In this document: piece by piece, positions 1-64,000 of the stretch
Layout: each line of letters begins with the position of its first letter
How positions within the stretch are numbered: position 1 is the stretch's first letter
Source: Cristatella mucedo
Taxonomy: Eukaryota > Bryozoa > Phylactolaemata > Cristatellidae
DNA length: 64,000 nt
Assembly (NCBI GenBank): GCA_009760855.2
Contig: WPIO01000020.1
Coordinates: 5,775,501 to 5,839,500, forward strand
Direction of reading: 5' to 3'
The notes under the pieces: generated by a model
Database searches by the model: none
What the model saw: the letters and a program-made list of their open reading frames with translations, nothing else
Told to the model about the DNA's origin: nothing
Position numbers and translations under genes: made by a program

Positions 1-424
1 AATCCAAAAGTTTACCAATACCTCTCAAAAACTTCAAATCCTTTGGAGACCGTGCATTTAACTCTTATACTCTCTTCCTAAAGCCTGGAACGCACTCCTG
101 ACTTGCATCAGAACATCCCTTGACTTGACTACATTAAAAAAGCACTTAAAAACACACCTGTTTATGACAGCGTTTAGTAAGTGCCTGTGACTCGTTCTTC
201 ATGTGCTCATGCTTGCTGACACAGTGCATGCTGCTACTAACCACATCTGCATGCTGACCCAGTCCATTTCACCTCTAACTATGTTATTTATGTTGTTTAT
301 CAAGCATGATATTACTTACCATTCAATTGAGTTTCCTTTTGCAGCTTTTTCAAAGCGCCTAAAAGAGGTCGAGTGCTCTGACGTTGCCCATCAAAGGCAT
401 TACTAGTTTTATTATTATTATTTA
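1..424 (+). mobile_element. L2-like LINE, 3' end fragment (enters from left of window)
   Basis: The first bases match the last RT-ORF codons and 3' UTR of the L2-like LINE at 2,821-3,240, including the block ending in CGTGCATTTA and the spaced GTGCATGCTGC repeats of the 3' UTR. It ends in a short TTATTATTATT tail at about 405-423. The terminal hairpin is degraded (AAAGCGCCT kept, right arm lost), so this is an older copy. It directly abuts the left edge of segmental duplication copy A. Its 5' part lies outside the window. Confidence 0.8.
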
Positions 425-1731
425 GTTGCTACTAGCAGTAACTTTCAAGAATGATCATGGTAACCTGACAATGCAAGCATTTACTGTCAATGTTACCATC
501 AGTTCCCTACATATGGACTTTTAATCTTGTGGAATGCTTACTTACTTAATGCCAGATGTATTTTAAGCCCTATCAGAATCAATTTTTAAATATTAACAGG
601 GGTAGAGAAGACACATGATACTTTTTAAGCAGGCAAGTTCCAGTCACTTGTGGAAAATCTCCTGCTCGCAGATATTAATAGGGCTTTCTATAAGATTGGT
701 ATAATGAAGCAAAGATTGGCATGAAACCTGTGGTAAGACTGCCTGTGATTGGCAGTTGCAGTCGGCAAGAGCAATGATGTTTGGGGATCTCTTTTTGGGC
801 TACTAGGCCAGCTGTTGAAGCATCTAGTAATGTCCAGTAAAGCAAGCTTACACCGTGAGTTTTGCCTGCACCTAGGCGAAAGCAATCTACATTAAGGTGC
901 TTTGCCACTTCCGGCAAAAGACTCAAGTGAGATTCAATTACGAAAACGGGATCAGGCAAAGAAATGCATTCACAACCTATAAGATCGATTCCTCTCTAAG
1001 CACGTGTATTGAACATTCTTGTAAAATAAAGCAAAGATCCGCATGCAAAGTCGCACAACCATTATCGGTAGGATTTGCTGTCTTTTATTTTGCCACAGCA
1101 GTCATGTTAACCTGACGATCAATAGGGGAACCCACAGTTTTCACTGAGACAATTTAGCAACGCCCTATCCTGTGTTATGTTTCTTCTTTTGATAGCGTCT
1201 TAAATAAACTCATTTGACTTTGAATATTGACCAAAACCAGTCGCCTTATGTCAGAACTAAAACCTTGAGGAAGAGATAGGCTATAAGAACGACTCGTACT
1301 GTGACCACTGTACCATGTAAATCTCATTTTTATATCCGGATATGCTTTGCAGCTGTGCATAACGCAAGAAAATATGATTTAGTGCTGTTGCTTTACCTTA
1401 GGAAAATGGTGGCTATCTCGGCTAATTTAATTTGAAATCCAACCTTCAAACGTCATCTACGATGTTTGACGTCGTAACGGAATCTCTCGACCCCCTCCAC
1501 CCCATCAAGGATGGCCGTCACTGTGGGTTCCTCGTTGTGAATTAATTTCTCGCTGCCATATTCAATCTAATTGTAAATTGCTCATGTTTGTAGTGTCAAC
1601 AGGTGGTCCTAGTGAGTGATCAGAGACAAATTAGTATTAGCTCTCCTCTGCCGTTTTTTGCTGCACACCCGTGATTGAGGAATCGCTTAACCTCTGGCTT
1701 ATCCGATGCTGCTTCACATATGAGGTCACTG

Positions 1732-3005
1732 TATATCGAAACCTCACACCTTGCTAGTAAGTTCCAGTCTGGCTTTAGAGCTAATCACTCCACAGAGTCA
1801 GCATTGCTTCGGGTATACAACGACCTACTTAGGAATGCAGACATGGGTAGAGTGTCTCTTCTTGTTTTGCTCGATCTTTCGGCAGCTTTTGATACCATCG
1901 ATCACAAAGTACTTCTAGAGCGCCTCTCATCTCGCCTGGGCATCACTGGCACTGCTCTGCAGTGGTTCAGGTCCTATCTCAGTGGGAGACTCCAGAGTGT
2001 TGACGTGAATGGACAAAGATCATCTGAAGTACCTCTAAAATATCGAGTACCTCAGGGCTCTGTGCTAGGTCCGGTCCTTTTCACCGTTTATACTCTCCCT
2101 CTGGCTGATGTGATTGCCAAGCACAATCTAGGCTTTAACTTCTATGCGGATGACACTCAGTTGTACCTTTGCTTTGATCCCTCCCAGCCTTCGAGCACCT
2201 CAAATTCTCTCAACTCACTTGCTGCATGCATTGATGACATCCGATCATGGATGGCAGCAAATTTTCTAAAACTAAACGATGATAAAACTAACTTACTAGT
2301 TATGGGCAAACCTAGTGTTATTCAGAAATTGGAAAGGCTGACTTTCAAAATTGGCTCTGCCAGCATATCTCCAGTTGCATCAGCTCGAAATCTAGGTGTC
2401 ATATTCCAAAGCGACCTCTCGTTAGAAGACCACATCAGCTCCACAGTCAAATCAGCCTATTTTCAGCTTCATAACATTGCTAAAATTAGGGCTTGTTTAG
2501 ATAAGGATACCACGTCCAAGTTGGTCCACGCATTCGTGACACTCGTCTCGACTTCTGCAACTCACTGCTTACTGGCCTACCAGCATGTGCGATCAGGCGA
2601 TTGCAGCTGGTGCAAAACTCTGCAGCTAGGCTTGTCTGTCGTGAGCGTCGCAGTTGCCACATTACTCCACTTCTCGCCGACCTGCACTGGTTACCAGTCA
2701 AGCAACGGATTGACTTCAAGGTTTTGTCGCTCACTTTTAGGTCTCTTCATTCTATGGCTCCAGCCTATCTTTCAGATATACTACCCCATCAGGCAAAGCA
2801 TCGTACCACTCGCTTTTCGGAATCCAACAGTCTAGAAATACCTCGTACAAACCTTAAATCCTTTGGAGACCGTGCATTTAGCTCGTATGCTCCCACAGCC
2901 TGGAACTCCCTCCCGACCTGCATCAGAACATCCCCTGACCTGACCACATTTAAAAGAAACTTAAAAACATACCTATTTAGGACAGCATTTATTGGGTCCT
3001 TGTGA
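1732..3005 (+). pseudogene. L2-like reverse transcriptase, 5'-truncated, one frameshift
   Basis: Coding remnant of the LINE at 1,732-3,240. Translation begins in the RT fingers, runs through motif A, the PQG motif and the YADD catalytic box (about 2,141-2,170), and continues to about 2,540, where a 1-bp deletion ends the frame. The rest of the thumb and C-terminal domain (SAARLVCRERR, PLLADLHWLPVKQ, MAPAYLSDILP, AFSSYAPTAWNSLPT) continues in the frame read at 2,601-3,005. No endonuclease is present because the copy is 5'-truncated. Apparent extra codons upstream of 1,732 are host DNA. Confidence 0.9.
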
Positions 3006-3240
3006 TTCGTCCTCGATGTGCTTATGCGTGCTGACACTGTTCATGCTGCCACTAACCACATTTGCATGCTGACCCAGTGCATGTAACCCCTAACCATGTT
3101 ATTCATTTTGTTTGTTTTTCAAGCATGATTTTACTTACTATTCTATTGCGTATCACTTTGCAGCAAATGTAAAGCGCCTAGAAAGAGATTAAGTTCTCTG
3201 AGGGCGCTTTATCAAGTGCAATATTATTATTATTATTATT
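1732..3240 (+). mobile_element. L2-like LINE, 5'-truncated, young copy with target-site duplication
   Basis: A 1,509-bp insertion that starts inside the RT (residues YIETSHLASKF) and ends in (ATT)n. The uninterrupted site exists in copy B at about 51,130 (GGTCACTGTGAACTGC). Here ACTG occurs at 1,728-1,731 and again at 3,241-3,244, giving a 4-bp target duplication. RT motif A (AAFDTIDHK), PQGSVLGPV and YADDTQLY are intact. One base is missing near 2,541 (GTGACACTCG against GTGACATCTCG at 27,012), so the frame shifts and the C-terminal part runs in the frame of 2,601-3,005. The 3' hairpin is perfect (AAAGCGCC 3,171-3,178 with GGCGCTTT 3,203-3,210). Very close in sequence to 26,212-27,250. Confidence 0.93.
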
Positions 3241-3689
3241 ACTGTGAACTGCGATTTAACCATGGCACAACCAGCACTTTCATTGATGGCACACTTCACT
3301 GACGGCATGTCTAGCTGAAATGATTGGATAAATCTAGCATGATCGCCTTGAGCTAGACCACTCTCCAGGACCCAGGAAAAGTAGTCCCTCTTCAGTTTAG
3401 CCACTTTCGGAACTATTTTGATAAACTCTCAGCTTGCTAAGTGCACATAATTAGCTACTTAAGCTATTTTTATACGGTCGTCCTGCTCTCTATGACACTC
3501 AACCCTCGGACAGCAATTCATCAGGTCGGCCAAAGGAGCAGCTATCAGCACTGCCTTGTTTATAAACGTCACTCACCCTCCTCCTATTGGATAAGAGCCA
3601 TAAACTAGGAACATGCTCCGAACTTGACTAACTTCCTATTGGAACCTATATTAACTTCCTGATTCTGTCCGTTCGTATTAATACCGCCT
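3241..3689. other. Upstream region of the membrane-protein gene
   Basis: Non-coding on the plus strand as far as can be seen and collinear with about 51,137-51,610 in copy B. The first part overlaps the conserved minus-strand ORF. No clear promoter or exon was identified. An imperfect splice-donor-like CTGGTAAGC lies inside the downstream ORF at about 3,789, and copy B has CAGTAAGC at the same place, so the 5' limit of the real coding exon is uncertain. Confidence 0.35.
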
Positions 3690-5093
3690 TTGGAATCAGG
3701 TTCATCATTTAGGCCACACAGGCAGTCGCTGCTCTGCACTTCTTGGAACTCTTTCCAAACGGCACTCACCCTACATGTTACCGTAACCACTGGTAAGCTT
3801 ACAGCACATACCTTATATCAGTGGATCGAAATGATCCACTGGCGAGAAGGTGAGCCTGTCGTCGTCCGTTCAAAGTTTCTCACTTTGACAGTCATTTTAT
3901 TGAAGCATTGTTGCTTTTCGGTGGACGGTAGCCCATTAAACTCATTGGATTTGTCCAAGTGCTCGAATAGCATTGTCAGCATTGACCTCGCAGCGAATAT
4001 CTCTTGGCAATTCGTTCGTGCCGTCATACCGACTTCCCTGCCAATGACTCATGCATGTACGATAAACATATCAATCATATCCTCCGACCAAGCTACTACT
4101 CACATTTTGCCGGCGCCACCCAGGATGCTTCTGCTAAAGATTGACCGTGTGAAACTTGAGCAGCCAAAGCAAGCCTGCAATGGATCTGCTTCGTCGCTAG
4201 TTCTCCCCGTGGTGAACACCAGGACAGGCTTCGCAGACAACTTAGCCGATGCCGAGCATGTGTGGGCCAGTGAAACGCTGTCTATCTACTTGTATTTACC
4301 CCACATCCTTGGTGCTCCACGTGGCTCATTAACTTTCGCTTTCGTAGCACCATCTACTACCAACGCGTGTCAACATACTTCTAGCAGCAATGCCATTGTG
4401 GTTAAAGATGTTCATTATGTATTCGCTCCGGACCCGAAGAATGCCATGCTCCTACCGAACAATATGAAGTGCTCAGAAGGAAATAACTACACAATCAGCA
4501 TCGTGGCAGCCTCACCGTACGACCAGCTCTTTCTCACAGTGCTTGCTGCTCCTAGAGCAGAACGTTGTGAACGTCTGTGCTACAAGCATAAATGCTTTAG
4601 AAATAAGGAAACTTACAGTTTTATAAAGAAAGAATCGGTGACTCTTCGATACATTTTCGGAAAATGCAGCCATGTTGATGACATTTCTTCCGGATTTACC
4701 GTGACAATAGAGATTGGAAAGCAGCCCTCGCCCAATGATACTCCGACCGACACTCATTTGATAGCAGGACTATCGGCAGCTGCTGCCGTAGTCTTCGTGT
4801 CTGGCTTAATTGCAGGTATAGTTGTAATTTGTCGGCAACGTGATGCTATGCCGCTCACTCAAGCTCCTGCAGCTTCTCCTTCGGTACCAGATCATCCACT
4901 GCAGATATGGGATTCGTCAAATGTCCTAGTTCGTCATTTTGCTCCCCACGAATATTGCGATATAGGAAGGACTTCAGAAGCATCATATGGAGAGCTGGAT
5001 TCTGGAGCCATCGAGGCTATCAGGAGAGTTGGAGATAACTATTACAATTCGAGTGCAGCCGGAGAGCATGTATACAGCATACTAACATCATAG
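3690..5093 (+). CDS. Putative single-pass membrane protein, glycosylated ectodomain, tyrosine-containing tail
   Basis: Open reading frame of 467 codons, the longest non-transposon ORF in the window. The predicted ectodomain (about residues 1-356) holds five N-glycosylation sequons (NIS twice, NGS, NYT, NDT) and a cysteine-bearing block around KDVHYVFAP and ERCERLCYKHKCF. One hydrophobic helix spans about 357-381 (starts LIAGLSAAAA, ends VVIC) and is followed by RQR, giving a type I topology. The tail of about 86 residues contains YCDIG, YGEL, DNYY and a C-terminal HVYSIL. No signal peptide is visible. The ORF opens with TTG and the first ATG is at about 3,829, so an upstream exon or a different start is likely. 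Copy B at 51,610-53,060 and a remnant near 22,060 share the VHYVFAP block. I do not recognise the family. It might be a cell-surface receptor, but that is inference. Confidence 0.5.
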   Translation: MESGSSFRPHRQSLLCTSWNSFQTALTLHVTVTTGKLTAHTLYQWIEMIHWREGEPVVVRSKFLTLTVILLKHCCFSVDGSPLNSLDLSKCSNSIVSIDLAANISWQFVRAVIPTSLPMTHACTINISIISSDQATTHILPAPPRMLLLKIDRVKLEQPKQACNGSASSLVLPVVNTRTGFADNLADAEHVWASETLSIYLYLPHILGAPRGSLTFAFVAPSTTNACQHTSSSNAIVVKDVHYVFAPDPKNAMLLPNNMKCSEGNNYTISIVAASPYDQLFLTVLAAPRAERCERLCYKHKCFRNKETYSFIKKESVTLRYIFGKCSHVDDISSGFTVTIEIGKQPSPNDTPTDTHLIAGLSAAAAVVFVSGLIAGIVVICRQRDAMPLTQAPAASPSVPDHPLQIWDSSNVLVRHFAPHEYCDIGRTSEASYGELDSGAIEAIRRVGDNYYNSSAAGEHVYSILTS

Positions 5094-5630
5094 AGCAGCT
5101 GAGGTAGGAAATTCTAAGAAGGCTGCGTAGTAAAGACTGGACTAAAAGACGTTGTACGTAGGTTTAAAAATCAATCATGAATATTTACTTCAACTGATCG
5201 AAACTGTTTACCTTTCGAAGGTCAATCAACCCAATTATAGTTTACGACTCTGTTCTCTGGCATACTATCACTGCTTGAAGACGTCATCAAGCAATCAAAA
5301 ATGCTCGGACAATCTTAGTTCACGATTGCTAAAACTACATTTATTATTGTATAATGCCGTTCAAAGTCTTTATCTCTGGCAATGGTGCAAGTTCATAAGA
5401 GTTTTTTTATTTTTACTTATCTCATAACTGTCCCAATAGGTAATGTATTTTTATTCTATTTCAATAAAAGTACTGCAGTCAAACTAGTTCATGTATCTGT
5501 GAAGTTGAATCCATGTTACTGATATTTCCATTATTTATGAATGTTTTCTTGAATGAAACTAGCAATAAAGTACGTTGAATTTGTAATGCACCGTAAGTGA
5601 GCTTAATGTGTATCCTGTTAATTAACTAAT
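5094..5630. other. 3' flank of membrane-protein gene
   Basis: AT-rich sequence collinear with about 53,060-53,610 in copy B. It contains candidate polyadenylation signals (AATAAA at about 5,463 and AATAAAGT at about 5,564). The small ORF seen at 5,152-5,427 is not kept in copy B, so I do not call a gene here. Confidence 0.4.
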
Positions 5631-5699
5631 ATTGAAGGACACGAGACCTTGACCTCAGTCGTCTACACCTGACTCAAAACTCAGCAGCTTGTCAGATCG

Positions 5700-5949
5700 A
5701 ACGTTGACCAATAGCTATCGAATCCCCACACCTCTGTCAGAACTTTCCGTCTCTATGTCAATTATTAAATTGACTATCAAGATACTCTATGCAGTCCATA
5801 GGTCTCTTCACAGAGCTACACCAGCCAAACTATTCGACGTCCTTGCTTCACCGAGCTCTTCGATTGCCAGCCGGCTCTCTAGCCTGTCCTGTCAGCTACT
5901 GCATCCTCGTCAGATTACAAATGGATATGGTGCAGCAGCGGAAAAATAG
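5700..5949 (+). pseudogene. Possible very old CR1-like LINE C-terminal remnant
   Basis: A stretch reading RSLHRATPAKLFDVL and LLHPRQI resembles the C-terminal end of CR1/L2 reverse transcriptases (the 'SLH..AP.YL..LL' region). The same stretch is in copy B at about 53,760-53,938 in plus orientation with frame damage, so it predates the duplication. The similarity is short and could be chance. Confidence 0.3.
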
Positions 5950-5950
5950 A

Positions 5951-6700
5951 TAATATTATTAATAATAATAATAATAATCGACTTGATAAATCACCCTCTG
6001 AGAACTTAATCTCTTCCTAGGCGCTTTACATTTGCTGCCAATTGAAATGCAGTTGAATGGTAAGTAAAATCGTGCCTGAAAAACAAACTAAATGAATAAT
6101 ATGGTTAGGGGTGACATGCACGGGTCAGCATGCAAATGTGGTTTCTGGTAGCATGCACAGTGTCAGCACGCATAGGCACATCAAGTACGAATAACAGGGA
6201 CCCACTAAATGCTTTACTAAACAGATGTGTTTTTAAGTTACATTTAAATATGGCTAGGTCAGGGGATGTTCTGAAGCAGGTCGGGAGGGATTTCCAACCT
6301 TTGGGAGCATACCAACTAAATGCACGGTCTACAAAGGATTTAAGGTTTTTACGAGGTATTTGTAGGCTGTTAGATTCCGAAAAGTGAGTGGTACGATGCT
6401 CGGCTTGATAGGGGCGTATATCTGAGAGATAGGCTGGAGCGATAGAATCAAAAGACCTAAGAGTGAGCGACAAACCTTGAAGTCAATCCGTTGCTGGACT
6501 GGTAGCCAGAGCAGGTCTTCGAGAAGTGGTGAAATGTGGCAGCTGCTATGCTCACGACAGACAAGCCTAGCTACCGAGTTTTGCACCAGCTGCAATCGCC
6601 TAATCGCACATGCCGGTAGGCCAGTAAGCAGTGAGTTGCAGAAGTCGAGACGCAATGTCACGAATGCATGGACCCACATGGACGCGGTATCTTTATCTGA
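5951..6700 (-). mobile_element. L2-like LINE, 5'-truncated, inserted in copy A
   Basis: Minus-strand copy. (AAT)n at 5,951-5,979 is the 3' tail, followed inward by the 3' UTR and the RT C-terminal domain up to about the TTATCTGA motif at 6,700. Copy B is uninterrupted here (GAAAAATAG then GATTGGCTTTAGG at about 53,930-53,945). The frames at 6,105-6,473 and 6,329-6,679 are two pieces of one RT C-terminus (LRLDFCNSLLTGLPA, APAYLSDI) joined across a frameshift. The 3' hairpin is partly degraded, so it is older than the copy at 1,732. Confidence 0.88.
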
Positions 6701-8640
6701 TTATTTTCCCTAGGGAAAACCTAACATCCTCTGAACTTTACCAAAGACACGCCGGGTTTAAGCGTATTTTGCTAAGCATTGATGACGTAGCCTCGGCCCT
6801 CTGTCGAAACAGACAGGCAGCCTACTGAGATGCTCCCGATTGTCGCCATTTGAGGCCTGCTCAGCCGTGACTCTTTTCCACTGTGGCATGACCCGGGCAG
6901 CGAGAAGTTCTGCTGAAATGAGTCATTGGAACAGGAAGTCTTGGTGTCTGGCTTCGGCATGGAGCTAAGATAGAGCTGACAACCTAGAACCCCAAATTTC
7001 GAACAGCTTGGCCAAGGGAGGTGCCCTAACGGCACGGGTGAGATTAAAATTGTGGCTGTCGTGCATTCTGCTTGCCTCACACAACTTACGACTGTCTGCC
7101 TTAAAACTGCACACGCCCGCATGAGACAGCAAAAATAGGCTGCGGAAGAGGCATCATGCCTTACCACTACAGTTAAAGGAATTTCGAAGCAATGATTTCG
7201 TGGAATCGGGTTAAAAAGACAAATGCCAGAGCCGTCTGCATTCGTTAGAGTGGAGGGCATGGTAAGCTTTGGTGTGAAGAGGGGCTACCATCAACGTTTA
7301 GAGGGGCCTACGTGACTGTCTTCCGAGTTGCTCACTAGATTAACAAAAATGTTAATTAATGTCTAGCAACGGTTTCAATCCGGGGCCGTAGCAACCACTT
7401 TCACCATCTTTAAGTATTATTGTACACTTTTTGAGATCCAGAATGCTCGAGCAGGATTCCGGACAGAAGGCGATGAACGAAGTCCTTCTAAAGCACGGTC
7501 TTCTGACATTTGTTTCTGGGCGGGGCAGTTTCAAGCTATTTCTCTATGGGAACACTGATATATTTTCGGAGAATTATGCAAACCTGTGGTAGGTTAGCCT
7601 TTATGTGCATTATTAGGTTCCTCATGCTGGGGTTGAGGTATTTTATGGTTGCATTTAAGAACACTACCAGTCGTGACTATTTTGCTTTATTGCATTTATT
7701 GCCTTATTTATTTTATATATTATAATATTCATAACTTTTTTATTATTCCTAAATGACGGTGTAAGAATTTTTTCAAGGGGCTTAAAAGCTCATCTGATCA
7801 TTAGGTCTTCAGTACTCACATTCGGCGTTTGCTTCCACAAAAGGCCGTGACGTATGGTGTTCCCTCTCCACTGCCGAAGTCCTGGTTTTGAATCCTGCCA
7901 TGAACGACCCTTTTTGTGGCAATTTGGAAATAAGCCACTGGTTTTCCACTCTACAAATTTAAAAGCACACCCAGCTGAACGTGTTTATGGCATTAATTTG
8001 GCTGCTAACGTTGAGCCGGCAACAATTGCAAGAGCTGCCACCTGAGCACATGTTCAGCTCCTTTCCATACTTATCGCGATCCACCATTTCCTAAAGATCC
8101 TGAACGGCCTAAGCGATCAGAAAGTAGTGCAGCTCACAATTGGAGTGCTTCAGCGCCTGATTGAATTGCCTTAACTTCCTCGGAAAAGTCTGACGCTTAC
8201 CTGACGCTTCCCATGCGAAAGCATCGATGAGCACTTAACTTTAATTTAGGCTGCCAGCCTGCTCGGCAGAGCGGTAGCCAGTAGGCTGGCTGCTGGCTGC
8301 TATTAAGCTGAGCTTAATATTCTTCTGCAGTTCCCAAAGATCTTGCAGTGTGCAGCTTTCTCGATTTCATCATCACTGTCCTCAAAAGAGATGGCTTAGC
8401 TTACGATGATCGCCACGATATAGTCGTCCAAAACTACGTAAAGTGATTGGAGGCTTCTCTCGCTTAAGGACACACCTCCTCACAGTGCCCTGGTTTGGCT
8501 AAGGAGTTAAGGTGGTCGCCCATAGCAACTGAATTCAAGGGAACTGCATTAGAGGACTGAGATTATGACCTCATGCTGCATATTTCAAGCTTGCACCTTG
8601 ACTTATATGAAGTTCTCTTGAGGTACTATAAGACAGAGAT
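6701..8640. other. Duplicated non-coding stretch of copy A
   Basis: Collinear with about 53,940-56,330 of copy B, but copy B has about 420 extra bases at roughly 54,385-54,805. The 162-codon minus-strand frame at 6,772-7,260 is not preserved in B and is not called. A tRNA-like box (CCTGGTTTTGAATCCTG at about 7,882) and a SINE-A-like A-box sequence (GGTTTGGCTAAGGAGTTAAGG at about 8,493) suggest very old SINE debris. No gene is supported. Confidence 0.4.
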
Positions 8641-9680
8641 TGTTTATTTTAAATAATCTCTACTTATGGAACGCGATCCGGCATGGTAGCAAACCTAATG
8701 GTTCCAGGTCAGATCATGCCTGGCCTTGACCATCCTAACTAAGTCGCAGGGGTGCAACAGCAGACAATGTAGAATTTCCTTACCCTATTGACTCTGTCTG
8801 ATCAAAGTGAATGCCCAGTATATGCATGGGCTGCAAGTCGAACACCAAGCAATGGACAAAGCGCCAGGCTTTTCAAACCACGTTTAACCCGGAACAGAAG
8901 AAGCGGCTGTGGGTGCCACAGTGGACGGCTTGACAGTGACTCGATGTTATATCCTGACGACCCTAAGACGCCATGCTTCTGGTAGCAGTCCTCGAAAGGC
9001 GGTGCAGGGGAGTTACCATTTTCCTTGGTACAATCAATCAGCGACCGGCAGAACATAATGGAAGACAGAACTAATGCTGAGATCAGGTAATGGGTTATGC
9101 TAAGGCCTTGTTGTAATTCTTGACATTTCGGTCATGTCGGAATTCTTTCTTCAATAGGGCTACTAAAAGACTTATTGTGCTCTTTATAAGCAAGCTGACT
9201 GAGGTTGTTTTTTAAGCGGCCTCCATTTCAAAGTTAGTCGCCCAGCTCACAGTTGCCCAGCTCACGGGTGGAGCGCTATCACCTGTTCTAAGTATTTCTT
9301 TTATCCTCAGAAACCATGCTGCCCTCCCACTTCCCTAGCCATTCAAGTTTGAGGTTTCATCAAGCCTTTTGGCTTGTTGATGCGAGTCGTGGGTCAGAGT
9401 CCTACTGGAATTAAGCGGGACTTAATCCCGTATCTATTACGTCCTAAAAATATGTCAGACCACTCGATCATTTCTCTGATAACCACCGGTGGCGCCTAGC
9501 AGCAGTAGCGTAAAGATTGTAGTTGACCTCAAGGCAAAAAAAACGTTACGAGTTTTTTTGCGGGGCTTTTATCGAAGCTGAATAACTCAAACCCAGGCAG
9601 AGAAAGAGTCCAAAGTTGGCTATAGCAGACCCGGGTCGGTTAAAGCTTCATCAGATTTACAGACCAGATGTTCGCTAGCT
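8641..9680. other. Right end of duplication copy A (empty sites for LINE pair and hAT)
   Basis: Collinear with 60,950-61,966 of copy B. At about 8,645 there is no LINE, whereas B carries the nested LINE pair 56,344-60,945. At 9,680 there is no hAT element, whereas B has one starting at 61,967. No ORF here is kept in both copies. Confidence 0.6.
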
Positions 9681-10911
9681 ATTCCATTCTTCCGATTAAA
9701 CACCGTTGGCTATATAATCTTTGCTTAGCTAGCCCCCCCCCCCTGTGGAACTCCTTGCAGCAACTTTTAAACAACCGCATCTACTCTCCTGCTGCACATC
9801 CTACGAGCCGTCATGAGTTGCTACTTCCCAGTAGTTATTTTCACTCTCTCTTTGTTTAGTGAGTATAAGTTGGCAATGGAATGCTACCGAAACCTGCTTA
9901 GGCTTTAAGTGTGCTATAGAAATCTCTCTTTTGCACCCATGTAGTCTCATGGGCTTTGCCGAGTTACGCAAGATCACATTATGTAAAGACCGGCATTTAA
10001 TTGAATAAGTCGAGATGGGATATCAGAAATACGTAGACTGACTTGGATGTGGGCCATTAAGGCCAGGCCATTGGAAACCATTAAATGAAATTGCTTCAAC
10101 ACAATTGGATGACATTTAGTCACTAACCTTGACAGTATTTTTATCCGTAGAAATAAAAAAGACAACTGCTTGAAGGTATTTTCAAAACTAGCAGCTGTAT
10201 AAACTCTTAATTATTTAGGGCTGCAATCTGGATGTGGCCACTGAATGCCATAGGGTTTGAAAGTAAAAGAACAGTTACGTAAAATATGGTTGGCAATTAA
10301 ACAACACTATTGACTATAATTTGAAACACCAATAGCAGTTGCCTCAAGCCGTTTTAAAAACTGTAAGCTTTACTGCTGTTCGAAGGGTTTGGGCTGCCAT
10401 TTGGGCAGACTTATCCGAGGCCATAGCATGAGAATGGGCTGATAAAACCACTTGAAATATGTGAGTACACTTTCCATAATTGTTTCTGTATTTTTTAATT
10501 CAATCCGCAGTTACACAAAACATTCTGTAGAAGTAGCAACTGTATCGTAATTCAAACGTGTACAATGGCTGGCTATCACGAACCATTTCAAGTCATAGCA
10601 TTCGCATTCCCAATCGAATGAAGATCAATTGGCAAAGTAGTAGGATCATTTGGTATATTATTTAGAATCAACACCGCACTTTTAGGACTTGTGTATTGGT
10701 AATTGGAGTTGGAATTCCGTTAAGTCCGTGCAACGTAGAGAGTGAAAAACAATTATTAGGAGGACCGGACAGCGATACCAAACCGTCATAAAAAATAATA
10801 AAGATAATTTTTATAACGCCCTTAGAGAACGTAATTTCATGCATTTTATTTATGCTTCAAAGGAAGCATGATCGAATGGTTAGTGCTAGTATGGTCAATG
10901 ACAACAAGCAT
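9681..10911. other. No recognised feature
   Basis: Beyond the visible end of duplication copy A. A run of nine or more C at about 9,733 and only short unsupported ORFs are present. Nothing was recognised as a gene or repeat family. Confidence 0.4.
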
Positions 10912-11055
10912 GCCGAGCTGGCTTGGTCCAGCAGTTAAGGTGCTCCCCCCCCCGACCAAGGTCTGGCTGAGTTCGTGGGCTCGAGCCCCAGGGCATTAGT
11001 GAAGCGCCTGAATAGTGAATAAGTTCTCTTAGGGCAATGTACAAATAAACTATAA

Positions 11056-11110
<55 letters not shown>
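10912..11110 (+). mobile_element. SINE-A, tRNA-derived, with (CA)n(TA)n tail
   Basis: The head reads GCCGAGCTGGCTTGGTCCAG, with a pol III A-box-like TGGTCCAGCAG and a B-box-like GGGCTCGAGCCCC at about 10,978-10,990. The body then reads GAAGCGCCTGAATAGTGAAT followed by AAGTTCTCTTAGGG, which matches the 3' end of the L2-like LINE. The 3' end runs into (CA)n at about 11,057 and (TA)n to 11,110. Copies on the minus strand lie at 48,125-48,275, 34,230-34,345 and 40,190-40,325. Confidence 0.75.
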
Positions 11111-11111
<1 letters not shown>

Positions 11112-11700
11112 CATGGTTGGAGGCTACTTGCACAGGGTCAGCAGACAAATATGGCTAGTGCCAGCGTATATAGAGTCAGCATGTTCAGCACGCAAAAAAT
11201 GAATCACGGAACTCTTTCAATGTTGTGATTAGTAGATAAGTTTTAGCTTCTTTCGCAATGTCTACAATTCACAGAATGTCGTGACACCAGCTGGAACTGA
11301 TTTCAAGGCTTTTGAACCACATACACTAATGGTGCTGAGTTAAAGGGATTTGAGATTGTACAAGGTTTACTTTACTGATTCGCTTGCTTGACTGGTAGCC
11401 ATTGCAGGTCAGTACGAAGTGATCGAAGTGGCAACTGCGACGCTCACGACATATGCGCCTAGCTTCAATAGTTCACTAATGTGAGTGCCTGAGCGCATAG
11501 CCCTAGTTGACCAGTATGCAGCGACTTACAGAAATTGTTATGCGACAAATACGCCGACCCATTGAGAAATAGTATCAGTTTGCGAGCCTACATTTAAGCA
11601 ATGTAATGCAGCTGAAAGTAGGCAGGCTTACCTGACAGCTTATGCGGTCAACTAATGAAAGGTTATTTTGTAACAGGACACCTAGATCTCGTGCACAAAA
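11111..11700 (-). mobile_element. L2-like LINE fragment, heavily decayed
   Basis: In reverse orientation this matches the RT C-terminal region. Landmarks are GCTTGACTGGTAGCCATTGC (about 11,389), GGCAACTGCGACGCTCACGA (about 11,431) and ACACCTAGATCTCG (about 11,679), all shared with 42,950-43,270. No frame is open. The 3' tail lies next to the (TA)n end of SINE-A. Confidence 0.75.
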
Positions 11701-12394
11701 CCTAGTTATTTATATAATCCGGGACTACAATTAAGATGGCTCGCTCACTCAGTTACAATAATGTACTCAAACAAAGACATAACTGAGAGTAAGAACAGCA
11801 CGCTGTATCCAATAGCAGCGATTACTCAATCAACAACACGAACTAAAATGTAAGCAAACGGGTCCGATCATTCTCATTATTTGCCACTCTCTAGCAATAG
11901 TTCAACCGTTGGAAATTTCACTGTAGAGCCTGAGGAAAACATAAGCAGGTGCATTTTCAGTGGGCGACCCGGAGCTTACTCCATTACAAAGTGAATCCAG
12001 ACATTAGTCTAGGCTACATCTGCAGGTGGGTATGAAGGCATATTACGTCTCGGGACTAGAATTCCACCCAGCAATATCATATATCTACATTCCGAGTTGG
12101 ACCGACTAGTTATTACATATAGTGTAAAATCACGCTTAAGTACTGTGCTTTTGCACCCGGGCTAGATCTTAAGTTTTCGATCCGGCACCGAGGAGTCTTT
12201 TATTGCCAGCACCTTATAGACTGAGAGTCGGTAGGCTTTCTCTTACAATATATAAGGTAGGCTGCCAATGCAATGATTTATATCACTGTAACATTTACCA
12301 TGGACATTTTAGGATCTTGGTAGGTACGAATGGGGACGAAGCTCGTTTCGTCTGCAATAGATTTCCTTTGATAGGGTGACCACAGGAGGGTGAT
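11701..12394. other. No recognised feature
   Basis: Unique sequence with only short frames on either strand. No repeat family or coding signal was recognised. Confidence 0.4.
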
Positions 12395-12400
<6 letters not shown>

Positions 12401-12468
<68 letters not shown>

Positions 12469-12480
12469 AGAGAGAGATAG
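12401..12480. repeat. (GA)n microsatellite
   Basis: Nearly pure GA dinucleotide repeat, with imperfect GAAA and GATA units at the right edge. The ORFs that read Ser-Leu or Arg-Glu through it are artefacts of the repeat. Confidence 0.95.
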
Positions 12481-14580
12481 AGAGACAGACAGTGAAAGAG
12501 AGACCCAGAGAGACAGAGGGGGACAGTGAGAACTATCACGCAGCAAACACTTTGGTGTGTTTGTCTTTGGCCGTCTACAAATTCATTTGTGTGAATGTGT
12601 GACCATGACGATAAGAATATAATAGCGATAGGTTAAGTGTCGCCGTCAGTGCATTGTCGGTAGAACTCTCGGATGCTTCAGACGCCCATCAAAGACTGAT
12701 GTGCAGCGAAGCAGCTTATCCATTACATATTGAACCCTTGAAATGAAACTTTTGTTTATCCGAAAAGACTTATTTTTCCGCAATAGCTTCAAACTCAAAC
12801 CTGCCTAAGATACACCATTTTCTCAGTTCCTTACTGCTCTCTGGCCTGAGCAGGCACTCGTTTACGCAGGAATAGAAAATTGCCTAATGTGCTCTTACAC
12901 TCAGCTTTAGGATGCTCCTCTCCTAGTCGCAGGCTCACCTAACTGAAATTCTTACTCTTAGGATGTCTGTTTGCACCTTAGGATTCGTATCCCTTAGCTG
13001 TCCTTCTATGAGCATCAAATCCGGCTCATAACATCAAATAATCTTGACCTTTGATAATTTTCTTTGCTTATTTTATAGCTCAGTGAAATATACGCTACAA
13101 GGAGCTGCAGGATTCCAGCGGTCTCGAGGATGGTAATCACAATGCTCTCAATCGCAGTGATTTCACGATAACCCGACTACATTATTTAAATGTACGCAAA
13201 GCATCATCGGTAGTCACTAATTCCTAATTCAAATAAAGTAGGAAACGCGGATAGGCTCTGCTGGATGAAATACGCTCCGGCTTTTACGGCGAGAATTTTA
13301 CGTCTTATAAGGGAGATGAATATCGTTTTGGCTCTTGGCTTTAGCGTAACAGAACGACGCTAACAATTCACTAGCAAAACCTTGGGTTGAAGCACTTCAG
13401 TTGACAATTATATATTGCTTACTGAACGCGTGGTTAAGGTCTCTTAGGTCTTTTCGCCATATCAGTAACGAGGCTGCTATTTAGGCTGACCTACACTTCT
13501 ACTTTTTACCCATGGACGCGTTAAATTGCACCGAAATAATGAACAATGAGCTTGGATGATGGCTGGGAGCCGAGTATCTTCAATGAAATTGCACCGAGAA
13601 GAAGCGGCAATTGCAAAATTTTAGCTCCACAAACTATTTTGCACGGAATGAGATTACACAATACCTATAATACCTTGCCACTAAATGAGGCGTCAGCCTG
13701 ACTTCCTGTATTAAATTAATTCTCTCCCGCTGCTTGAAGATTAGAGTTGAGCGTGAGCTGCTTTAAGCTTACAAGTAAAAAACAATTGTCGAATGAATTG
13801 GTGGGAATTCGATTGTTCTATTAGGCCATAGGGACCCAAAGCTCTTCGCAATTTTGCGCGTACTTTCTTTCCGTTAGCGCTGCTTTCTCGCTCTTTAACT
13901 CTAGGCCGCAACTGTTGGTTAGATTTCGAGCATCAAATCCATACGTGTGTTGCAGCCCCGGCAGTTAGCAGCACTAAAGGGAGCAAAACAGACTTGAAAG
14001 CGTGCAACTCGCATGGATCATTCTTGCTCAGATTTTGAGGTCTCGTTTGTGCAGCTCTGATGTATTTTGAGCGGAAGAGCTCTCTCGAGTGGGGCAGCAT
14101 TTGAGTGCGTGATAAAGGAATTACGCTGGAAGTGGCATCAGCTTGTTACCGTCGAAGACATTTACACGCATGCTATCAAGTAGTCGCGGATGTCTCTGGC
14201 GACTTCATTAATTAACTATGCGTTTGTAAAGAACTTGGAACGCCTTTTCTATTTTTAAGGGAATTCAATTACCAGTTTTTCATTTATTGCAAGGATAATG
14301 CGCAGCCTTAGTAGGAATCGATTCAGGTGCTGACCTTGGTCTGAATTTTTGCAACGACTACTTTAGCTTATCGGAAATTATTTAGCAACTTACACGGCTT
14401 TGCAGTGCTGCTAGTCAGTTGCCAACTGAGCCTCGTGAAAATTGCAAGCTAAGCATGTCTGCACGTAAGCAATCTTTATAAAAAAAAAGGTGGATCCGCA
14501 TAGCATTGACGATTACAAAGAAAGAGTCTTTTGCTTTCTCTTCCCTGTAATGCGAATTGTCGACCCGAATATAAAATGCT
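12481..14580. other. No recognised feature (about 2.1 kb)
   Basis: No ORF worth calling, no repeat family and no tRNA-like boxes recognised on either strand. Base composition looks like the rest of the window. Confidence 0.4.
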
Positions 14581-14898
14581 AGTCGGTCTTCACCGCCGGC
14601 GTCGAGCTTTCACTTATTCCCATCGGCGCAACGGTCGCTACTCATAATCACCACACTTATTGCAGCTATTACCTGTTGCTAGCACCAATTTTAAATGCTG
14701 GAATAAAACTCTGTGTTAAACTCGTTCTTTTCAAAAGCTAGTCAGTCTTCGCCACCGGCTTCGAGTGTTCACCTATTGCTATTGGCGCATTGGTCACTAC
14801 TCATAATAGCAGGATTTATCAGAACTGTTACCTGTTACTAGCGCCAAATGCTGATACTAGAGTAAACCTCTGCGTTAAACTCGTTTATTTCAAAAGCA
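14581..14898 (+). repeat. Two-unit tandem duplication, period about 159 bp
   Basis: The unit at 14,581-14,739 (starts AGTCGGTCTTCACCGCCGGC, ends TCTTTTCAAAAGCT) is followed directly by a diverged copy at 14,740-14,898 (starts AGTCAGTCTTCGCCACCGGC). Shared internal motifs are CATCGGCGCA/TATTGGCGCA, TTACCTGTT and GTTAAACTCGTT. An 82-codon frame at 14,790-15,038 spans the second unit and has no recognised similarity. Confidence 0.8.
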
Positions 14899-15814
14899 AA
14901 AGCAATAACTGGTTTAGCTTCATGCTTTTTAGATTCTGCAGCTTGGATGATATTTCAGGAATTAAGACTCAAGTTACAAAATTATTCAATTCTGCTTGTA
15001 CGCTACTGCAGTTTATTCTTTTTCTTCAAGTTTCATAAGTGCTGCTACATTTGTTCACGGTGGCTATAGAGTCATTACTATTAGATTAGGTAATTTACGT
15101 AGCAATATTTATGCCACCGATATCTTAAAAATGAGTAAATGAGACCATGATGTGCAAGCTCAGCCGAACTTAAACTTCAATGCTTGCATTCATCCGTAAA
15201 CTATTTACTGGGTTGCACAGATGCAGAAATTTCAGTGCATAATAGTGTATGGAAAATTAGGATGTTTTATACCCCAAGAAATTCTGCTAATATGTACCTA
15301 AATGCTCTAAAGTTCATTAAATTGAGCACTGGTGGCTGGGTCAAATTAAATATTAGGATAAAAATACAGTTGGGAAGGTGTTACCACAAGCTACTTTCAA
15401 GTTAGCTTTTCTTCATTGGACTGCATTAAAACTTTCGATCCCAATTATGACATGCTGTTTTTGCAAATACTCTCTATACGCTGAAATGTTCAACACATTT
15501 TAAAAGTCTCATTTCAAAATTTACTTTCAGTTCAATAAAGACAGTCACACACTAATTTTTTACCAGCGTGATGCATCTACTGAGTGAATTCATTCGACGA
15601 TCAGCTGCCATGGTAGCATTAGTGTTTTGCACCCCACACTAGGTGTGCCTTTATCTCTGTTTTATAAAATCTCATTTTGAACTTGCATTTCAGAAATTGA
15701 TCTGTCCTATTTAGAGGTGATTTTAAATTAGCTTCAATAACTGATCTCACGCTTTCAGCCCGACATTTTGTGCACTGTGTGGTTCCTGTTCTCTTTAGAC
15801 TAATGCGCATGGCT
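14899..15814. other. No recognised feature
   Basis: Contains short unsupported frames (15,184-15,405 plus; 15,619-15,810 minus). No repeat family recognised. Confidence 0.35.
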
Positions 15815-16510
15815 TAAGTCAGACTAAGGAAGACACACTCGATCACATTTTCTCCTGCAACTACATGCCGTCGTCATAAAGGATTACCAAATTTTGCACA
15901 TCTGACTAAATGCAGATTGCATTCAGTCTACAGTGCGTGCCCCCTCATCTCAAGTTATCCGTGAATGGCAAAACCTCAAGACCCTTGAAATCGATGCTAT
16001 CCGTGCACATATATCTTTTTCGCCACTGCTGCTACAAAAGGACACTAGCTGACATAATGGACGTCTTCACCTGTCACTATGCCAATCGTTCGCCCTTCTA
16101 AAAAACTCATTTGGTTTACCACAGGCGTTAAAGTAGCTAGGTCTACCAAGTACAAGCTTGAAAAAGCATACAAATGATCAGGATTGAATGTCCATTGACA
16201 GGCATACCAGGAATTGTGTATTACCAACCTATCTTAGCAAAATCCAAGCCGATTTCAAATAAAAACCGTTCTGAATCAGATTTATTATCAAAAGACAGTA
16301 ATGACTATAATATGGCGTGTCCTTAACTGCTCCCAGATTAGCTCCTCACCTTGTAACCTCATTTTAAACTAGCTCATCACTTCTCAAGATTCTTTATCGA
16401 CGAGATAGACAATAAATATGTCACGAGCCTTAAGTCGTGTCCCAGAACTTTTCATGAAGGCTGTAGTCAGGCTATTACTAAGTCAGCTGCTAAATTTAGC
16501 TTTTTTGGGA
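15815..16510 (+). mobile_element. L2-like LINE, internal fragment, decayed
   Basis: Matches the endonuclease-to-RT linker of the element at 25,180-26,100. Landmarks are CACACTCGATCACATTTTCTC (about 15,836), AAACCTCAAGACCCTTGAAA (about 15,970), AGACAATAAATA and GGCTGTAGTCAGGC (about 16,459). Many stops and indels are present and both ends are lost. It is among the oldest L2 copies here. Confidence 0.8.
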
Positions 16511-19500
16511 ACAGTTGCAATAGTAATTTTAACAGCAATCTCTCAGCTTAAGACTGTGAACACATAGGTGTTCCTGGTTATCAATAAAAATAAAAGCTAC
16601 AGGAAAGGAATTGGTTTGGAATTTTGTATGAAATGATGCCTGGCTGTGCCAAACTCAAACGAAAAGGCCGCTTAAGTAAACAATGAGACATACAACTGCT
16701 TGACGGAACCATATATGGTTCTTGCTGATTAAAGAGCAACAGCAGTTCCGTGAGAATCAGAGGAATACAAATGTGTTGCCAAATTTGCTTGAGGGTGCCA
16801 GATAGGGAACGCCACTCGAGCAATAATATATCTCAAGACCACAAGTCTACCTCAATTAATCAAACAATTCCTAAAGATCCAATGCAACTGAGGTCTGGAA
16901 AACTTTAAATTGAAGGTTTGCATAACCGTAACTGTAACGTGGAGCTTTTGCATAATTGCTCGTTCCTGTTGCAGGCTGCTGTCGTCCTTGAATTTCTTTT
17001 GAAGTTCATTTGATGCTTCCAAACAATAGTCATACTCAGGCACCAATCATGCAATTCATTCAGTTTTATCGGTAGCATATCGACGAAGTAATTTGAGTGG
17101 TCAGACATATCTGTTGTCTGCATTCTCTTTGTTATGACGTTAGCACTCTTTCACCCACACGCGTGCTTTCTTGCGAACAGGCTGCTCTTTTCTCACGTTA
17201 CCAAAACTTATCGCAACTGTAACCACGTGCTTGTACTGATTAAAGAAGTTAAAGATTAGTTATACTTCAGGTGTCTGGATCATAAAAGAAAGATCCTAAA
17301 GCAAGAGAATAACTATGAGTTAAAAAGGATATAATTTAGAATTTAAATAATTAATAAGGCAGAGCCGCCACAGCAGTATCACATTTAAAACGCACACAAT
17401 GAGTATTTGTGTCATTAGCTTTTAAGCCAATGAAGCTTAGAACCCTACTAAATCTATAATTATACCTAATCATGTGTAATGTAATACATTGACTTGCCGA
17501 GAATAAATCTCTTACCTATAGTAATATCCCAGAGGAGATTAGTCGTTTGCTCAACGTGAGAGTTTAGATCTGGAAGCCAGCTACAGAAATTCTTGAGACG
17601 TTCGTTTAGCCTTTTCTCATAGGTTTAGCATATGCAGTAGTCAAATTATTGCTCACTGACCACTGCGATGTACTGAAGGTGATTGCCTCATTGGCGCTTA
17701 CTCGATCACTCTACCAATTAAAGTTCCACGAAAAAACATATTCGAAGCACTTAACCACATGTATGTATTAGCCATGCACCCACATAAACCACTAACCAAT
17801 CGCAAAAATATTCTTACCTGCTCCTATCATCACACCCATTAAAATAGTTAGTCCGCAATTAAAGACCGGTTGCTGGCTAGAGTCCTACTGTCTATTCCTA
17901 GCACTAGGTTTAGAGAAATAAAAAATCGCGATGTAAAATAACTACCTGTCTCTTTCATTTATTTTATAAGTGGTGATGCTAATTGTTCAGGAATATTGCG
18001 ATGATTCCATGAAGCCAGACTAACAGCTTATGCTGTATTTCAAACTTAGAATCGCCGAAAGTTTTTGGTCATGCCTAATATCTGCTATTCATTATCAGTA
18101 AACATTATAGGAAATGTCACTGATATTTCTGGCTGCTAACAGATTTCATCCGGGCGCCCAGGACCATGATGTCAAAATTTTGAGCATGGAGTCACCTGCA
18201 AGCTCTCTGCAATACCCAGATGCTAAACCATAAAACATTCCATGAAACTATAATAATACTAATAATATATATATATATATATTATATGTAATTCTTTTCA
18301 TCAGAACAATAATGGTAATATTCTTAAGTCTAGGAAGCGAACTGAACGATGGTGTAATCAAAGACATAGCGATGAAAGTCAAGCTTTATCCTATACCACA
18401 CCATGAAAAGCATAACTTATCAGGCCCTTTATCAAAGGTTAGCTCGAATCTAGCAAAAAAATATTCACCACTAGCGTGACAGTAATCTGTTTGACTTGTG
18501 CTGCTTGAATTTAGCACCAGCTTCTAGTAACTTGGTTTTATTAGTGGTGTTTGCCATCGCATTAGACCTTTGGGTAGCATGACTCACCCATGGTTAGATG
18601 CGAATGAAGCCAATTCGTCAAGACCCATCGGTAGCAGCTACTCAAAGGCGCTTAAGTTCAACGTTTGAAAAATTACCCGTAGCATACTAATAAATACTGA
18701 TTTTCAAGTGTCTCTTTCTAGCGCATGAAGACTTACTTCATTCTTGTTTGCCGCATAGCAATCCAAAGCTCTTATCTTCTAAAGCCAATGCGGCTTTCAT
18801 CCAATATGATCTCCGTGTGTGTGGATTGATCTTGAGATCAGATGGTGGGCTACAGGTTATTTGTTCTTTTTCACCACCACCTTCAACTAATGCACAAGCT
18901 AACAGTATAGCTCGCGAAACTCTAATAAACTGAAAAACCACTTTGTTCCTATTGAAGATGTAACCGATGTCTGAAATCTCATGTCTCAAAACAGTACAAA
19001 TACCATCAAAGGCACTGGAATGTGTATTACATATGCACTCAAGATTCAATATTAGGTCGTAGGTAAACAAAAGAGGAAACGTCAAAATCTCAATCCTATT
19101 CAGCTATGTTTCAACAGATTTCGAAGCTAATCATTTTTCAGGGTCAGTACTTCAGCTAACGAATGCGGGTTTCATCAGAAAAGCCGACAAAGGTTTGGTC
19201 TTTCTGAAATTTTACCATGATTTCTCAGATGCAGTTCAAATAAGTTACTCTGAAGTGCTACTTAAGCGAGTGTTGTTACGCCCGGATACCACTGCAATGA
19301 TGTTATCTTATCTGAAAATTTCAGCAATGATTTCTACGCCTGGAAACTCTCTTCGGCGTGCCCTTAAATTAACTGTACAACCTGTTACTATTCAGCTTCA
19401 TTTCACAAGTACTACTTAACCGCTTGCAGATGTAATCACCGGACAAATTTTAAGCATCAATTTTACTTAGAAAAAAAGATTATTTGTATTGGTCGCTACG

Positions 19501-20700
19501 GTCTCCTTCATATGTCTGGTGCTCCAAGATCTTCATGCGAAGCGTATAAACACTTACAGCCTCGCTTTGCAAGACTTTTTACTGACGTCAAATTAAGGCT
19601 TTCGTTTTTCTTGGTCCTATCACTTTGTTGTCGTCGTTCCATTTTGCCGTCATCGGTCGCCTCAAAACTCCACGTAGGGGCCGGCGGAGCACGTTAAGAC
19701 GTCTATTTTATTGCCCTTAAATTGAGATTTTAAGGGTGTAACTGAAAAGTAGTTGGCCAACTAAGGTTCAACGATCTACCCACTTTTTTTGGACCCATGT
19801 TGTGATAGACCAAGCCACAGGCACTAATAAGACAAGATCTGGAAGAGCAAAGATAGTGCTTCGCCCATTCAATAACATGCAACGACTAACAAACGGCATC
19901 GTTCTCGTAATCTAGGTATGATCTATTAAGACGGTTTCCTGAAAGGCAACCGACAGCAACGAGTTCGCTGGATATTTAATTTGCCCATTTTATTTAGGAG
20001 CCGGAAAATATTACTAGGTAACCGCGATGACAAATAATAGCTAAATAAAGGATGTCTAGTGCATTTAATAAATATATTTGCTTTTATATTTTTACGCAGC
20101 GATCCGATTAATTTCCATGATTTTCTTCATGGTTGCTTTATCATTCTCACTTATGTGCTACATGATGTGATTGAGTCACTAGCTGAAGTTTTTATAGAAC
20201 ATAGATAGATCTATAGTTCTTTAAAGGCAACATGCAAACGAGTCATTGCTATTCTTATCGTAAAGAAAAGCACTGGTGCTAAAAAACCCACAAGTTGTGC
20301 GGCTGAGCTAGATATTTCCTCAGAGATATGCAGAATAAAGGAAAACATGTCAGCACATGTAATCACTTTCATTTTTTTAAGCATGCAGAATCCTTTTCTA
20401 ATCTTCCCCTACACTGATGTCTTCCTAAACATGAATACTAGCGTGTACCTGAATATTGCCAAGGGTCAGTCTGTATGCACGGGTCTGCCTCATAATTCAA
20501 GCTCATTTGACAAGTATGATTCACAAGTGTGAAGGTAATCCTGCTACCTTGCTGTCAAAGCTGCACAGTTTATACTTGTTTAAATTGTTTCATCCTCGTA
20601 GGCTCACGTAAGCTTACTATGCTGGTTGGAAGTATATGGCTGCTCTAATAAAAGTGACAACACCAATCTTGCAGCGATTTTATAGTTGCAGCTCGTTATT
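16511..20700. other. Largely featureless 4.2 kb
   Basis: A short (TA)n is present at about 18,264-18,283. The longest frame is 115 codons on the minus strand (18,738-19,085), with a plausible amino-acid mix (RHEISDIGYIF, ALALEDKSFGLL) but no family I know and no second copy in the window. No LINE or SINE was recognised. A diverged exon cannot be excluded. Confidence 0.35.
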
Positions 20701-20715
20701 TAACTGAGAAAAAAT

Positions 20716-20874
20716 ATGCCGTTTGGTCGCTTCAAATTAGACGAATTAATCAAAAACGCTGACCGAACTACTGTTAACGAACTGCTAGGCTCGTCGAGCA
20801 TAGTTAGGCTGCTCCTACTAAGGATCAATGATGCCTTGAATGACGAGCCACAGCAAGACTCCTGTCGTTTTTAA
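20716..20874 (+). CDS. Small hypothetical ORF, 52 residues
   Basis: ATG at 20,716 to TAA at 20,872-20,874. The predicted peptide begins MPFGRFKLDELIKNADR and is rich in charged and leucine residues (TVNELLGSSSIVRLLLLR), a helical-looking composition unlike the low-complexity frames around it. No homologue or motif is recognised and there is no second copy in the window. It lies just upstream of an L2-like LINE, so it could be an unrelated exon or chance. Confidence 0.2.
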   Translation: MPFGRFKLDELIKNADRTTVNELLGSSSIVRLLLLRINDALNDEPQQDSCRF

Positions 20875-20929
20875 AGCATCAATTGTTGTTCAATATACAT
20901 GTTTTAGTGACATCTGAACCTGGAAGGCA

Positions 20930-21890
20930 ACACATTTTCTTAAGCTAAACGATGATAAAACTAGCTTATTAGTTATGGGCAAACCCAGTACGATTTATAA
21001 ATTGGAACGGCTGACGTTCAAAATTGGCTCTGCCAGAAAATCACCTTTTGAATCAGCTCTAAATCTAGGCTTCATGTTCCAAAGTGATCTCTCGTCAGAC
21101 GACCGAATCGGCTCTACAATAAAGTCTGCCTACTTTCAGATACATAGCATTTCTAAATTTTAGGCTTATTTAGATAAGGATGCCACATCTAAGTTACTCC
21201 TTGCATTTGTGAAAAACTGTCTTGACTTCTGTAACTCACTGCTTGCTGGCCTACCAGCATGTGCAATCTGGTAATCACAGCTGGTGCAAAACTCCCCAGC
21301 TAGGTTTGTCTGTCATCAGCGTTGCAGTTTCCATTTTTTCGCTGACCTGTACTGGCTCCCAGCCAAGCAGCGGATCAACTTTAAGGTTTTGTTGCTCACT
21401 TTTAGGTCACTTTATTCTTAGGCTCCCACCTATCTCTCAGATCTACTCCCCCACCATGCCAAGCATCGTACTAACTGCTTTTCGGAATCCAGTCGTTTCT
21501 CAATGTCTCATACAAAAACCAAATCCTGTAGACATTTCCCATTTAGTTCATACGCTCTCAAAGCCCGGAACTCACTCCCGACTTTAGTCACAACATCACC
21601 TGACTCGACCACTTTTGTAAAGAACTTAAACCTTATTCTAGACAGCATTTAGTGGGTCCTTGTTATTCGTCCTTCATGTGCTTATGTGTGCTGACACTCT
21701 GCATGCTGCCACTAACCGCACTTGGATGCTGACCCTGTGCATTTTAACCTTAACCATGTTATTCACGTTGTTTATCAACCACGATATTACTCATTATTCA
21801 ACCGTGTTTCCTTTTGCAGCAAATGTAAAGCGTCTAGAAAGAGATTTATGTCTATAAGGGTGCTTTATAAAGTGCATTATTATTAATATT
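20930..21890 (+). mobile_element. L2-like LINE, 5'-truncated, decayed
   Basis: Starts in the RT just after the YADD region (AAACGATGATAAAACTAGC; residues MGKPSTIYKLERLTFKIGSA) and runs to the 3' UTR and a hairpin remnant (AAAGCGTCTAGAAAGAGATT). It ends in ATTATTATTAATATT at about 21,882. The thumb is split over frames 20,975-21,163 and 21,222-21,587 by indels and stops. Confidence 0.88.
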
Positions 21891-22054
21891 TTGTTATTCT
21901 TGTGGAATATTTATGAGTAGGCTTCATGTGAATTAGTTTACTGCGGAGAATATATGTCCATCTTTTTACCTTATGCAATATCCGTCGTGATGCATATATT
22001 GCACGCTCATTTATCTTTAATTTTACAGCAGAGTCTATTTTTTACACGTTTTTT

Positions 22055-22300
22055 AATATTTCCAATACCGGCCCTGTTGTAGTGGACGATGTTTATCACA
22101 TATTCGCACCAGGCCGAGGGTATTTAGAAAGGTAATTGAACTACCCAGCAGGCTCCTCTGGAAATATGTATACCTCTGCTATCAGGACAGCGAGATCAGT
22201 GGAACTGCCCATTCTCAAAATGACTGCTCTCCAGAAATTAAGCATCGTGAAAGTTTGTGCTACATGGGAAAAACGATCCGTAATGTGAGTGCTTACATGC
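22055..22300 (+). pseudogene. Third, highly diverged copy of the membrane-protein gene (fragment)
   Basis: Translation near 22,070-22,115 gives VVVDDVYHIFAP, matching IVVKDVHYVFAP of the gene at 3,690-5,093. Further on GNMYTSAI aligns with GNNYTISI. After a frameshift, HRESLCYMGKTIRN aligns with ERCERLCYKHKCFRN. A TAA after the first block and the frameshift show that it is dead. The conserved order over about 75 codons makes chance unlikely. The rest of the gene is not seen around it. Confidence 0.6.
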
Positions 22301-22560
22301 CTGAGGTCAGCTTAGCAGATCATTCTGCAATGTAATTGTGGAACTGTATCAAGTTTATTCGGTCAAGTTTTCTCGCCTTCATTGCAATATAATATTACAA
22401 GTAATAATTTTAGTCTATACAGCTCTAAACAAACTATAGAGAGTAAAGTAGCTGGAAGTCAGCTATAGTCGTAGGCTCATTTGTGGCAAATGTAGAGTCT
22501 TTGCTGGTAGCCGTAATGTAAGTGCTTACATGCCTGGATAAGCTGAGCAAATCATTCTAA
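22275..22560 (+). repeat. Local duplication inside the gene remnant
   Basis: The stretch CGTAATGTGAGTGCTTACATGCCTGAG (split here only as a description of about 22,281-22,330) recurs with changes at about 22,511-22,560 (CGTAATGTAAGTGCTTACAT). Both are followed by a CAGATCATTCT/CAAATCATTCT motif. It appears to be a partial duplication about 230 bp apart. Confidence 0.6.
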
Positions 22561-23600
22561 ATTTTACGAACGTGGAAGAAATGCTCTTAGCTAAAAACCT
22601 ATCCTTTTTGCAGGTGTGACCTGCTATAGCGCAAGAACACGGAAAACGTTCTTGCAGTTCAATTCTTGCATTGCTTACACAAAATTTGATGTATTAGGCA
22701 AACAAGAACTGTATTTGGCAATTTCATCCTGCTTATTTTTAATCAAATCTTGCTTCAATTGAAAGTAGTTGTTGGATACCACAAACAATTAGTTCAGTCT
22801 TATTTACAGTGCATATATATTACACTTACCTATGGACCCGCTTTTTGGACACCTAAACTGTACTACTGACTCTAAAAAAGTATGGCGATACATACGTTCA
22901 CGGGTTGTCTTCTGCATGGTGGTGTAAGTGAACGAAAATAATAAGCCCTCTGCAAGTTAAAATTAAGATATTAATGCTGACAAGCTATTAAAGGGGTAGC
23001 CACCAGTAGCTCGACTTGTGGGCTTGTGCTGACAACTAATTGGACTGAAGCTGATCTCTTCAGATGCATGTCCAGAATTTCCGTTTTGAACTTTTCATTA
23101 TAGCCGTGAATCATTACTTAATCCATTTGATATGCAGTAATTCAACTTTAAAATATCCCTGCATGCTTTAAACGGTGAAAACATTCCTAGCTTTCTCCAA
23201 CTTTATAGAGTTCAGACAAGTATTGCCAGAATACACTCGATTCACCCAGTATCGCTGCATGTGCACTCGTCGGCCTCACAACGAGCACCCAGTAACTGAC
23301 TTACAGCCAATACACACCTATTTATAAACGTCTCGGGCATCCTTGGTCTAGAACCGTTCTAAGACCTTCTCTTGGAGAATTACTTACTTACGAAGAACTG
23401 TTCCACACTAATTTAATATAGTTGTTACTTGCTGAGGTTAAATAAATGGTTAACTTATTAAATGGTAATATTTGCTTAAGAGCTCATCAGCTGAATTCTT
23501 CCTTCTTATGAGAATTTCAACCATCAAAATGGCCAGTGAGGTTGAGAAATATATACATACACAGACGCACGTACACATGAGCAAACAAAAACGAACACAG
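22561..23600. other. No recognised feature
   Basis: No ORF or repeat family recognised before the TG microsatellite. Confidence 0.4.
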
Positions 23601-23605
23601 ATATA

Positions 23606-23610
23606 TGTGT

Positions 23611-23652
<42 letters not shown>

Positions 23653-23660
23653 GTGTTCAT
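23606..23660. repeat. (TG)n microsatellite
   Basis: TG dinucleotide run, preceded by CA-rich sequence. The frame across it (poly Cys-Val) is an artefact. No SINE head was found next to it. Confidence 0.9.
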
Positions 23661-24190
23661 GGGCTACTTGTGAAATGCTTCAATTGATGCCGCCACACCA
23701 AAATTGACGAAGCTAATAATAATCATAAGCTGATATTAGACGGTCAATAATAAGAGCCGAAAACTGATATCCTCTGGGCTAGTTATACAAGCTGATCTCC
23801 GGAATAAATAGAGTCAAAACTTGGTTATAAATATCAGGTTGTAAATAGTCAGGGCATTAATTTTTTTTTTTTTTACCAAGGGTAATCAAACATTGCCATG
23901 CAGCCGTACTTTATTCAATCTGAATTCTTACTAGTTCTTTCCATACGTGTTTAGTCGGGAGAAATTTCCGCTGAGCGATGCTGCCAAAATTACTTCTGCT
24001 TTTTTATTTAAGATAAAGTACAAAATATTGGAATTTCTATTGATTTGCTATTCCAGTACACTTTCTCGCTAATCTGCAATGGTCTCAAATCTTATCTGCC
24101 CTTCTGTTCAGCAAGGGCATCTAATTCCTTCTCTCTTTGGATGACTCGCTCGATATCAAGGAATAAATATTTCCTTTAATATCTTCAACT
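23661..24190. other. No recognised feature
   Basis: Contains a T homopolymer of about 14 bases at about 23,860. No coding or repeat signal recognised. Confidence 0.4.
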
Positions 24191-24194
24191 TGGC

Positions 24195-25085
24195 TTGTAG
24201 ATTTAATGTAATGAAATGTAATGTATCTCCATCTGTAACTCCAAAAATTCATAAAGACCATGTGGGTGTTACACAGGAGAGCTTTGGATAGCACACTCAC
24301 AGCCTAAGTGGTTTTCGTTGCCCATTTGGTAGCCAACAGACTTCGTCTCCCGCAACGAAGAGAAAGTGGGAAGCATAGCAGAGTTAGGAGAGCAGTTGAG
24401 GTAATGAGTAGCATAGAAGTAGCAGCTCAGGACCGCTGAAAAAGATGTGCCATAGTCGGCAGTTGGAGAGTAGTTGTCGTTGCGTAAGAATTGTGGAAGC
24501 GAGTTACACAGTCTAGGACCTGCAGAGCTAAAGCTTCTGTCGCCAACTTTCTTTAAGCTGAGGAATGGGACAGCTCATTTATTGTCCACACATGATCTCA
24601 GGGCGCGAACAGGCAGAAACTGATGTAGCAGTTCAGCTAAGTACGAAGGAGCCAAGCCGTGGCGGGCCTTGTGGGTCAGCCTAAGAACTTTGCTCTGTAT
24701 CCTTCGCTCAACCGGCAGCCATCCTAGGTCTTTCAGCAAAGGAGACACCTGCTCAAACCGCTGAGACTTGAAGACCAGCCTTGCAGCCATATTCATAGTC
24801 TGCTGTAGTGGCATGATAGCTTTCTTTGGCAGCCCAGCCAAAATGGAAATACAATAATCAAGCCGAGACACAACTAAAGAGCTAGTTAAATTTTTAGCAA
24901 GCCACTGTGGAAGACAGCTCCTAATCTTGGATATGGATCGGATGTGATGGCTAGCTGTAGATGCAGTCCTTTGAATGAAGCTTTTGAAATTGAGGCAGCC
25001 GTTGAACACGACACCTAGATTACGAGCACGTGGTAAAGGTCGCACAATAGCATCACCTATTAGAACAGCAAAGCCTTTTATCTTT
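24195..25085 (-). mobile_element. Second LINE family (CR1/L2-like), copy 1
   Basis: Minus-strand LINE 3' half. The 3' end has ATGTAATG-type repeats (about 24,205-24,230), unlike the (ATT)n of the main family. The frame 25,045-24,575 encodes the RT C-terminus (ARNLGVVFNGCLNFKSFI, VVSRLDYCISILAGLP, AARLVFKSQRFEQVSPLLKD, LGWLPVERRIQSKVLRL). Related copies are at 30,150-31,838 and 36,520-38,280. It stops abruptly at about 25,085, where the plus-strand L2-like LINE begins. Confidence 0.85.
24575..25045 (-). pseudogene. Reverse transcriptase C-terminal fragment, second LINE family
   Basis: 156 open codons covering the thumb and C-terminal domain of a CR1/L2-type RT. The catalytic core (motif A and YADD) is not in this copy because the element is cut at about 25,085. 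It is the least damaged of the three family-2 C-termini in the window. It has no role for the host. Confidence is high that it is LINE-derived and lower for the clade name. Confidence 0.85.
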
Positions 25086-27930
25086 TTACTTATCTGACGC
25101 TTTCAGCACCGAATTTCGTACATTGACAGACTCATTATCTCTTGTGACTCATGTGCATGGCCCTACCCACATCAAGGGTCACACACTCGACCAAATTTTC
25201 TCATATAACTGCACTTTGTCATCACCAGTTATCACCAAATCCTGCTTATCTGACCACATGCAGATCTCATTCAATCTACAGTGTGTGCCCACATTCTCCT
25301 CTAAAATAACCTGTGAATCGCGAAACCTCAAGACCCTTGACATCGATGCTGTCCGTGCGAGCATATCTGCTTCACCTTTGCTGCTCAGTCCTCCCTCCGA
25401 TCTGTCATCACTGGTAGATTGCTACAACACGACACTAGCTGACACGCTCGACGAGTTTGCACCTTTGACAAAGCGCACTGTGCGCCCCCGCCCAGACGGC
25501 CTATGGTTTACCACAGACATTAAACTAGCCAAGTCTACTAAACGAAAGCTTGAAAAGGCATACAAAAGATCCGGACTAACTGTCCATCGACAGGCATATG
25601 AAGACTACTGTAGGTCGTACCAATCGATCCTAGCAAAGGCTAAGTCTAGCTTCTATAGAAACATTGTTGAATCACAGATGCACAATCCAAAAATGCTGAT
25701 GTCGACAATAAACCATCTCCTCAACCGTTCCCAGGTTAGCTCCTTACCTGATGATCCTTGTGATGATCTAGCCGATCGCTTCTCTCGATTCTTTGTGCAG
25801 AAGATAGACAAAATCAGGGAATCCATCCCTGCGATGACAACCTTCCCACTAGAATGCTGTTCCTCGGTTCCTGGCTGCGCCTCAATGTCTGTATTTAAAC
25901 AGGTCACTAGTGATGTAGTCCTAAAGGTCGTATCTCAATCAAAGAAGACAACAAGTCCACTGGACCCTATCCCCACTGTCCTGCTCCTACGTTGCATTGA
26001 TCTGCTGCTGCTGCCATGCATAACCAACATCATTAATATGTCATTAGCCTCAGGTCAGGTCCCAGCACCTTTCAAAAAAGCTGTAGTCAGGCCACTTCTC
26101 AAGAAAGCTACACTAGACCAAGAGAACTTAAGCAATTACCGCCCAGTCTCCCTTCTACCATTCCTGTCAAAGACACTGGAACGGGTCGTGGCAGACCAGC
26201 TGAACTCGTATATCGAAACCTCACACCTTGCTAGTAAGTTCCAGTCTGGCTTTAGAGCTAATCACTCCACAGAGTCAGCATTGCTTCGGGTATACAACGA
26301 CCTACTTAGGAATGCAGACATGGGTAGAGTGTCTCTTCTTGTTTTGCTCGATCTTTCGGCAGCTTTTGATACCATCGATCACAAAGTACTTCTAGAGCGC
26401 CTCTCATCTCGCCTGGGCATCACTGGCACTGCTCTGCAGTGGTTCAGGTCCTATCTCAGTGGGAGACTCCAGAGTGTTGACGTGAATGGACAAAGATCAT
26501 CTGAAGTACCTCTAAAATATCGAGTACCTCAGGGCTCTGTGCTAGGTCCGGTCCTTTTCACCGTTTATACTCTCCCTCTGGCTGATGTGATTGCCAAGCA
26601 CAATCTAGGCTTTCACTTCTATGCGGATGACACTCAGTTGTACCTTTGCTTTGATCCCTCCCAGCCTTCGAGCACCTCAAATTCTCTCAACTCACTTGCT
26701 GCATGCATTGATGACATCCGATCATGGATGGCAGCAAATTTTCTAAAACTAAACGATGATAAAACTAACTTACTAGTTATGGGCAAACCTAGTGTTATTC
26801 AGAAATTGAAAAGGCTGACTTTCAAAATTGGCTCTGCCAGCATATCTCCAGTTGCATCAGCTCGAAATCTAGGTGTCATATTCCAAAGCGACCTCTCGTT
26901 AGAAGACCACATCAGCTCCACAGTCAAATCAGCCTATTTTCAGCTTCATAACATTGCTAAAATTAGGGCTTGTTTAGATAAGGATACCACGTCCAAGTTG
27001 GTCCATGCATTCGTGACATCTCGTCTCGACTTCTGCAACTCACTGCTTACTGGCCTACCAGCATGTGCGATCAGGCGATTGCAGCTGGTGCAAAACTCTG
27101 CAGCTAGGCTTGTCTGTCGTGAGCGTCGCAGTTGCCACATTACTCCACTTCTCGCCGACCTGCACTGGTTACCAGTCAAGCAACAGATTGACTTCAAGGT
27201 TTTGTCGCTCACTTTTAGGTCTCTTCATTCTATGGCTCCAGCCTATCTTTCAGATTTACTACCCCACCAGGCCAAGCATCGTACCACCAGCTTTTTGGAA
27301 TCCAGCAGTTTACCACTTCCTCGTTCAAACCTCAAACTATTTGGAGATTGTGCATTTAGTTTGTATGATCCCAAAGCCTGGAACTTACTCCCGACTTGAG
27401 TCAGAACATTCCCTGACTTGACCACATTTTCTAAGAACATAAAACCCACCTATTTAGGACAGCATTTAGTGGGTCTGGCTAAAGATCGTGCCACCCGCTT
27501 TTCGGTTCCTCATTGCCTGCTTATACCTAGTTCAAACCTTGAATTCTTCGGAGACCGTGCCTTAAGTTCTCATGGTCCCAAATGCCTGGAACTCACTTCC
27601 GACTTCCGTCATGACATCTCCTGACTTTACCACATTTACAAAGAAATTTAAAACGCATCTATTCATCACAGCATTTAGTGGGTGCCCGTGATTCGTAATT
27701 TATGTGCTATGCTTGCTAAAGCGGTGCATCCTGCCACTAACCACAATTGCATGCTGTCCCTATGCATGTCAATCCTAACCACGTTATTCTTGTCGTTTAT
27801 CGAGCATTTTACCACTACTTATCCGGTCGTGTGTCTTTTGCACCAAATGAAAGTGCCTAGAAAGAGAATGAGCTCCCTTGATGCACTTTGGCAAGTGTGT
27901 TGTTGTTATTATTATTATTATTGTTATAAG
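25086..27930 (+). mobile_element. L2-like LINE, long 5'-truncated copy with chimeric, duplicated 3' end
   Basis: Begins in the C-terminal part of the endonuclease and carries the longest open RT frame in the window. Up to about 27,250 it is almost identical to the copy at 1,732-2,790. Beyond that it diverges abruptly. The C-terminal/3' UTR segment then occurs twice: at about 27,262-27,473 (AGGCCAAGCATCGTACCACC) and again from about 27,476 (GGCTAAAGATCGTGCCACCC). It ends in ATTATTATTATT at 27,907-27,922 after a degraded hairpin. No target duplication could be fixed, because the left side abuts another LINE. Confidence 0.88.
25123..27399 (+). CDS. L2-like LINE ORF2: endonuclease C-terminus plus reverse transcriptase
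   Basis: 758 open codons. Residues 43-45 are the SDH motif that ends the AP-endonuclease domain; everything upstream of it is missing. A linker follows (about 60-300), then the RT: FKKAVVRPLLKK and NYRPVSLLPFLSK, motif A DLSAAFDTIDH with the catalytic Asp at about residue 410, PQGSVLGPV, and the YADD box at residues 500-503. The thumb and C-terminal region (SRLDFCNSLLTGLPA, PLLADLHWLPVKQ) extend to KAWNLLPT. In the intact element this protein nicks the target and copies the RNA at the nick. Lacking the endonuclease active site, this copy cannot move by itself, although the RT looks intact by motif. The start codon is arbitrary. Confidence 0.85.
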   Translation: MTDSLSLVTHVHGPTHIKGHTLDQIFSYNCTLSSPVITKSCLSDHMQISFNLQCVPTFSSKITCESRNLKTLDIDAVRASISASPLLLSPPSDLSSLVDCYNTTLADTLDEFAPLTKRTVRPRPDGLWFTTDIKLAKSTKRKLEKAYKRSGLTVHRQAYEDYCRSYQSILAKAKSSFYRNIVESQMHNPKMLMSTINHLLNRSQVSSLPDDPCDDLADRFSRFFVQKIDKIRESIPAMTTFPLECCSSVPGCASMSVFKQVTSDVVLKVVSQSKKTTSPLDPIPTVLLLRCIDLLLLPCITNIINMSLASGQVPAPFKKAVVRPLLKKATLDQENLSNYRPVSLLPFLSKTLERVVADQLNSYIETSHLASKFQSGFRANHSTESALLRVYNDLLRNADMGRVSLLVLLDLSAAFDTIDHKVLLERLSSRLGITGTALQWFRSYLSGRLQSVDVNGQRSSEVPLKYRVPQGSVLGPVLFTVYTLPLADVIAKHNLGFHFYADDTQLYLCFDPSQPSSTSNSLNSLAACIDDIRSWMAANFLKLNDDKTNLLVMGKPSVIQKLKRLTFKIGSASISPVASARNLGVIFQSDLSLEDHISSTVKSAYFQLHNIAKIRACLDKDTTSKLVHAFVTSRLDFCNSLLTGLPACAIRRLQLVQNSAARLVCRERRSCHITPLLADLHWLPVKQQIDFKVLSLTFRSLHSMAPAYLSDLLPHQAKHRTTSFLESSSLPLPRSNLKLFGDCAFSLYDPKAWNLLPT

Positions 27931-28200
27931 CGTGCACTTTAACAAGCCTCACGTATGTATAGCAATCTTCCGAAGTTCAGAAAGTTGAGATAAAAGTCTC
28001 ATATGAGGTGGAAATCGGTATATTTGTCAGTTTTAGATTTGCTAATTCTAGTTTACATCATGATTAGACAAGGTTTGCATAATCATTTTCTCTTTATTGT
28101 TGAAGTCACCAGAACGTCTGATCCCATTTACCAGGTTTTTCCTTTAAAAGTTGCTCTAAACAAACAATCGATTGACGGACTTAGTTTATAAGTATTTTCT
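27931..28200. other. No recognised feature
   Basis: Short spacer between the LINE tail and a SINE-B copy. Nothing was recognised. Confidence 0.4.
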
Positions 28201-28203
28201 TAT

Positions 28204-28375
28204 TGACGGCTCACTAGATAAGGCGGTTGCTTTTTACGACCTCAGTATCGAAATCGTTGGTTCGCATGCTGGTTGACGATTCTTTACTGCTGGGGCAAGC
28301 GTTGGCGACAGCCGTAAATTCTCTTGTGTCGTAATACAAAATAAGCTGTTAAGCCAGCCTGTATTTCATTTACTC
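28204..28375 (+). mobile_element. SINE-B, tRNA-derived, copy 1
   Basis: The head CTCACTAGATAAGGCGGTTGC and the body motif GCAAGCGTTGGCGACAGCCG match the copies at 31,188 and 32,195. The B-box is degraded here (GTTGGTTCGCATGCTGG). The 3' end GCTGTTAAGCCAGC leads into an ATTT-rich tail. Its 3' end does not resemble the L2-like LINE. Confidence 0.75.
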
Positions 28376-28647
28376 TTCCTCTTATGAAAGTCCTCTGCAA
28401 TCTTAAAAGACCATTCCAAAGTGAATTTTTTTTTAAATAATTAGTATTCTGGCTTTATTCTCATTTATTTATTTCGTTTTATTATTCCTGCATTTTAATT
28501 AGTGTTCTAGTTTTACCTGACAGTGTTTCCGTTATATATGGTCACCTACTAAACTTTGCTACTCACTTGCATGGCGCAATTAAAAAATTTGATTTAAAGG
28601 CCTTCGAAAATTTAGAAGTCAAAAGGACATCCGCTTGCTATTATCTA

Positions 28648-28650
<3 letters not shown>

Positions 28651-28743
<93 letters not shown>

Positions 28744-28830
28744 TATATATGCGTGTGTGTTTTTGTGTGTGTGTGTGTGCGTGTGTTGTGTGTGCTGTGT
28801 TCGTTGTGTGCTTGTGTGAGCTCGAATCTT
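28651..28830. repeat. (TA)n followed by (TG)n microsatellite
   Basis: About 90 bp of pure TA, then TG-rich sequence to about 28,820. Tyr-Ile and Cys-Val frames across it are artefacts. No SINE head was recognised beside it. Confidence 0.95.
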
Positions 28831-29985
28831 CTATGAAAATTCAAAGTCACAGCTCTTTTTTTTAATGCCTATGGTGCAAAACATTTTTACATGCCAGATC
28901 TTTTGGCATGTGCTTTTTCAAAAGGACATCTTGTAGGGTGAGCACATTGCCCTATCAGGCCTAGTTTCAGCCGCGGTTGAAAATAACAAAGAGCATAGTT
29001 AGTAGTACAGATGCATACGAGTCTTAGTTAGGAGTACTGCTGCCCAAGTAGTTGAACCATTTGCAATATGCGTCTAGATTACTTAAATTGTATTTATTAC
29101 CATTGCCTGGCCAGCATTCTCTAATTTTTATGATTAGCAACAAATATGTCAGCTGCCCTGTTAAGTATTCGACCTATCTGCCAGAGCACAGCCGGTCTGT
29201 CACAAGCTCCACATCAAACTTCAAATCAGCTTCAACGTCTTTTATTTATATCACACTTTGCTTCACTCAGAGGTGTTATTTTACCATCCGTCACTACTAG
29301 CTTTGCTTGCAACCTACCATCTGCTTCCAGTCGACTCACCCAGTCAGCTCTATTAATCCGGTTACCTCTGTACATCCCATCATCTCAACATCAGTTGGCC
29401 ATCGGACCTTAAAATGAGGTAATTAGCTGAGTTTCGGCCATAGGTTTGGCTTTATCGAGTTCAGTTAGTGAGAGATTGAGGGTATGCCTCTAGAATTGGT
29501 GAAACTTAAGTAAGAAAGACGATTCTTATTACCTTCTCAAAAGGCTCACCACCGCTTTAAAGTCATCACTAACAACTGAACCACAAACTATTCGTAGTAT
29601 ATAAGAACATTGTTATTATAATTTGCTGTTTTTTAGAGTATGGTTATCGAGATTACCACAAATAAATGTTAGTATTGTTGATTTGAATAGGTTTCTAATT
29701 TATGCAAATAAAACGAAGGCGAAGTTCTTTTAAAATACTTTCTTAAATCTGTTGATGCAACAATCGAGCAACCTCAATAAAAATCCACAATAAAAAGTTG
29801 TTAACCACATTTAGCTATCTGACGTCTTTATGCCAACTAGATTGTGTTTACTTAGCAAATAAAGCGTTGTTTACGTCCGGTATGGAATTCCTCTTAAGCT
29901 ACTGTTATTGTACTATGTACATGGTCAAGACGACATCTGGCCAAAGTCATGCATGCTAGCTCAGGAAAACAACATTGAATTCAGT
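28831..29985. other. No recognised feature
   Basis: Short overlapping frames at 29,052-29,412 lack any recognisable domain. AT-rich, with AATAAA-like sites near 29,660 and 29,710. Confidence 0.35.
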
Positions 29986-30145
29986 CCATGTACTTCTAGC
30001 ATACTGCCTATGCATCCGAGATCTGCTTGCTTATCTACCCGCCTACAAAATCTGGTGGGACGAGACTCTGCAGCTCGGCTCAACTACTGTGAGATCCCAA
30101 GCTTCCTCTTCACACAACTTCTCACAGACCTGGACTGGTTCTAAA
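29986..30145 (+). mobile_element. L2-like LINE RT fragment, decayed
   Basis: Residues RDSAARLNYCEIPSF followed by LLTDLDWF correspond to SAARLVCRERRSCHITPLLADLHWL of the main LINE family. It is about 150 bp long, with both ends lost. It lies just before the 3' end of family-2 copy 2. Confidence 0.55.
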
Positions 30146-30149
30146 TCAA

Positions 30150-31835
30150 TGCAATGTGATTTAATGTAATGTATACTCGTCTATATCTCCACAAGGCCAC
30201 AAAGGTTAAATCGACGTTACGAATGAGAGTTTTGTATATCAAGCTCAAACTCTAAGCGGCTTTTGGTAGGCATTCAGTTACCAGAAGACCATCTATTGCA
30301 ACCAGAAGAAAATGAAAAGCATAGCTGAGTCAGAGGGGCAGTTGAGGTAGTAAATGGCATTAAATTTACATCATAGAATGGCTGAAATGAATGTACCATA
30401 GCCTGCAGCAGGCGAGTATTTGTCATTGCCTAAGATTCCTGGAAGTGAGTTAGACAGTCAAGGACCTGCAGAACGAAAGCTACTGTTGCCAACCGTCCTG
30501 AAGCGGAGAAATTTAACAGCTCATTTATCTCCCATACAGGACCTCGTGGAAAATTGAGGCTGAAATTGGTGCAGCAGTTTGTCTAGGTGTGGAGGAGCCA
30601 AGCCGTGGCGGAGAGCATTGCAGGTCAGCCTAAGAACTTTGCTCTGTTTCAGCTGATTAACCAGCAGTTACCTTAGCTCCTTTAGCAAAGGAGACACATG
30701 ATCAAACCTCTGGGATTTTCAAACTAGCTTTGCAGCCATATTTGGAGCCAGCTGCAGTAGCCTAGTGGGTTTTTAAGGTAGCCCAGCGAAAAGGGAATTG
30801 TAATAATCTAGTCAAGACAAAACCAGGGAGCTAGTTAAATGTTTTCCAAGCCACTGTGGAAGACAGCTTCTAATCTTAGATTGAGATCGGACGTGATGGC
30901 TAGTTGTAGAAGCATCATTCTTAACGAAGCGTTTTAAATTTAGGTTTTCTTTCGATGATGACACCTAAATTCGGAGTATATGGTGACGGTCGCAGCACCA
31001 CATCACGTATTAGAAGAGAACAATCTTGTCCAGCAACACCCATAGGGTGTCCTATGAGCAGCAGTTCAGTTTTGTTGTCGTTTATTTTCCAGAAATTGCC
31101 TCACATCCAGGATCAAATGTCGGCAAGCCAACCATTTATTTTATCGCTAGCTGAAGTAAATTACAATGGTTGAAATGACCCATACAGCTTGATGGTACAC
31201 TATGTAAGGCGTTTGCTTTCACGACCTCGAGCCCGAGGTCATGGGTTCGATTCCTGTGGTGGGCGATTCTTAATCGCCACTGCAAGCGGTGGTGATAGCC
31301 GTAATGGCTCTTCTGTCTCTAAACAAAATGAGGCTGCTTAATCAGCTAGGATTAAAGCTGGGTATTGTCAGCATTGAAGTGATATCGTATTCAGTGGGTG
31401 GATCACATTTCCCAGAGGTTGAGTATATATGGAAAACAGCACCAGGCCTAGGACGGACACTAGAGGGACACCACAGGTGACTTTTCTGATGAATGAGATC
31501 TGACCCCAAACGATACGCATTGAGCACGATCAGAAAGGTAAATTTTAAATGGCGCCAGTGCCTTATAAGCGCGACTAATCGTTTTTTTCGGCCGTTTAAT
31601 TAATACCTCGTGGTCAATTGAGTTGAAGGCAGCTAATATCACTGCCCTAGAAGCACTAGGACAGCGATATTCCCGTCATGGTTGCCGCATAGGCTGTCAT
31701 TGGTCACACGAAGGTGACTAGTTTCAGTAGAGTGTTGACGCTTGAACCCGGAGCAAACCAAGCAGCCGGTAAACTTTAAAGATGTATCTCTCACTATGGG
31801 TCCTTCATTATAATTCTCCAGCCAAGCTGTCCGAG

Positions 31836-31838
<3 letters not shown>
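30150..31838 (-). mobile_element. Second LINE family, copy 2, interrupted by SINE-B
   Basis: In reverse orientation this matches the copies at 24,195-25,085 and 36,520-38,280. The 3' end is at about 30,160 (TTTAATGTAATGTATACTCG). Shared RT landmarks include CAGCCTAAGAACTTTGCTCTG (about 30,637) and CCACTGTGGAAGACAGCTTC (about 30,850). Family sequence resumes after the SINE at about 31,358 (GTATTGTCAGCATTGAAGTG) and continues through the RT-core antisense GGTCAATTGAGTTGAAGGCAGC at about 31,612. All frames are broken. The (CT)n repeat follows. Confidence 0.85.
31188..31357 (+). mobile_element. SINE-B, copy 2, nested in a family-2 LINE
   Basis: tRNA-like head with a perfect B-box GGTTCGATTCC at about 31,245-31,255. 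Before it comes GTAAGGCGTTTGCTTTCACG and after it the family body (GCAAGCGGTGGTGATAGCCG, CTCTTCTGTCTCTAAACAAAA). Family-2 RT sequence aligns with 37,490-37,560 on both sides with this block removed, so the SINE landed in the LINE after the LINE was in place. Confidence 0.85.

Positions 31839-31925
<87 letters not shown>
31839..31925. repeat. (CT)n microsatellite
   Basis: Pure CT dinucleotide repeat of about 86 bp between LINE copies of the two families. Confidence 0.95.
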
Positions 31926-31928
<3 letters not shown>

Positions 31929-31939
31929 ATAGTATAACC

Positions 31940-32490
31940 ACTCTTCTGGGTAAAGTCGTATAGACATGTCTCAAACCAACCTCAACATTGCATGAGGCTG
32001 TGCCTTTACTTCCTATGCGCACAAAGCCTGGAACTCACATCCGGCTGACGTCACGACATCTCCGACTTGTAACGTATGCTAAAAACTCACTTTTTTCTCA
32101 CGGTACTTACTCGGTGTTTGTGAGCATCCCTACGTTTGTATATATGGACAAAAACTGCCCATGTTACTACTAATCTATATCAAGCATTCTCCATGACGAC
32201 GCACTAGGTAAGGCGGTTGCTTTTCACGACCTCAGTCCAGATGTCGCGGGTTCTAATCCTGCGGTGGGCGAACATTATCGCCACAGCAAGCTGTGGTGAC
32301 AGCCTTAAACGCTCTTCTGTCGCTATACAAAACACGCTGATAAAACAGCTAGTATTTAATTTAATTTAATTCCGACACCATGTATGTTACTACTACCATA
32401 CGGTAATGCTTCCTTAGCAGCATGCGTAAAGTACCCGGAAAGATACTAAGTTCTCTAAGTTTGCTCAATGAATGTATTACCATCATTTTT
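31940..32490 (+). mobile_element. L2-like LINE 3' fragment, interrupted by SINE-B
   Basis: Left part: ACAAAGCCTGGAACTCACAT (about 32,020) and GACGTCACGACATCTCCGAC, equal to the end of the RT ORF. It continues to the 3' UTR (ATATCAAGCATTCT). Right part from about 32,375: TGTTACTACTACCATA, then GCAGCATGCGTAAAGTACCC and AAGATACTAAGTTCTCTAAG, the decayed hairpin. SINE-B (32,195-32,372) splits the two parts. Confidence 0.7.
32195..32372 (+). mobile_element. SINE-B, copy 3, nested in an L2-like LINE
   Basis: Head GACGCACTAGGTAAGGCGG, then GTTGCTTTTCACGACCTCAG, and a B-box-like GGGTTCTAATCCTG at about 32,248-32,261. The body carries GTGGTGACAGCC and CTCTTCTGTCGC. It ends in ATTTAATTTAATTTAATT, the clearest example of the SINE-B tail repeat. 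Confidence 0.85.
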
Positions 32491-32635
32491 ATGATTGATA
32501 TTATGGTTGTCTTGCCCTAGGATCTTAAGGGTGGAGTGCGAAATTAGCGACGGAGTGCTTAGGCAGTTGCACCTCACTCTGACTACCGCGTCGAGTCAGT
32601 TCGACATGAAGCCACACCTGCTTAGCTTGCTCTTT

Positions 32636-32766
32636 ATAATAATAATAATATTGCACTTGATAAAGCGCCCTCAGAGAACTTAATCTCTTTCTAGGCGCTT
32701 TACATTTGCTGCAAAGTGATACGCAATAGAATAGTAAGTAAAATCATGCTTGAAAAACAAACAAAA
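32636..32766 (-). mobile_element. L2-like LINE, minimal 3'-end insertion (about 130 bp)
   Basis: Reverse-orientation 3' terminus only: (AAT)n, then the hairpin AAAGCGCC (32,662-32,669) and GGCGCTTT (32,694-32,701), then about 65 bp of 3' UTR ending near AAAACAAACAAAATGG. The hairpin arms are perfect, so this is a recent and extremely truncated insertion. Confidence 0.9.
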
Positions 32767-32849
32767 TGGCTCTTTCTTTGAGGTTTATATTTCTGCGTGA
32801 CTAACACGGTTGCTAAGCCATAGAATCTACTGAGAAATGAGAGTACTAC

Positions 32850-33200
32850 TAGCAGAAGTAGCCGGGCTTGAGGATCGGGCGAGTGTCAAGCTCAGGTTAG
32901 TGTAGGGGCTCGTGGGCGCGATGGTGGCGCGACGAAGAGCGAAGCTCCCACAAGCGAGTCGTGGCGTTGTAGACGACGGCTGAATTATATGATATAGCAG
33001 CTGTCGTGCGTGCTGCTCCGGAGCACGAGGTGTTAAGAGGGAGAGAGGAGAATGGATAGCGTGCGTGCACGCCGACGCACAGGCAGAAAGTGAATTTCGC
33101 GGCAAGAAATGCGTCACGTGCCGGCAAGGACCGTTCCCGTTGGGCGTACGAAACGTCAGCTGGGGGGGTTGAACCGCGTGACGGTGATGACACGCCCACA
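32850..33200. other. GC- and CpG-rich block of unknown nature
   Basis: Clearly richer in C, G and CpG than its surroundings. On the minus strand a TATA-like TATATCATATAA sits at about 33,001-32,990, followed by a GC-rich stretch. Two overlapping minus frames (126 and 100 codons; His/Pro/Ser/Thr-rich) are open but look like composition effects. It could be a CpG-island promoter with a first exon, or a solo LTR. Neither is demonstrated. Confidence 0.35.
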
Positions 33201-33339
33201 TTAGCACCTCGGTTTTAAACTACTAAGATTACCAATCATAATTGAAATAAATAGAGACCTGATCATGTATTGCGCTTGCAGAACCTAAATAAATATGCTA
33301 AGTATTGCTTAATTAAGCATTCATTAGCGGTATCGTCAA

Positions 33340-33720
33340 CAAGGTGCCACGTGACTTAATTGTAGTTTCGTATACGACCTTCGAGACCTCTGGTACGAGC
33401 ACAGACTGTCGCGTCTCGTGTGAAGCCTGTTTCAGGCACCCGAATACCCATGTGCTTAAAACAGCTCCTGGATCCAAAGTAGAAAAAACATTCGAGCAGC
33501 ACAAACGAGACCGTGAAATTGACGCCGACACGATCCATTCGACGAGTGCCACAATATCATGTTCACGCGACACTCAAGTTCAGTTGGCGGCAGGACGCGT
33601 ACAACGGGCTGAGACACCAAAAGACCTTGGAGACTCAATAGGCACTCGAAATATGCCTAACAATAGCAACACAGTGCTTTATTTCCAGCAAGCAGTGCTA
33701 AAGGCACTCCGATGCTAGAG
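33340..33720. other. Short region open on both strands, unassigned
   Basis: A 124-codon plus frame (33,344-33,718) overlaps 86- and 60-codon minus frames. The composition is more balanced than in the AT-rich flanks. No domain is recognised on either strand. It may belong with the GC-rich block at 32,850-33,200, for example as parts of one unknown element, but no termini or motifs support that. Confidence 0.25.
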
Positions 33721-33745
33721 AACACGCACCAAGTATATATGTACC

Positions 33746-33747
33746 AC

Positions 33748-33779
<32 letters not shown>

Positions 33780-33780
33780 G

Positions 33781-33860
<80 letters not shown>
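33746..33860. repeat. (TA)n-rich microsatellite with TATG interruptions
   Basis: TA repeat broken by regular TATATATG units. Poly Tyr-Ile frames on both strands are artefacts. Confidence 0.95.
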
Positions 33861-33862
<2 letters not shown>

Positions 33863-34117
33863 GGAAGAAAGACACTGAGGCACTTACTTTCATGCCGCAT
33901 GCGAGATTGCCCTCTCTGGCTGGCAAGACGACAAGAGTCCGCTAGCCATAACAATCATATTGCAAACTACCTGGAACTGAGCCAGGCTGTTGGCAGAATG
34001 AGCTGACGCCGAAGTGAATGCTGCCACCAACACACCTCTCACACGGCGAGTTTAATGTGGCCAGGAATGGCCCTCTGCAGCGTAGCACCAGCAGAGCAGA
34101 CAGAGAGATCAGTGCGG

Positions 34118-34119
<2 letters not shown>

Positions 34120-34216
<97 letters not shown>

Positions 34217-34222
34217 CGTATG
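34120..34222. repeat. (TG)n microsatellite at a SINE-A tail
   Basis: TATATATA, then about 90 bp of TG, then GCGCGCGC. Immediately to the right lies a minus-strand SINE-A, so the repeat occupies the SINE's 3' tail position. Confidence 0.9.
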
Positions 34223-34229
34223 CATACTC

Positions 34230-34345
34230 AAACTCTGTTCAGGCACGTCACGTAAGCTAGGAGTCTCGAGCTAAAAGACCTCTGTTATCAAATACATTCA
34301 CATTGACCTTGGTCGAGGCAAGCATATTAACCGCTAGATCAAACT
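34230..34345 (-). mobile_element. SINE-A, copy in duplication 2 (left)
   Basis: Read on the minus strand: an A-box-like TTTGATCTAGCGGTTAA, then GCTTGCCTCGACCAAGGTCA and a B-box remnant around AGCTCGAGACTCC. It corresponds to the SINE at 40,190-40,325 and, more distantly, 48,125-48,275. The L2-like tail is largely replaced by the TG repeat in this copy. Confidence 0.6.
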
Positions 34346-35436
34346 AGCCAGGCAAAAATGTCTGTATGTTAAGGATGATACTGAAGATGATTGCAGCAAA
34401 TTATGCTGCCAAGCTTACAGCAGCTCACTTTACCGTATAGTTCGTCGACCCAGCAGAGCTTTTCTTCGAGAGGGCAACTGCGGTCGGGACTCCTTTAAAT
34501 ATAGGGCCCGAGCGTAGTTCACGCAATAACCTTGCTGCCTGCATAATCGCACATTGCGATTGCCATAGGCGTTGGCTTGACTCGGCTGTTTCATCGGTGG
34601 CTCTCAGGACAAAACCAGCGGTCAACCTCATAGTTCATTATCACTGACATTCAAATTGGTAATGTGTTAAACAGAGACATAGAAATCGGCTTGCTGCTCA
34701 GCAGCTTTGCTCCTAGTGCGTACAAAAAGCCTGAGAGGGTTCAACACAGCTTCCAGATTGCAAGGCTGCATTGCTAGCTGACTGTTTTTGAGCCCTTGAT
34801 ATGTATGCATCATGATGTCTAGGCACCTCACTTTTGAGCTAAGACAAGTAGCAATAAAAAATTCACATGACATCATGCGGGTGAGAATCAAACGAGATTG
34901 CTTTCCTTTCAACCAATTTTATTTACGACACCTATCCTATTTCATTATAATAATGATTCTCTGATGACATCTTTTGAAGATTTAAAAGGATTGTGTTGGG
35001 TTACTGAAAAAGGTCAAAATACGAAAAACTTGCGGTTCTGGTAGGCAGGATGCTTAGCAACAAGACGCTAGATTTTTCAGCTATTTCTTATCATTATAAG
35101 ATGCAAGAGAGAGAGAGAGAGAGTGGAACACGTTAGGGTTTGAGACGAGCATGTGTCTTAGGCAACCGGCGTACTTGTGGTATCGTTGCTGCGAGTTGCT
35201 GACCAGATAGGAGGCACCAAACAATGACTTGCTTCGATATGTGCTTTCATTTAGCCCTCTCTATAGTTTTTCCGAAATTCTTGAGTCAGGACACAAGTTT
35301 TTACCATTAAAATAATTATAATAAAACAACTGCAGCTTTATTTCGCAATATTTCAGCAAGCTGCAAGCAAAGCAATAACCAAAGTGTAGCTACGAGCAAG
35401 ATATTGTTAATAAACAAGCATGCAATTGCACCCACT
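34230..35436 (+). repeat. Segmental duplication 2, left copy
   Basis: Collinear with 40,198-41,461. Anchors are AGACCTCTGTTAT (about 34,277 / 40,257), GAGCTTTTCTTC (about 34,456 / 40,424), CTTGCGGTTCTGGTAGGC against CTTGCGGTTCTAGTCGGC (about 35,029 / 40,988), GAGTTGCTGACCAGATAGGA (about 35,193 / 41,220) and AAGCATGCAAT (about 35,417 / 41,443). The internal GA repeat is about 20 bp here (35,106) and about 70 bp in the partner. No gene is recognised; minus frames at 34,425-34,631 and 34,667-34,912 are not clearly conserved. Confidence 0.88.
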
Positions 35437-35539
35437 TGTAATAACGCTTGCACAAGCTATGAAAATAAACCAACCAGGAACCCAGCTTTTTCTTGGTTAG
35501 TAAGACTTGCGGAATTTAAATTGTGTGCATGCCACCCCC

Positions 35540-35665
35540 GGCCATGTTATTATTGTTGTTTATTCAGCGTGCTACCACTAACCATTCCATTGTGCTTCGT
35601 TAGCAGCAAATATAAAGTGCCTATAAAGAGATTTATTTCTCTGAGGGTGCTATATCAAACGAATG
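35540..35665 (+). mobile_element. L2-like LINE 3' end, decayed
   Basis: Contains CAGCAAATATAAAGTGCC, then TATAAAGAGATTTATTTCTCTGAGGG, i.e. the terminal hairpin region with mutations, preceded by 3' UTR-like CCATGTTATTATTGTTGTTTA. No clear (ATT)n remains. Confidence 0.7.
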
Positions 35666-36515
35666 ATTACTATTTTATTGGTATCGTGAATCAGGAGCTG
35701 GTAAGTGTTAAAATACATTAAAAAGATAACAGCCTTGGGTAGCTATATGAACGCATATTAAGCTATGGCTGTTAGGAGCTGGTACAATTTTTACTTATCA
35801 CTGCCATCAAATCATTGTATTTTTGATGGCACAAATTAATTACATGCTTTGCTTACTTGATAAATGAGGGCACAGTCACCAAAGGACTCGAACGTAGATA
35901 GACGTGCAACCTATTTACCTGATTCGAAAGACCGAGCGGTTCGAAGGAAGGCCTGAGAGGAAATTCAGTCTGCTGGATGAAGTAAGAGATGGCGGAACCT
36001 AAAGATGACTGAGAGAAATTTAAAGTAAGCATTCTGCTTGACAGGCAGTCAGTGATGAGAATAGATCAGCAAGAACTCGGCGCAGGAGCGGAGTTCAGAG
36101 GAGGCAAGTCTGGTTGCCGAATTCTAAACGATCGGTAAATGACTTATCGCTCGCCCAGAGAGCTCAGCATATAGCTCGGTACAGCTACCGATTTTCAGAT
36201 TGACACGTACCGTAGGTGGCCACTTACAGCCATGTATATATAAGCTAATAAAATAAGTTTGTACAAATGAATCATATCCCGTGAGGAATGGTTGGGCAAG
36301 CTTCCTTTTTATGCATTTTTTGTACGGTAATACTTTAGCATGATCTGTAAAAAATAATCGTGCCAGTTACTGCGCTCCGGCTGAAAGCATGGTCTCAAAA
36401 GGATCAGAGATTGGTTAGAGGCACGGCTAAGTGGCAGGAGTCGTTTGGGGGAAATGGGCAACCTCAGAGCAATTTTTTCAGTTAAATAAGCCTGGAAAAA
36501 GAGAAAATGTAGCTA
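35666..36515. other. No recognised feature
   Basis: Unique sequence, no coding signal. Confidence 0.4.
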
Positions 36516-36519
36516 AGGT

Positions 36520-38280
36520 ATATCTCGAAAAGGAGCTTATGTATAACGGTCTGTAACTTCACAAAGCCATAAAGACGATTTGGGTGTTACTCAGAAGCGT
36601 TGTGTAGCCTGCTCACAGACTAAGCGGCTGTCAAAACTCATTTTGGTAGCCAACTGAATTCGTCGCACGCAACAAAGTGAAAGTGGAAAGCGTAGCCGAG
36701 TCAGGATAGCAGTTGAGGTAGTGAGTAGCAAGGAGGTAGCAGCTCAGGACTGCTGAAGAGGATGAGCCATAGTCGGCAGCACGAGAGTAGCTGCCGTTGT
36801 GTTTAAATTGTGGAAGCGAGTTCCACAGTCTATGACCTGCCGAGCTAAAGCGTCTGTCGCCAAAAGTCTTTAAGCAGAGGAATGTAACAGCTAATTTACT
36901 GTCCACACAGGACCTGAGGGTGCGAACATGCTGAAACTGGTGCAGCAGTTCAGCTGGGTATGAAGGAGCCAAGCCGTGGCGAGTCTGGTGGGTCAGCGTG
37001 AGAACTTTGCTCTGTATCTGTTGATCAACCGGCAGCCATCTTAGCTCTTTTAGCAAAGGAGACACGTGCTCAAACATGGGACTTGAAGACTTGCCTTGCA
37101 GCCATATTCATAATCAACTGCAGTTGACCTAGTTGGTAGATCAGCCAATAGGAATATACAATAATCAAGCCTAGCCAGAACTAAGGAGCTAGTTAAATTG
37201 TTTGCAAGCCACTGTGGAAGACAGCTTCTAATCTTAGATAGGGATTGGATGTGATGGCTAGCTGTAGAAGCATTCTTCTTAATGAAGCTTTTGAATTTTA
37301 GGCAGCTATCGAAAACGACGCCTAAATTTTAAGCACGTAGTAATGGTCGCACAACAGCATCACCTATTAGATGAGCAAACCCTTTTAATCCAGCCACACG
37401 CTTAGTGTTTCCTGAGTAGCAGTTTAGTTTTATCTTCATTTAGTTTCAAGAAGTTTTCCGACATGCAAGATTCAATGTCGGCAAGGCAAGCATTCAGTTC
37501 ATCAGTTGCTGCAGCTGACTCAGAAGGTTTGAATGGCAAATACAACTGAGTATCGTCGGCATTAAAGCGACATCCTAATCTATTGGCCTTAATCAATTTT
37601 CCCAGAGTTTGGGTATAAATGGAGAACAGCAAAGAACGGAGGACGGATCTTTGAGGGATTCCAAAGGTGACCGGTCTCGTGTGTGAGACCTGACCACCAC
37701 ACGACACGGGTTGAACAGATCAGAAAAGTACGCTTTGAACCACGCCAGTGACTCGTCTGCCATACCAATCGTTGTTCTCAATCAAGTAGAACATTGTGAT
37801 AATCAGTGGCGTCGAAGGCAGCCGATAGACCTAGCAGAGCTAGGACAGTGACCTTCCCTTCATCATTGAAACGTAGAATGTCACTATTAACTCGGAGGAG
37901 AGCAGTTTCAGTGAAGTGCTGCCTTTAAAGTACCTGAAATTTCATTATTTTCAATACATTCAGCAAGCTGCTTAACGACAATTTTTCAATAATCATGCAC
38001 AAGAAAGGAAGAAGTGAAACTGGGAGATAGGTTTCAGGGACTTCTGTATCCAATCCTACCTTTTCCAGTATAGGTCTAATGATTGCCGATTTGAAGAACT
38101 CGGGCACGACCTCTTTTACCAAAGAAGCATTACAAATCTCGACTATGGCAAGGCTACGTTGATACGTAAGTTTCGGTAATCAGAAATGCAACTAGTTTCT
38201 CCTGGAACAACTGATGGCGGATTAGTGACTCCTTGGTTTTCAGCGAGCGGAAATTTAGAAGGGGGAATTTAAAAGGCTGG
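36520..38280 (-). mobile_element. Second LINE family, copy 3 (most complete)
   Basis: Minus-strand RT-bearing LINE. Reading 38,122 to 36,631 in pieces gives FKSAIIRPILEKVGLD and PVSLLPFLCMIIEKL (RT fingers), a frame with HTRPVTFGIPQRSVL (PQG-type motif) and FNADDTQLYLPF (the YADD box, here NADD), then DEDKTKLL-like sequence and the C-terminal EHVSPLLKELRWLPVDQ and APSYPAELLHQF. At least three frameshifts or stops break it. No endonuclease is visible. The 3' end lies near 36,530. Confidence 0.88.
36631..38122 (-). pseudogene. Reverse transcriptase of LINE family 2, broken
   Basis: Coding remnant split over four frames (38,122-37,925; 37,781-37,593; 37,707-37,402; 37,077-36,631). The second of the two overlapping middle frames carries IPQRSVLRSLLF and the active-site box FNADDTQLYLPF. 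Substitution of Tyr by Asn in the first box position would be expected to hurt activity. The order of motifs is normal for a CR1/L2 RT. Confidence 0.85.
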
Positions 38281-38600
38281 CAAAAAATTGGCTATGGTGA
38301 TGAAGTTGCTTATATTCACGTCAGCATGTATCCGGACCGGCGAACGCGGGCCCTTCGAATTTAAATCTAACCTTGGTAACAGCCGCCGGCCAAATTTTCA
38401 CAATGTGCTGGGCCAAGGCAGGTGGGCCACTACCGCAATGAGTACTAGTCGGTGCCTTAAACTTGCGGGTCGTAGGTTAGATAGCAGAGCTTTTGATAGG
38501 GCGAACGCAGAATCCATGAAGGTTCTCACTTACCCTCCGAAGATGGTCCACCGGTAGGTATCGACTAATGGCGACGTAGCACCTTATGCTAAGCAGGTCC
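38281..38600. other. Probable 3' end or flank of the R2/NeSL-type fragment
   Basis: Lies between family-2 LINE copy 3 and the REL endonuclease remnant. GC content is like that of the R2/NeSL fragment, so part of it may be that element's C-terminus and 3' UTR. No terminus identified. Confidence 0.35.
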
Positions 38601-39905
38601 TGTTTTGTGTAGCATTTCCAAAGACAGCTCATAAATAATCACAGCGAAGATAGCAGCGGCTGATTTCAAATGGCACCGTCACATCCACAACTACTAGATT
38701 AAGGCCGTTGTCAATGACCAGGTCCGGCTTGAGAGCCAGACCACCAGCAAGCGTGAGGGTGCGGCCTGCTGATAAGTAGTTAAGCTTGGTGGCCGGAAGA
38801 GCTCCGATTAGGTGGCTCAGAACCAGGTTGTGTCTGGCCGTATTTGCATGCAACGTCGGCCATCAGTGGCTCTGCACATGGCAAGCCGTCTCAGACACTG
38901 TGCGGCATAGACGGAAGCTGGTAGACTTCCCGGCCGACTCCTGGCAGGAGCCACTGTCAGCAAGTCCGGGTGAGCTCAGTGCACGAACCGCCAATCCCGG
39001 AACAACAGGCCAAGACCCGTGGTCAACAAGTGACTATGGGTGGCGAATCTGTCCGTGGCCAGGCAGCGGCTGACCCTACCCTGTGCAGGCTGGGCCACCA
39101 AAACACGGATTCCCACGAGCCTGGTGAATTCTAGCAGCTTCGTGATGACTACTCGTGGCACGACCCAGTGCTCAATGCCGTCAGGGTCGGTGGACACAGC
39201 CAGCACTTCAGGGCCTGTCAGCGAGAGGCAACAAGAGAGCCGCTTGAGGCACTTTCGCATGTCCGGCCATAGGGCGATCTGGCTAACTCTGTTGCCAGGG
39301 CCGAATGCTGCTGTGCTTAGGTATCGCGAACGCTCCTCATCAGAAGAAGGCGTGCCATCCAGGCTGGCTACTGCCCAGTCAAGTCTGTAACGGGAGACTT
39401 GACGGATGCACGTGTCGGATGAGCACAGCAAGCGACAGCCTTTCACAGCTCGTAGGATGGAGGCGTTCGTCCAGAATCGGATCAAGCCAAGCCCACCCTC
39501 AGAGCGCGGCACAAACGGGAAATGCACGGATGCAAATTTTGGCAGACCACATGCGAAGCGACAAAGCTCCATCAGAGCCTTTTCGACTGGTTTCAGAGCG
39601 GCCTTAAGCACAAGCAGCTCCCTACAAAGGTAGTCGAGCCGTGACAGGAGGAAATTCCGCCAGGCGTCAAACTATTGCCAAGGAGCGAGAAGGCTGGCCT
39701 GAAGCGGGTTAATGTCTCTTGCAAGGGTAGAGCAGGCCTGCTCTATTTCAGCCCTAAGCTGCCCGAGACCCTGTGGGGCTCCAAGGTAAGCCACTGACTC
39801 GGTCTCCGTCTGCTCGAGAATCTGCCCGTCATGTAGGATGATTGAGGTGGGCACGGCTTTCGCACCCTTTCAGGCGACGATAAAGCACTTCGCCAGCCGG
39901 AACTG
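38600..39905 (-). pseudogene. R2/NeSL-type LINE fragment: RT thumb, zinc knuckle and restriction-like endonuclease
   Basis: Minus strand. 39,854-39,672 encodes AKCFIV-like sequence upstream and ETESVAYLGAPQGLGQL, the end of the RT palm. It continues in the same frame after one stop into 39,611-38,976 with KPVEKALMELCRFACGLP and VPRSEGGLGL (thumb). After a frameshift comes a knuckle CRTVSETACHVQSH, then TARHNLVLSHL, then LKPDLVIDNG and VVVDVTVPFE, the order and motifs of the REL endonuclease (PD..D..). The first knuckle Cys reads Phe and the last is a stop. The RT catalytic core is missing; the element ends at the TA repeat at 39,910. Confidence 0.8.
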
Positions 39906-39909
39906 CATG

Positions 39910-39979
<70 letters not shown>

Positions 39980-40129
39980 CATATATAGCATATATAGCAT
40001 ATATAGCATATATAGCATATATATAGCATATATATATAGCATATATATAGCATATATATATAGCATATATATAGCATATATATATAGCATATATATAGCA
40101 TATATATAGCATGTATATATATTGCATGC

Positions 40130-40184
<55 letters not shown>

Positions 40185-40185
40185 A
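39910..40185. repeat. (TA)n, (TATAGCA)n-type and (GA)n compound microsatellite
   Basis: About 68 bp of TA, then a higher-order array in which TAGCA alternates with TATA blocks (unit about 10 bp, then about 12-14 bp), then TA again and (GA)n from 40,150. Tyr-Ile and Ala-Ile-Tyr frames are artefacts. A SINE-A on the minus strand follows directly. Confidence 0.95.
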
Positions 40186-40325
40186 TTTGTTCAGCAACCT
40201 AAGAGAGCTTCATCTCTATTCTGGCACGTCATATAAGCCAGGGGTCTCGAGCCGAAGACCTCTGTTATTGAATAGATTCACATTGACCTAGGGTGAGGCA
40301 AGCACATTAATTGCTGAATCAAACC
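40186..40325 (-). mobile_element. SINE-A, copy in duplication 2 (right)
   Basis: Reverse orientation. The tail reads TTCAGCAACCTAAGAGAGCT and TCATCTCTATTCTGG (the complement of the L2-like hairpin region). A B-box remnant at GGTCTCGAGCCG (about 40,242) and head sequence near TTGCTGAATCAAACC follow. The microsatellite at 39,910-40,185 sits where the SINE tail should be. Confidence 0.7.
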
Positions 40326-41076
40326 GTCGCGGTAAAAATGTCAGGATGCTATGGCTGATACTGAAGTCGACTGCGATAAACTCGTTTGCTCACACTTAGC
40401 TCTATAACTCTTTGACCCAGTAGAGCTTTTCTTCATGAAGACAACTGCGATACGAACCCCACCAATGTAGGGCCCGATCATAAGTCGTGCAATAACCTGA
40501 CTGCCTACCTAATCACACGTTGCCATTGCCGTAAGCGTCGGCTTGACGAGGTTTTTCATCGGTGGTTCTCAGGTCAAAACCAGCAGCCAACTATGTAGTT
40601 ATCACTGACTTTTCAAATAGTTCCTGTGTGAAACAGAGACGTATAGATCGGCTTGCTCAGTAGCTTCGCTCCTAATGCTTATTAAAAGCCTTATAGGGTT
40701 CAAATCAGCTTTCAGATTGCAATGCTGCATTGTTAGCTGAAGGGTTTTTGAAACTTTGAGATGAATCTTGATGTGTGGACACATCATTTTTAGCTAAGAC
40801 CCACAGAAAAATAACAATTTTACCGTGCTAGACATGACACCTGGCTGGCAAGAATCAAATGAGATTTTGTTTCAAACCAGCCAATTCCATTAACGGTATA
40901 TATTACATTAGTAATCCCCTTATGAGGTCTCAAGAAGATTTAAACGGACTGAGTTGGCTGACTAAAAAAGATCGTACTACGATAAACTTGCGGTTCTAGT
41001 CGGCAAGACGCTTAGCAAAAAGCCAGGACACACGACAGTTATTCAGTTATTTCGGAGCATTACGCGATGCAGGAGG

Positions 41077-41158
<82 letters not shown>

Positions 41159-41461
41159 CGTTACGGCTTGAGACGAAGCGATATATCAGGCACCCGGCGT
41201 ACCTTCGGTTTCGTTGCTTTGAGTTGCTGACCAGATAGGATGCGCAAAATTATCACTTCTGCAAAGTGTGCTTTCCCTTGCCCCTCCTTCAAGTGTTCCC
41301 GCGATACTTGACTCAGGACAGTAATATTTGTCATCCAAATATTAATAAAAAGTCATATGAAGCTTTAATTCGCACCTTTTCAGGTTGCTGCAAGTAAAGC
41401 AATAACGAAACGTTGGTTATGAGCAAGGTATCTTAGTTAACCAAGCATGCAATATCACCCA
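40198..41461 (+). repeat. Segmental duplication 2, right copy
   Basis: Direct repeat of 34,230-35,436, about 6 kb away. It includes the GA microsatellite at 41,085-41,155. The 61-codon minus frame at 40,602-40,787 partly matches the frame at 34,667-34,912 (QHCNLKADLNPIRLL against QPCNLEAVLNPLRLF), but neither is recognisable. Confidence 0.88.
41085..41155. repeat. (GA)n microsatellite
   Basis: GA repeat of about 70 bp inside duplication 2; the homologous run at 35,106 is only about 20 bp. Confidence 0.95.
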
Positions 41462-41940
41462 GAGAACAGATTAATATTGAGTAAACTAGCTTTCCAGTCG
41501 ATTTTCCGACTGCACGTGCTAGAATACCTGTGCAGGCGCGAGAGAATTAGTGTAACATCGAAGGGTTGAAATAAGAATAATTGACATTGGATTCGACGCA
41601 ATAATGGAAATCTTATTGAATATATTAGAGGTAACTTTTTAGCCGTAAATTGGCAAGCCGTCTTCCTCGAACGATCGCCAGCCAGTGCTGAATAGGAGGC
41701 TGTGGTATCTGGATGAGCTATCAGGTGCAGGTAGTGACGCTTGACCTTCCACGTCAGGTGACAATTGACCTTCTGCGTCTGAGTGGCTAATTGCCCTGCA
41801 ATACAATTCCTAGGATTGCGGTCATGCATTTCCAGGAATCCTTTAGTGACGCACCCTGCTGCTGAAACACCACTGACTCTTCAGCCCGCTAGCACAGGCT
41901 TAGTCTATTGCTATTTTGCCTGGCTTAGTTTCGTGACCTT
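41462..41940. other. No recognised feature
   Basis: Between duplication 2 and the CTGTCTCT array. A 124-codon minus frame (41,455-41,829) has no recognised similarity. The start of the 227-codon plus frame at 41,783 is here, but that frame is almost wholly repeat. Confidence 0.35.
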
Positions 41941-41944
41941 GCTT

Positions 41945-42223
41945 CCCTGTCTATCTGTCAGTCTGTATGCCGGTCTAGGTCTTGGTCTCTATCTCTCTAT
42001 CACTCTGCCTCTCTGTCTGTCTGTCTCTCCGTCTCTGTCTCACCGTATCTGTCTCTATCTCTTAATCTCTTTATCTCTCTGTATCTCTGTCTCTCTGTCT
42101 CTCTGTCTCTATCTCTCTGTCTCTCTGTCTCTCTGTCTCCCTGTCTCTCTGTCTCTCTGTCTCTCTGTCTCTCTGTCTCTCTGTCTCTCTGTCTCTCTGT
42201 CTCTCTGTCTCTCTGTCTCTCTG

Positions 42224-42278
<55 letters not shown>

Positions 42279-42303
42279 GTCTCTCTGTCTCTCTGTCTCT
42301 CTG

Positions 42304-42348
<45 letters not shown>

Positions 42349-42412
42349 GTCTCTCTGTCTCTCTGTCTCTCTGTCTCTCTGTCTCTCTGTCTCTCTATCT
42401 CTCTGTCTCTGT
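41945..42412. repeat. (CTGTCTCT)n array, left part
   Basis: Long array of an 8-bp unit CTGTCTCT with pure CT patches and mutated units at the left edge. A full-length LINE adjoins its right end, and the same unit resumes on the far side at 45,971, so the two arrays look like one array split by the insertion. Confidence 0.95.
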
Positions 42413-42413
42413 G

Positions 42414-45400
42414 CAATATTAATAAAAATAATAATTCACTTAATAAAGCGCCCTCAGAGAACTTAATCTCTCATTAGGCGCATTACATTTGTTGTAAAGT
42501 GAAATGCAATTGAATGGTAAGTAAAATCATACTTGAAAAACCAACGAAATGAATAATATGGTTAGGGGTAACATGCACAGGGTCAGCATGCAAATGTGGT
42601 TAGTGGCAGCATGCACAGTGTCTGAACGCAGAAGCACATCAAGGACGAATCACAGGGACCCACTAAATGCTGTCCTAAATAGGTGTGTTTTTAGGTTCCT
42701 TTTAAATGTGGTCAGGTCAGGGGATGTTCTGACGCTGGTCGGGAGGGAGTTCCAGGCTTTGGGAGCATATGAACTAAATGCACGGTCTCCAAAGAATTTA
42801 AGGTTTGTATGAGGTATTTCTAGACTGTTGAATTCCGAAAAGCGGGTGGTACGATGCTTGCCTGATGGGGTAGTATATCTGACAGATAGGCTGGAGCCGT
42901 AGAATGAAGGGACCTAAAAGTGAGCGACAAAACCTTGAAGTCAATACGTTGCTTGACTGGTAGCCACTGCAGGTCGGCGAGAAGTCGAGTAATGTGGCAA
43001 CTGCGACGTTCACGGCAGACAAGTCTAGCTGTAGAGTTTTGCACCAGCTGCAATCGCCTGATCGCACATGCTGGTAGGCCAGTAAGCAGTGAGTTGCAGA
43101 AGTCGAGACGGGATGTCACGAATGAATGGACCAACTTAGATGTGTTATCTTTATCTAAACAAGCCCGAGTTTTAGCAATGTTATGAAGCTGAAAATAGGT
43201 GGATTCGACTGTGGAGCTGATATGGTGTTCTAACGAGAGGTCGCTTTGGAATATGACACCTAGATTTCGAGCTGATTCAACTGGATATATGCTGGCAGAG
43301 CCAATTTGGAGCGTTAGCCTTTCCAATTTCGGAATCACACTGGGTTTGCCCATAACTAGTAAGTTTGTTTTATCATCGTTAAGTTTTAGAAACTTTGCTG
43401 CCATCCATGTGGGATGTCATCAATGCATGCAGCTAGTGAGTTTAGAGAGTTTGAGGTGCTTGAAGGCTGGGAGGGATCAAAGCAAAGGTACAACTGGCAA
43501 TCACATCAGCAAGAGGCAGAGTATAATTCATGAAAAAAACCGGACCTAGCACTGAGCCCTGAGGTACTCCTTATTTCAGAGGTATTTCAGATGATCTTTG
43601 TCCATTCACGTCAATACTCTGGAGTCTCCCACTGAGATAGGACCTGAACCACTGCAGAGCAGTGCCAGTGATGCCCAGGCGAGATGAGAGGCGCCCTAGA
43701 AGAACTTTGTGATCGATGGTATCAAAAGCTGCCAAAAGATCAAGCAAAACAAGCAGAGACACTCTACCAATGTCAGCATTCCTAAGTAGGTCGTTGTATA
43801 CCCGAAGCAATGCTGGCTGTGTGGAGTGATTAGCTCTAAAGCCAGACTGGAACTTACTAGCAAGGTGTGAGGTTTCGATATACGAGTTCAGCTGGTCCAC
43901 CACGACCCGTTCGAGTGTCTTTGATAGGAATGGTAGAAGGGAAACTGGGCGGCAGTTGCTCAAGTTCTCTTGGTCAAGTGTAGCTTTCTTGAGAAGTGGC
44001 CTGACTACAGCTTTTTTGAAAGGTGCAGGGACCTGACCTGAGGCTAATGACATATTAATTATGTTATTTATGCATGGCAGCAGCAGATCAATAGGGTCCT
44101 GAGGACTTGTTGTCTTCTTTGATTGAGATACGAACTTTAGGACTAGATCACCTGCTTAAATGCAGACATTGAGGTGCAGCCAGGAACCGAGTAACAGCGT
44201 TCTAGTGGGGAGGTTGTCATCGCAGGGATAGATTCCCTGATCTTGTCTATCTTCTGCACAAAGAATCGAGAGAAGTGATCGGCTAGATCATCACAAGGAT
44301 CATCAGGTAAGGAGCTAACCTGGGAACGTTTGAGGAGATGGTTTATTGTCGACATTAGCATTTTTGGATTGTGCATCTGTGATTCAACAATGTTTTTATA
44401 AAAACTAGACTTGGCCTTTGCTAGGATCGATTGGTACGACCTACAGTAGTCTTCATATGCCTGTCGATGGACAGTTAGTTCGGATCTTTTGTATGCTTTT
44501 TCAAGCTGTCGTTTAGTAGACTTGGCTAGTTTAATGTCTGTGGTAAACCATAGGCCGTCTGGGCGGCGGCGCACAGTCCGCTTTGTCAGAGGGGCAAACT
44601 CGTCCAGCGTGTCAGCTAGTGTCGTGTTGAAGCTATCTACCAATGATGACAGATCCGAGGGGGGATTGAGCAGCAGAGGTGAAGCAGATATTCTCGCACG
44701 GACAGCATCGATGTCAAGGGTCTTGAGGTTTCGCGATTAACAGGTTATTTTAGAGAATGATGTGGGCGCACACTGTAGATTGAATGAGATCTGCATGTGG
44801 TCAGATAAGCAGGTTTTGGTAATAATTGGTGATGACAAAGTGCAGTTGTATGAGAAAATCGGGTCGAGTGTGTGACCCTTGATGTGGGTAGGGCCCTGAC
44901 ATGAGCCACAAGAGACAGTGAGTCAGTCAATGCACGAAATTCGGTGCTTAAGGCGCCAGATAAGTTATCAAAGTGAACGTTGAAGACACCCATTGCGAGG
45001 AAGGATCGATTTCTTGCACACAGAATCGAAATGAGATCCGAGAAATCTGAGATAAAGGAGGATTTGGTACCTGGTGGGCGATAGACTACTGCCACTATCG
45101 GTAGCTTGTTTTCGGGTGAGACCAAGACAATTGATTCAAAAGACTCCTTCGAGGGTACCACAAATGGCTTGAAGTTGAATTTCGAGCGCACGACAATAGC
45201 AACTCCACCTCCAGTTTTGATTGATCTAGGGGTGTGAAAGAACGAGAAACCAGATGGAGTTGCGTCTTTAATTGTCGGACAGCTTATCGATTTCAGCCAA
45301 GTTTCAGTTAGGGCGAGCAGGTCGATACCATTTTCAGAAACAAGGTCGCTTATTACTAGAGGTTTATTGCACATTGAGAGAGGATTCCAAAGGCAAGCGT

Positions 45401-45968
45401 TAGGTCTGGCCGATGGGGCTACAACAGGCTTTATGACCAATATGTTTGAGGAATTTACAGTGACGCATGTGGGGGAGCGTTCTGAGCGGTTCGAGACAAT
45501 GCTAGGAATACCGAACGAGCTGGTACTCAGCTTGCAGGTTCCGCCCAACGAGCAGCCTCTGAGCTGGCGGTTCCGGCCACCGCGGCGGCTACGGGTTGCT
45601 TTTCTTTTGTTAATGCATAGTTCATGAATCTTAGCAATAACATTAATATCTAGGAATGCATTTGATATGCGATGACGAAGCGATAGCAGCTGCTGACGAT
45701 CATAACTGACAAGCAGGTTACTAGCCGCCGGCAAAGCTAAGGCAGCCGCCGGCGTGGGAGACCCAGCAGCCCGAAGCGATAAGCGTTTAGATGTCCATAG
45801 GCACGTAATTTCTTACGCGCTACGGTCAAATAACAAACAGAATAACTTTAAACAGGTCTTAGCTGTATCGTTTCCGCATACGATGTTCGCAAGAACTTTG
45901 ATTTTCGGAAGAATTCTGCAACGAACAAGAACGCACGTTAGAGCGCTCTATGTCAGGAGGCGAGAATT
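42414..45968 (-). mobile_element. L2-like LINE, full-length but inactive
   Basis: About 3.55 kb on the minus strand. The 3' end is (AAT)n at 42,418-42,436, with the hairpin (right arm mutated to GGCGCATTA). The 5' end at about 45,968 (ATTCTCGCC on the minus strand) matches the 5' end of the copy at 56,344 (ATTCTCGCA). Both ends abut a CTGTCTCT array. Order: 5' UTR/N-terminal region, AP endonuclease (45,734-44,745), linker (44,643-44,143), RT (44,053-43,571 and 43,404-42,820). Confidence 0.92.
42820..45734 (-). pseudogene. L2-like LINE ORF: AP endonuclease and reverse transcriptase, broken
   Basis: The N-terminal part (MPAASNLLVSYDRQQ, then a basic RSRRGGRNRQ stretch) precedes an AP-endonuclease with LLALTETWL, VAVVYRPPGT and AMGVFNVHFD. 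The usual Asp of the GDFN motif reads Val here. The frame breaks at about 44,745, 44,143 and 43,571. Around 43,496 a 40-bp deletion, relative to 26,593-26,640, removes the RT YADD active site (GATTGC joined to CAGTTG on the minus strand). This copy lacks both catalytic centres but is the best guide to the domain order of the whole element. Confidence 0.9.
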
Positions 45969-45970
45969 GA

Positions 45971-46245
45971 CTGTCTCTGTCTCTCTGTCTCTCTGTCTCT
46001 CTGTCTCTCTGTCTCTCTGTCTCTCTGTCTCTCTGTCTCTCTGTCTCTCTGTCTCTCTGTCTCTCTGTCTCTCTGTCTCTCTGTCTCTCTGTCTCTCTGT
46101 CTCTCTGTCTCTCTGTCTCTCTGTCTCTCTGTCTCTCTGTCTCTCTGTCTCTCCGTTTCTCTGTCTCTCTGTCTCTCTGTCTCTCTGTCTCTCTGTCTGT
46201 CTCTCTGTCTGTCTCTCTGTCTGTCTCTCTGTCTCTCTGTCTGGC
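45971..46245. repeat. (CTGTCTCT)n array, right part
   Basis: Same unit and same strand phase as the array at 41,945-42,412; it adjoins the 5' end of the full-length LINE. Long plus frames reading Ser-Leu-Cys and minus frames reading Arg-Asp-Arg-Glu-Thr are artefacts. Confidence 0.95.
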
Positions 46246-46329
46246 TGGCTGTCTGCCTGCCTGCCTGCCTGCCCGCCTGCCCGCCTGCCCGCCCGCCCGC
46301 CCGCCCGCCCGCCCGCCCGCCCGCCCGCC
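46190..46329. repeat. Graded tetranucleotide tract CTGT to CTGC to CCGC
   Basis: Units change in order from CTGTCTCT to GTCTGTCT, GGCTGGCT, (CTGC)n, then CCGCCTGC and pure (CCGC)n up to 46,329. On the minus strand the end is a (GCGG)n run capable of stacking. Confidence 0.9.
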
Positions 46330-48047
46330 TTTTACAAGAGCTACCCCCAAGTTGAGAGCATGCTGCTACCCCCAAGCCTCTCACTAGCAAGCACTAGCTT
46401 TACGTCTTAACCATCGCATCTGCGACTTTCTTATTCAAGCTACGCGATTGCTGCATGCTATGGTCGATATTTGTGTTCATTCTGCTGTGCCTTTGATTAC
46501 GGCTGAATTATTAAAAATAATTACATTGAACATTTTCATATTTGCATTTTCATTAAACTCCGTAAATAAATTAATTTTAGCTGATTTAGCAGCTTCATTT
46601 GTATCGCGGTTGAAGACCTTAACGGCCATCGCTACTGCTTCCAGTTGGCAATAAAGGATCACTGCACAATTCGAACTCGACCTTGGTCATCAAAAGCGAG
46701 CACTTTGCCTCTGGCAGAACGGTAGCTTGAAATCCAATGCATATACTTAGATTGATGATAGTAAATCACGTTGGCTGGTTTTTGTTTACCTTCAAAACAT
46801 CCTCTTCATTAGTTCAGTCAGTACAGTCAATAATTTTATTTTGCAAAAATAAAGTCATTATCGTAAAAGCTGTTACTGGTTTTGTGCAACGTATCTAGAA
46901 GAATTTTGATTAGCTCATTCCTTAGTTCTTCTCCCTCGTCAGTTGGTCTATTTTTTTGCTTCAAGCATTATGCTATCCCATAAATGTCAAGTTTTTTTAA
47001 TCCTGAAAAATATGAGATACAGAATTTGTTGTTGATATGTTGTGTAGGGGAGAAGAAACCTGAGAGAGTTGATACGTAGGGGGAGAAGAAACCTGCAGAG
47101 GATTCTACTGTTGGTTTGAGCACCCTCCCTAGATACATGACTCTACGGGGCTGTGCAAGCCAGCTCCCTCCAGTCACTCCTTAGTAGCTACTTAGATAGC
47201 CCGTACGAGAGGTTCGATTCCTGTGACCCAATCCAGGCACTGCCGGCTTCAGCTGCCCACCACTGCCCAGCTCTTTCGCTGCCTGTTGCAGCCGTTTTCT
47301 CGAAGGCCAAAGCGCCCGAGGAACGAGGTCGTCGACCTGTACACATAACCCATAGCACCGACCTCCACTCCAAACAGTACTCACCGCTATCCCTCACGCT
47401 CCTGCACTACTCGGATAATTCGTCTTTGCGGCTTTCAATGATATTCTTTCAATAAGCTGCCAAAAAGTTTTTATATGGAAAGCGGTTTGGTGCTAGTTAT
47501 TAGCACCATACCAAAAGATAGCTATCTTTAAGTTTTCTAGTCGTTTTCTGGCGCCACTTCTTAGCCCAGCGCCCTAGGCGATTGCCTAGTTCGCCTAGTG
47601 AAAGTGCCTGCCCTCGTGTTAGTTTTAAGCAATTCTAGGCAGCCGTGTTCTAGGCAGCAGTGTTCTACTATCATTAATCTCGGACGGCAGTCAAGCTCAC
47701 TTCTTTTTATTTTCTGCCGGCAGTTTGGTTAAAATACTCATCCATATGAAGATAACATGTTTGCATTGAGAAGGCTTTGCCAGTTGAAAAAAATACCAGA
47801 TCATAGCCCTTAACCAACGTGAATTTGATGGAAACTTGCTTTTATTCATCATAAAACTAAAGAACTATAGTTTGGCGTGCCTTTTAATAGCAAGTTTTTC
47901 AACAAATAAGAATTCCTAGAGGAATTGTAACTATTTCGATAAAAGACTCTCATTAAAAGTTGTAACTTCCGCAATTTATGTTGTCTTGTCTAGCTTCACT
48001 CAATTCAGCCGCATGCTAAAATTGATGTGACTAAAATGCATTGATTT

Positions 48048-48048
<1 letters not shown>
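46330..48048. other. No recognised gene
   Basis: A 16-bp direct repeat GGGGAGAAGAAACCTG occurs at about 47,047 and 47,080. A GC-richer patch at 47,200-47,400 is open on both strands (100 codons plus; 69 and 67 codons minus) without a recognisable domain. It begins beside a tRNA B-box-like GGTTCGATTCC at about 47,211, so it might be an unknown SINE. No second copy is in the window. Confidence 0.35.

Positions 48049-48050
<2 letters not shown>

Positions 48051-48130
<80 letters not shown>
48051..48130. repeat. (CA)n(TA)n microsatellite at a SINE-A tail
   Basis: About 52 bp of CA, then about 26 bp of TA, joined directly to the 3' end of the minus-strand SINE-A. It mirrors the (CA)n(TA)n tail at 11,057-11,110. 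Confidence 0.95.
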
Positions 48131-48136
<6 letters not shown>

Positions 48137-48280
48137 GTGCATAGCAACCCAAGAGAACTAAATCTCTTTTCAGGCGCTTCACATATGCCTCAGGGCTCGA
48201 GCCCATGACCTCAGCCAGACCTTAGTCCGGGCGAGCACTTTAACCACTGGACCTACCCAGCTCGGCATCAATTATCTGCT
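48125..48280 (-). mobile_element. SINE-A, best-preserved minus-strand copy
   Basis: On the minus strand: GCCGAGCTGGGTAGGTCCAG, then TGGTTAAAGTGCTCGCCC (A-box-like AGGTCCAGTGG), and the B-box-like GGGCTCGAGCCC at about 48,205-48,194. Then come GTGAAGCGCCTGAAAAGAG and ATTTAGTTCTCTTGGG, the L2-like 3' end, and finally TTGCTATGCACATAAATTAT and the microsatellite. Confidence 0.85.
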
Positions 48281-49495
48281 TTGAACAGCGTTTTTTTTCA
48301 AAGTGATTTAGGCACCATAAATACTTGGCAATATACATACGTGTTTAATCGTTAATTACTAAAGTAGGAACCTTAAACTAGTTTAAGTAACTACCGGCTC
48401 GTTATAGTGTTGAATTTAAGTATGAGGCTCGGGACCGTCATATAAAAACCTGGCATTGAATTTTATAGGTATATATAAGGTCAATATGGTCAATATAGTT
48501 ACGTTACAGATAGATAATGTTGCCCTTGATATTTGTGCCACTTTGCCCGCCGATCATTGAATTAGTCTTCTTTTGACAAATATGTATAAATTTACTGTAT
48601 GGGAGATAAATCCTATAAGGGTTGGAACATAACTCTCCAGCCACTCAGTCATACTGGACCTTCCCCGATAAGTAACTGCCCTGCTCTTTAAATGGTTGAA
48701 TCACGGAATCGAGTACCAATAGTTTCATAATCCCACTGAACAGATTCCATTCCATTATTCCGTCGGGTTTGAGTAGTGCTTCCACGCCTTCCTTTCCCTT
48801 ATCGACTTCGCAGCATCTATAGAAAGTCGCCAAGATACTTTGCTCTCCACTTTTAGAAGTGCATGGCAATTTACAGCAATGATCGAGGCCGATACTGTAA
48901 TCTACAGCATTCTCTACAAATTGCCCTGAATAAGCCTTTGTAACTCACCAATTTTTAGTTTAGATTACAAAGCATCCCGTTTCAAGTGCAATCACTTAAT
49001 TCTATGCCCATTGGGTTCATACGATCTTGGGCAACGCACGGCAATCTACGATAATTACTCGGCTTGAAGCACCGATCCCTAATGATACGTGGCAGGCCGA
49101 CTATAAATTTGCCATGGGAAGCTGGATTTGTCATTGCGTGTATAATTTCAGTATTCAAAGTGAAACCGTGGAGTTGTCAAGCTTTGTTTGCCTGTGTATT
49201 GCCAACGATGCACGACAATCGACGGCAAAAGTTAGGGCCAGTACAGTGTTCCGGGAAAAATCGGCAAATATTCGTTTCGCGAGACTGGAACTCTTATTCC
49301 GCATAACATCTAACTGTGCGAGATCTTAAATAGCACCTACCATGAGCTTTCAAGTGATGTCAACACATTGGAATCGATGGCAATGGCCTTGAAAATACGT
49401 TAAATGATAAAGGCCTGTTACAAATGAAACGACAGTTGGGAGAGTAGCTCCAACTTCTCTTGGGTAATGCAGCACACTGCATTAAAACTGCAATC
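48281..49495. other. No recognised feature
   Basis: Short unsupported frames at 48,645-48,869 (minus) and 49,027-49,329 (plus). No repeat family identified. Confidence 0.35.
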
Positions 49496-49499
49496 ACAT

Positions 49500-49710
49500 C
49501 CTTAGCATTTTAGATCGTGTGTATATGATCCAAAAATTCTTTTGTGGAAGCTAGACTTCGCCTTCGGTAGCATCAATTTGTACGATCTTCATTAGTCCTC
49601 GTATACCTGTCGATGGGCACTCAGTCCTAATCGTGGATGTGCTTTTTCATGCGTGAGCTCAACAGACTTGGCTAGTTTACTGTCTACAAGTTGCATAGTT
49701 TACCCCGGCA
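49500..49710 (-). mobile_element. L2-like LINE internal fragment, decayed
   Basis: Matches the linker region of the LINE at 44,395-44,545 in the same orientation. Landmarks are GCTAGACTTCGCCTTCGGTA (about 49,550), TATACCTGTCGATGGGCACT (about 49,602) and CAGACTTGGCTAGTTTACTG (about 49,662). No open frame. It lies about 130 bp left of duplication copy B. Confidence 0.8.
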
Positions 49711-51044
49711 ATAGTTCGAAGGAGCCAGCAGGACGACGTGAAACTTCGCCTCATTGGCCACTGTATGTGGCCCCAATGGCATTCTCTGCCAGGTAGGTGC
49801 AGCTTTAAAAAAATCACCTAAGGGCCTTCAGTTGTTACAGCCCTCACTTTCAAGAATACTTATGGCAACCTGAAAATGCAAGCATTTACTGTCTATGTCA
49901 CGATCGGCTGTCCATATAGGGACTTATGATCATTTAGAATGTTTACTTGTGTAATACCAGATGTGTTTTAAACCCAGCCACAACCAATTTTTAAATTTTA
50001 ACAGGGGCTGGTTAGAGACACGGTACCTTTCAGTCAAATGAGTTTAAATTGCTTGTAAAAACCTCCCGTTCGCAGATGTTTACAGGTCTTTTTATATGAT
50101 TGGTATCTTGAAGCTGAGCTGGGCATGAAAGCAGTTTTAAGACTGGGAGTGACTGGCAGTTGCGGTCTGCAAAAGTCATAATTTTTGGCGATATCATTTT
50201 GAGCTACTACCACAGCTGTTAAACGATCTTGGAATTTCCAGTAAGAAAAACTTACACCATCAGTTTAGTAAGCCCCGAGGCAAAAGCAATCTATATTCAG
50301 GTGCTTTGCCACTTCCGGCGAGATACTGATCAACCGAGATTTAACGACTAGAACAGCATCAGGCTTAGACATGCATTAAAAATCTATACGATTGATTCCT
50401 CTCTAAGCACATTTATTGAACTCTCGTGAACTAATGCAGAGATCGGCATGCAAAGTGGCACAATTATTGTGGATAGCATTTAGCTTCTTTTAATTTTGCT
50501 ATGACAGACATGTAAACCCGATGACATATTGAGGTACCATCACTTTTCTCTTGCACAAATTAGTCAAGCCCTATCCTGAGGTATGTCTCTTCTATTGATA
50601 GCTTCTACCATAAACTCATTTTACTTTGAATATTGATCAAAACCAGTTGCCACAACGTCAGAACTCTAACCTTGAGGAAGAGATAGGCTCTGAGGCCGAC
50701 TCGTACCGTGACAACTGTACCATGTAATAAACTTTTTCACATGCAAATATGCTTTGCAGTTGTGCTAAACGAGGGAAAGGAATATTTTGTGCAGTTACAT
50801 AACCTGAGGAAAAGTGGTCACCATCTCGGATCATTTAATTCAATATCAAATTTTAAAACGTAATTTAAGGTTTTTGGTGTCGTAACGGAATCTCCCGACC
50901 CCTTCCACCCTACCAAGGATGGTGATCACTGCTGGGTCTTCATTATGAAGTAATCTCTCGCTGCCGTATCCAATCTAATTGTACCTTGCTCGTGTTTGTG
51001 GTGTCAACAGGTGGTCCTGGTGAAGGATTCGTGGCAAACTGGTA

Positions 51045-51311
51045 TTAGCTATCCTCTGCCGTTTTTTGCTGCACAACCGTGATCAAGGAATCGCATAACC
51101 TCCAGCTTAACCGATGCTGCTTCGTGTATATGGTCACTGTGAACTGCAATTTTATCATGGCACAACCAGCACTTTCATTGATGGCACATTTCACTGACGG
51201 CATGCCTAGCTCAAATGACCAGAGAGATCTAGCATGATCGGTTTGAGCTAGAGCACTCTCCAGGACCCAGGAGAAATAGTCCCATTTTAGTTTAGCCACT
51301 TTCGGAACCAT
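51045..51311 (-). CDS. Small hypothetical ORF, 88 residues, conserved in both duplicates
   Basis: ATG at 51,311 on the minus strand, stop at 51,045. Begins MVPKVAKLKWDYFSWVLES, middle MPSVKCAINESAGCAM, end VVQQKTAEDS. Its homologue in copy A has the same frame, no indel and the same stop once the LINE is removed, but has lost the ATG. It reads away from the membrane-protein gene (divergent, about 300-380 bp apart). An overlapping 60-codon frame ends at 51,287. The family is unknown; it could be an exon whose partners are not visible. Many replacement changes between copies weaken the case for constraint. Confidence 0.3.
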   Translation of the reverse strand: MVPKVAKLKWDYFSWVLESALAQTDHARSLWSFELGMPSVKCAINESAGCAMIKLQFTVTIYTKQHRLSWRLCDSLITVVQQKTAEDS

Positions 51312-51609
51312 TTTGATAAACTCTCAGCGGGTGTGAAGTGCACATCATCGGCTTCTACAGCTATTTGTATACGGTCCTCATGCTCTCTACGAATGTCGAC
51401 CCTCGGATAGCAATTCATCTGGCCGGCCGAAGGAACAGCTATCAGCAGAGCCTTGTTTACAAACGTCACTCACCCTCCTCCTATTGGATAAGAGCCCATC
51501 GGCAGAGGGGAGCCCAGAAACTAGGAACACGATTCTAACTTGACTGAACTTAATATTGGAACCTATCTTTACTTCCTGATTCTGTCTGTTTTTGTTCTTA
51601 CCGCCTTTG

Positions 51610-53060
51610 GAATTAGGTTCGTCATTCAGACCGCACAGGCAGTCAATGCTGTGCACTTCTCGGGAGGCTTTCCATAGGCATAGCTGCAGTGTGCGACTGC
51701 TGCACAGCCGACCCGGTATCGCACCAATCAGTAAGCTTAAAGCAGATACCTTGTATCAGTCGACCAGTACGATCCAATGGCAAGAAAGTAAGCCTGCGGT
51801 TGTCATTTCGAAGATTTTCACCTTGACAGCCGTTTCATCGAAGGCTTGCTGCTTTTCGACTGCCGCTAGCCTATTAAGCTCATCGAACTTGTCTAGGTGC
51901 TCGAACAGCAACTCCAACAGTAACCTCCGAGTAAATATTTCTTGGCAGTTCGTTCCTGCAGTCGTACCGATTTCCCGGTCAATGGATCGTTCTTGTACGA
52001 TCTATGTGTCAACGTTGACCTCAGATCAAGCTACTACTCAAAGTTCACTGACCTCATCCTGGCTGCTTTTACTAGGGATCGACGGTGTGCAACTGGAGCC
52101 TCCAAAGCAAGCCTGCCATGGATCTTCGTCAGAACTTATTTTTCTCATGGGACACTAGTTATGTTACTTGGACCATGTGACTTATGTTTGAGCAAGCGAA
52201 AAGCTGTCTATGTACTCGCACTTACGGTCGTGCCCTGGTGCTCCAGATACTATCGGTTCATTTACTTTTGCTTTCGTAGCAGCATCTGCTACCGACTTGT
52301 CAGTCGGGCTCTTATGGCAGTGTTGTTGTGGTTAAAGGTGTTCATTATGTATTCGCTCCGGACTCGAACGCTGCCACGATCCTACCAAGCAGTACGAAAT
52401 GCTCTGAAGGAAATAACCACATAATCACTATCGTACCAGTATCATCGTCCGACCAGCTCATTCTCACAGTGCTAGCTGCTCCCAGAGCTGAACGTTGTGA
52501 AAGTCTGTGCTACAAGCATAAGTGCTTTAGTGATATTGAAAGTTACAGTTTTATAACAAAAGAATATGCGACTATTCGATACAGTTTCTGACACTGCCGT
52601 CAGGTTAATCATATTTCTTCTGGTTTCACCTTGGAAATAGAGATTGGAAACCAGCCCAGGCTTAATGGTACTGGGAATCGCTTTGAATGTGAACCCGGAA
52701 TTGGTTTTGCTCGTGTCGACACTGGTTTAACAGCCGGACTATCGGCAGTGACTGCTGCGGCCTTTGTGGCTGCTTGGACTGCAGGTATAGTCGTTTTTTT
52801 CGTCGGCAACGTCTTTCTACGCCAGCAACTCATGCTCCTGTAGCTTATCCTCCGGATCCTATACTGACGATGAGCGATGAGGCTAACATCATAGTTTGTC
52901 CTTGCTATCATTACGAATATTGCTATCTCGAAAGGAAATCTCAGGCTTCATAAATATATAGCTGGATTATGGAGCCACCGTGGCGACAAAGGGAGTTGAA
53001 GATAATTACTGCCATGTGAGTGCAGCCGGAGAGCATGTATACGGCACGCTAATTTCATAG
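51610..53060 (+). pseudogene. Copy B of the putative membrane-protein gene, broken
   Basis: Homologous along its length to 3,690-5,093. 51,592-52,158 carries GSSFRPHRQS, TLTSDQATTQSS and EPPKQACHGSSSE, then stops. Homology resumes at 52,328 (KGVHYVFAPDS, KCSEGNN, LTVLAAPRAERCESLCYKHK), with a TGA at about 52,588 where copy A has Gly. The transmembrane segment is kept (AGLSAVTAAAFVAAWTAGI, about 52,737-52,795), preceded by about 20 codons absent from A. The C-terminal end SAAGEHVYGTLIS survives at about 53,020-53,058. Frame breaks make it non-functional as one ORF unless introns are involved. Confidence 0.7.
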
Positions 53061-53620
53061 AGCAGCTGAGGTAGGCAATTGTAAGAACGCTATTACGTAA
53101 TTGCATGACCGAACTTGTCCTTGCATGTAGATTTAAAAATGAATCACAAAAATTTGCTTCAACTGATCAACACTTTTAACTTTCGACGGTCAGTCCACCC
53201 AACTATGGCTTATGGTTATATTTTATTATGACTCTGTCGTATGGCATACTATCACTTCCAGAAGACGCCATCAAGCGATAAAAAATCTCGGGCAATCTTA
53301 GTTTGTCATTGCTAAAACAATAAGCATCAGTTTATAATACCGTCCAAAATGTGTATTTCTTGCTACGGAGCCAGTTAATTAGAGTTCTTTCATCTTTACT
53401 TACCTCATTACTGTCTTATTAGATAATATATTTTGATTTTACTTGAAGAAAAGTATATAGCTGTCAAATTAGTTCAAGTATTTTTGAAGTTGCATCTACT
53501 TTTACTGACATTTTTATTATTCATGAATATTTTCTTGAATGAAACTTGCAACTAAGTACATTGAATTTGTAAAGCTGGGTAGAACTTAATGACTATCCTG
53601 GTAAATAGCAGGTATTAAAG
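53060..53620. other. 3' flank of the broken membrane-protein copy
   Basis: AT-rich, collinear with 5,094-5,630. No ORF is conserved between the two copies here. Confidence 0.45.
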
Positions 53621-56343
53621 GGCTCGAGCCCCTGACCTCAGTCGTCTACATCTGGATCAAAACCCAGCAGCACGTTTGATCGATCTTTGACCTAATAGCT
53701 GTCAAATAAGTCATACCTCTGTCAGAACATTGCCGTCTCTATATCAAGTAATGAATTTACCATGAAGATACTCTATAGAGTCTGCAGGTCGCTCCGCGGA
53801 GCTACACCAGCCAAACCATTTGTCGTACTTGCTTCGTTCGTGTGCCCTTCGATGGCCAGCCGCCTCTCTACCTTGTCTAGTCTGCCACTGCATCCTCGTC
53901 AGATGAACGATAGATATATTGCAGCAGCAGAAAAATAGGATTGGCTTTAGGCCTTGGGAAACCCAGCATCCTCGGAGCTTTAACTTAGGCACGCCCGATT
54001 TTAAGCAGTTTACGATAAGCCTTTCAGGCTTAGCCTCGGCCCTCTGTAGCAAAGTGTCAGAGCCGCCTGCTACCAAGCTCTCGATTGTCGCCATTGGAGG
54101 CCAGCTCAGCCGTGACTCTTTCCCGCTCAGGCGCGACCCGGGCAGCGAGAGGTTCTGCTGAAATGAGTCATTAGGAACGGGAAGTCTTGATGTCTGGCTT
54201 CGGCATTGAGCGAAGATAGAGCTAAAAAATTGATACCCTGAATTACGAACAGCTTGGCCAAGGGGAGGCGCCCTAACGACGCAGGTAAGATTAAACTTTT
54301 GGATGTTGTACCATCAGCTCGCCTCACACAACTTGAGAATGTCTGCCTTAAAACTAACCACAGCCGATTGAGACGGAAAAGATGGGTATTTTCATGCACT
54401 TGGATGCGACCTTCGGCTGCAGGCATCCTCTTTAGGGTAAAATAGTGAGATTGGATAGTGTAACGTCGGCTAACCATAGAAGAATGATGGCTGGCAGTCT
54501 CTAGTCATTCAGCAGTCGAATGCTGCTTATTTTTTGAAATGGCAGAAGAACTAGGCACTAGCTACTGCTGAAGCTATGCACTGAGCTTTTTTGTGCTGGG
54601 TTTTGGCCGCATCTTAAAGCCAAGGGTGGCTAGGTTGGGGGCTAAAGTTTCCTAGAGGCCACACTCAAGAGGTCACACCTCAAGTATGCAGTTGGGCTAT
54701 TCCGATTAGAATTACAGCCATTCAAACCACCCGTTTGCCAAGGAAATCTGGTTTGCCACCTTAGATGGTTTGATAGCCATATCTAGCAGCCATCAATAAC
54801 CCAGAGAAAGAAGAGCTTCGGCGGAGGCTTGTCGGGCTCCGTGCCTTATCACGAGAATTAAAGGTATTTTGCAAGCGAGGATTTCGCACATCGGATTGAA
54901 AAGAAAAATTCCAGAGCCGAGTGCATTCGTCAGAGTGGAGGGCAGGCTCAGCTTTGGTGTTAAAAGGGGCTACCATTTAAATTTAGAGGGGGCATACGTG
55001 ATTGTCTACTGCGTTGCTCTCGAGATAAAAAAAAATATTCATTGGTGTCTACGGACACGTTTCTATCTGGGGCCGTAGCAAACACCTTCACGATCTTTAA
55101 GTAGTATTGTATATTTTTTTCAGATCCAGAATGGATCAGGACTTGAGCAGGACTGCGGACAGAAGGAAAGGGTCGAAGTTCTTCCAAGGCTCGGTCTTCT
55201 GACATTCGTTTCTGGGTGGTGAAGTTTTAAGCAGTTTCTCTGAGGGAATCCTGGTAAATTTTTGGAGAATTGTGCAAACCTGTGGTAGGTTAGCCTCCAG
55301 GCACAGCATTGGGTTCCTCATGCTGTGGTTTCTTTCTTTCATGGTTTCGTTTAAAAACGCTTCCAGTCGTGGCTTTTAGGTTTTATTTGTATTTATTAAA
55401 TTATTTTTTATGGTTGTATTTTACACTTTTTTTATATTCTTCCAAAATGAGGGCATAAGAATTTTAAGGGGGTTTAAAAGCTCATCTTATAGTTAGGTGT
55501 TCAGTACTGCTTCCACAGAAGGCCGTGACAGCCGGGATGTATGGTGCTCCCTCGTCACTGCCGAGGTCCTGGTTTTGGTTCCCGCAGTTAACGACCCTTT
55601 TGTGGCTATTTAGAATTACGCCACTGTTTTTCCACTGTACCAATTCAAAATCACGCCAAGCTAAATGTGTTTATGGTATTATTGCGACTGCTTACGTTAA
55701 GCCTGCAACGATAGCAAGAGCTGCCGCTTGAGCACATGTCCAGCCCCTTTCTATGCTTGGTGCGCTCTATTGTATTGCCTCCGAAAGATTCTGAACGGCC
55801 TAAGCAGTCAGCAAGTAATGCAGCTCTGCAACTGCAGCGTTGCACTTATGACTGCTTGAATCATCTTATAATTCTTGGAGAAGCCTGCTGCTTACCTGCT
55901 AAATGAAAGCATCCATAAGCGGCTTAAATTTAATTGAGACTGGCAGCCTGCTCGACAGAACGTTCGCCCGGAGGCTGACTGTGGGCTGCTCTCTCCCTGA
56001 GCTCAACACTCTTCTGCAGTTCCCAAAAATCTTACAGTGTACACCCTTCTCGATTTGATCATCACTGTTCTCAAAGGGGATGGCCTAGCTAACGATGATC
56101 GCTACGATCTTGCCGTCCGAAACTAGGTAAAGCGGTTGCAGGCTTCTCTCGCTTGAAGACACACCTCTCCATAGTGCCCTGGTTTGGCCAGGGAGTTAAG
56201 GTAGTCGCCTTTGGAAACTGAATTCAAGGGAAATGCATTAAAGAACTGAGATTTAAAGCTCATGCTGCGTATGTAAAGATATCACCTTGATTTAAATTAA
56301 GTTTTCTTGAGGTATTATAGGAACGAGTTTATTTATTTATTTC
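53621..56343. other. Duplicated non-coding stretch of copy B
   Basis: Collinear with about 5,640-8,640 apart from the missing LINE near 53,940 and the extra segment at about 54,385-54,805. GGGCTCGAGCCCCTGACCTC at about 53,621 looks like an old minus-strand SINE-A B-box. Short frames (for example 54,127-54,477 minus) are not kept in copy A. Confidence 0.4.
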
Positions 56344-56920
56344 ATTCTCGCATTCCGCTATGGAGCCCTCTAACCGGCTTTCGTGCTCGCTGCAGAATTC
56401 TTCCGAAAACCGAAGTTCTTGCGACCATCGTATACGGAAACGATACAGCTAAGACCTGTTCACAGTTATTCTGATTGTTATTTGACCGTAGTGCATAAGA
56501 AATTACGTGCCAATGGATATCTAAACGCTTATCGCTTCAGGCTTCTGGGTCTCCCATGCCGGCCTCTACCTAAGCTACGCTGGCAGCCTGTAACCTGCAT
56601 GTTAGTTATGATCGTCAGCGGCTTTTATCGCTTCGTCTTCGTAGATCAAATGCATTTCTCGATAGTAATGCTGTTTCTAAGATTTGTTAACTATGCATTA
56701 ACAATAGAGAAGCGTCCTAGAGCCACCGTGGTTGCCCGAACTGCCAGCTCAGGTGCCACTCATGGGGCAGGAACTGCGAGATGTGTACCCGCTCGTTTGG
56801 TAATTCTAGCATGCCTCAAACCTCTCAGCACGTTCCCCATGCGTCACCGTGAATATGTATAACTTAGTGTCCATCAGGCCTGTTATAACTTCATCAGCCA
56901 GACTTAATGCTTGCCTTTGG

Positions 56921-58078
56921 AATCCATTTCCCTCTTGCTGATGTGATTGCCAAGCACAATCTAGGCTTTCACTTCTATGCGGATGACACTCAGTTGTACC
57001 TTTGCTTTGATTTGACCCAGCCTTCGAGCACCTCAAATTCTCTAAACTCACTTGCTGCATGCATTGATGACATCCGCACATGGATGGCAGCAAATTTTCT
57101 AAAACTAAATGATGATAAAACTAACTTACTAGTTATGGGCAAACCCAGTGTGATTCAGAAATTGGAAAGGCTGACTCTCAAAATTGGCCCTGCCAGCATA
57201 TCTCCAGTTGAATCAGCTCGAAATCTATGCGTCATATTCCAAAGCGACCACTCGTTAGAAGACCACATCAGCTCCACAGTCAAATCCGCCTATTTTCAGC
57301 TTCATAACATTGCTAAAATTAGGGCTTGTTTAGATAAGGATACCACGTCCAAGTTGGTCCATGCATTCGTGACATCCCGTCTCGACTTCTCCAACTCACT
57401 GCTTACTGGCCTACCAGCATGTGCGATCAGGCGATTGCAGCTGGTGCAAAACTCTGCAGCTAGGCTTGTCTGTCGTGAGCGTCGCAGTTGCCACATTACT
57501 CCACTTCTCGCCGACCTGCACTGGCTACCAGTGAGGCAATGGATTGACTTCAACGTTTTGTCGCTCACTTTTAGGTTTCTTCATTTTATGGCTCCAGCCT
57601 ATCTTTCAGATATACTCCCCAATCAGGCCAAGCATCGTACCACCCGCTTTTCGGAATCCAACCGTGTAGAAATACCTCGTACAAACCTTAAATCCTTTGG
57701 AGACCGTGCATTTAGCTCGTATGCTCCCAAAGCCTGGAACTCCCTCCCGACCTGCGTCAGAACATCCCCTGACCTGACCACATTTAAAAGAAACTTAAAA
57801 ACACACCTATTTAGGACAGCATTTAGTGGGTTCCTTTGATTCGTCCTTGATGTGCTTATGCTTGCTGACACTGTGCATGCTGTCACTAGCCAAATTTGAG
57901 TGCTGACCATGTGCATGTCATCCTTAACCATGTTATTCAATTTGTTTGCTTATCAAGCATGATATTACCCACCAATCAATTGCATTTTCCTTTGCAACAA
58001 ATGTAAAGCGCCTAGAGAGAGATTGAGTTCTCTGGGGGCGCTTTATCAAGTGCATTTTTATTATTATTATTATTATTA
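56921..58078 (+). mobile_element. L2-like LINE, 5'-truncated, nested in the outer copy
   Basis: About 1.16 kb, starting in the RT at residues PLADVIAKHN and ending in (ATT)n at 58,060-58,077. The RT C-terminus is open over 310 codons (56,907-57,839), including FHFYADDTQLY, SRLDFSNSLLTGLPA and APAYLSDILP. The hairpin is perfect (AAAGCGCC and GGCGCTTT, 58,005-58,044). It resembles the young copies at 1,732 and 25,086 far more than the outer element does, as expected for a later insertion. Confidence 0.9.
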
Positions 58079-60190
58079 GCTCAAAGTGCAATAAACCTCT
58101 GGCAATAAGCGACCTTATTTCTGAAAATGTGATCGACCTGCTCGCCCTAACTGAAACATGGCTAAAATTAATAAACTGCCCGACAATTAAAGAGGCAACT
58201 CCAACTGGTTTTTCATTGTTTCACACCCCTAGATCACTAAAAACTGGAGATGAAGTTGCTGTTATCGTGCACTCGAAATTCAACTTAAAGTCATCTTCAG
58301 AACCCTAAAAGCAATCATTTGAATCAAATGTCTTGGTCTCACCTAAAAACAAGCTACCGATAGTGGCAGTAGTCTATTGCCCATCAGGTACCAAATCCTC
58401 CTTTATCTCAGATTTCTCCGATCTCGATTCTGTATGCATGAAATTGATTCTTCCTCGTTATGGGGGATTGTAACGTTCGCTTTGATAACTTATCTGACAC
58501 CTTCATTACTGAATTTCATGCATTAACCGACTCATTGTCTCTCGTAGCTCATGTGCACGACCTACTCACACCTAGGGTCACACACTTTACCAGATTTTCT
58601 CATAAAACTGCACTTTGTCATCACCAATTATTCCCAAATCCTGCTTATCTGACCACATGCAGATCTCATTTAATCTACGGTGCATGACCCTCTCCTCCTT
58701 TAAAATAACCTGCGAATTGCTAAACCTCAAGACCCTTGACATCGATACTGTCCGTGCGAGGATATCTGCTTCGCCTCAGACGCTCAGTCCGCCCTCCAAT
58801 CTGTCATCATGGTAGATAACTACAACACGACACTAGCTGACAGGCTCGAAGAGTTTGCACCACTGACCAAGTGCACTGTGAGCTGTCGCCCAGACGGCCT
58901 GCGGTTTACCACAGACATTAAACTAGCCAGGTCAACTAAGCACAAGCTTGAAAAAGCATACAAATGATCAGGGCTAACTGGCCAACGACAGGCATACGAA
59001 GACTACTGTAGGCCGTACAAATCGATCCTAGCAAAGGCCAAGTCTATCTTCTATAAAATTATTGTTGAATCACAAATGCGCAATCTAAAAATGCTGATGG
59101 CGACGGTCAACCGTCTCCTCAACCGCTCCCGGATTAGTTCCTTACCTTATGATCCTTGTGGTGACCTAGCCAATTGCTTCTCTGGATTCTTTGTGCAGAA
59201 GATAGACGAGATCAGGGAGTTCTTCCCTGCGATGCCAACAGCTCCCCTAGACTGGTGTATTCCGATTCTTGGCTGCTCATTAATCTCTACATTTAAGCAG
59301 GTTACTAGTGATCTCATCCTAAAGTTCCTATTGCAATCAAAGAAGACAGCAGAACTTGAGCAACTACCATCGAGCCGCTATTTTGCCATTCCTATCTAAG
59401 ACACTGGAACTATTCGTGGCAGACCGTCTGCCCTTATAGATTGCAACCACAAAACCTTGCTAGAAAGTTCCAGTCAGGCTTTAGAGCTAATCACTCCACT
59501 GAGTAAGCATTGCTTAGGGTGTACAACGACTTCCTTGGGAATGCAGACATGGGTAGAGTGCCTCTACTTGTTTTGCCTGATTTTTCGGCAACTTTTGATA
59601 CTATCGATCATAAAAATTTTCTGGAGCGCCTCTTATCTCGCCTGGGCATCGCTGGCACTGCTCTGCAGTGGTTCAGGTTCTATCTCAGTGGGAGACTCCA
59701 GAGTATTGACGTGAATGGACAAAGATCATCTGAAGTACCTCTGAAATATGGAGTACGTCAGGGCTCCGTGTTAGGTCCCGTTCTTTTCACGGTTTATACT
59801 CTCCCTCTTGCTGATTTGATTGCCAAGCACAATCTAGGCTTTCACTTCTATGCAGATGACACTCATTTTTGCGTTTGCTTCGATTCCACACAGCCTTTGA
59901 GCACATCGAATTTTCTCAACTCACTTGTTGCTTGTAATGATGACATCCACACATGGACAGCTGCTAATTTTCTAAACATAAACGATGATAAAACTAACTT
60001 ACTTGTTATCAAAAAACCAAGTATGATTCAGAAATTGGAAAGGCTGATGCTCAAAATTGGCTCTGCCAGCATATCTCCTGGTGAATCAGATAGAAATCTA
60101 GGTGTCATGTTCCAAAGTGACCTCTCGTTTGATGACTACATCTGCTCCACAGTCAAATCTACCTACTTTCAGCTTCATAACATTGCTTAA
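58079..60190 (+). pseudogene. Endonuclease and RT of the outer L2-like copy, broken
   Basis: From 58,079: CNKPLAISDLISENVIDLL and LALTETWLK (endonuclease motif with Glu), an EN core with YCPSGTKSS (normally YRPPGT), and a GDCNVRFD box (58,460), where the usual GDFN reads GDCN with the Asp kept. Then the NPAYLTTC frame-shifted SDH region, the linker (59,076-59,399), and the RT with DFSATFDTIDH and YGVRQGSVLGPV plus the box YADDTHFCVCF (59,510-60,190). TAA at about 60,187 and other stops end it. The YADD itself is intact. Confidence 0.85.
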
Positions 60191-61966
60191 TATCGGGCTT
60201 GCTTAGATAAGGATACGATATCTAAATTGTTCCATGCATTTGTGACATTCCGACTTCTTTTCTGCAACTCGCTGCTTCCCGGCCTACCAGCACGTGCGAT
60301 CAGGTGCTTACATCTTGTGCAAAACTCTGCATGCAGCTAGGCTTGTCTGTCGTGAACGTCGCAGTTGCCACATCACACCTCTTCTCGCCAACCAGCACTG
60401 GCTACCAGCCAAGCAATGGGTCGACTTCCAAGTTTGGTCGCTCACTTTTAGGTCACTTCATTTTTTCGCTACAGCTTATCTCTCAGATCTACTCCCCCAC
60501 CAGGCCAAGCTTCGTGCCGCCCGCTTTAGGAATCCAACAGTTTACCACTACCTCGTACAAACCTCAAATCCTTTGGAGACCGTGCATATAGTCCGAATGC
60601 TCCCAAAGCCTGGAACTCCCTCCTGACTTGCGTCAGTACATCCCCTGACTTGACCCCAATTAAAAAAAACCTGAAAATGCACCTATTTAGGACAGCATTT
60701 AGTGGGTCTCTTTGGTTCCTTCTTAATGTGCTTATGTGTGCTGACACTGTGCATGCTACCCCTAGCCACACTTGCATGCTGAATCTGTGCATGTCATCCC
60801 CAACCACGTTGTTCATATTGTTCATCAAGCATTACATTACTGACGATTCAATCACGTTTCCTTTTGTAGCAAATTTAATGAGCCTAGAAAAAGATCGAGT
60901 TCTCTGAGGGCCCTTTACCAACTCCATTATTATTATTAATATATTATTATTTGTATTTCAAATAACGGCTACTTGTTGAACGTGATCCGGCAAGGTAGAA
61001 AACCTAATGATTCCAAGCCAGATCATGCCTTGTCTTGACCATCCTCAGTAAGAAGAAGGGGCAAAACAGCATACAATGTAGAATTTCCTAACCCTATTGA
61101 CTCTGTCAAATCAAAGTGAAGGCCCAGTATATGCATAGGCTGCAAGTCGAACATCGAGCGACGGACAAAGCACCAGGCTTTAAAAATGACACTTAATCCG
61201 ATGCAAAAAAGGGGCTGAGGGTATCACTGTGGTCGGCTCGACAGTGTCTCGATATCTTATCCTGACGACCTGGGATGTCATGCCTCTGGCACCAGTTCTC
61301 TGCAGGCGGTGCAACCACGTTACTATTTCCCTAGGTGCAATCAATAACCGACCAGCATAGCGTATTCGAAGACAAAACCAATGCTGAGATCAGGTAATGG
61401 GTGATACTTCGGCCTTGTTGTAATTCTTACTTAGATAGAGCTACATAAGGAAAATGTGTGAGCTCTTCATAAGCAAGCTGATTGTGGTTGTTTCGTAAGC
61501 GGCCTCCATTTGAAAGTCAGTAGCCGAGCTCACAGTTAGTGCTCACAGTTGGTGGTCAAGGTCATTGCACTTACACCTGTTCTAAATATTGCTCCTGTCC
61601 TCAGACACCGGGTGGTCCTTTAACTTTCCGAGCCAGTCAAGCTTTATGCTTCATTAAGCCTTCTGGCTTGTTGACGTGGGTCCAGAGTCAACGTCCTACT
61701 GGAATTGAGCAGGTCTTAATCCCGTTTCTATAGCACCTAGGAATATGTGAGACCATACGATCAAGTCGCCTAGAACCAACGGTGCCACCTAGCAGCAGTG
61801 GCGTAAAGATTATAGTTCATGCTAAAAAAAAACTGTAGAAGTCTCTTTTAGGGGGCTTTGATCGAAGCTGAATACCTCAAACCCAGGCAGAGAAAGATTC
61901 AAGTGTAGGCTGTAGCAGACCCGGTTCGGCCCAAGCTCCATAAAACTTACAGACTAGATCCTAGCT

Positions 61967-64000
61967 CAGGGGTGTCCAACACGTGGCCCGCGGGCCACAA
62001 TCCGGCCCGCCGAGGAATTCTATGCGGCCCGCAACGTTATCCCCAAAATATTTGTCACTCCATGTTTTTCGTTAATTTTTAATCATTACAAACGGTGATA
62101 TAAGGCGCTGTGATGTACTTCACGCTCGCGTGAAGCGTATAGGTGTCCGAATGGCTATTTTCGCGTGAAGGTAGAAGAATCGATTATTTTGCTAGCCTTT
62201 ATGTGAACATTTTGGCGTGAAGGGGTAATAGATTTGTGCTACAGCGGCACCATTACGATCACATTTATAACGCTTCCGCAAGCGGAATCAACAGTTTCAC
62301 ACTGCGGATAGAAAAAAAAGCCGTTTCTCAGCTGCTGCTGCACGAACTGGAATCAGCCAGGTAGGTTTTTCAAAAAACGCGTATTTCTTAACTTACTTAA
62401 TAATACTAAGATATTGCTGTGATTAAATATAAATTAATCAATTTGCAACTGATTTTTTTTATTTCACATAGAAAAATGGCGGCGAATGTGAATACTAGCA
62501 AAAAACGAAAAATTGACGCAGAAGGAAGACTTTTCAAAGCATGTTGGCCTGTAGACTATTTTGTAATGGAACGCTTCGGTAGGATAATGTGACTAATATG
62601 CCAAGAAACAATTGCCGTTGCAAAGGAGTACAATGTTAAGCGACATTTTTCAACAAACCATTGCGACAGGTACAACAGCCTGACTGGTCAACTTCGAATT
62701 GATCGCGTGAACTCGTTGAAACAGAGCGTCATCGGACAGCAGTCATTGTTTACAGCAGTCAGCAACAAGTCTGAGGCTTCAACCAAAGTAAGTTTTGTAA
62801 TAGCTGAAGCCATAGCTAAGTGGGGGAAAGCATTTTCCGATGGTGAATTTGTTAAGGAATGCCTCAGGCTGTTTACTGATGTGGTCTGTCCAGAAAAGAA
62901 GTCAGAAGTAGAGAAAGTCAGTCTTTCTCATCAAACGGTTGCGAGAAGAGTTGACGAGCTCGCTTCCAACATAGAAGAAAGTCTCACTAAAAGACTTGCT
63001 GAATGCGAATTTTATTCTCTTGCGCTCGACCAAAGCACGGACAATAGCGATACGGCTCAACTGTCGGTGCTTGTACGCGGAGTAACAGGAAAGTTTGTCA
63101 TTATCGAAGAACTGTTGGATATATGTTCAATGAAAGGCACTACAACGGGAGGAATATTTTGGATCAGGTCAAGAGGGTCCTCACAAAATGCAATCTTCCT
63201 GAAACTAAATTGATTGGTTTAACCACAGACGGAGCCCCTTCAATGACAGGTAGACACAATGGATTTGTATCTTTAATGGTAAAATTAGTACCTCACAAAA
63301 TTGTCAGTCGTCACTGCATCATCCACCAAGAACAGCTATGTGCAAAGGTCTTGAGCATGCAACATGCAATGGACAATGTAGTTTCAACAGTCAATGTGAT
63401 TAGGTCTCGTGTGCTAAACCACAGATAATTTCAGGCTTTCCTTGAAGAGTTGGGATCAGATCATTGTGATGTTATTTATTTCTGCCAAGTCCGTTGGCTA
63501 AGTAGGGCAAATACGTTATCCAGGTTTTGGTCACTTCGGGACGAAATAAAAACATGTATGACGGAAAAGGAAAAAGATGTTGGCTTCCTCGATGACCAGC
63601 AGTGATTGAATGACTTGGCTTTTTTGGTGGACATGACCAAACATCTTTTAGATCTTAATGTCAAACTCCAAGGTAAGGATCAACTGGTACATAAGATGTA
63701 TGATTGTGTTTTCGCGTTTGTGCAAAAGCTGAAACTTTTCCGGAAACACTTAGATCAGAAGAAACTGTTACATTTCGCAACACTAGCAAAAAGATCGCCT
63801 GAAACGCTGGCTCATATGAAGTACTCCACTCTTGTTAGCAAACTTGTTGGTTAATTCAAAGAGAGGTTTCAGGATTTCCAACAACATGCGCATGACATGA
63901 ACATGAGTAGTAACCCATTTAACATCGATCCCTCTGATGCACCTGATGAATTTTAACTCGAACTAATCGACATTCATAATGACAGCAATTTAAAAACTGC
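61967..64000 (+). mobile_element. hAT DNA transposon, left part (right end beyond window)
   Basis: Starts CAGGGGTGTCCAACACGTGG, a hAT-type terminus, followed by GGCCCGC-rich subterminal sequence with a perfect 16-bp palindrome GTGGCCCGCGGGCCAC at 61,983-61,998. The 8 bp before it (TCCTAGCT, 61,959-61,966) would be the target duplication. Copy A has the unoccupied site TTCGCTAGCT at 9,671-9,680. The transposase gene follows from about 62,476. The right terminus and second target copy are outside the window. Confidence 0.9.
62476..64000 (+). pseudogene. hAT transposase (BED finger plus RNase H-like DDE core), inactivated, incomplete at window end
   Basis: ATG at 62,476 (MAANVNTSKKRKIDAEGR). 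A BED-type zinc finger follows, in which the first Cys codon is a TGA stop (62,590-62,592). The remaining LICQETIAVAKEYNVKRHF and H..H are intact. The DDE core has its first Asp in SLALDQSTDNSD (Asp at 63,028-63,030) and a second in GLTTDGAPSMTG (63,228-63,230), then SRHCIIHQEQL. The frame shifts at about 63,135-63,160, and in the second frame stops fall at 63,426, 63,603, 63,852 and 63,954. The protein resembles the hAT group that also gave rise to vertebrate ZBED/FAM200-like genes. It is dead; related full copies elsewhere would be needed for mobility. Confidence 0.9.

Follow-up and report, generated by a model that had tools for sequence, protein, structure and literature searches.

Results

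Organization of SINE-A and of the LINE Family

The window, i.e., the whole stretch of 64,000 nucleotides of Cristatella mucedo DNA analyzed in this work, contains copies of a short element (SINE-A) and the 3' ends of 12 copies of a LINE (Table 1), which we take to be L2-like on the basis of the initial annotation and of its 3' hairpin. The GC content of the window is 43%, and its CpG observed/expected ratio is 0.73; these values do no more than hint at an invertebrate. Judging from its sequence, SINE-A is composed of a tRNA-like head and a tail that shows homology to the hairpin at the 3' end of the L2-like LINE; in the alignment, the head passes directly into the tail, and no central body is visible.

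Table 1. Positions of the SINE-A copies, LINE copies, terminal arrays, and reading frames in the window.
Feature	Position	Strand	Remarks
SINE-A copy 1 (10,909)	10909..11055	+	head ~10,909-10,995, L2-like tail ~10,993-11,055
Box A, SINE-A copy 1	10924..10934	+	1 mismatch to TRGYNNAGNGG
Box B, SINE-A copy 1	10978..10988	+	GGCTCGAGCCC, 1 mismatch to GGTTCGANNCC, 54 nt past box A
SINE-A copy 2 (48,125)	48131..48268	-	box A 48,244-48,254, box B 48,193-48,203
A2, SINE-A relative (40,186)	40180..40329	-	head 17 nt longer; within duplicated segment
A2 paralog (34,230)	34200..34349	-	tail degraded
Probable older SINE-A relative	8490..8649	+	21.2 bits (controls <=8.7 bits)
Paralog of the 8,490 relative	56,179-56,338	+	11.7 bits
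Possible older SINE-A relative	5578..5665	-	15.1 bits
Paralog of the possible 5,578 relative	53,581-53,647	-	18.3 bits
Terminal (AC)n(AT)n array of SINE-A copy 1	11056..11109	+	
Terminal (TA)n(TG)n array of SINE-A copy 2	48051..48130	-	
Terminal (CT)n(AT)n array of the 40,186 copy	40130..40181	-	
Terminal (CA)n array of the 34,230 copy	34129..34208	-	
Old L2-like LINE copy, 5' side of the SINE-A copy 1 interruption	11113..11694	-	blastn pieces 11113-11329, 11384-11694
3' end of the old LINE, other side of SINE-A copy 1	10792..10904	-	LINE HMM 40.2 bits (controls <=13.1)
LINE 3' end, copy 3,172	3074..3241	+	hairpin and (ATT)n
LINE 3' fragment, 5'-truncated, copy 32,682	32634..32768	-	AAAGAGC flanks both sides
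LINE 3' end, copy 6,008	5955..6124	-	paralogous segment near 53,938 = empty site
LINE 3' end, copy 42,451	42415..42581	-	
LINE 3' end, copy 58,006	57911..58077	+	
LINE 3' end, copy 60,875	60787..60945	+	
LINE 3' end, copy 21,828	21734..21896	+	
LINE 3' end, copy 27,851	27763..27925	+	older tail, young body
LINE 3' end, copy 35,615	35525..35690	+	
LINE 3' end, copy 353	259..425	+	
LINE 3' end, copy 32,400	32360..32500	+	
Longest listed LINE ORF, 782 aa	25051..27399	+	reverse transcriptase domain PF00078, E 1e-31
LINE endonuclease ORF, another copy	44745..45812	-	PF03372, E 5.2e-7

The initial annotation had named four SINE-A copies. Only those at 10,909 and 48,125 stand alone: they share 79% identity across 140 nt and a common 5' start, upstream of which homology ceases, and their flanks are unrelated (n = 2). 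Four independent copies are rejected because those at 34,230 and 40,186 are paired inside duplicated segments of about 1.2 kb; the homology extends beside them in two pieces (34,233-35,434 vs. 40,214-41,461, 72-74%). They would thus most simply represent one insertion duplicated with its neighbourhood. Alternatively, A2 and its neighbourhood may be one composite mobile unit; past the arrays, 33,300-34,110 and 38,900-39,720 have just a 19-nt match. The weaker relatives at 8,490/56,179 and 5,578/53,581 are likewise pairs inside duplicated segments, the former most simply the same insertion duplicated. A short LINE-like reading had suggested that 8,490/56,179 might be the 3' end of a LINE; this was discarded, since what is homologous there is part of the duplicated segment 3,234-8,649/51,129-56,338, which aligns in four pieces.

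A pair of box A and box B, each with one mismatch, is present in two of the six copies tested (spacing of 54 nt at 10,909 and 51 nt at 48,125) and, even allowing two mismatches in each box, is absent at 40,186, 34,230, 8,490, and 56,179. A scan of the whole window (box A with at most one mismatch, box B with at most two, spacing 30-75 nt) yielded six pairs, two of which are the stand-alone SINE-A copies and four of which lie elsewhere. The Rfam tRNA model had no match with E up to 10 in 10,880-11,060 or 48,125-48,300, and ARAGORN detected no tRNA in the window; for this reason, we call the head "tRNA-like" without naming a tRNA. The Rfam scan of 10,880-11,060 returned two sub-threshold matches to unrelated families.

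As for the LINE, endonuclease (PF03372) and reverse transcriptase (PF00078) domains both occur in the family, but in different copies, and none of the nine ORFs scanned contains both. The PDB matches of its proteins include LINE-1 ORF2p (the best, E 3.9e-14) and R2 proteins. The segments 32,636-32,768 and 3,104-3,236 are 100% identical, and the target-site duplications of three LINE insertions, judged by visual inspection, measure 7, 3-5, and ~0 nt.

Homology of the SINE-A and LINE Tails

The initial annotation had proposed that SINE-A carries the 3' tail of the LINE, with the same words in all four copies. Exact copies of the LINE block AAGCGCCTAGAAAGAGATT..AAGTTCTCTGAGGG occur at 3,172 (+) and 32,682 (-), and altered ones at other LINE 3' ends. 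In SINE-A, AAGCGCCT and AGTTCTCT are exact in both the 10,909 and 48,125 copies and AAAGAGATT at 48,125 only; none of the three occurs exactly at 40,186 or 34,230. Aligning the consensus tails of the two families, as that annotation had advised, gave 44 identical columns out of 53; the 10,909 and 48,125 tails each match the LINE at 32 positions of an alignment 37-38 columns long.

Each SINE tail was then compared with the LINE tails 3,172, 35,615, and 58,006 (three of the 11 aligned) using 2000 shuffles. In this order of LINE tails, the shuffles scoring as high numbered 0, 0, and 0 for 48,125 (scores 49, 46, and 45), 0, 44, and 0 for 10,909 (42, 21, and 29), 0, 0, and 151 for 40,186 (29, 29, and 17), and 51, 126, and 17 for 34,230 (16, 14, and 18). 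In the repeat-masked background (40,767 bases), the same tails score 23-25 at best, slightly below the 40,186 copy (29) and above the 34,230 one (18). Hence, the presence of the LINE tail is borne out for 10,909 and 48,125, stands barely over background for 40,186, and does not appear convincing for 34,230.

In a search with a profile of the four SINE tails, the nine best further matches are LINE 3' ends (20.3 to 10.0 bits), two of which (3,168 and 32,704) are identical over the profile region; a tenth scores 7.8 bits, and two of the 12 LINE ends lie outside the matches listed. The best control scores were 9.6 bits over a set of 20 Markov windows and 4.7 bits for the window read in reverse. 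The two tails are homologous in the same orientation and register. That their likeness is due to chance or to the convergence of two hairpins seems extremely improbable: the 34,230 copy, weak throughout, and the comparison of 40,186 with 58,006, which falls within the shuffles, would be in line with such an origin, but the complete absence of equally high shuffles in all three comparisons of 48,125 and in two of the three of 10,909, together with 20.3 bits for LINE ends against 9.6 for the controls, is not.

A second LINE family was rejected as tail donor, the block being absent from all three of its 3' regions read; ACATT-like runs are found in two of these three. One exact pattern had no occurrence in viral_contigs and genome_contigs, collections unlikely to hold an animal genome, and six sequence strings had no match in paper texts, where such sequences are rarely printed.

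Terminal Repeats and Target Sites

SINEs with a LINE tail usually, though not always necessarily, end in the terminal repeat of their LINE. Here, the LINE tails end in ATT-like runs, and four SINE copies end in dinucleotide arrays. Such an array ends all four SINE-A/A2 copies (about three independent insertions), none of the 12 LINE ends, and 0.43% of random oriented points; none was found in the stretches examined at the four weaker SINE-A relatives.

The insertion at 10,909 lies inside an old LINE copy, whose portion at 11113..11694 is 66-67% identical to the 42,400-45,900 copy and whose joined flanks align without gaps at the junction to all four of the other LINE copies tried. This position implies that SINE-A moved as a unit. 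Moreover, since the corresponding target in the other LINE copies holds no array, the array at 10,909 either came with the insertion or grew later. A different explanation would be that SINE-A inserts beside pre-existing dinucleotide arrays, which would then be target and not tail. In agreement with this, four of the 17 dinucleotide arrays in the window adjoin SINE ends; however, the array-free target at 10,909, the one site where this absence is known, speaks against it, and we regard such a preference as very unlikely. It is rather unlikely, although conceivable, that SINE-A is recognized through its hairpin independently of the repeat, having dropped the terminal repeat, with each insertion seeding a dinucleotide array or microsatellite.

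The target duplications of SINE-A, which the initial annotation had suggested comparing with those of the LINE, are short or ambiguous: 0 or 6 nt at 10,909 (none or AGCATG) and none readable at 48,125.

Folding of the Tails

All six LINE tails folded (of 12 known) are more stable than their shuffles (z -2.2 to -5.0). Among the four SINE tails, the same is true for 48,125 (z -2.8), and those of 10,909 (z -0.5), 40,186 (z 0.4), and 34,230 (z 1.7) do no better than shuffles. LINE and SINE tails share one majority loop, TTAAGT.

These data raise the possibility that the tail was once acquired from an L2-like LINE and that SINE-A later came to depend on a helper with no need for the ATT run, the hairpin being now a relic. 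The poor folding of three tails and a terminal repeat that differs from that of the LINE in all four SINE copies would fit this idea. On the other hand, the majority loop is common to both partners, the other LINE family examined also lacks the block, and, according to PMC4176376, recognition in zebrafish L2 elements depends on the loop in combination with an intact stem. As the decay of old copies accounts for poor stems equally well, we consider a relic hairpin unlikely.

Covariation was discarded as a proof of the hairpin. In a set of 14 tails (11 LINE and three SINE, omitting the degraded 34,230 and 32,682, identical to 3,172), 81.4% of the cells pair, a value reached by 70 of 500 shuffles, and the covariation score by 179 of 500. 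Slid controls were 32-59% paired; such low pairing is to be expected, because the structure was taken from one row.

Discussion

LINE-SINE pairs with a common 3' tail are well known and are the usual sign of a borrowed copying machinery, and CORE-SINEs possess a central domain. The initial annotation had seen in the shared tail both such a sign of mobilization and a candidate autonomous/non-autonomous pair. The tail is indeed common beyond chance, and to speak of a candidate pair is fair at the level of families; however, the hairpin exceeds shuffles in one of the four SINE copies, and the ATT run of the LINE is missing from the SINE.

On these grounds, we consider it likely that SINE-A is a non-autonomous retroposon, with a tRNA-like head, a putative internal polymerase III promoter, and a tail derived from an L2-like LINE, presumably mobilized by that LINE family. 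The promoter in the head would drive transcription, and the resulting RNA would end in a nested hairpin of the LINE type, which the LINE protein might bind before reverse-transcribing the RNA at a nicked target. The helper was probably an older relative of the young LINE copies of the window and not those copies themselves. A point against the mobilization is that parts of some LINE copies are 95-100% identical and the SINE copies about 21% apart, so that the activity periods of the two may differ. The lack of the box pair in four of the six copies and the failure of three of the four SINE tails in folding count somewhat against mobilization by the LINE and somewhat in favour of a relic hairpin.

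Comparable systems have been described. The 3' stem-loop of L2-clade LINEs is the recognized basis of LINE-SINE partnerships (PMC4176376, PMC3747384), and in zebrafish L2 LINEs it is required for retrotransposition and bound by the LINE protein (PMC4176376). ZfL2-1 and ZfL2-2 carry it in their tails (PMC4176376), as does the LINE studied here; their function was tested, whereas our LINE and SINE-A are known from sequence alone. The target duplications of ZfL2-1 are about 5 bp (PMC4245944), compared with those of 7, 3-5, and ~0 nt reported above. A tRNA promoter joined to a LINE tail is listed, in a table of PMC3747384, for UnaSINE1 and UnaSINE2 of the eel with UnaL2, a member of the L2 clade, for the HAmo SINE of carp with HAmoL2, and for HpaI of salmonids with RSg-1, as well as for the mammalian pair MIR/L2. 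The same table lists UnaSINE1/2, HpaI, and MIR as CORE-SINEs, whereas the SINE-A head joins its tail directly. UnaL2 ends in TGTAA repeats (PMC3747384); the LINE of this work ends in ATT runs, missing from SINE-A. In carnivores, PMC1634856 describes microsatellites closely associated with tRNA-derived SINEs, as with the SINE-A arrays.

The best reading, in our opinion, is that SINE-A, with its tRNA-like head and L2-type tail, is an ordinary SINE of a kind already known. By comparing the two members of a natural LINE-SINE pair, one can tell which tail positions both have retained and hence which ones the LINE protein may read; in the present pair, the majority loop and the inner stem have been retained, unlike the terminal repeat. 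Should the arrays not be part of the insertion, the pair would simply be one more example of a relationship that is already well described; if they belong to it, SINE-A would be a source of microsatellites in its host.

Results

The initial annotation had proposed that the end of SINE-A, a short element with a tRNA-like head (placed at 10,912 and, on the minus strand, at 34,230, 40,186 and 48,125), repeats the hairpin block found at the 3' ends of the L2-like LINE family of the window and that the two form a LINE-SINE pair; the shared block is largely borne out by the comparison of the tails. Exact copies of the block occur at 3,172 (+) and 32,682 (-), altered ones at other LINE 3' ends. Eleven LINE 3' ends in all entered the alignment, and a twelfth (10,792-10,904, -) was found by profile search. 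The majority consensuses of the SINE tails (including two paralogs of the A2 variant) and of the LINE tails are identical in 44 of 53 columns, three of the remaining ones being gaps, and share the majority loop TTAAGT. Each SINE tail was also compared, through 2000 dinucleotide shuffles, with three of the 11 LINE tails, and its scores were set against those in the 40,767 bases remaining once repeats were masked (see table); no shuffle scored as high as the 48,125 tail against any of the three LINE tails, or as the 10,909 tail against two of them. On the basis of shuffle counts and background scores, the likeness is clear for these two copies, modest for 40,186 and not convincing for 34,230, so that the earlier claim of four copies with a LINE tail holds in part. 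After the four SINEs, the nine top matches of the SINE-tail profile are LINE 3' ends (20.3 to 10.0 bits), two of them identical there; a tenth LINE end follows at 7.8 bits, two of the 12 are not among the matches listed, and the controls reached at most 9.6 bits (20 Markov windows) and 4.7 bits (reversed window).

Folding covered six of the 12 LINE tails and the four SINE tails. All six LINE tails beat the shuffle mean (z -5.0, -4.1, -4.5, -2.2, -2.2 and -3.2), as did the SINE tail at 48,125 (-16 kcal/mol, z -2.8, as good in 4 of 200 shuffles), while those at 10,909 (z -0.5), 40,186 (z 0.4) and 34,230 (z 1.7) folded no better than shuffles. On 14 tails, 81.4% of the cells are paired (inner stem 87%, outer 79%), and neither the paired-cell share nor the covariation measures lie above shuffles.

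Features discussed in the text. For SINE tails: shuffles (of 2000) scoring as high against the LINE tails at 3,172; 35,615; 58,006, then top LINE score/top masked-background score
Feature	Position	Strand	Observation
SINE-A, stand-alone	10,909	+	0, 44, 0; 42/23
SINE-A, stand-alone	48,125	-	0, 0, 0; 49/25
SINE-A, A2 variant	34,230	-	51, 126, 17; 18/23
SINE-A, A2 variant	40,186	-	0, 0, 151; 29/24
Old LINE flanking 10,909	11,113-11,694; 10,792-10,904	-	first part in two pieces, 66-67%
LINE insertion	32,634-32,768		target duplication AAAGAGC (by eye)
LINE insertion	~1,731-3,241		target duplication 3 to 5 nt (by eye, vs empty paralog near 51,130)
LINE insertion	5,955-6,698		about no target duplication (by eye, vs empty paralog near 53,938)
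Mosaic LINE	25,088-27,925		young body (99-100% identity with ~1,731-2,740), then older tail; ~205 nt of coding end in two copies, 75% identity
Second, related LINE family	24,325-25,102; 30,271-31,029; 36,642-37,387 (-)		~34-48% protein identity to first, in pieces; ACATT-like runs in 2 of 3 3' regions inspected
Segment with A2	34,233-35,434; 40,214-41,461		duplicated, two pieces, 72-74% identity
Segment of ~5 kb	3,234-8,649; 51,129-56,338		duplicated, direct orientation, four pieces, 75-79% identity; second copy without the LINE at 5,955-6,698
Long ORFs in ~5 kb segment	3,663-5,093; 51,580-52,158		no Pfam match
206-aa ORF	62,593-63,213		Pfam zf-C2H2_12 match under cut-off; impression of a transposase-like gene
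231-aa ORF	38,976-39,671	-	no Pfam match; impression of a retrotransposon C-terminal region

Both stand-alone copies of SINE-A contain a box A/box B pair with one mismatch in each box (54 nt apart at 10,909, 51 nt at 48,125). A search of four further copies, allowing at most two mismatches per box, yielded no pair, and the tRNA model of Rfam has no match in either of the stand-alone copies. Under relaxed criteria the window as a whole gave six pairs, four outside these two copies. Given the limited box pairs and the unmatched Rfam model, the head is tRNA-like only, and we name it so.

The stand-alone copies share 79% identity over 140 nt. The A2 copies, whose head is longer by 17 nt, share 84% over 98 nt and, since their flanks place both in a duplicated segment, would most simply represent a single insertion. 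Past the arrays, no match beyond one of 19 nt joins 33,300-34,110 and 38,900-39,720, so that A2 and its neighbourhood may form a composite mobile unit.

SINE-A has moved. When the SINE and its array are removed at 10,909, the joined flanks (cut at 10,908 and 11,107, a choice favouring fit that retains the array's last 3 nt) align to each of the four other LINE copies tried; the junction itself is free of gaps, and a single base is gapped a few nt beyond. By eye, the target duplication is either none or AGCATG, the latter requiring a loss of about 4 nt relative to the other LINE copies. A passage of PMC4245944 gives about 5 bp for ZfL2-1. The target duplications are compatible with L2-type machinery and do not prove that SINE and LINE share it.

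Among 25 listed ORFs of at least 150 aa, the longest (782 aa), a LINE ORF, carries an RT domain; the endonuclease domain sits in an ORF of a different copy, and none of the nine ORFs scanned has both. We label the family L2-like after the initial annotation and its 3' structure.

Discussion

The single unusual feature of SINE-A is its dinucleotide ending. Runs of at least six units within about 90 nt accompany all four SINE copies (three of three with the duplicated pair counted once) versus none of the 12 LINE ends, which are all followed by an ATT-like run under a loose pattern; since this pattern also matched three of the four SINE tails, on TA arrays, the difference between terminal runs was judged by eye. 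Of oriented points in the window, which holds 17 merged arrays of at least eight units, 0.43% fall no more than 15 nt from an array. The array at 10,909 is missing from the other LINE copies and was therefore not in the target; the stretches inspected at the weaker, possible or probable older relatives (8,490; 56,179; 5,578; 53,581) hold no array. From this ending one might suppose, although we regard it as unlikely, that SINE-A keeps the hairpin without the LINE's terminal repeat and that each insertion starts a dinucleotide array, seeding microsatellites.

LINE-SINE pairs of this kind are well known, as seen in a table of PMC3747384. The pair suggested for this window gains from two tails alike beyond chance, but its terminal repeats differ and the SINE hairpin beats shuffles in one copy of four. 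Judging from the sequences, we consider it probable that SINE-A is a SINE whose tRNA-like head is followed by an L2-type tail, and that the LINE family of the window would move it through the hairpin. Because the SINE copies are about 21% divergent, whereas certain LINE copies reach 95-100% identity in places, its helpers would most likely have been older members of that LINE family.
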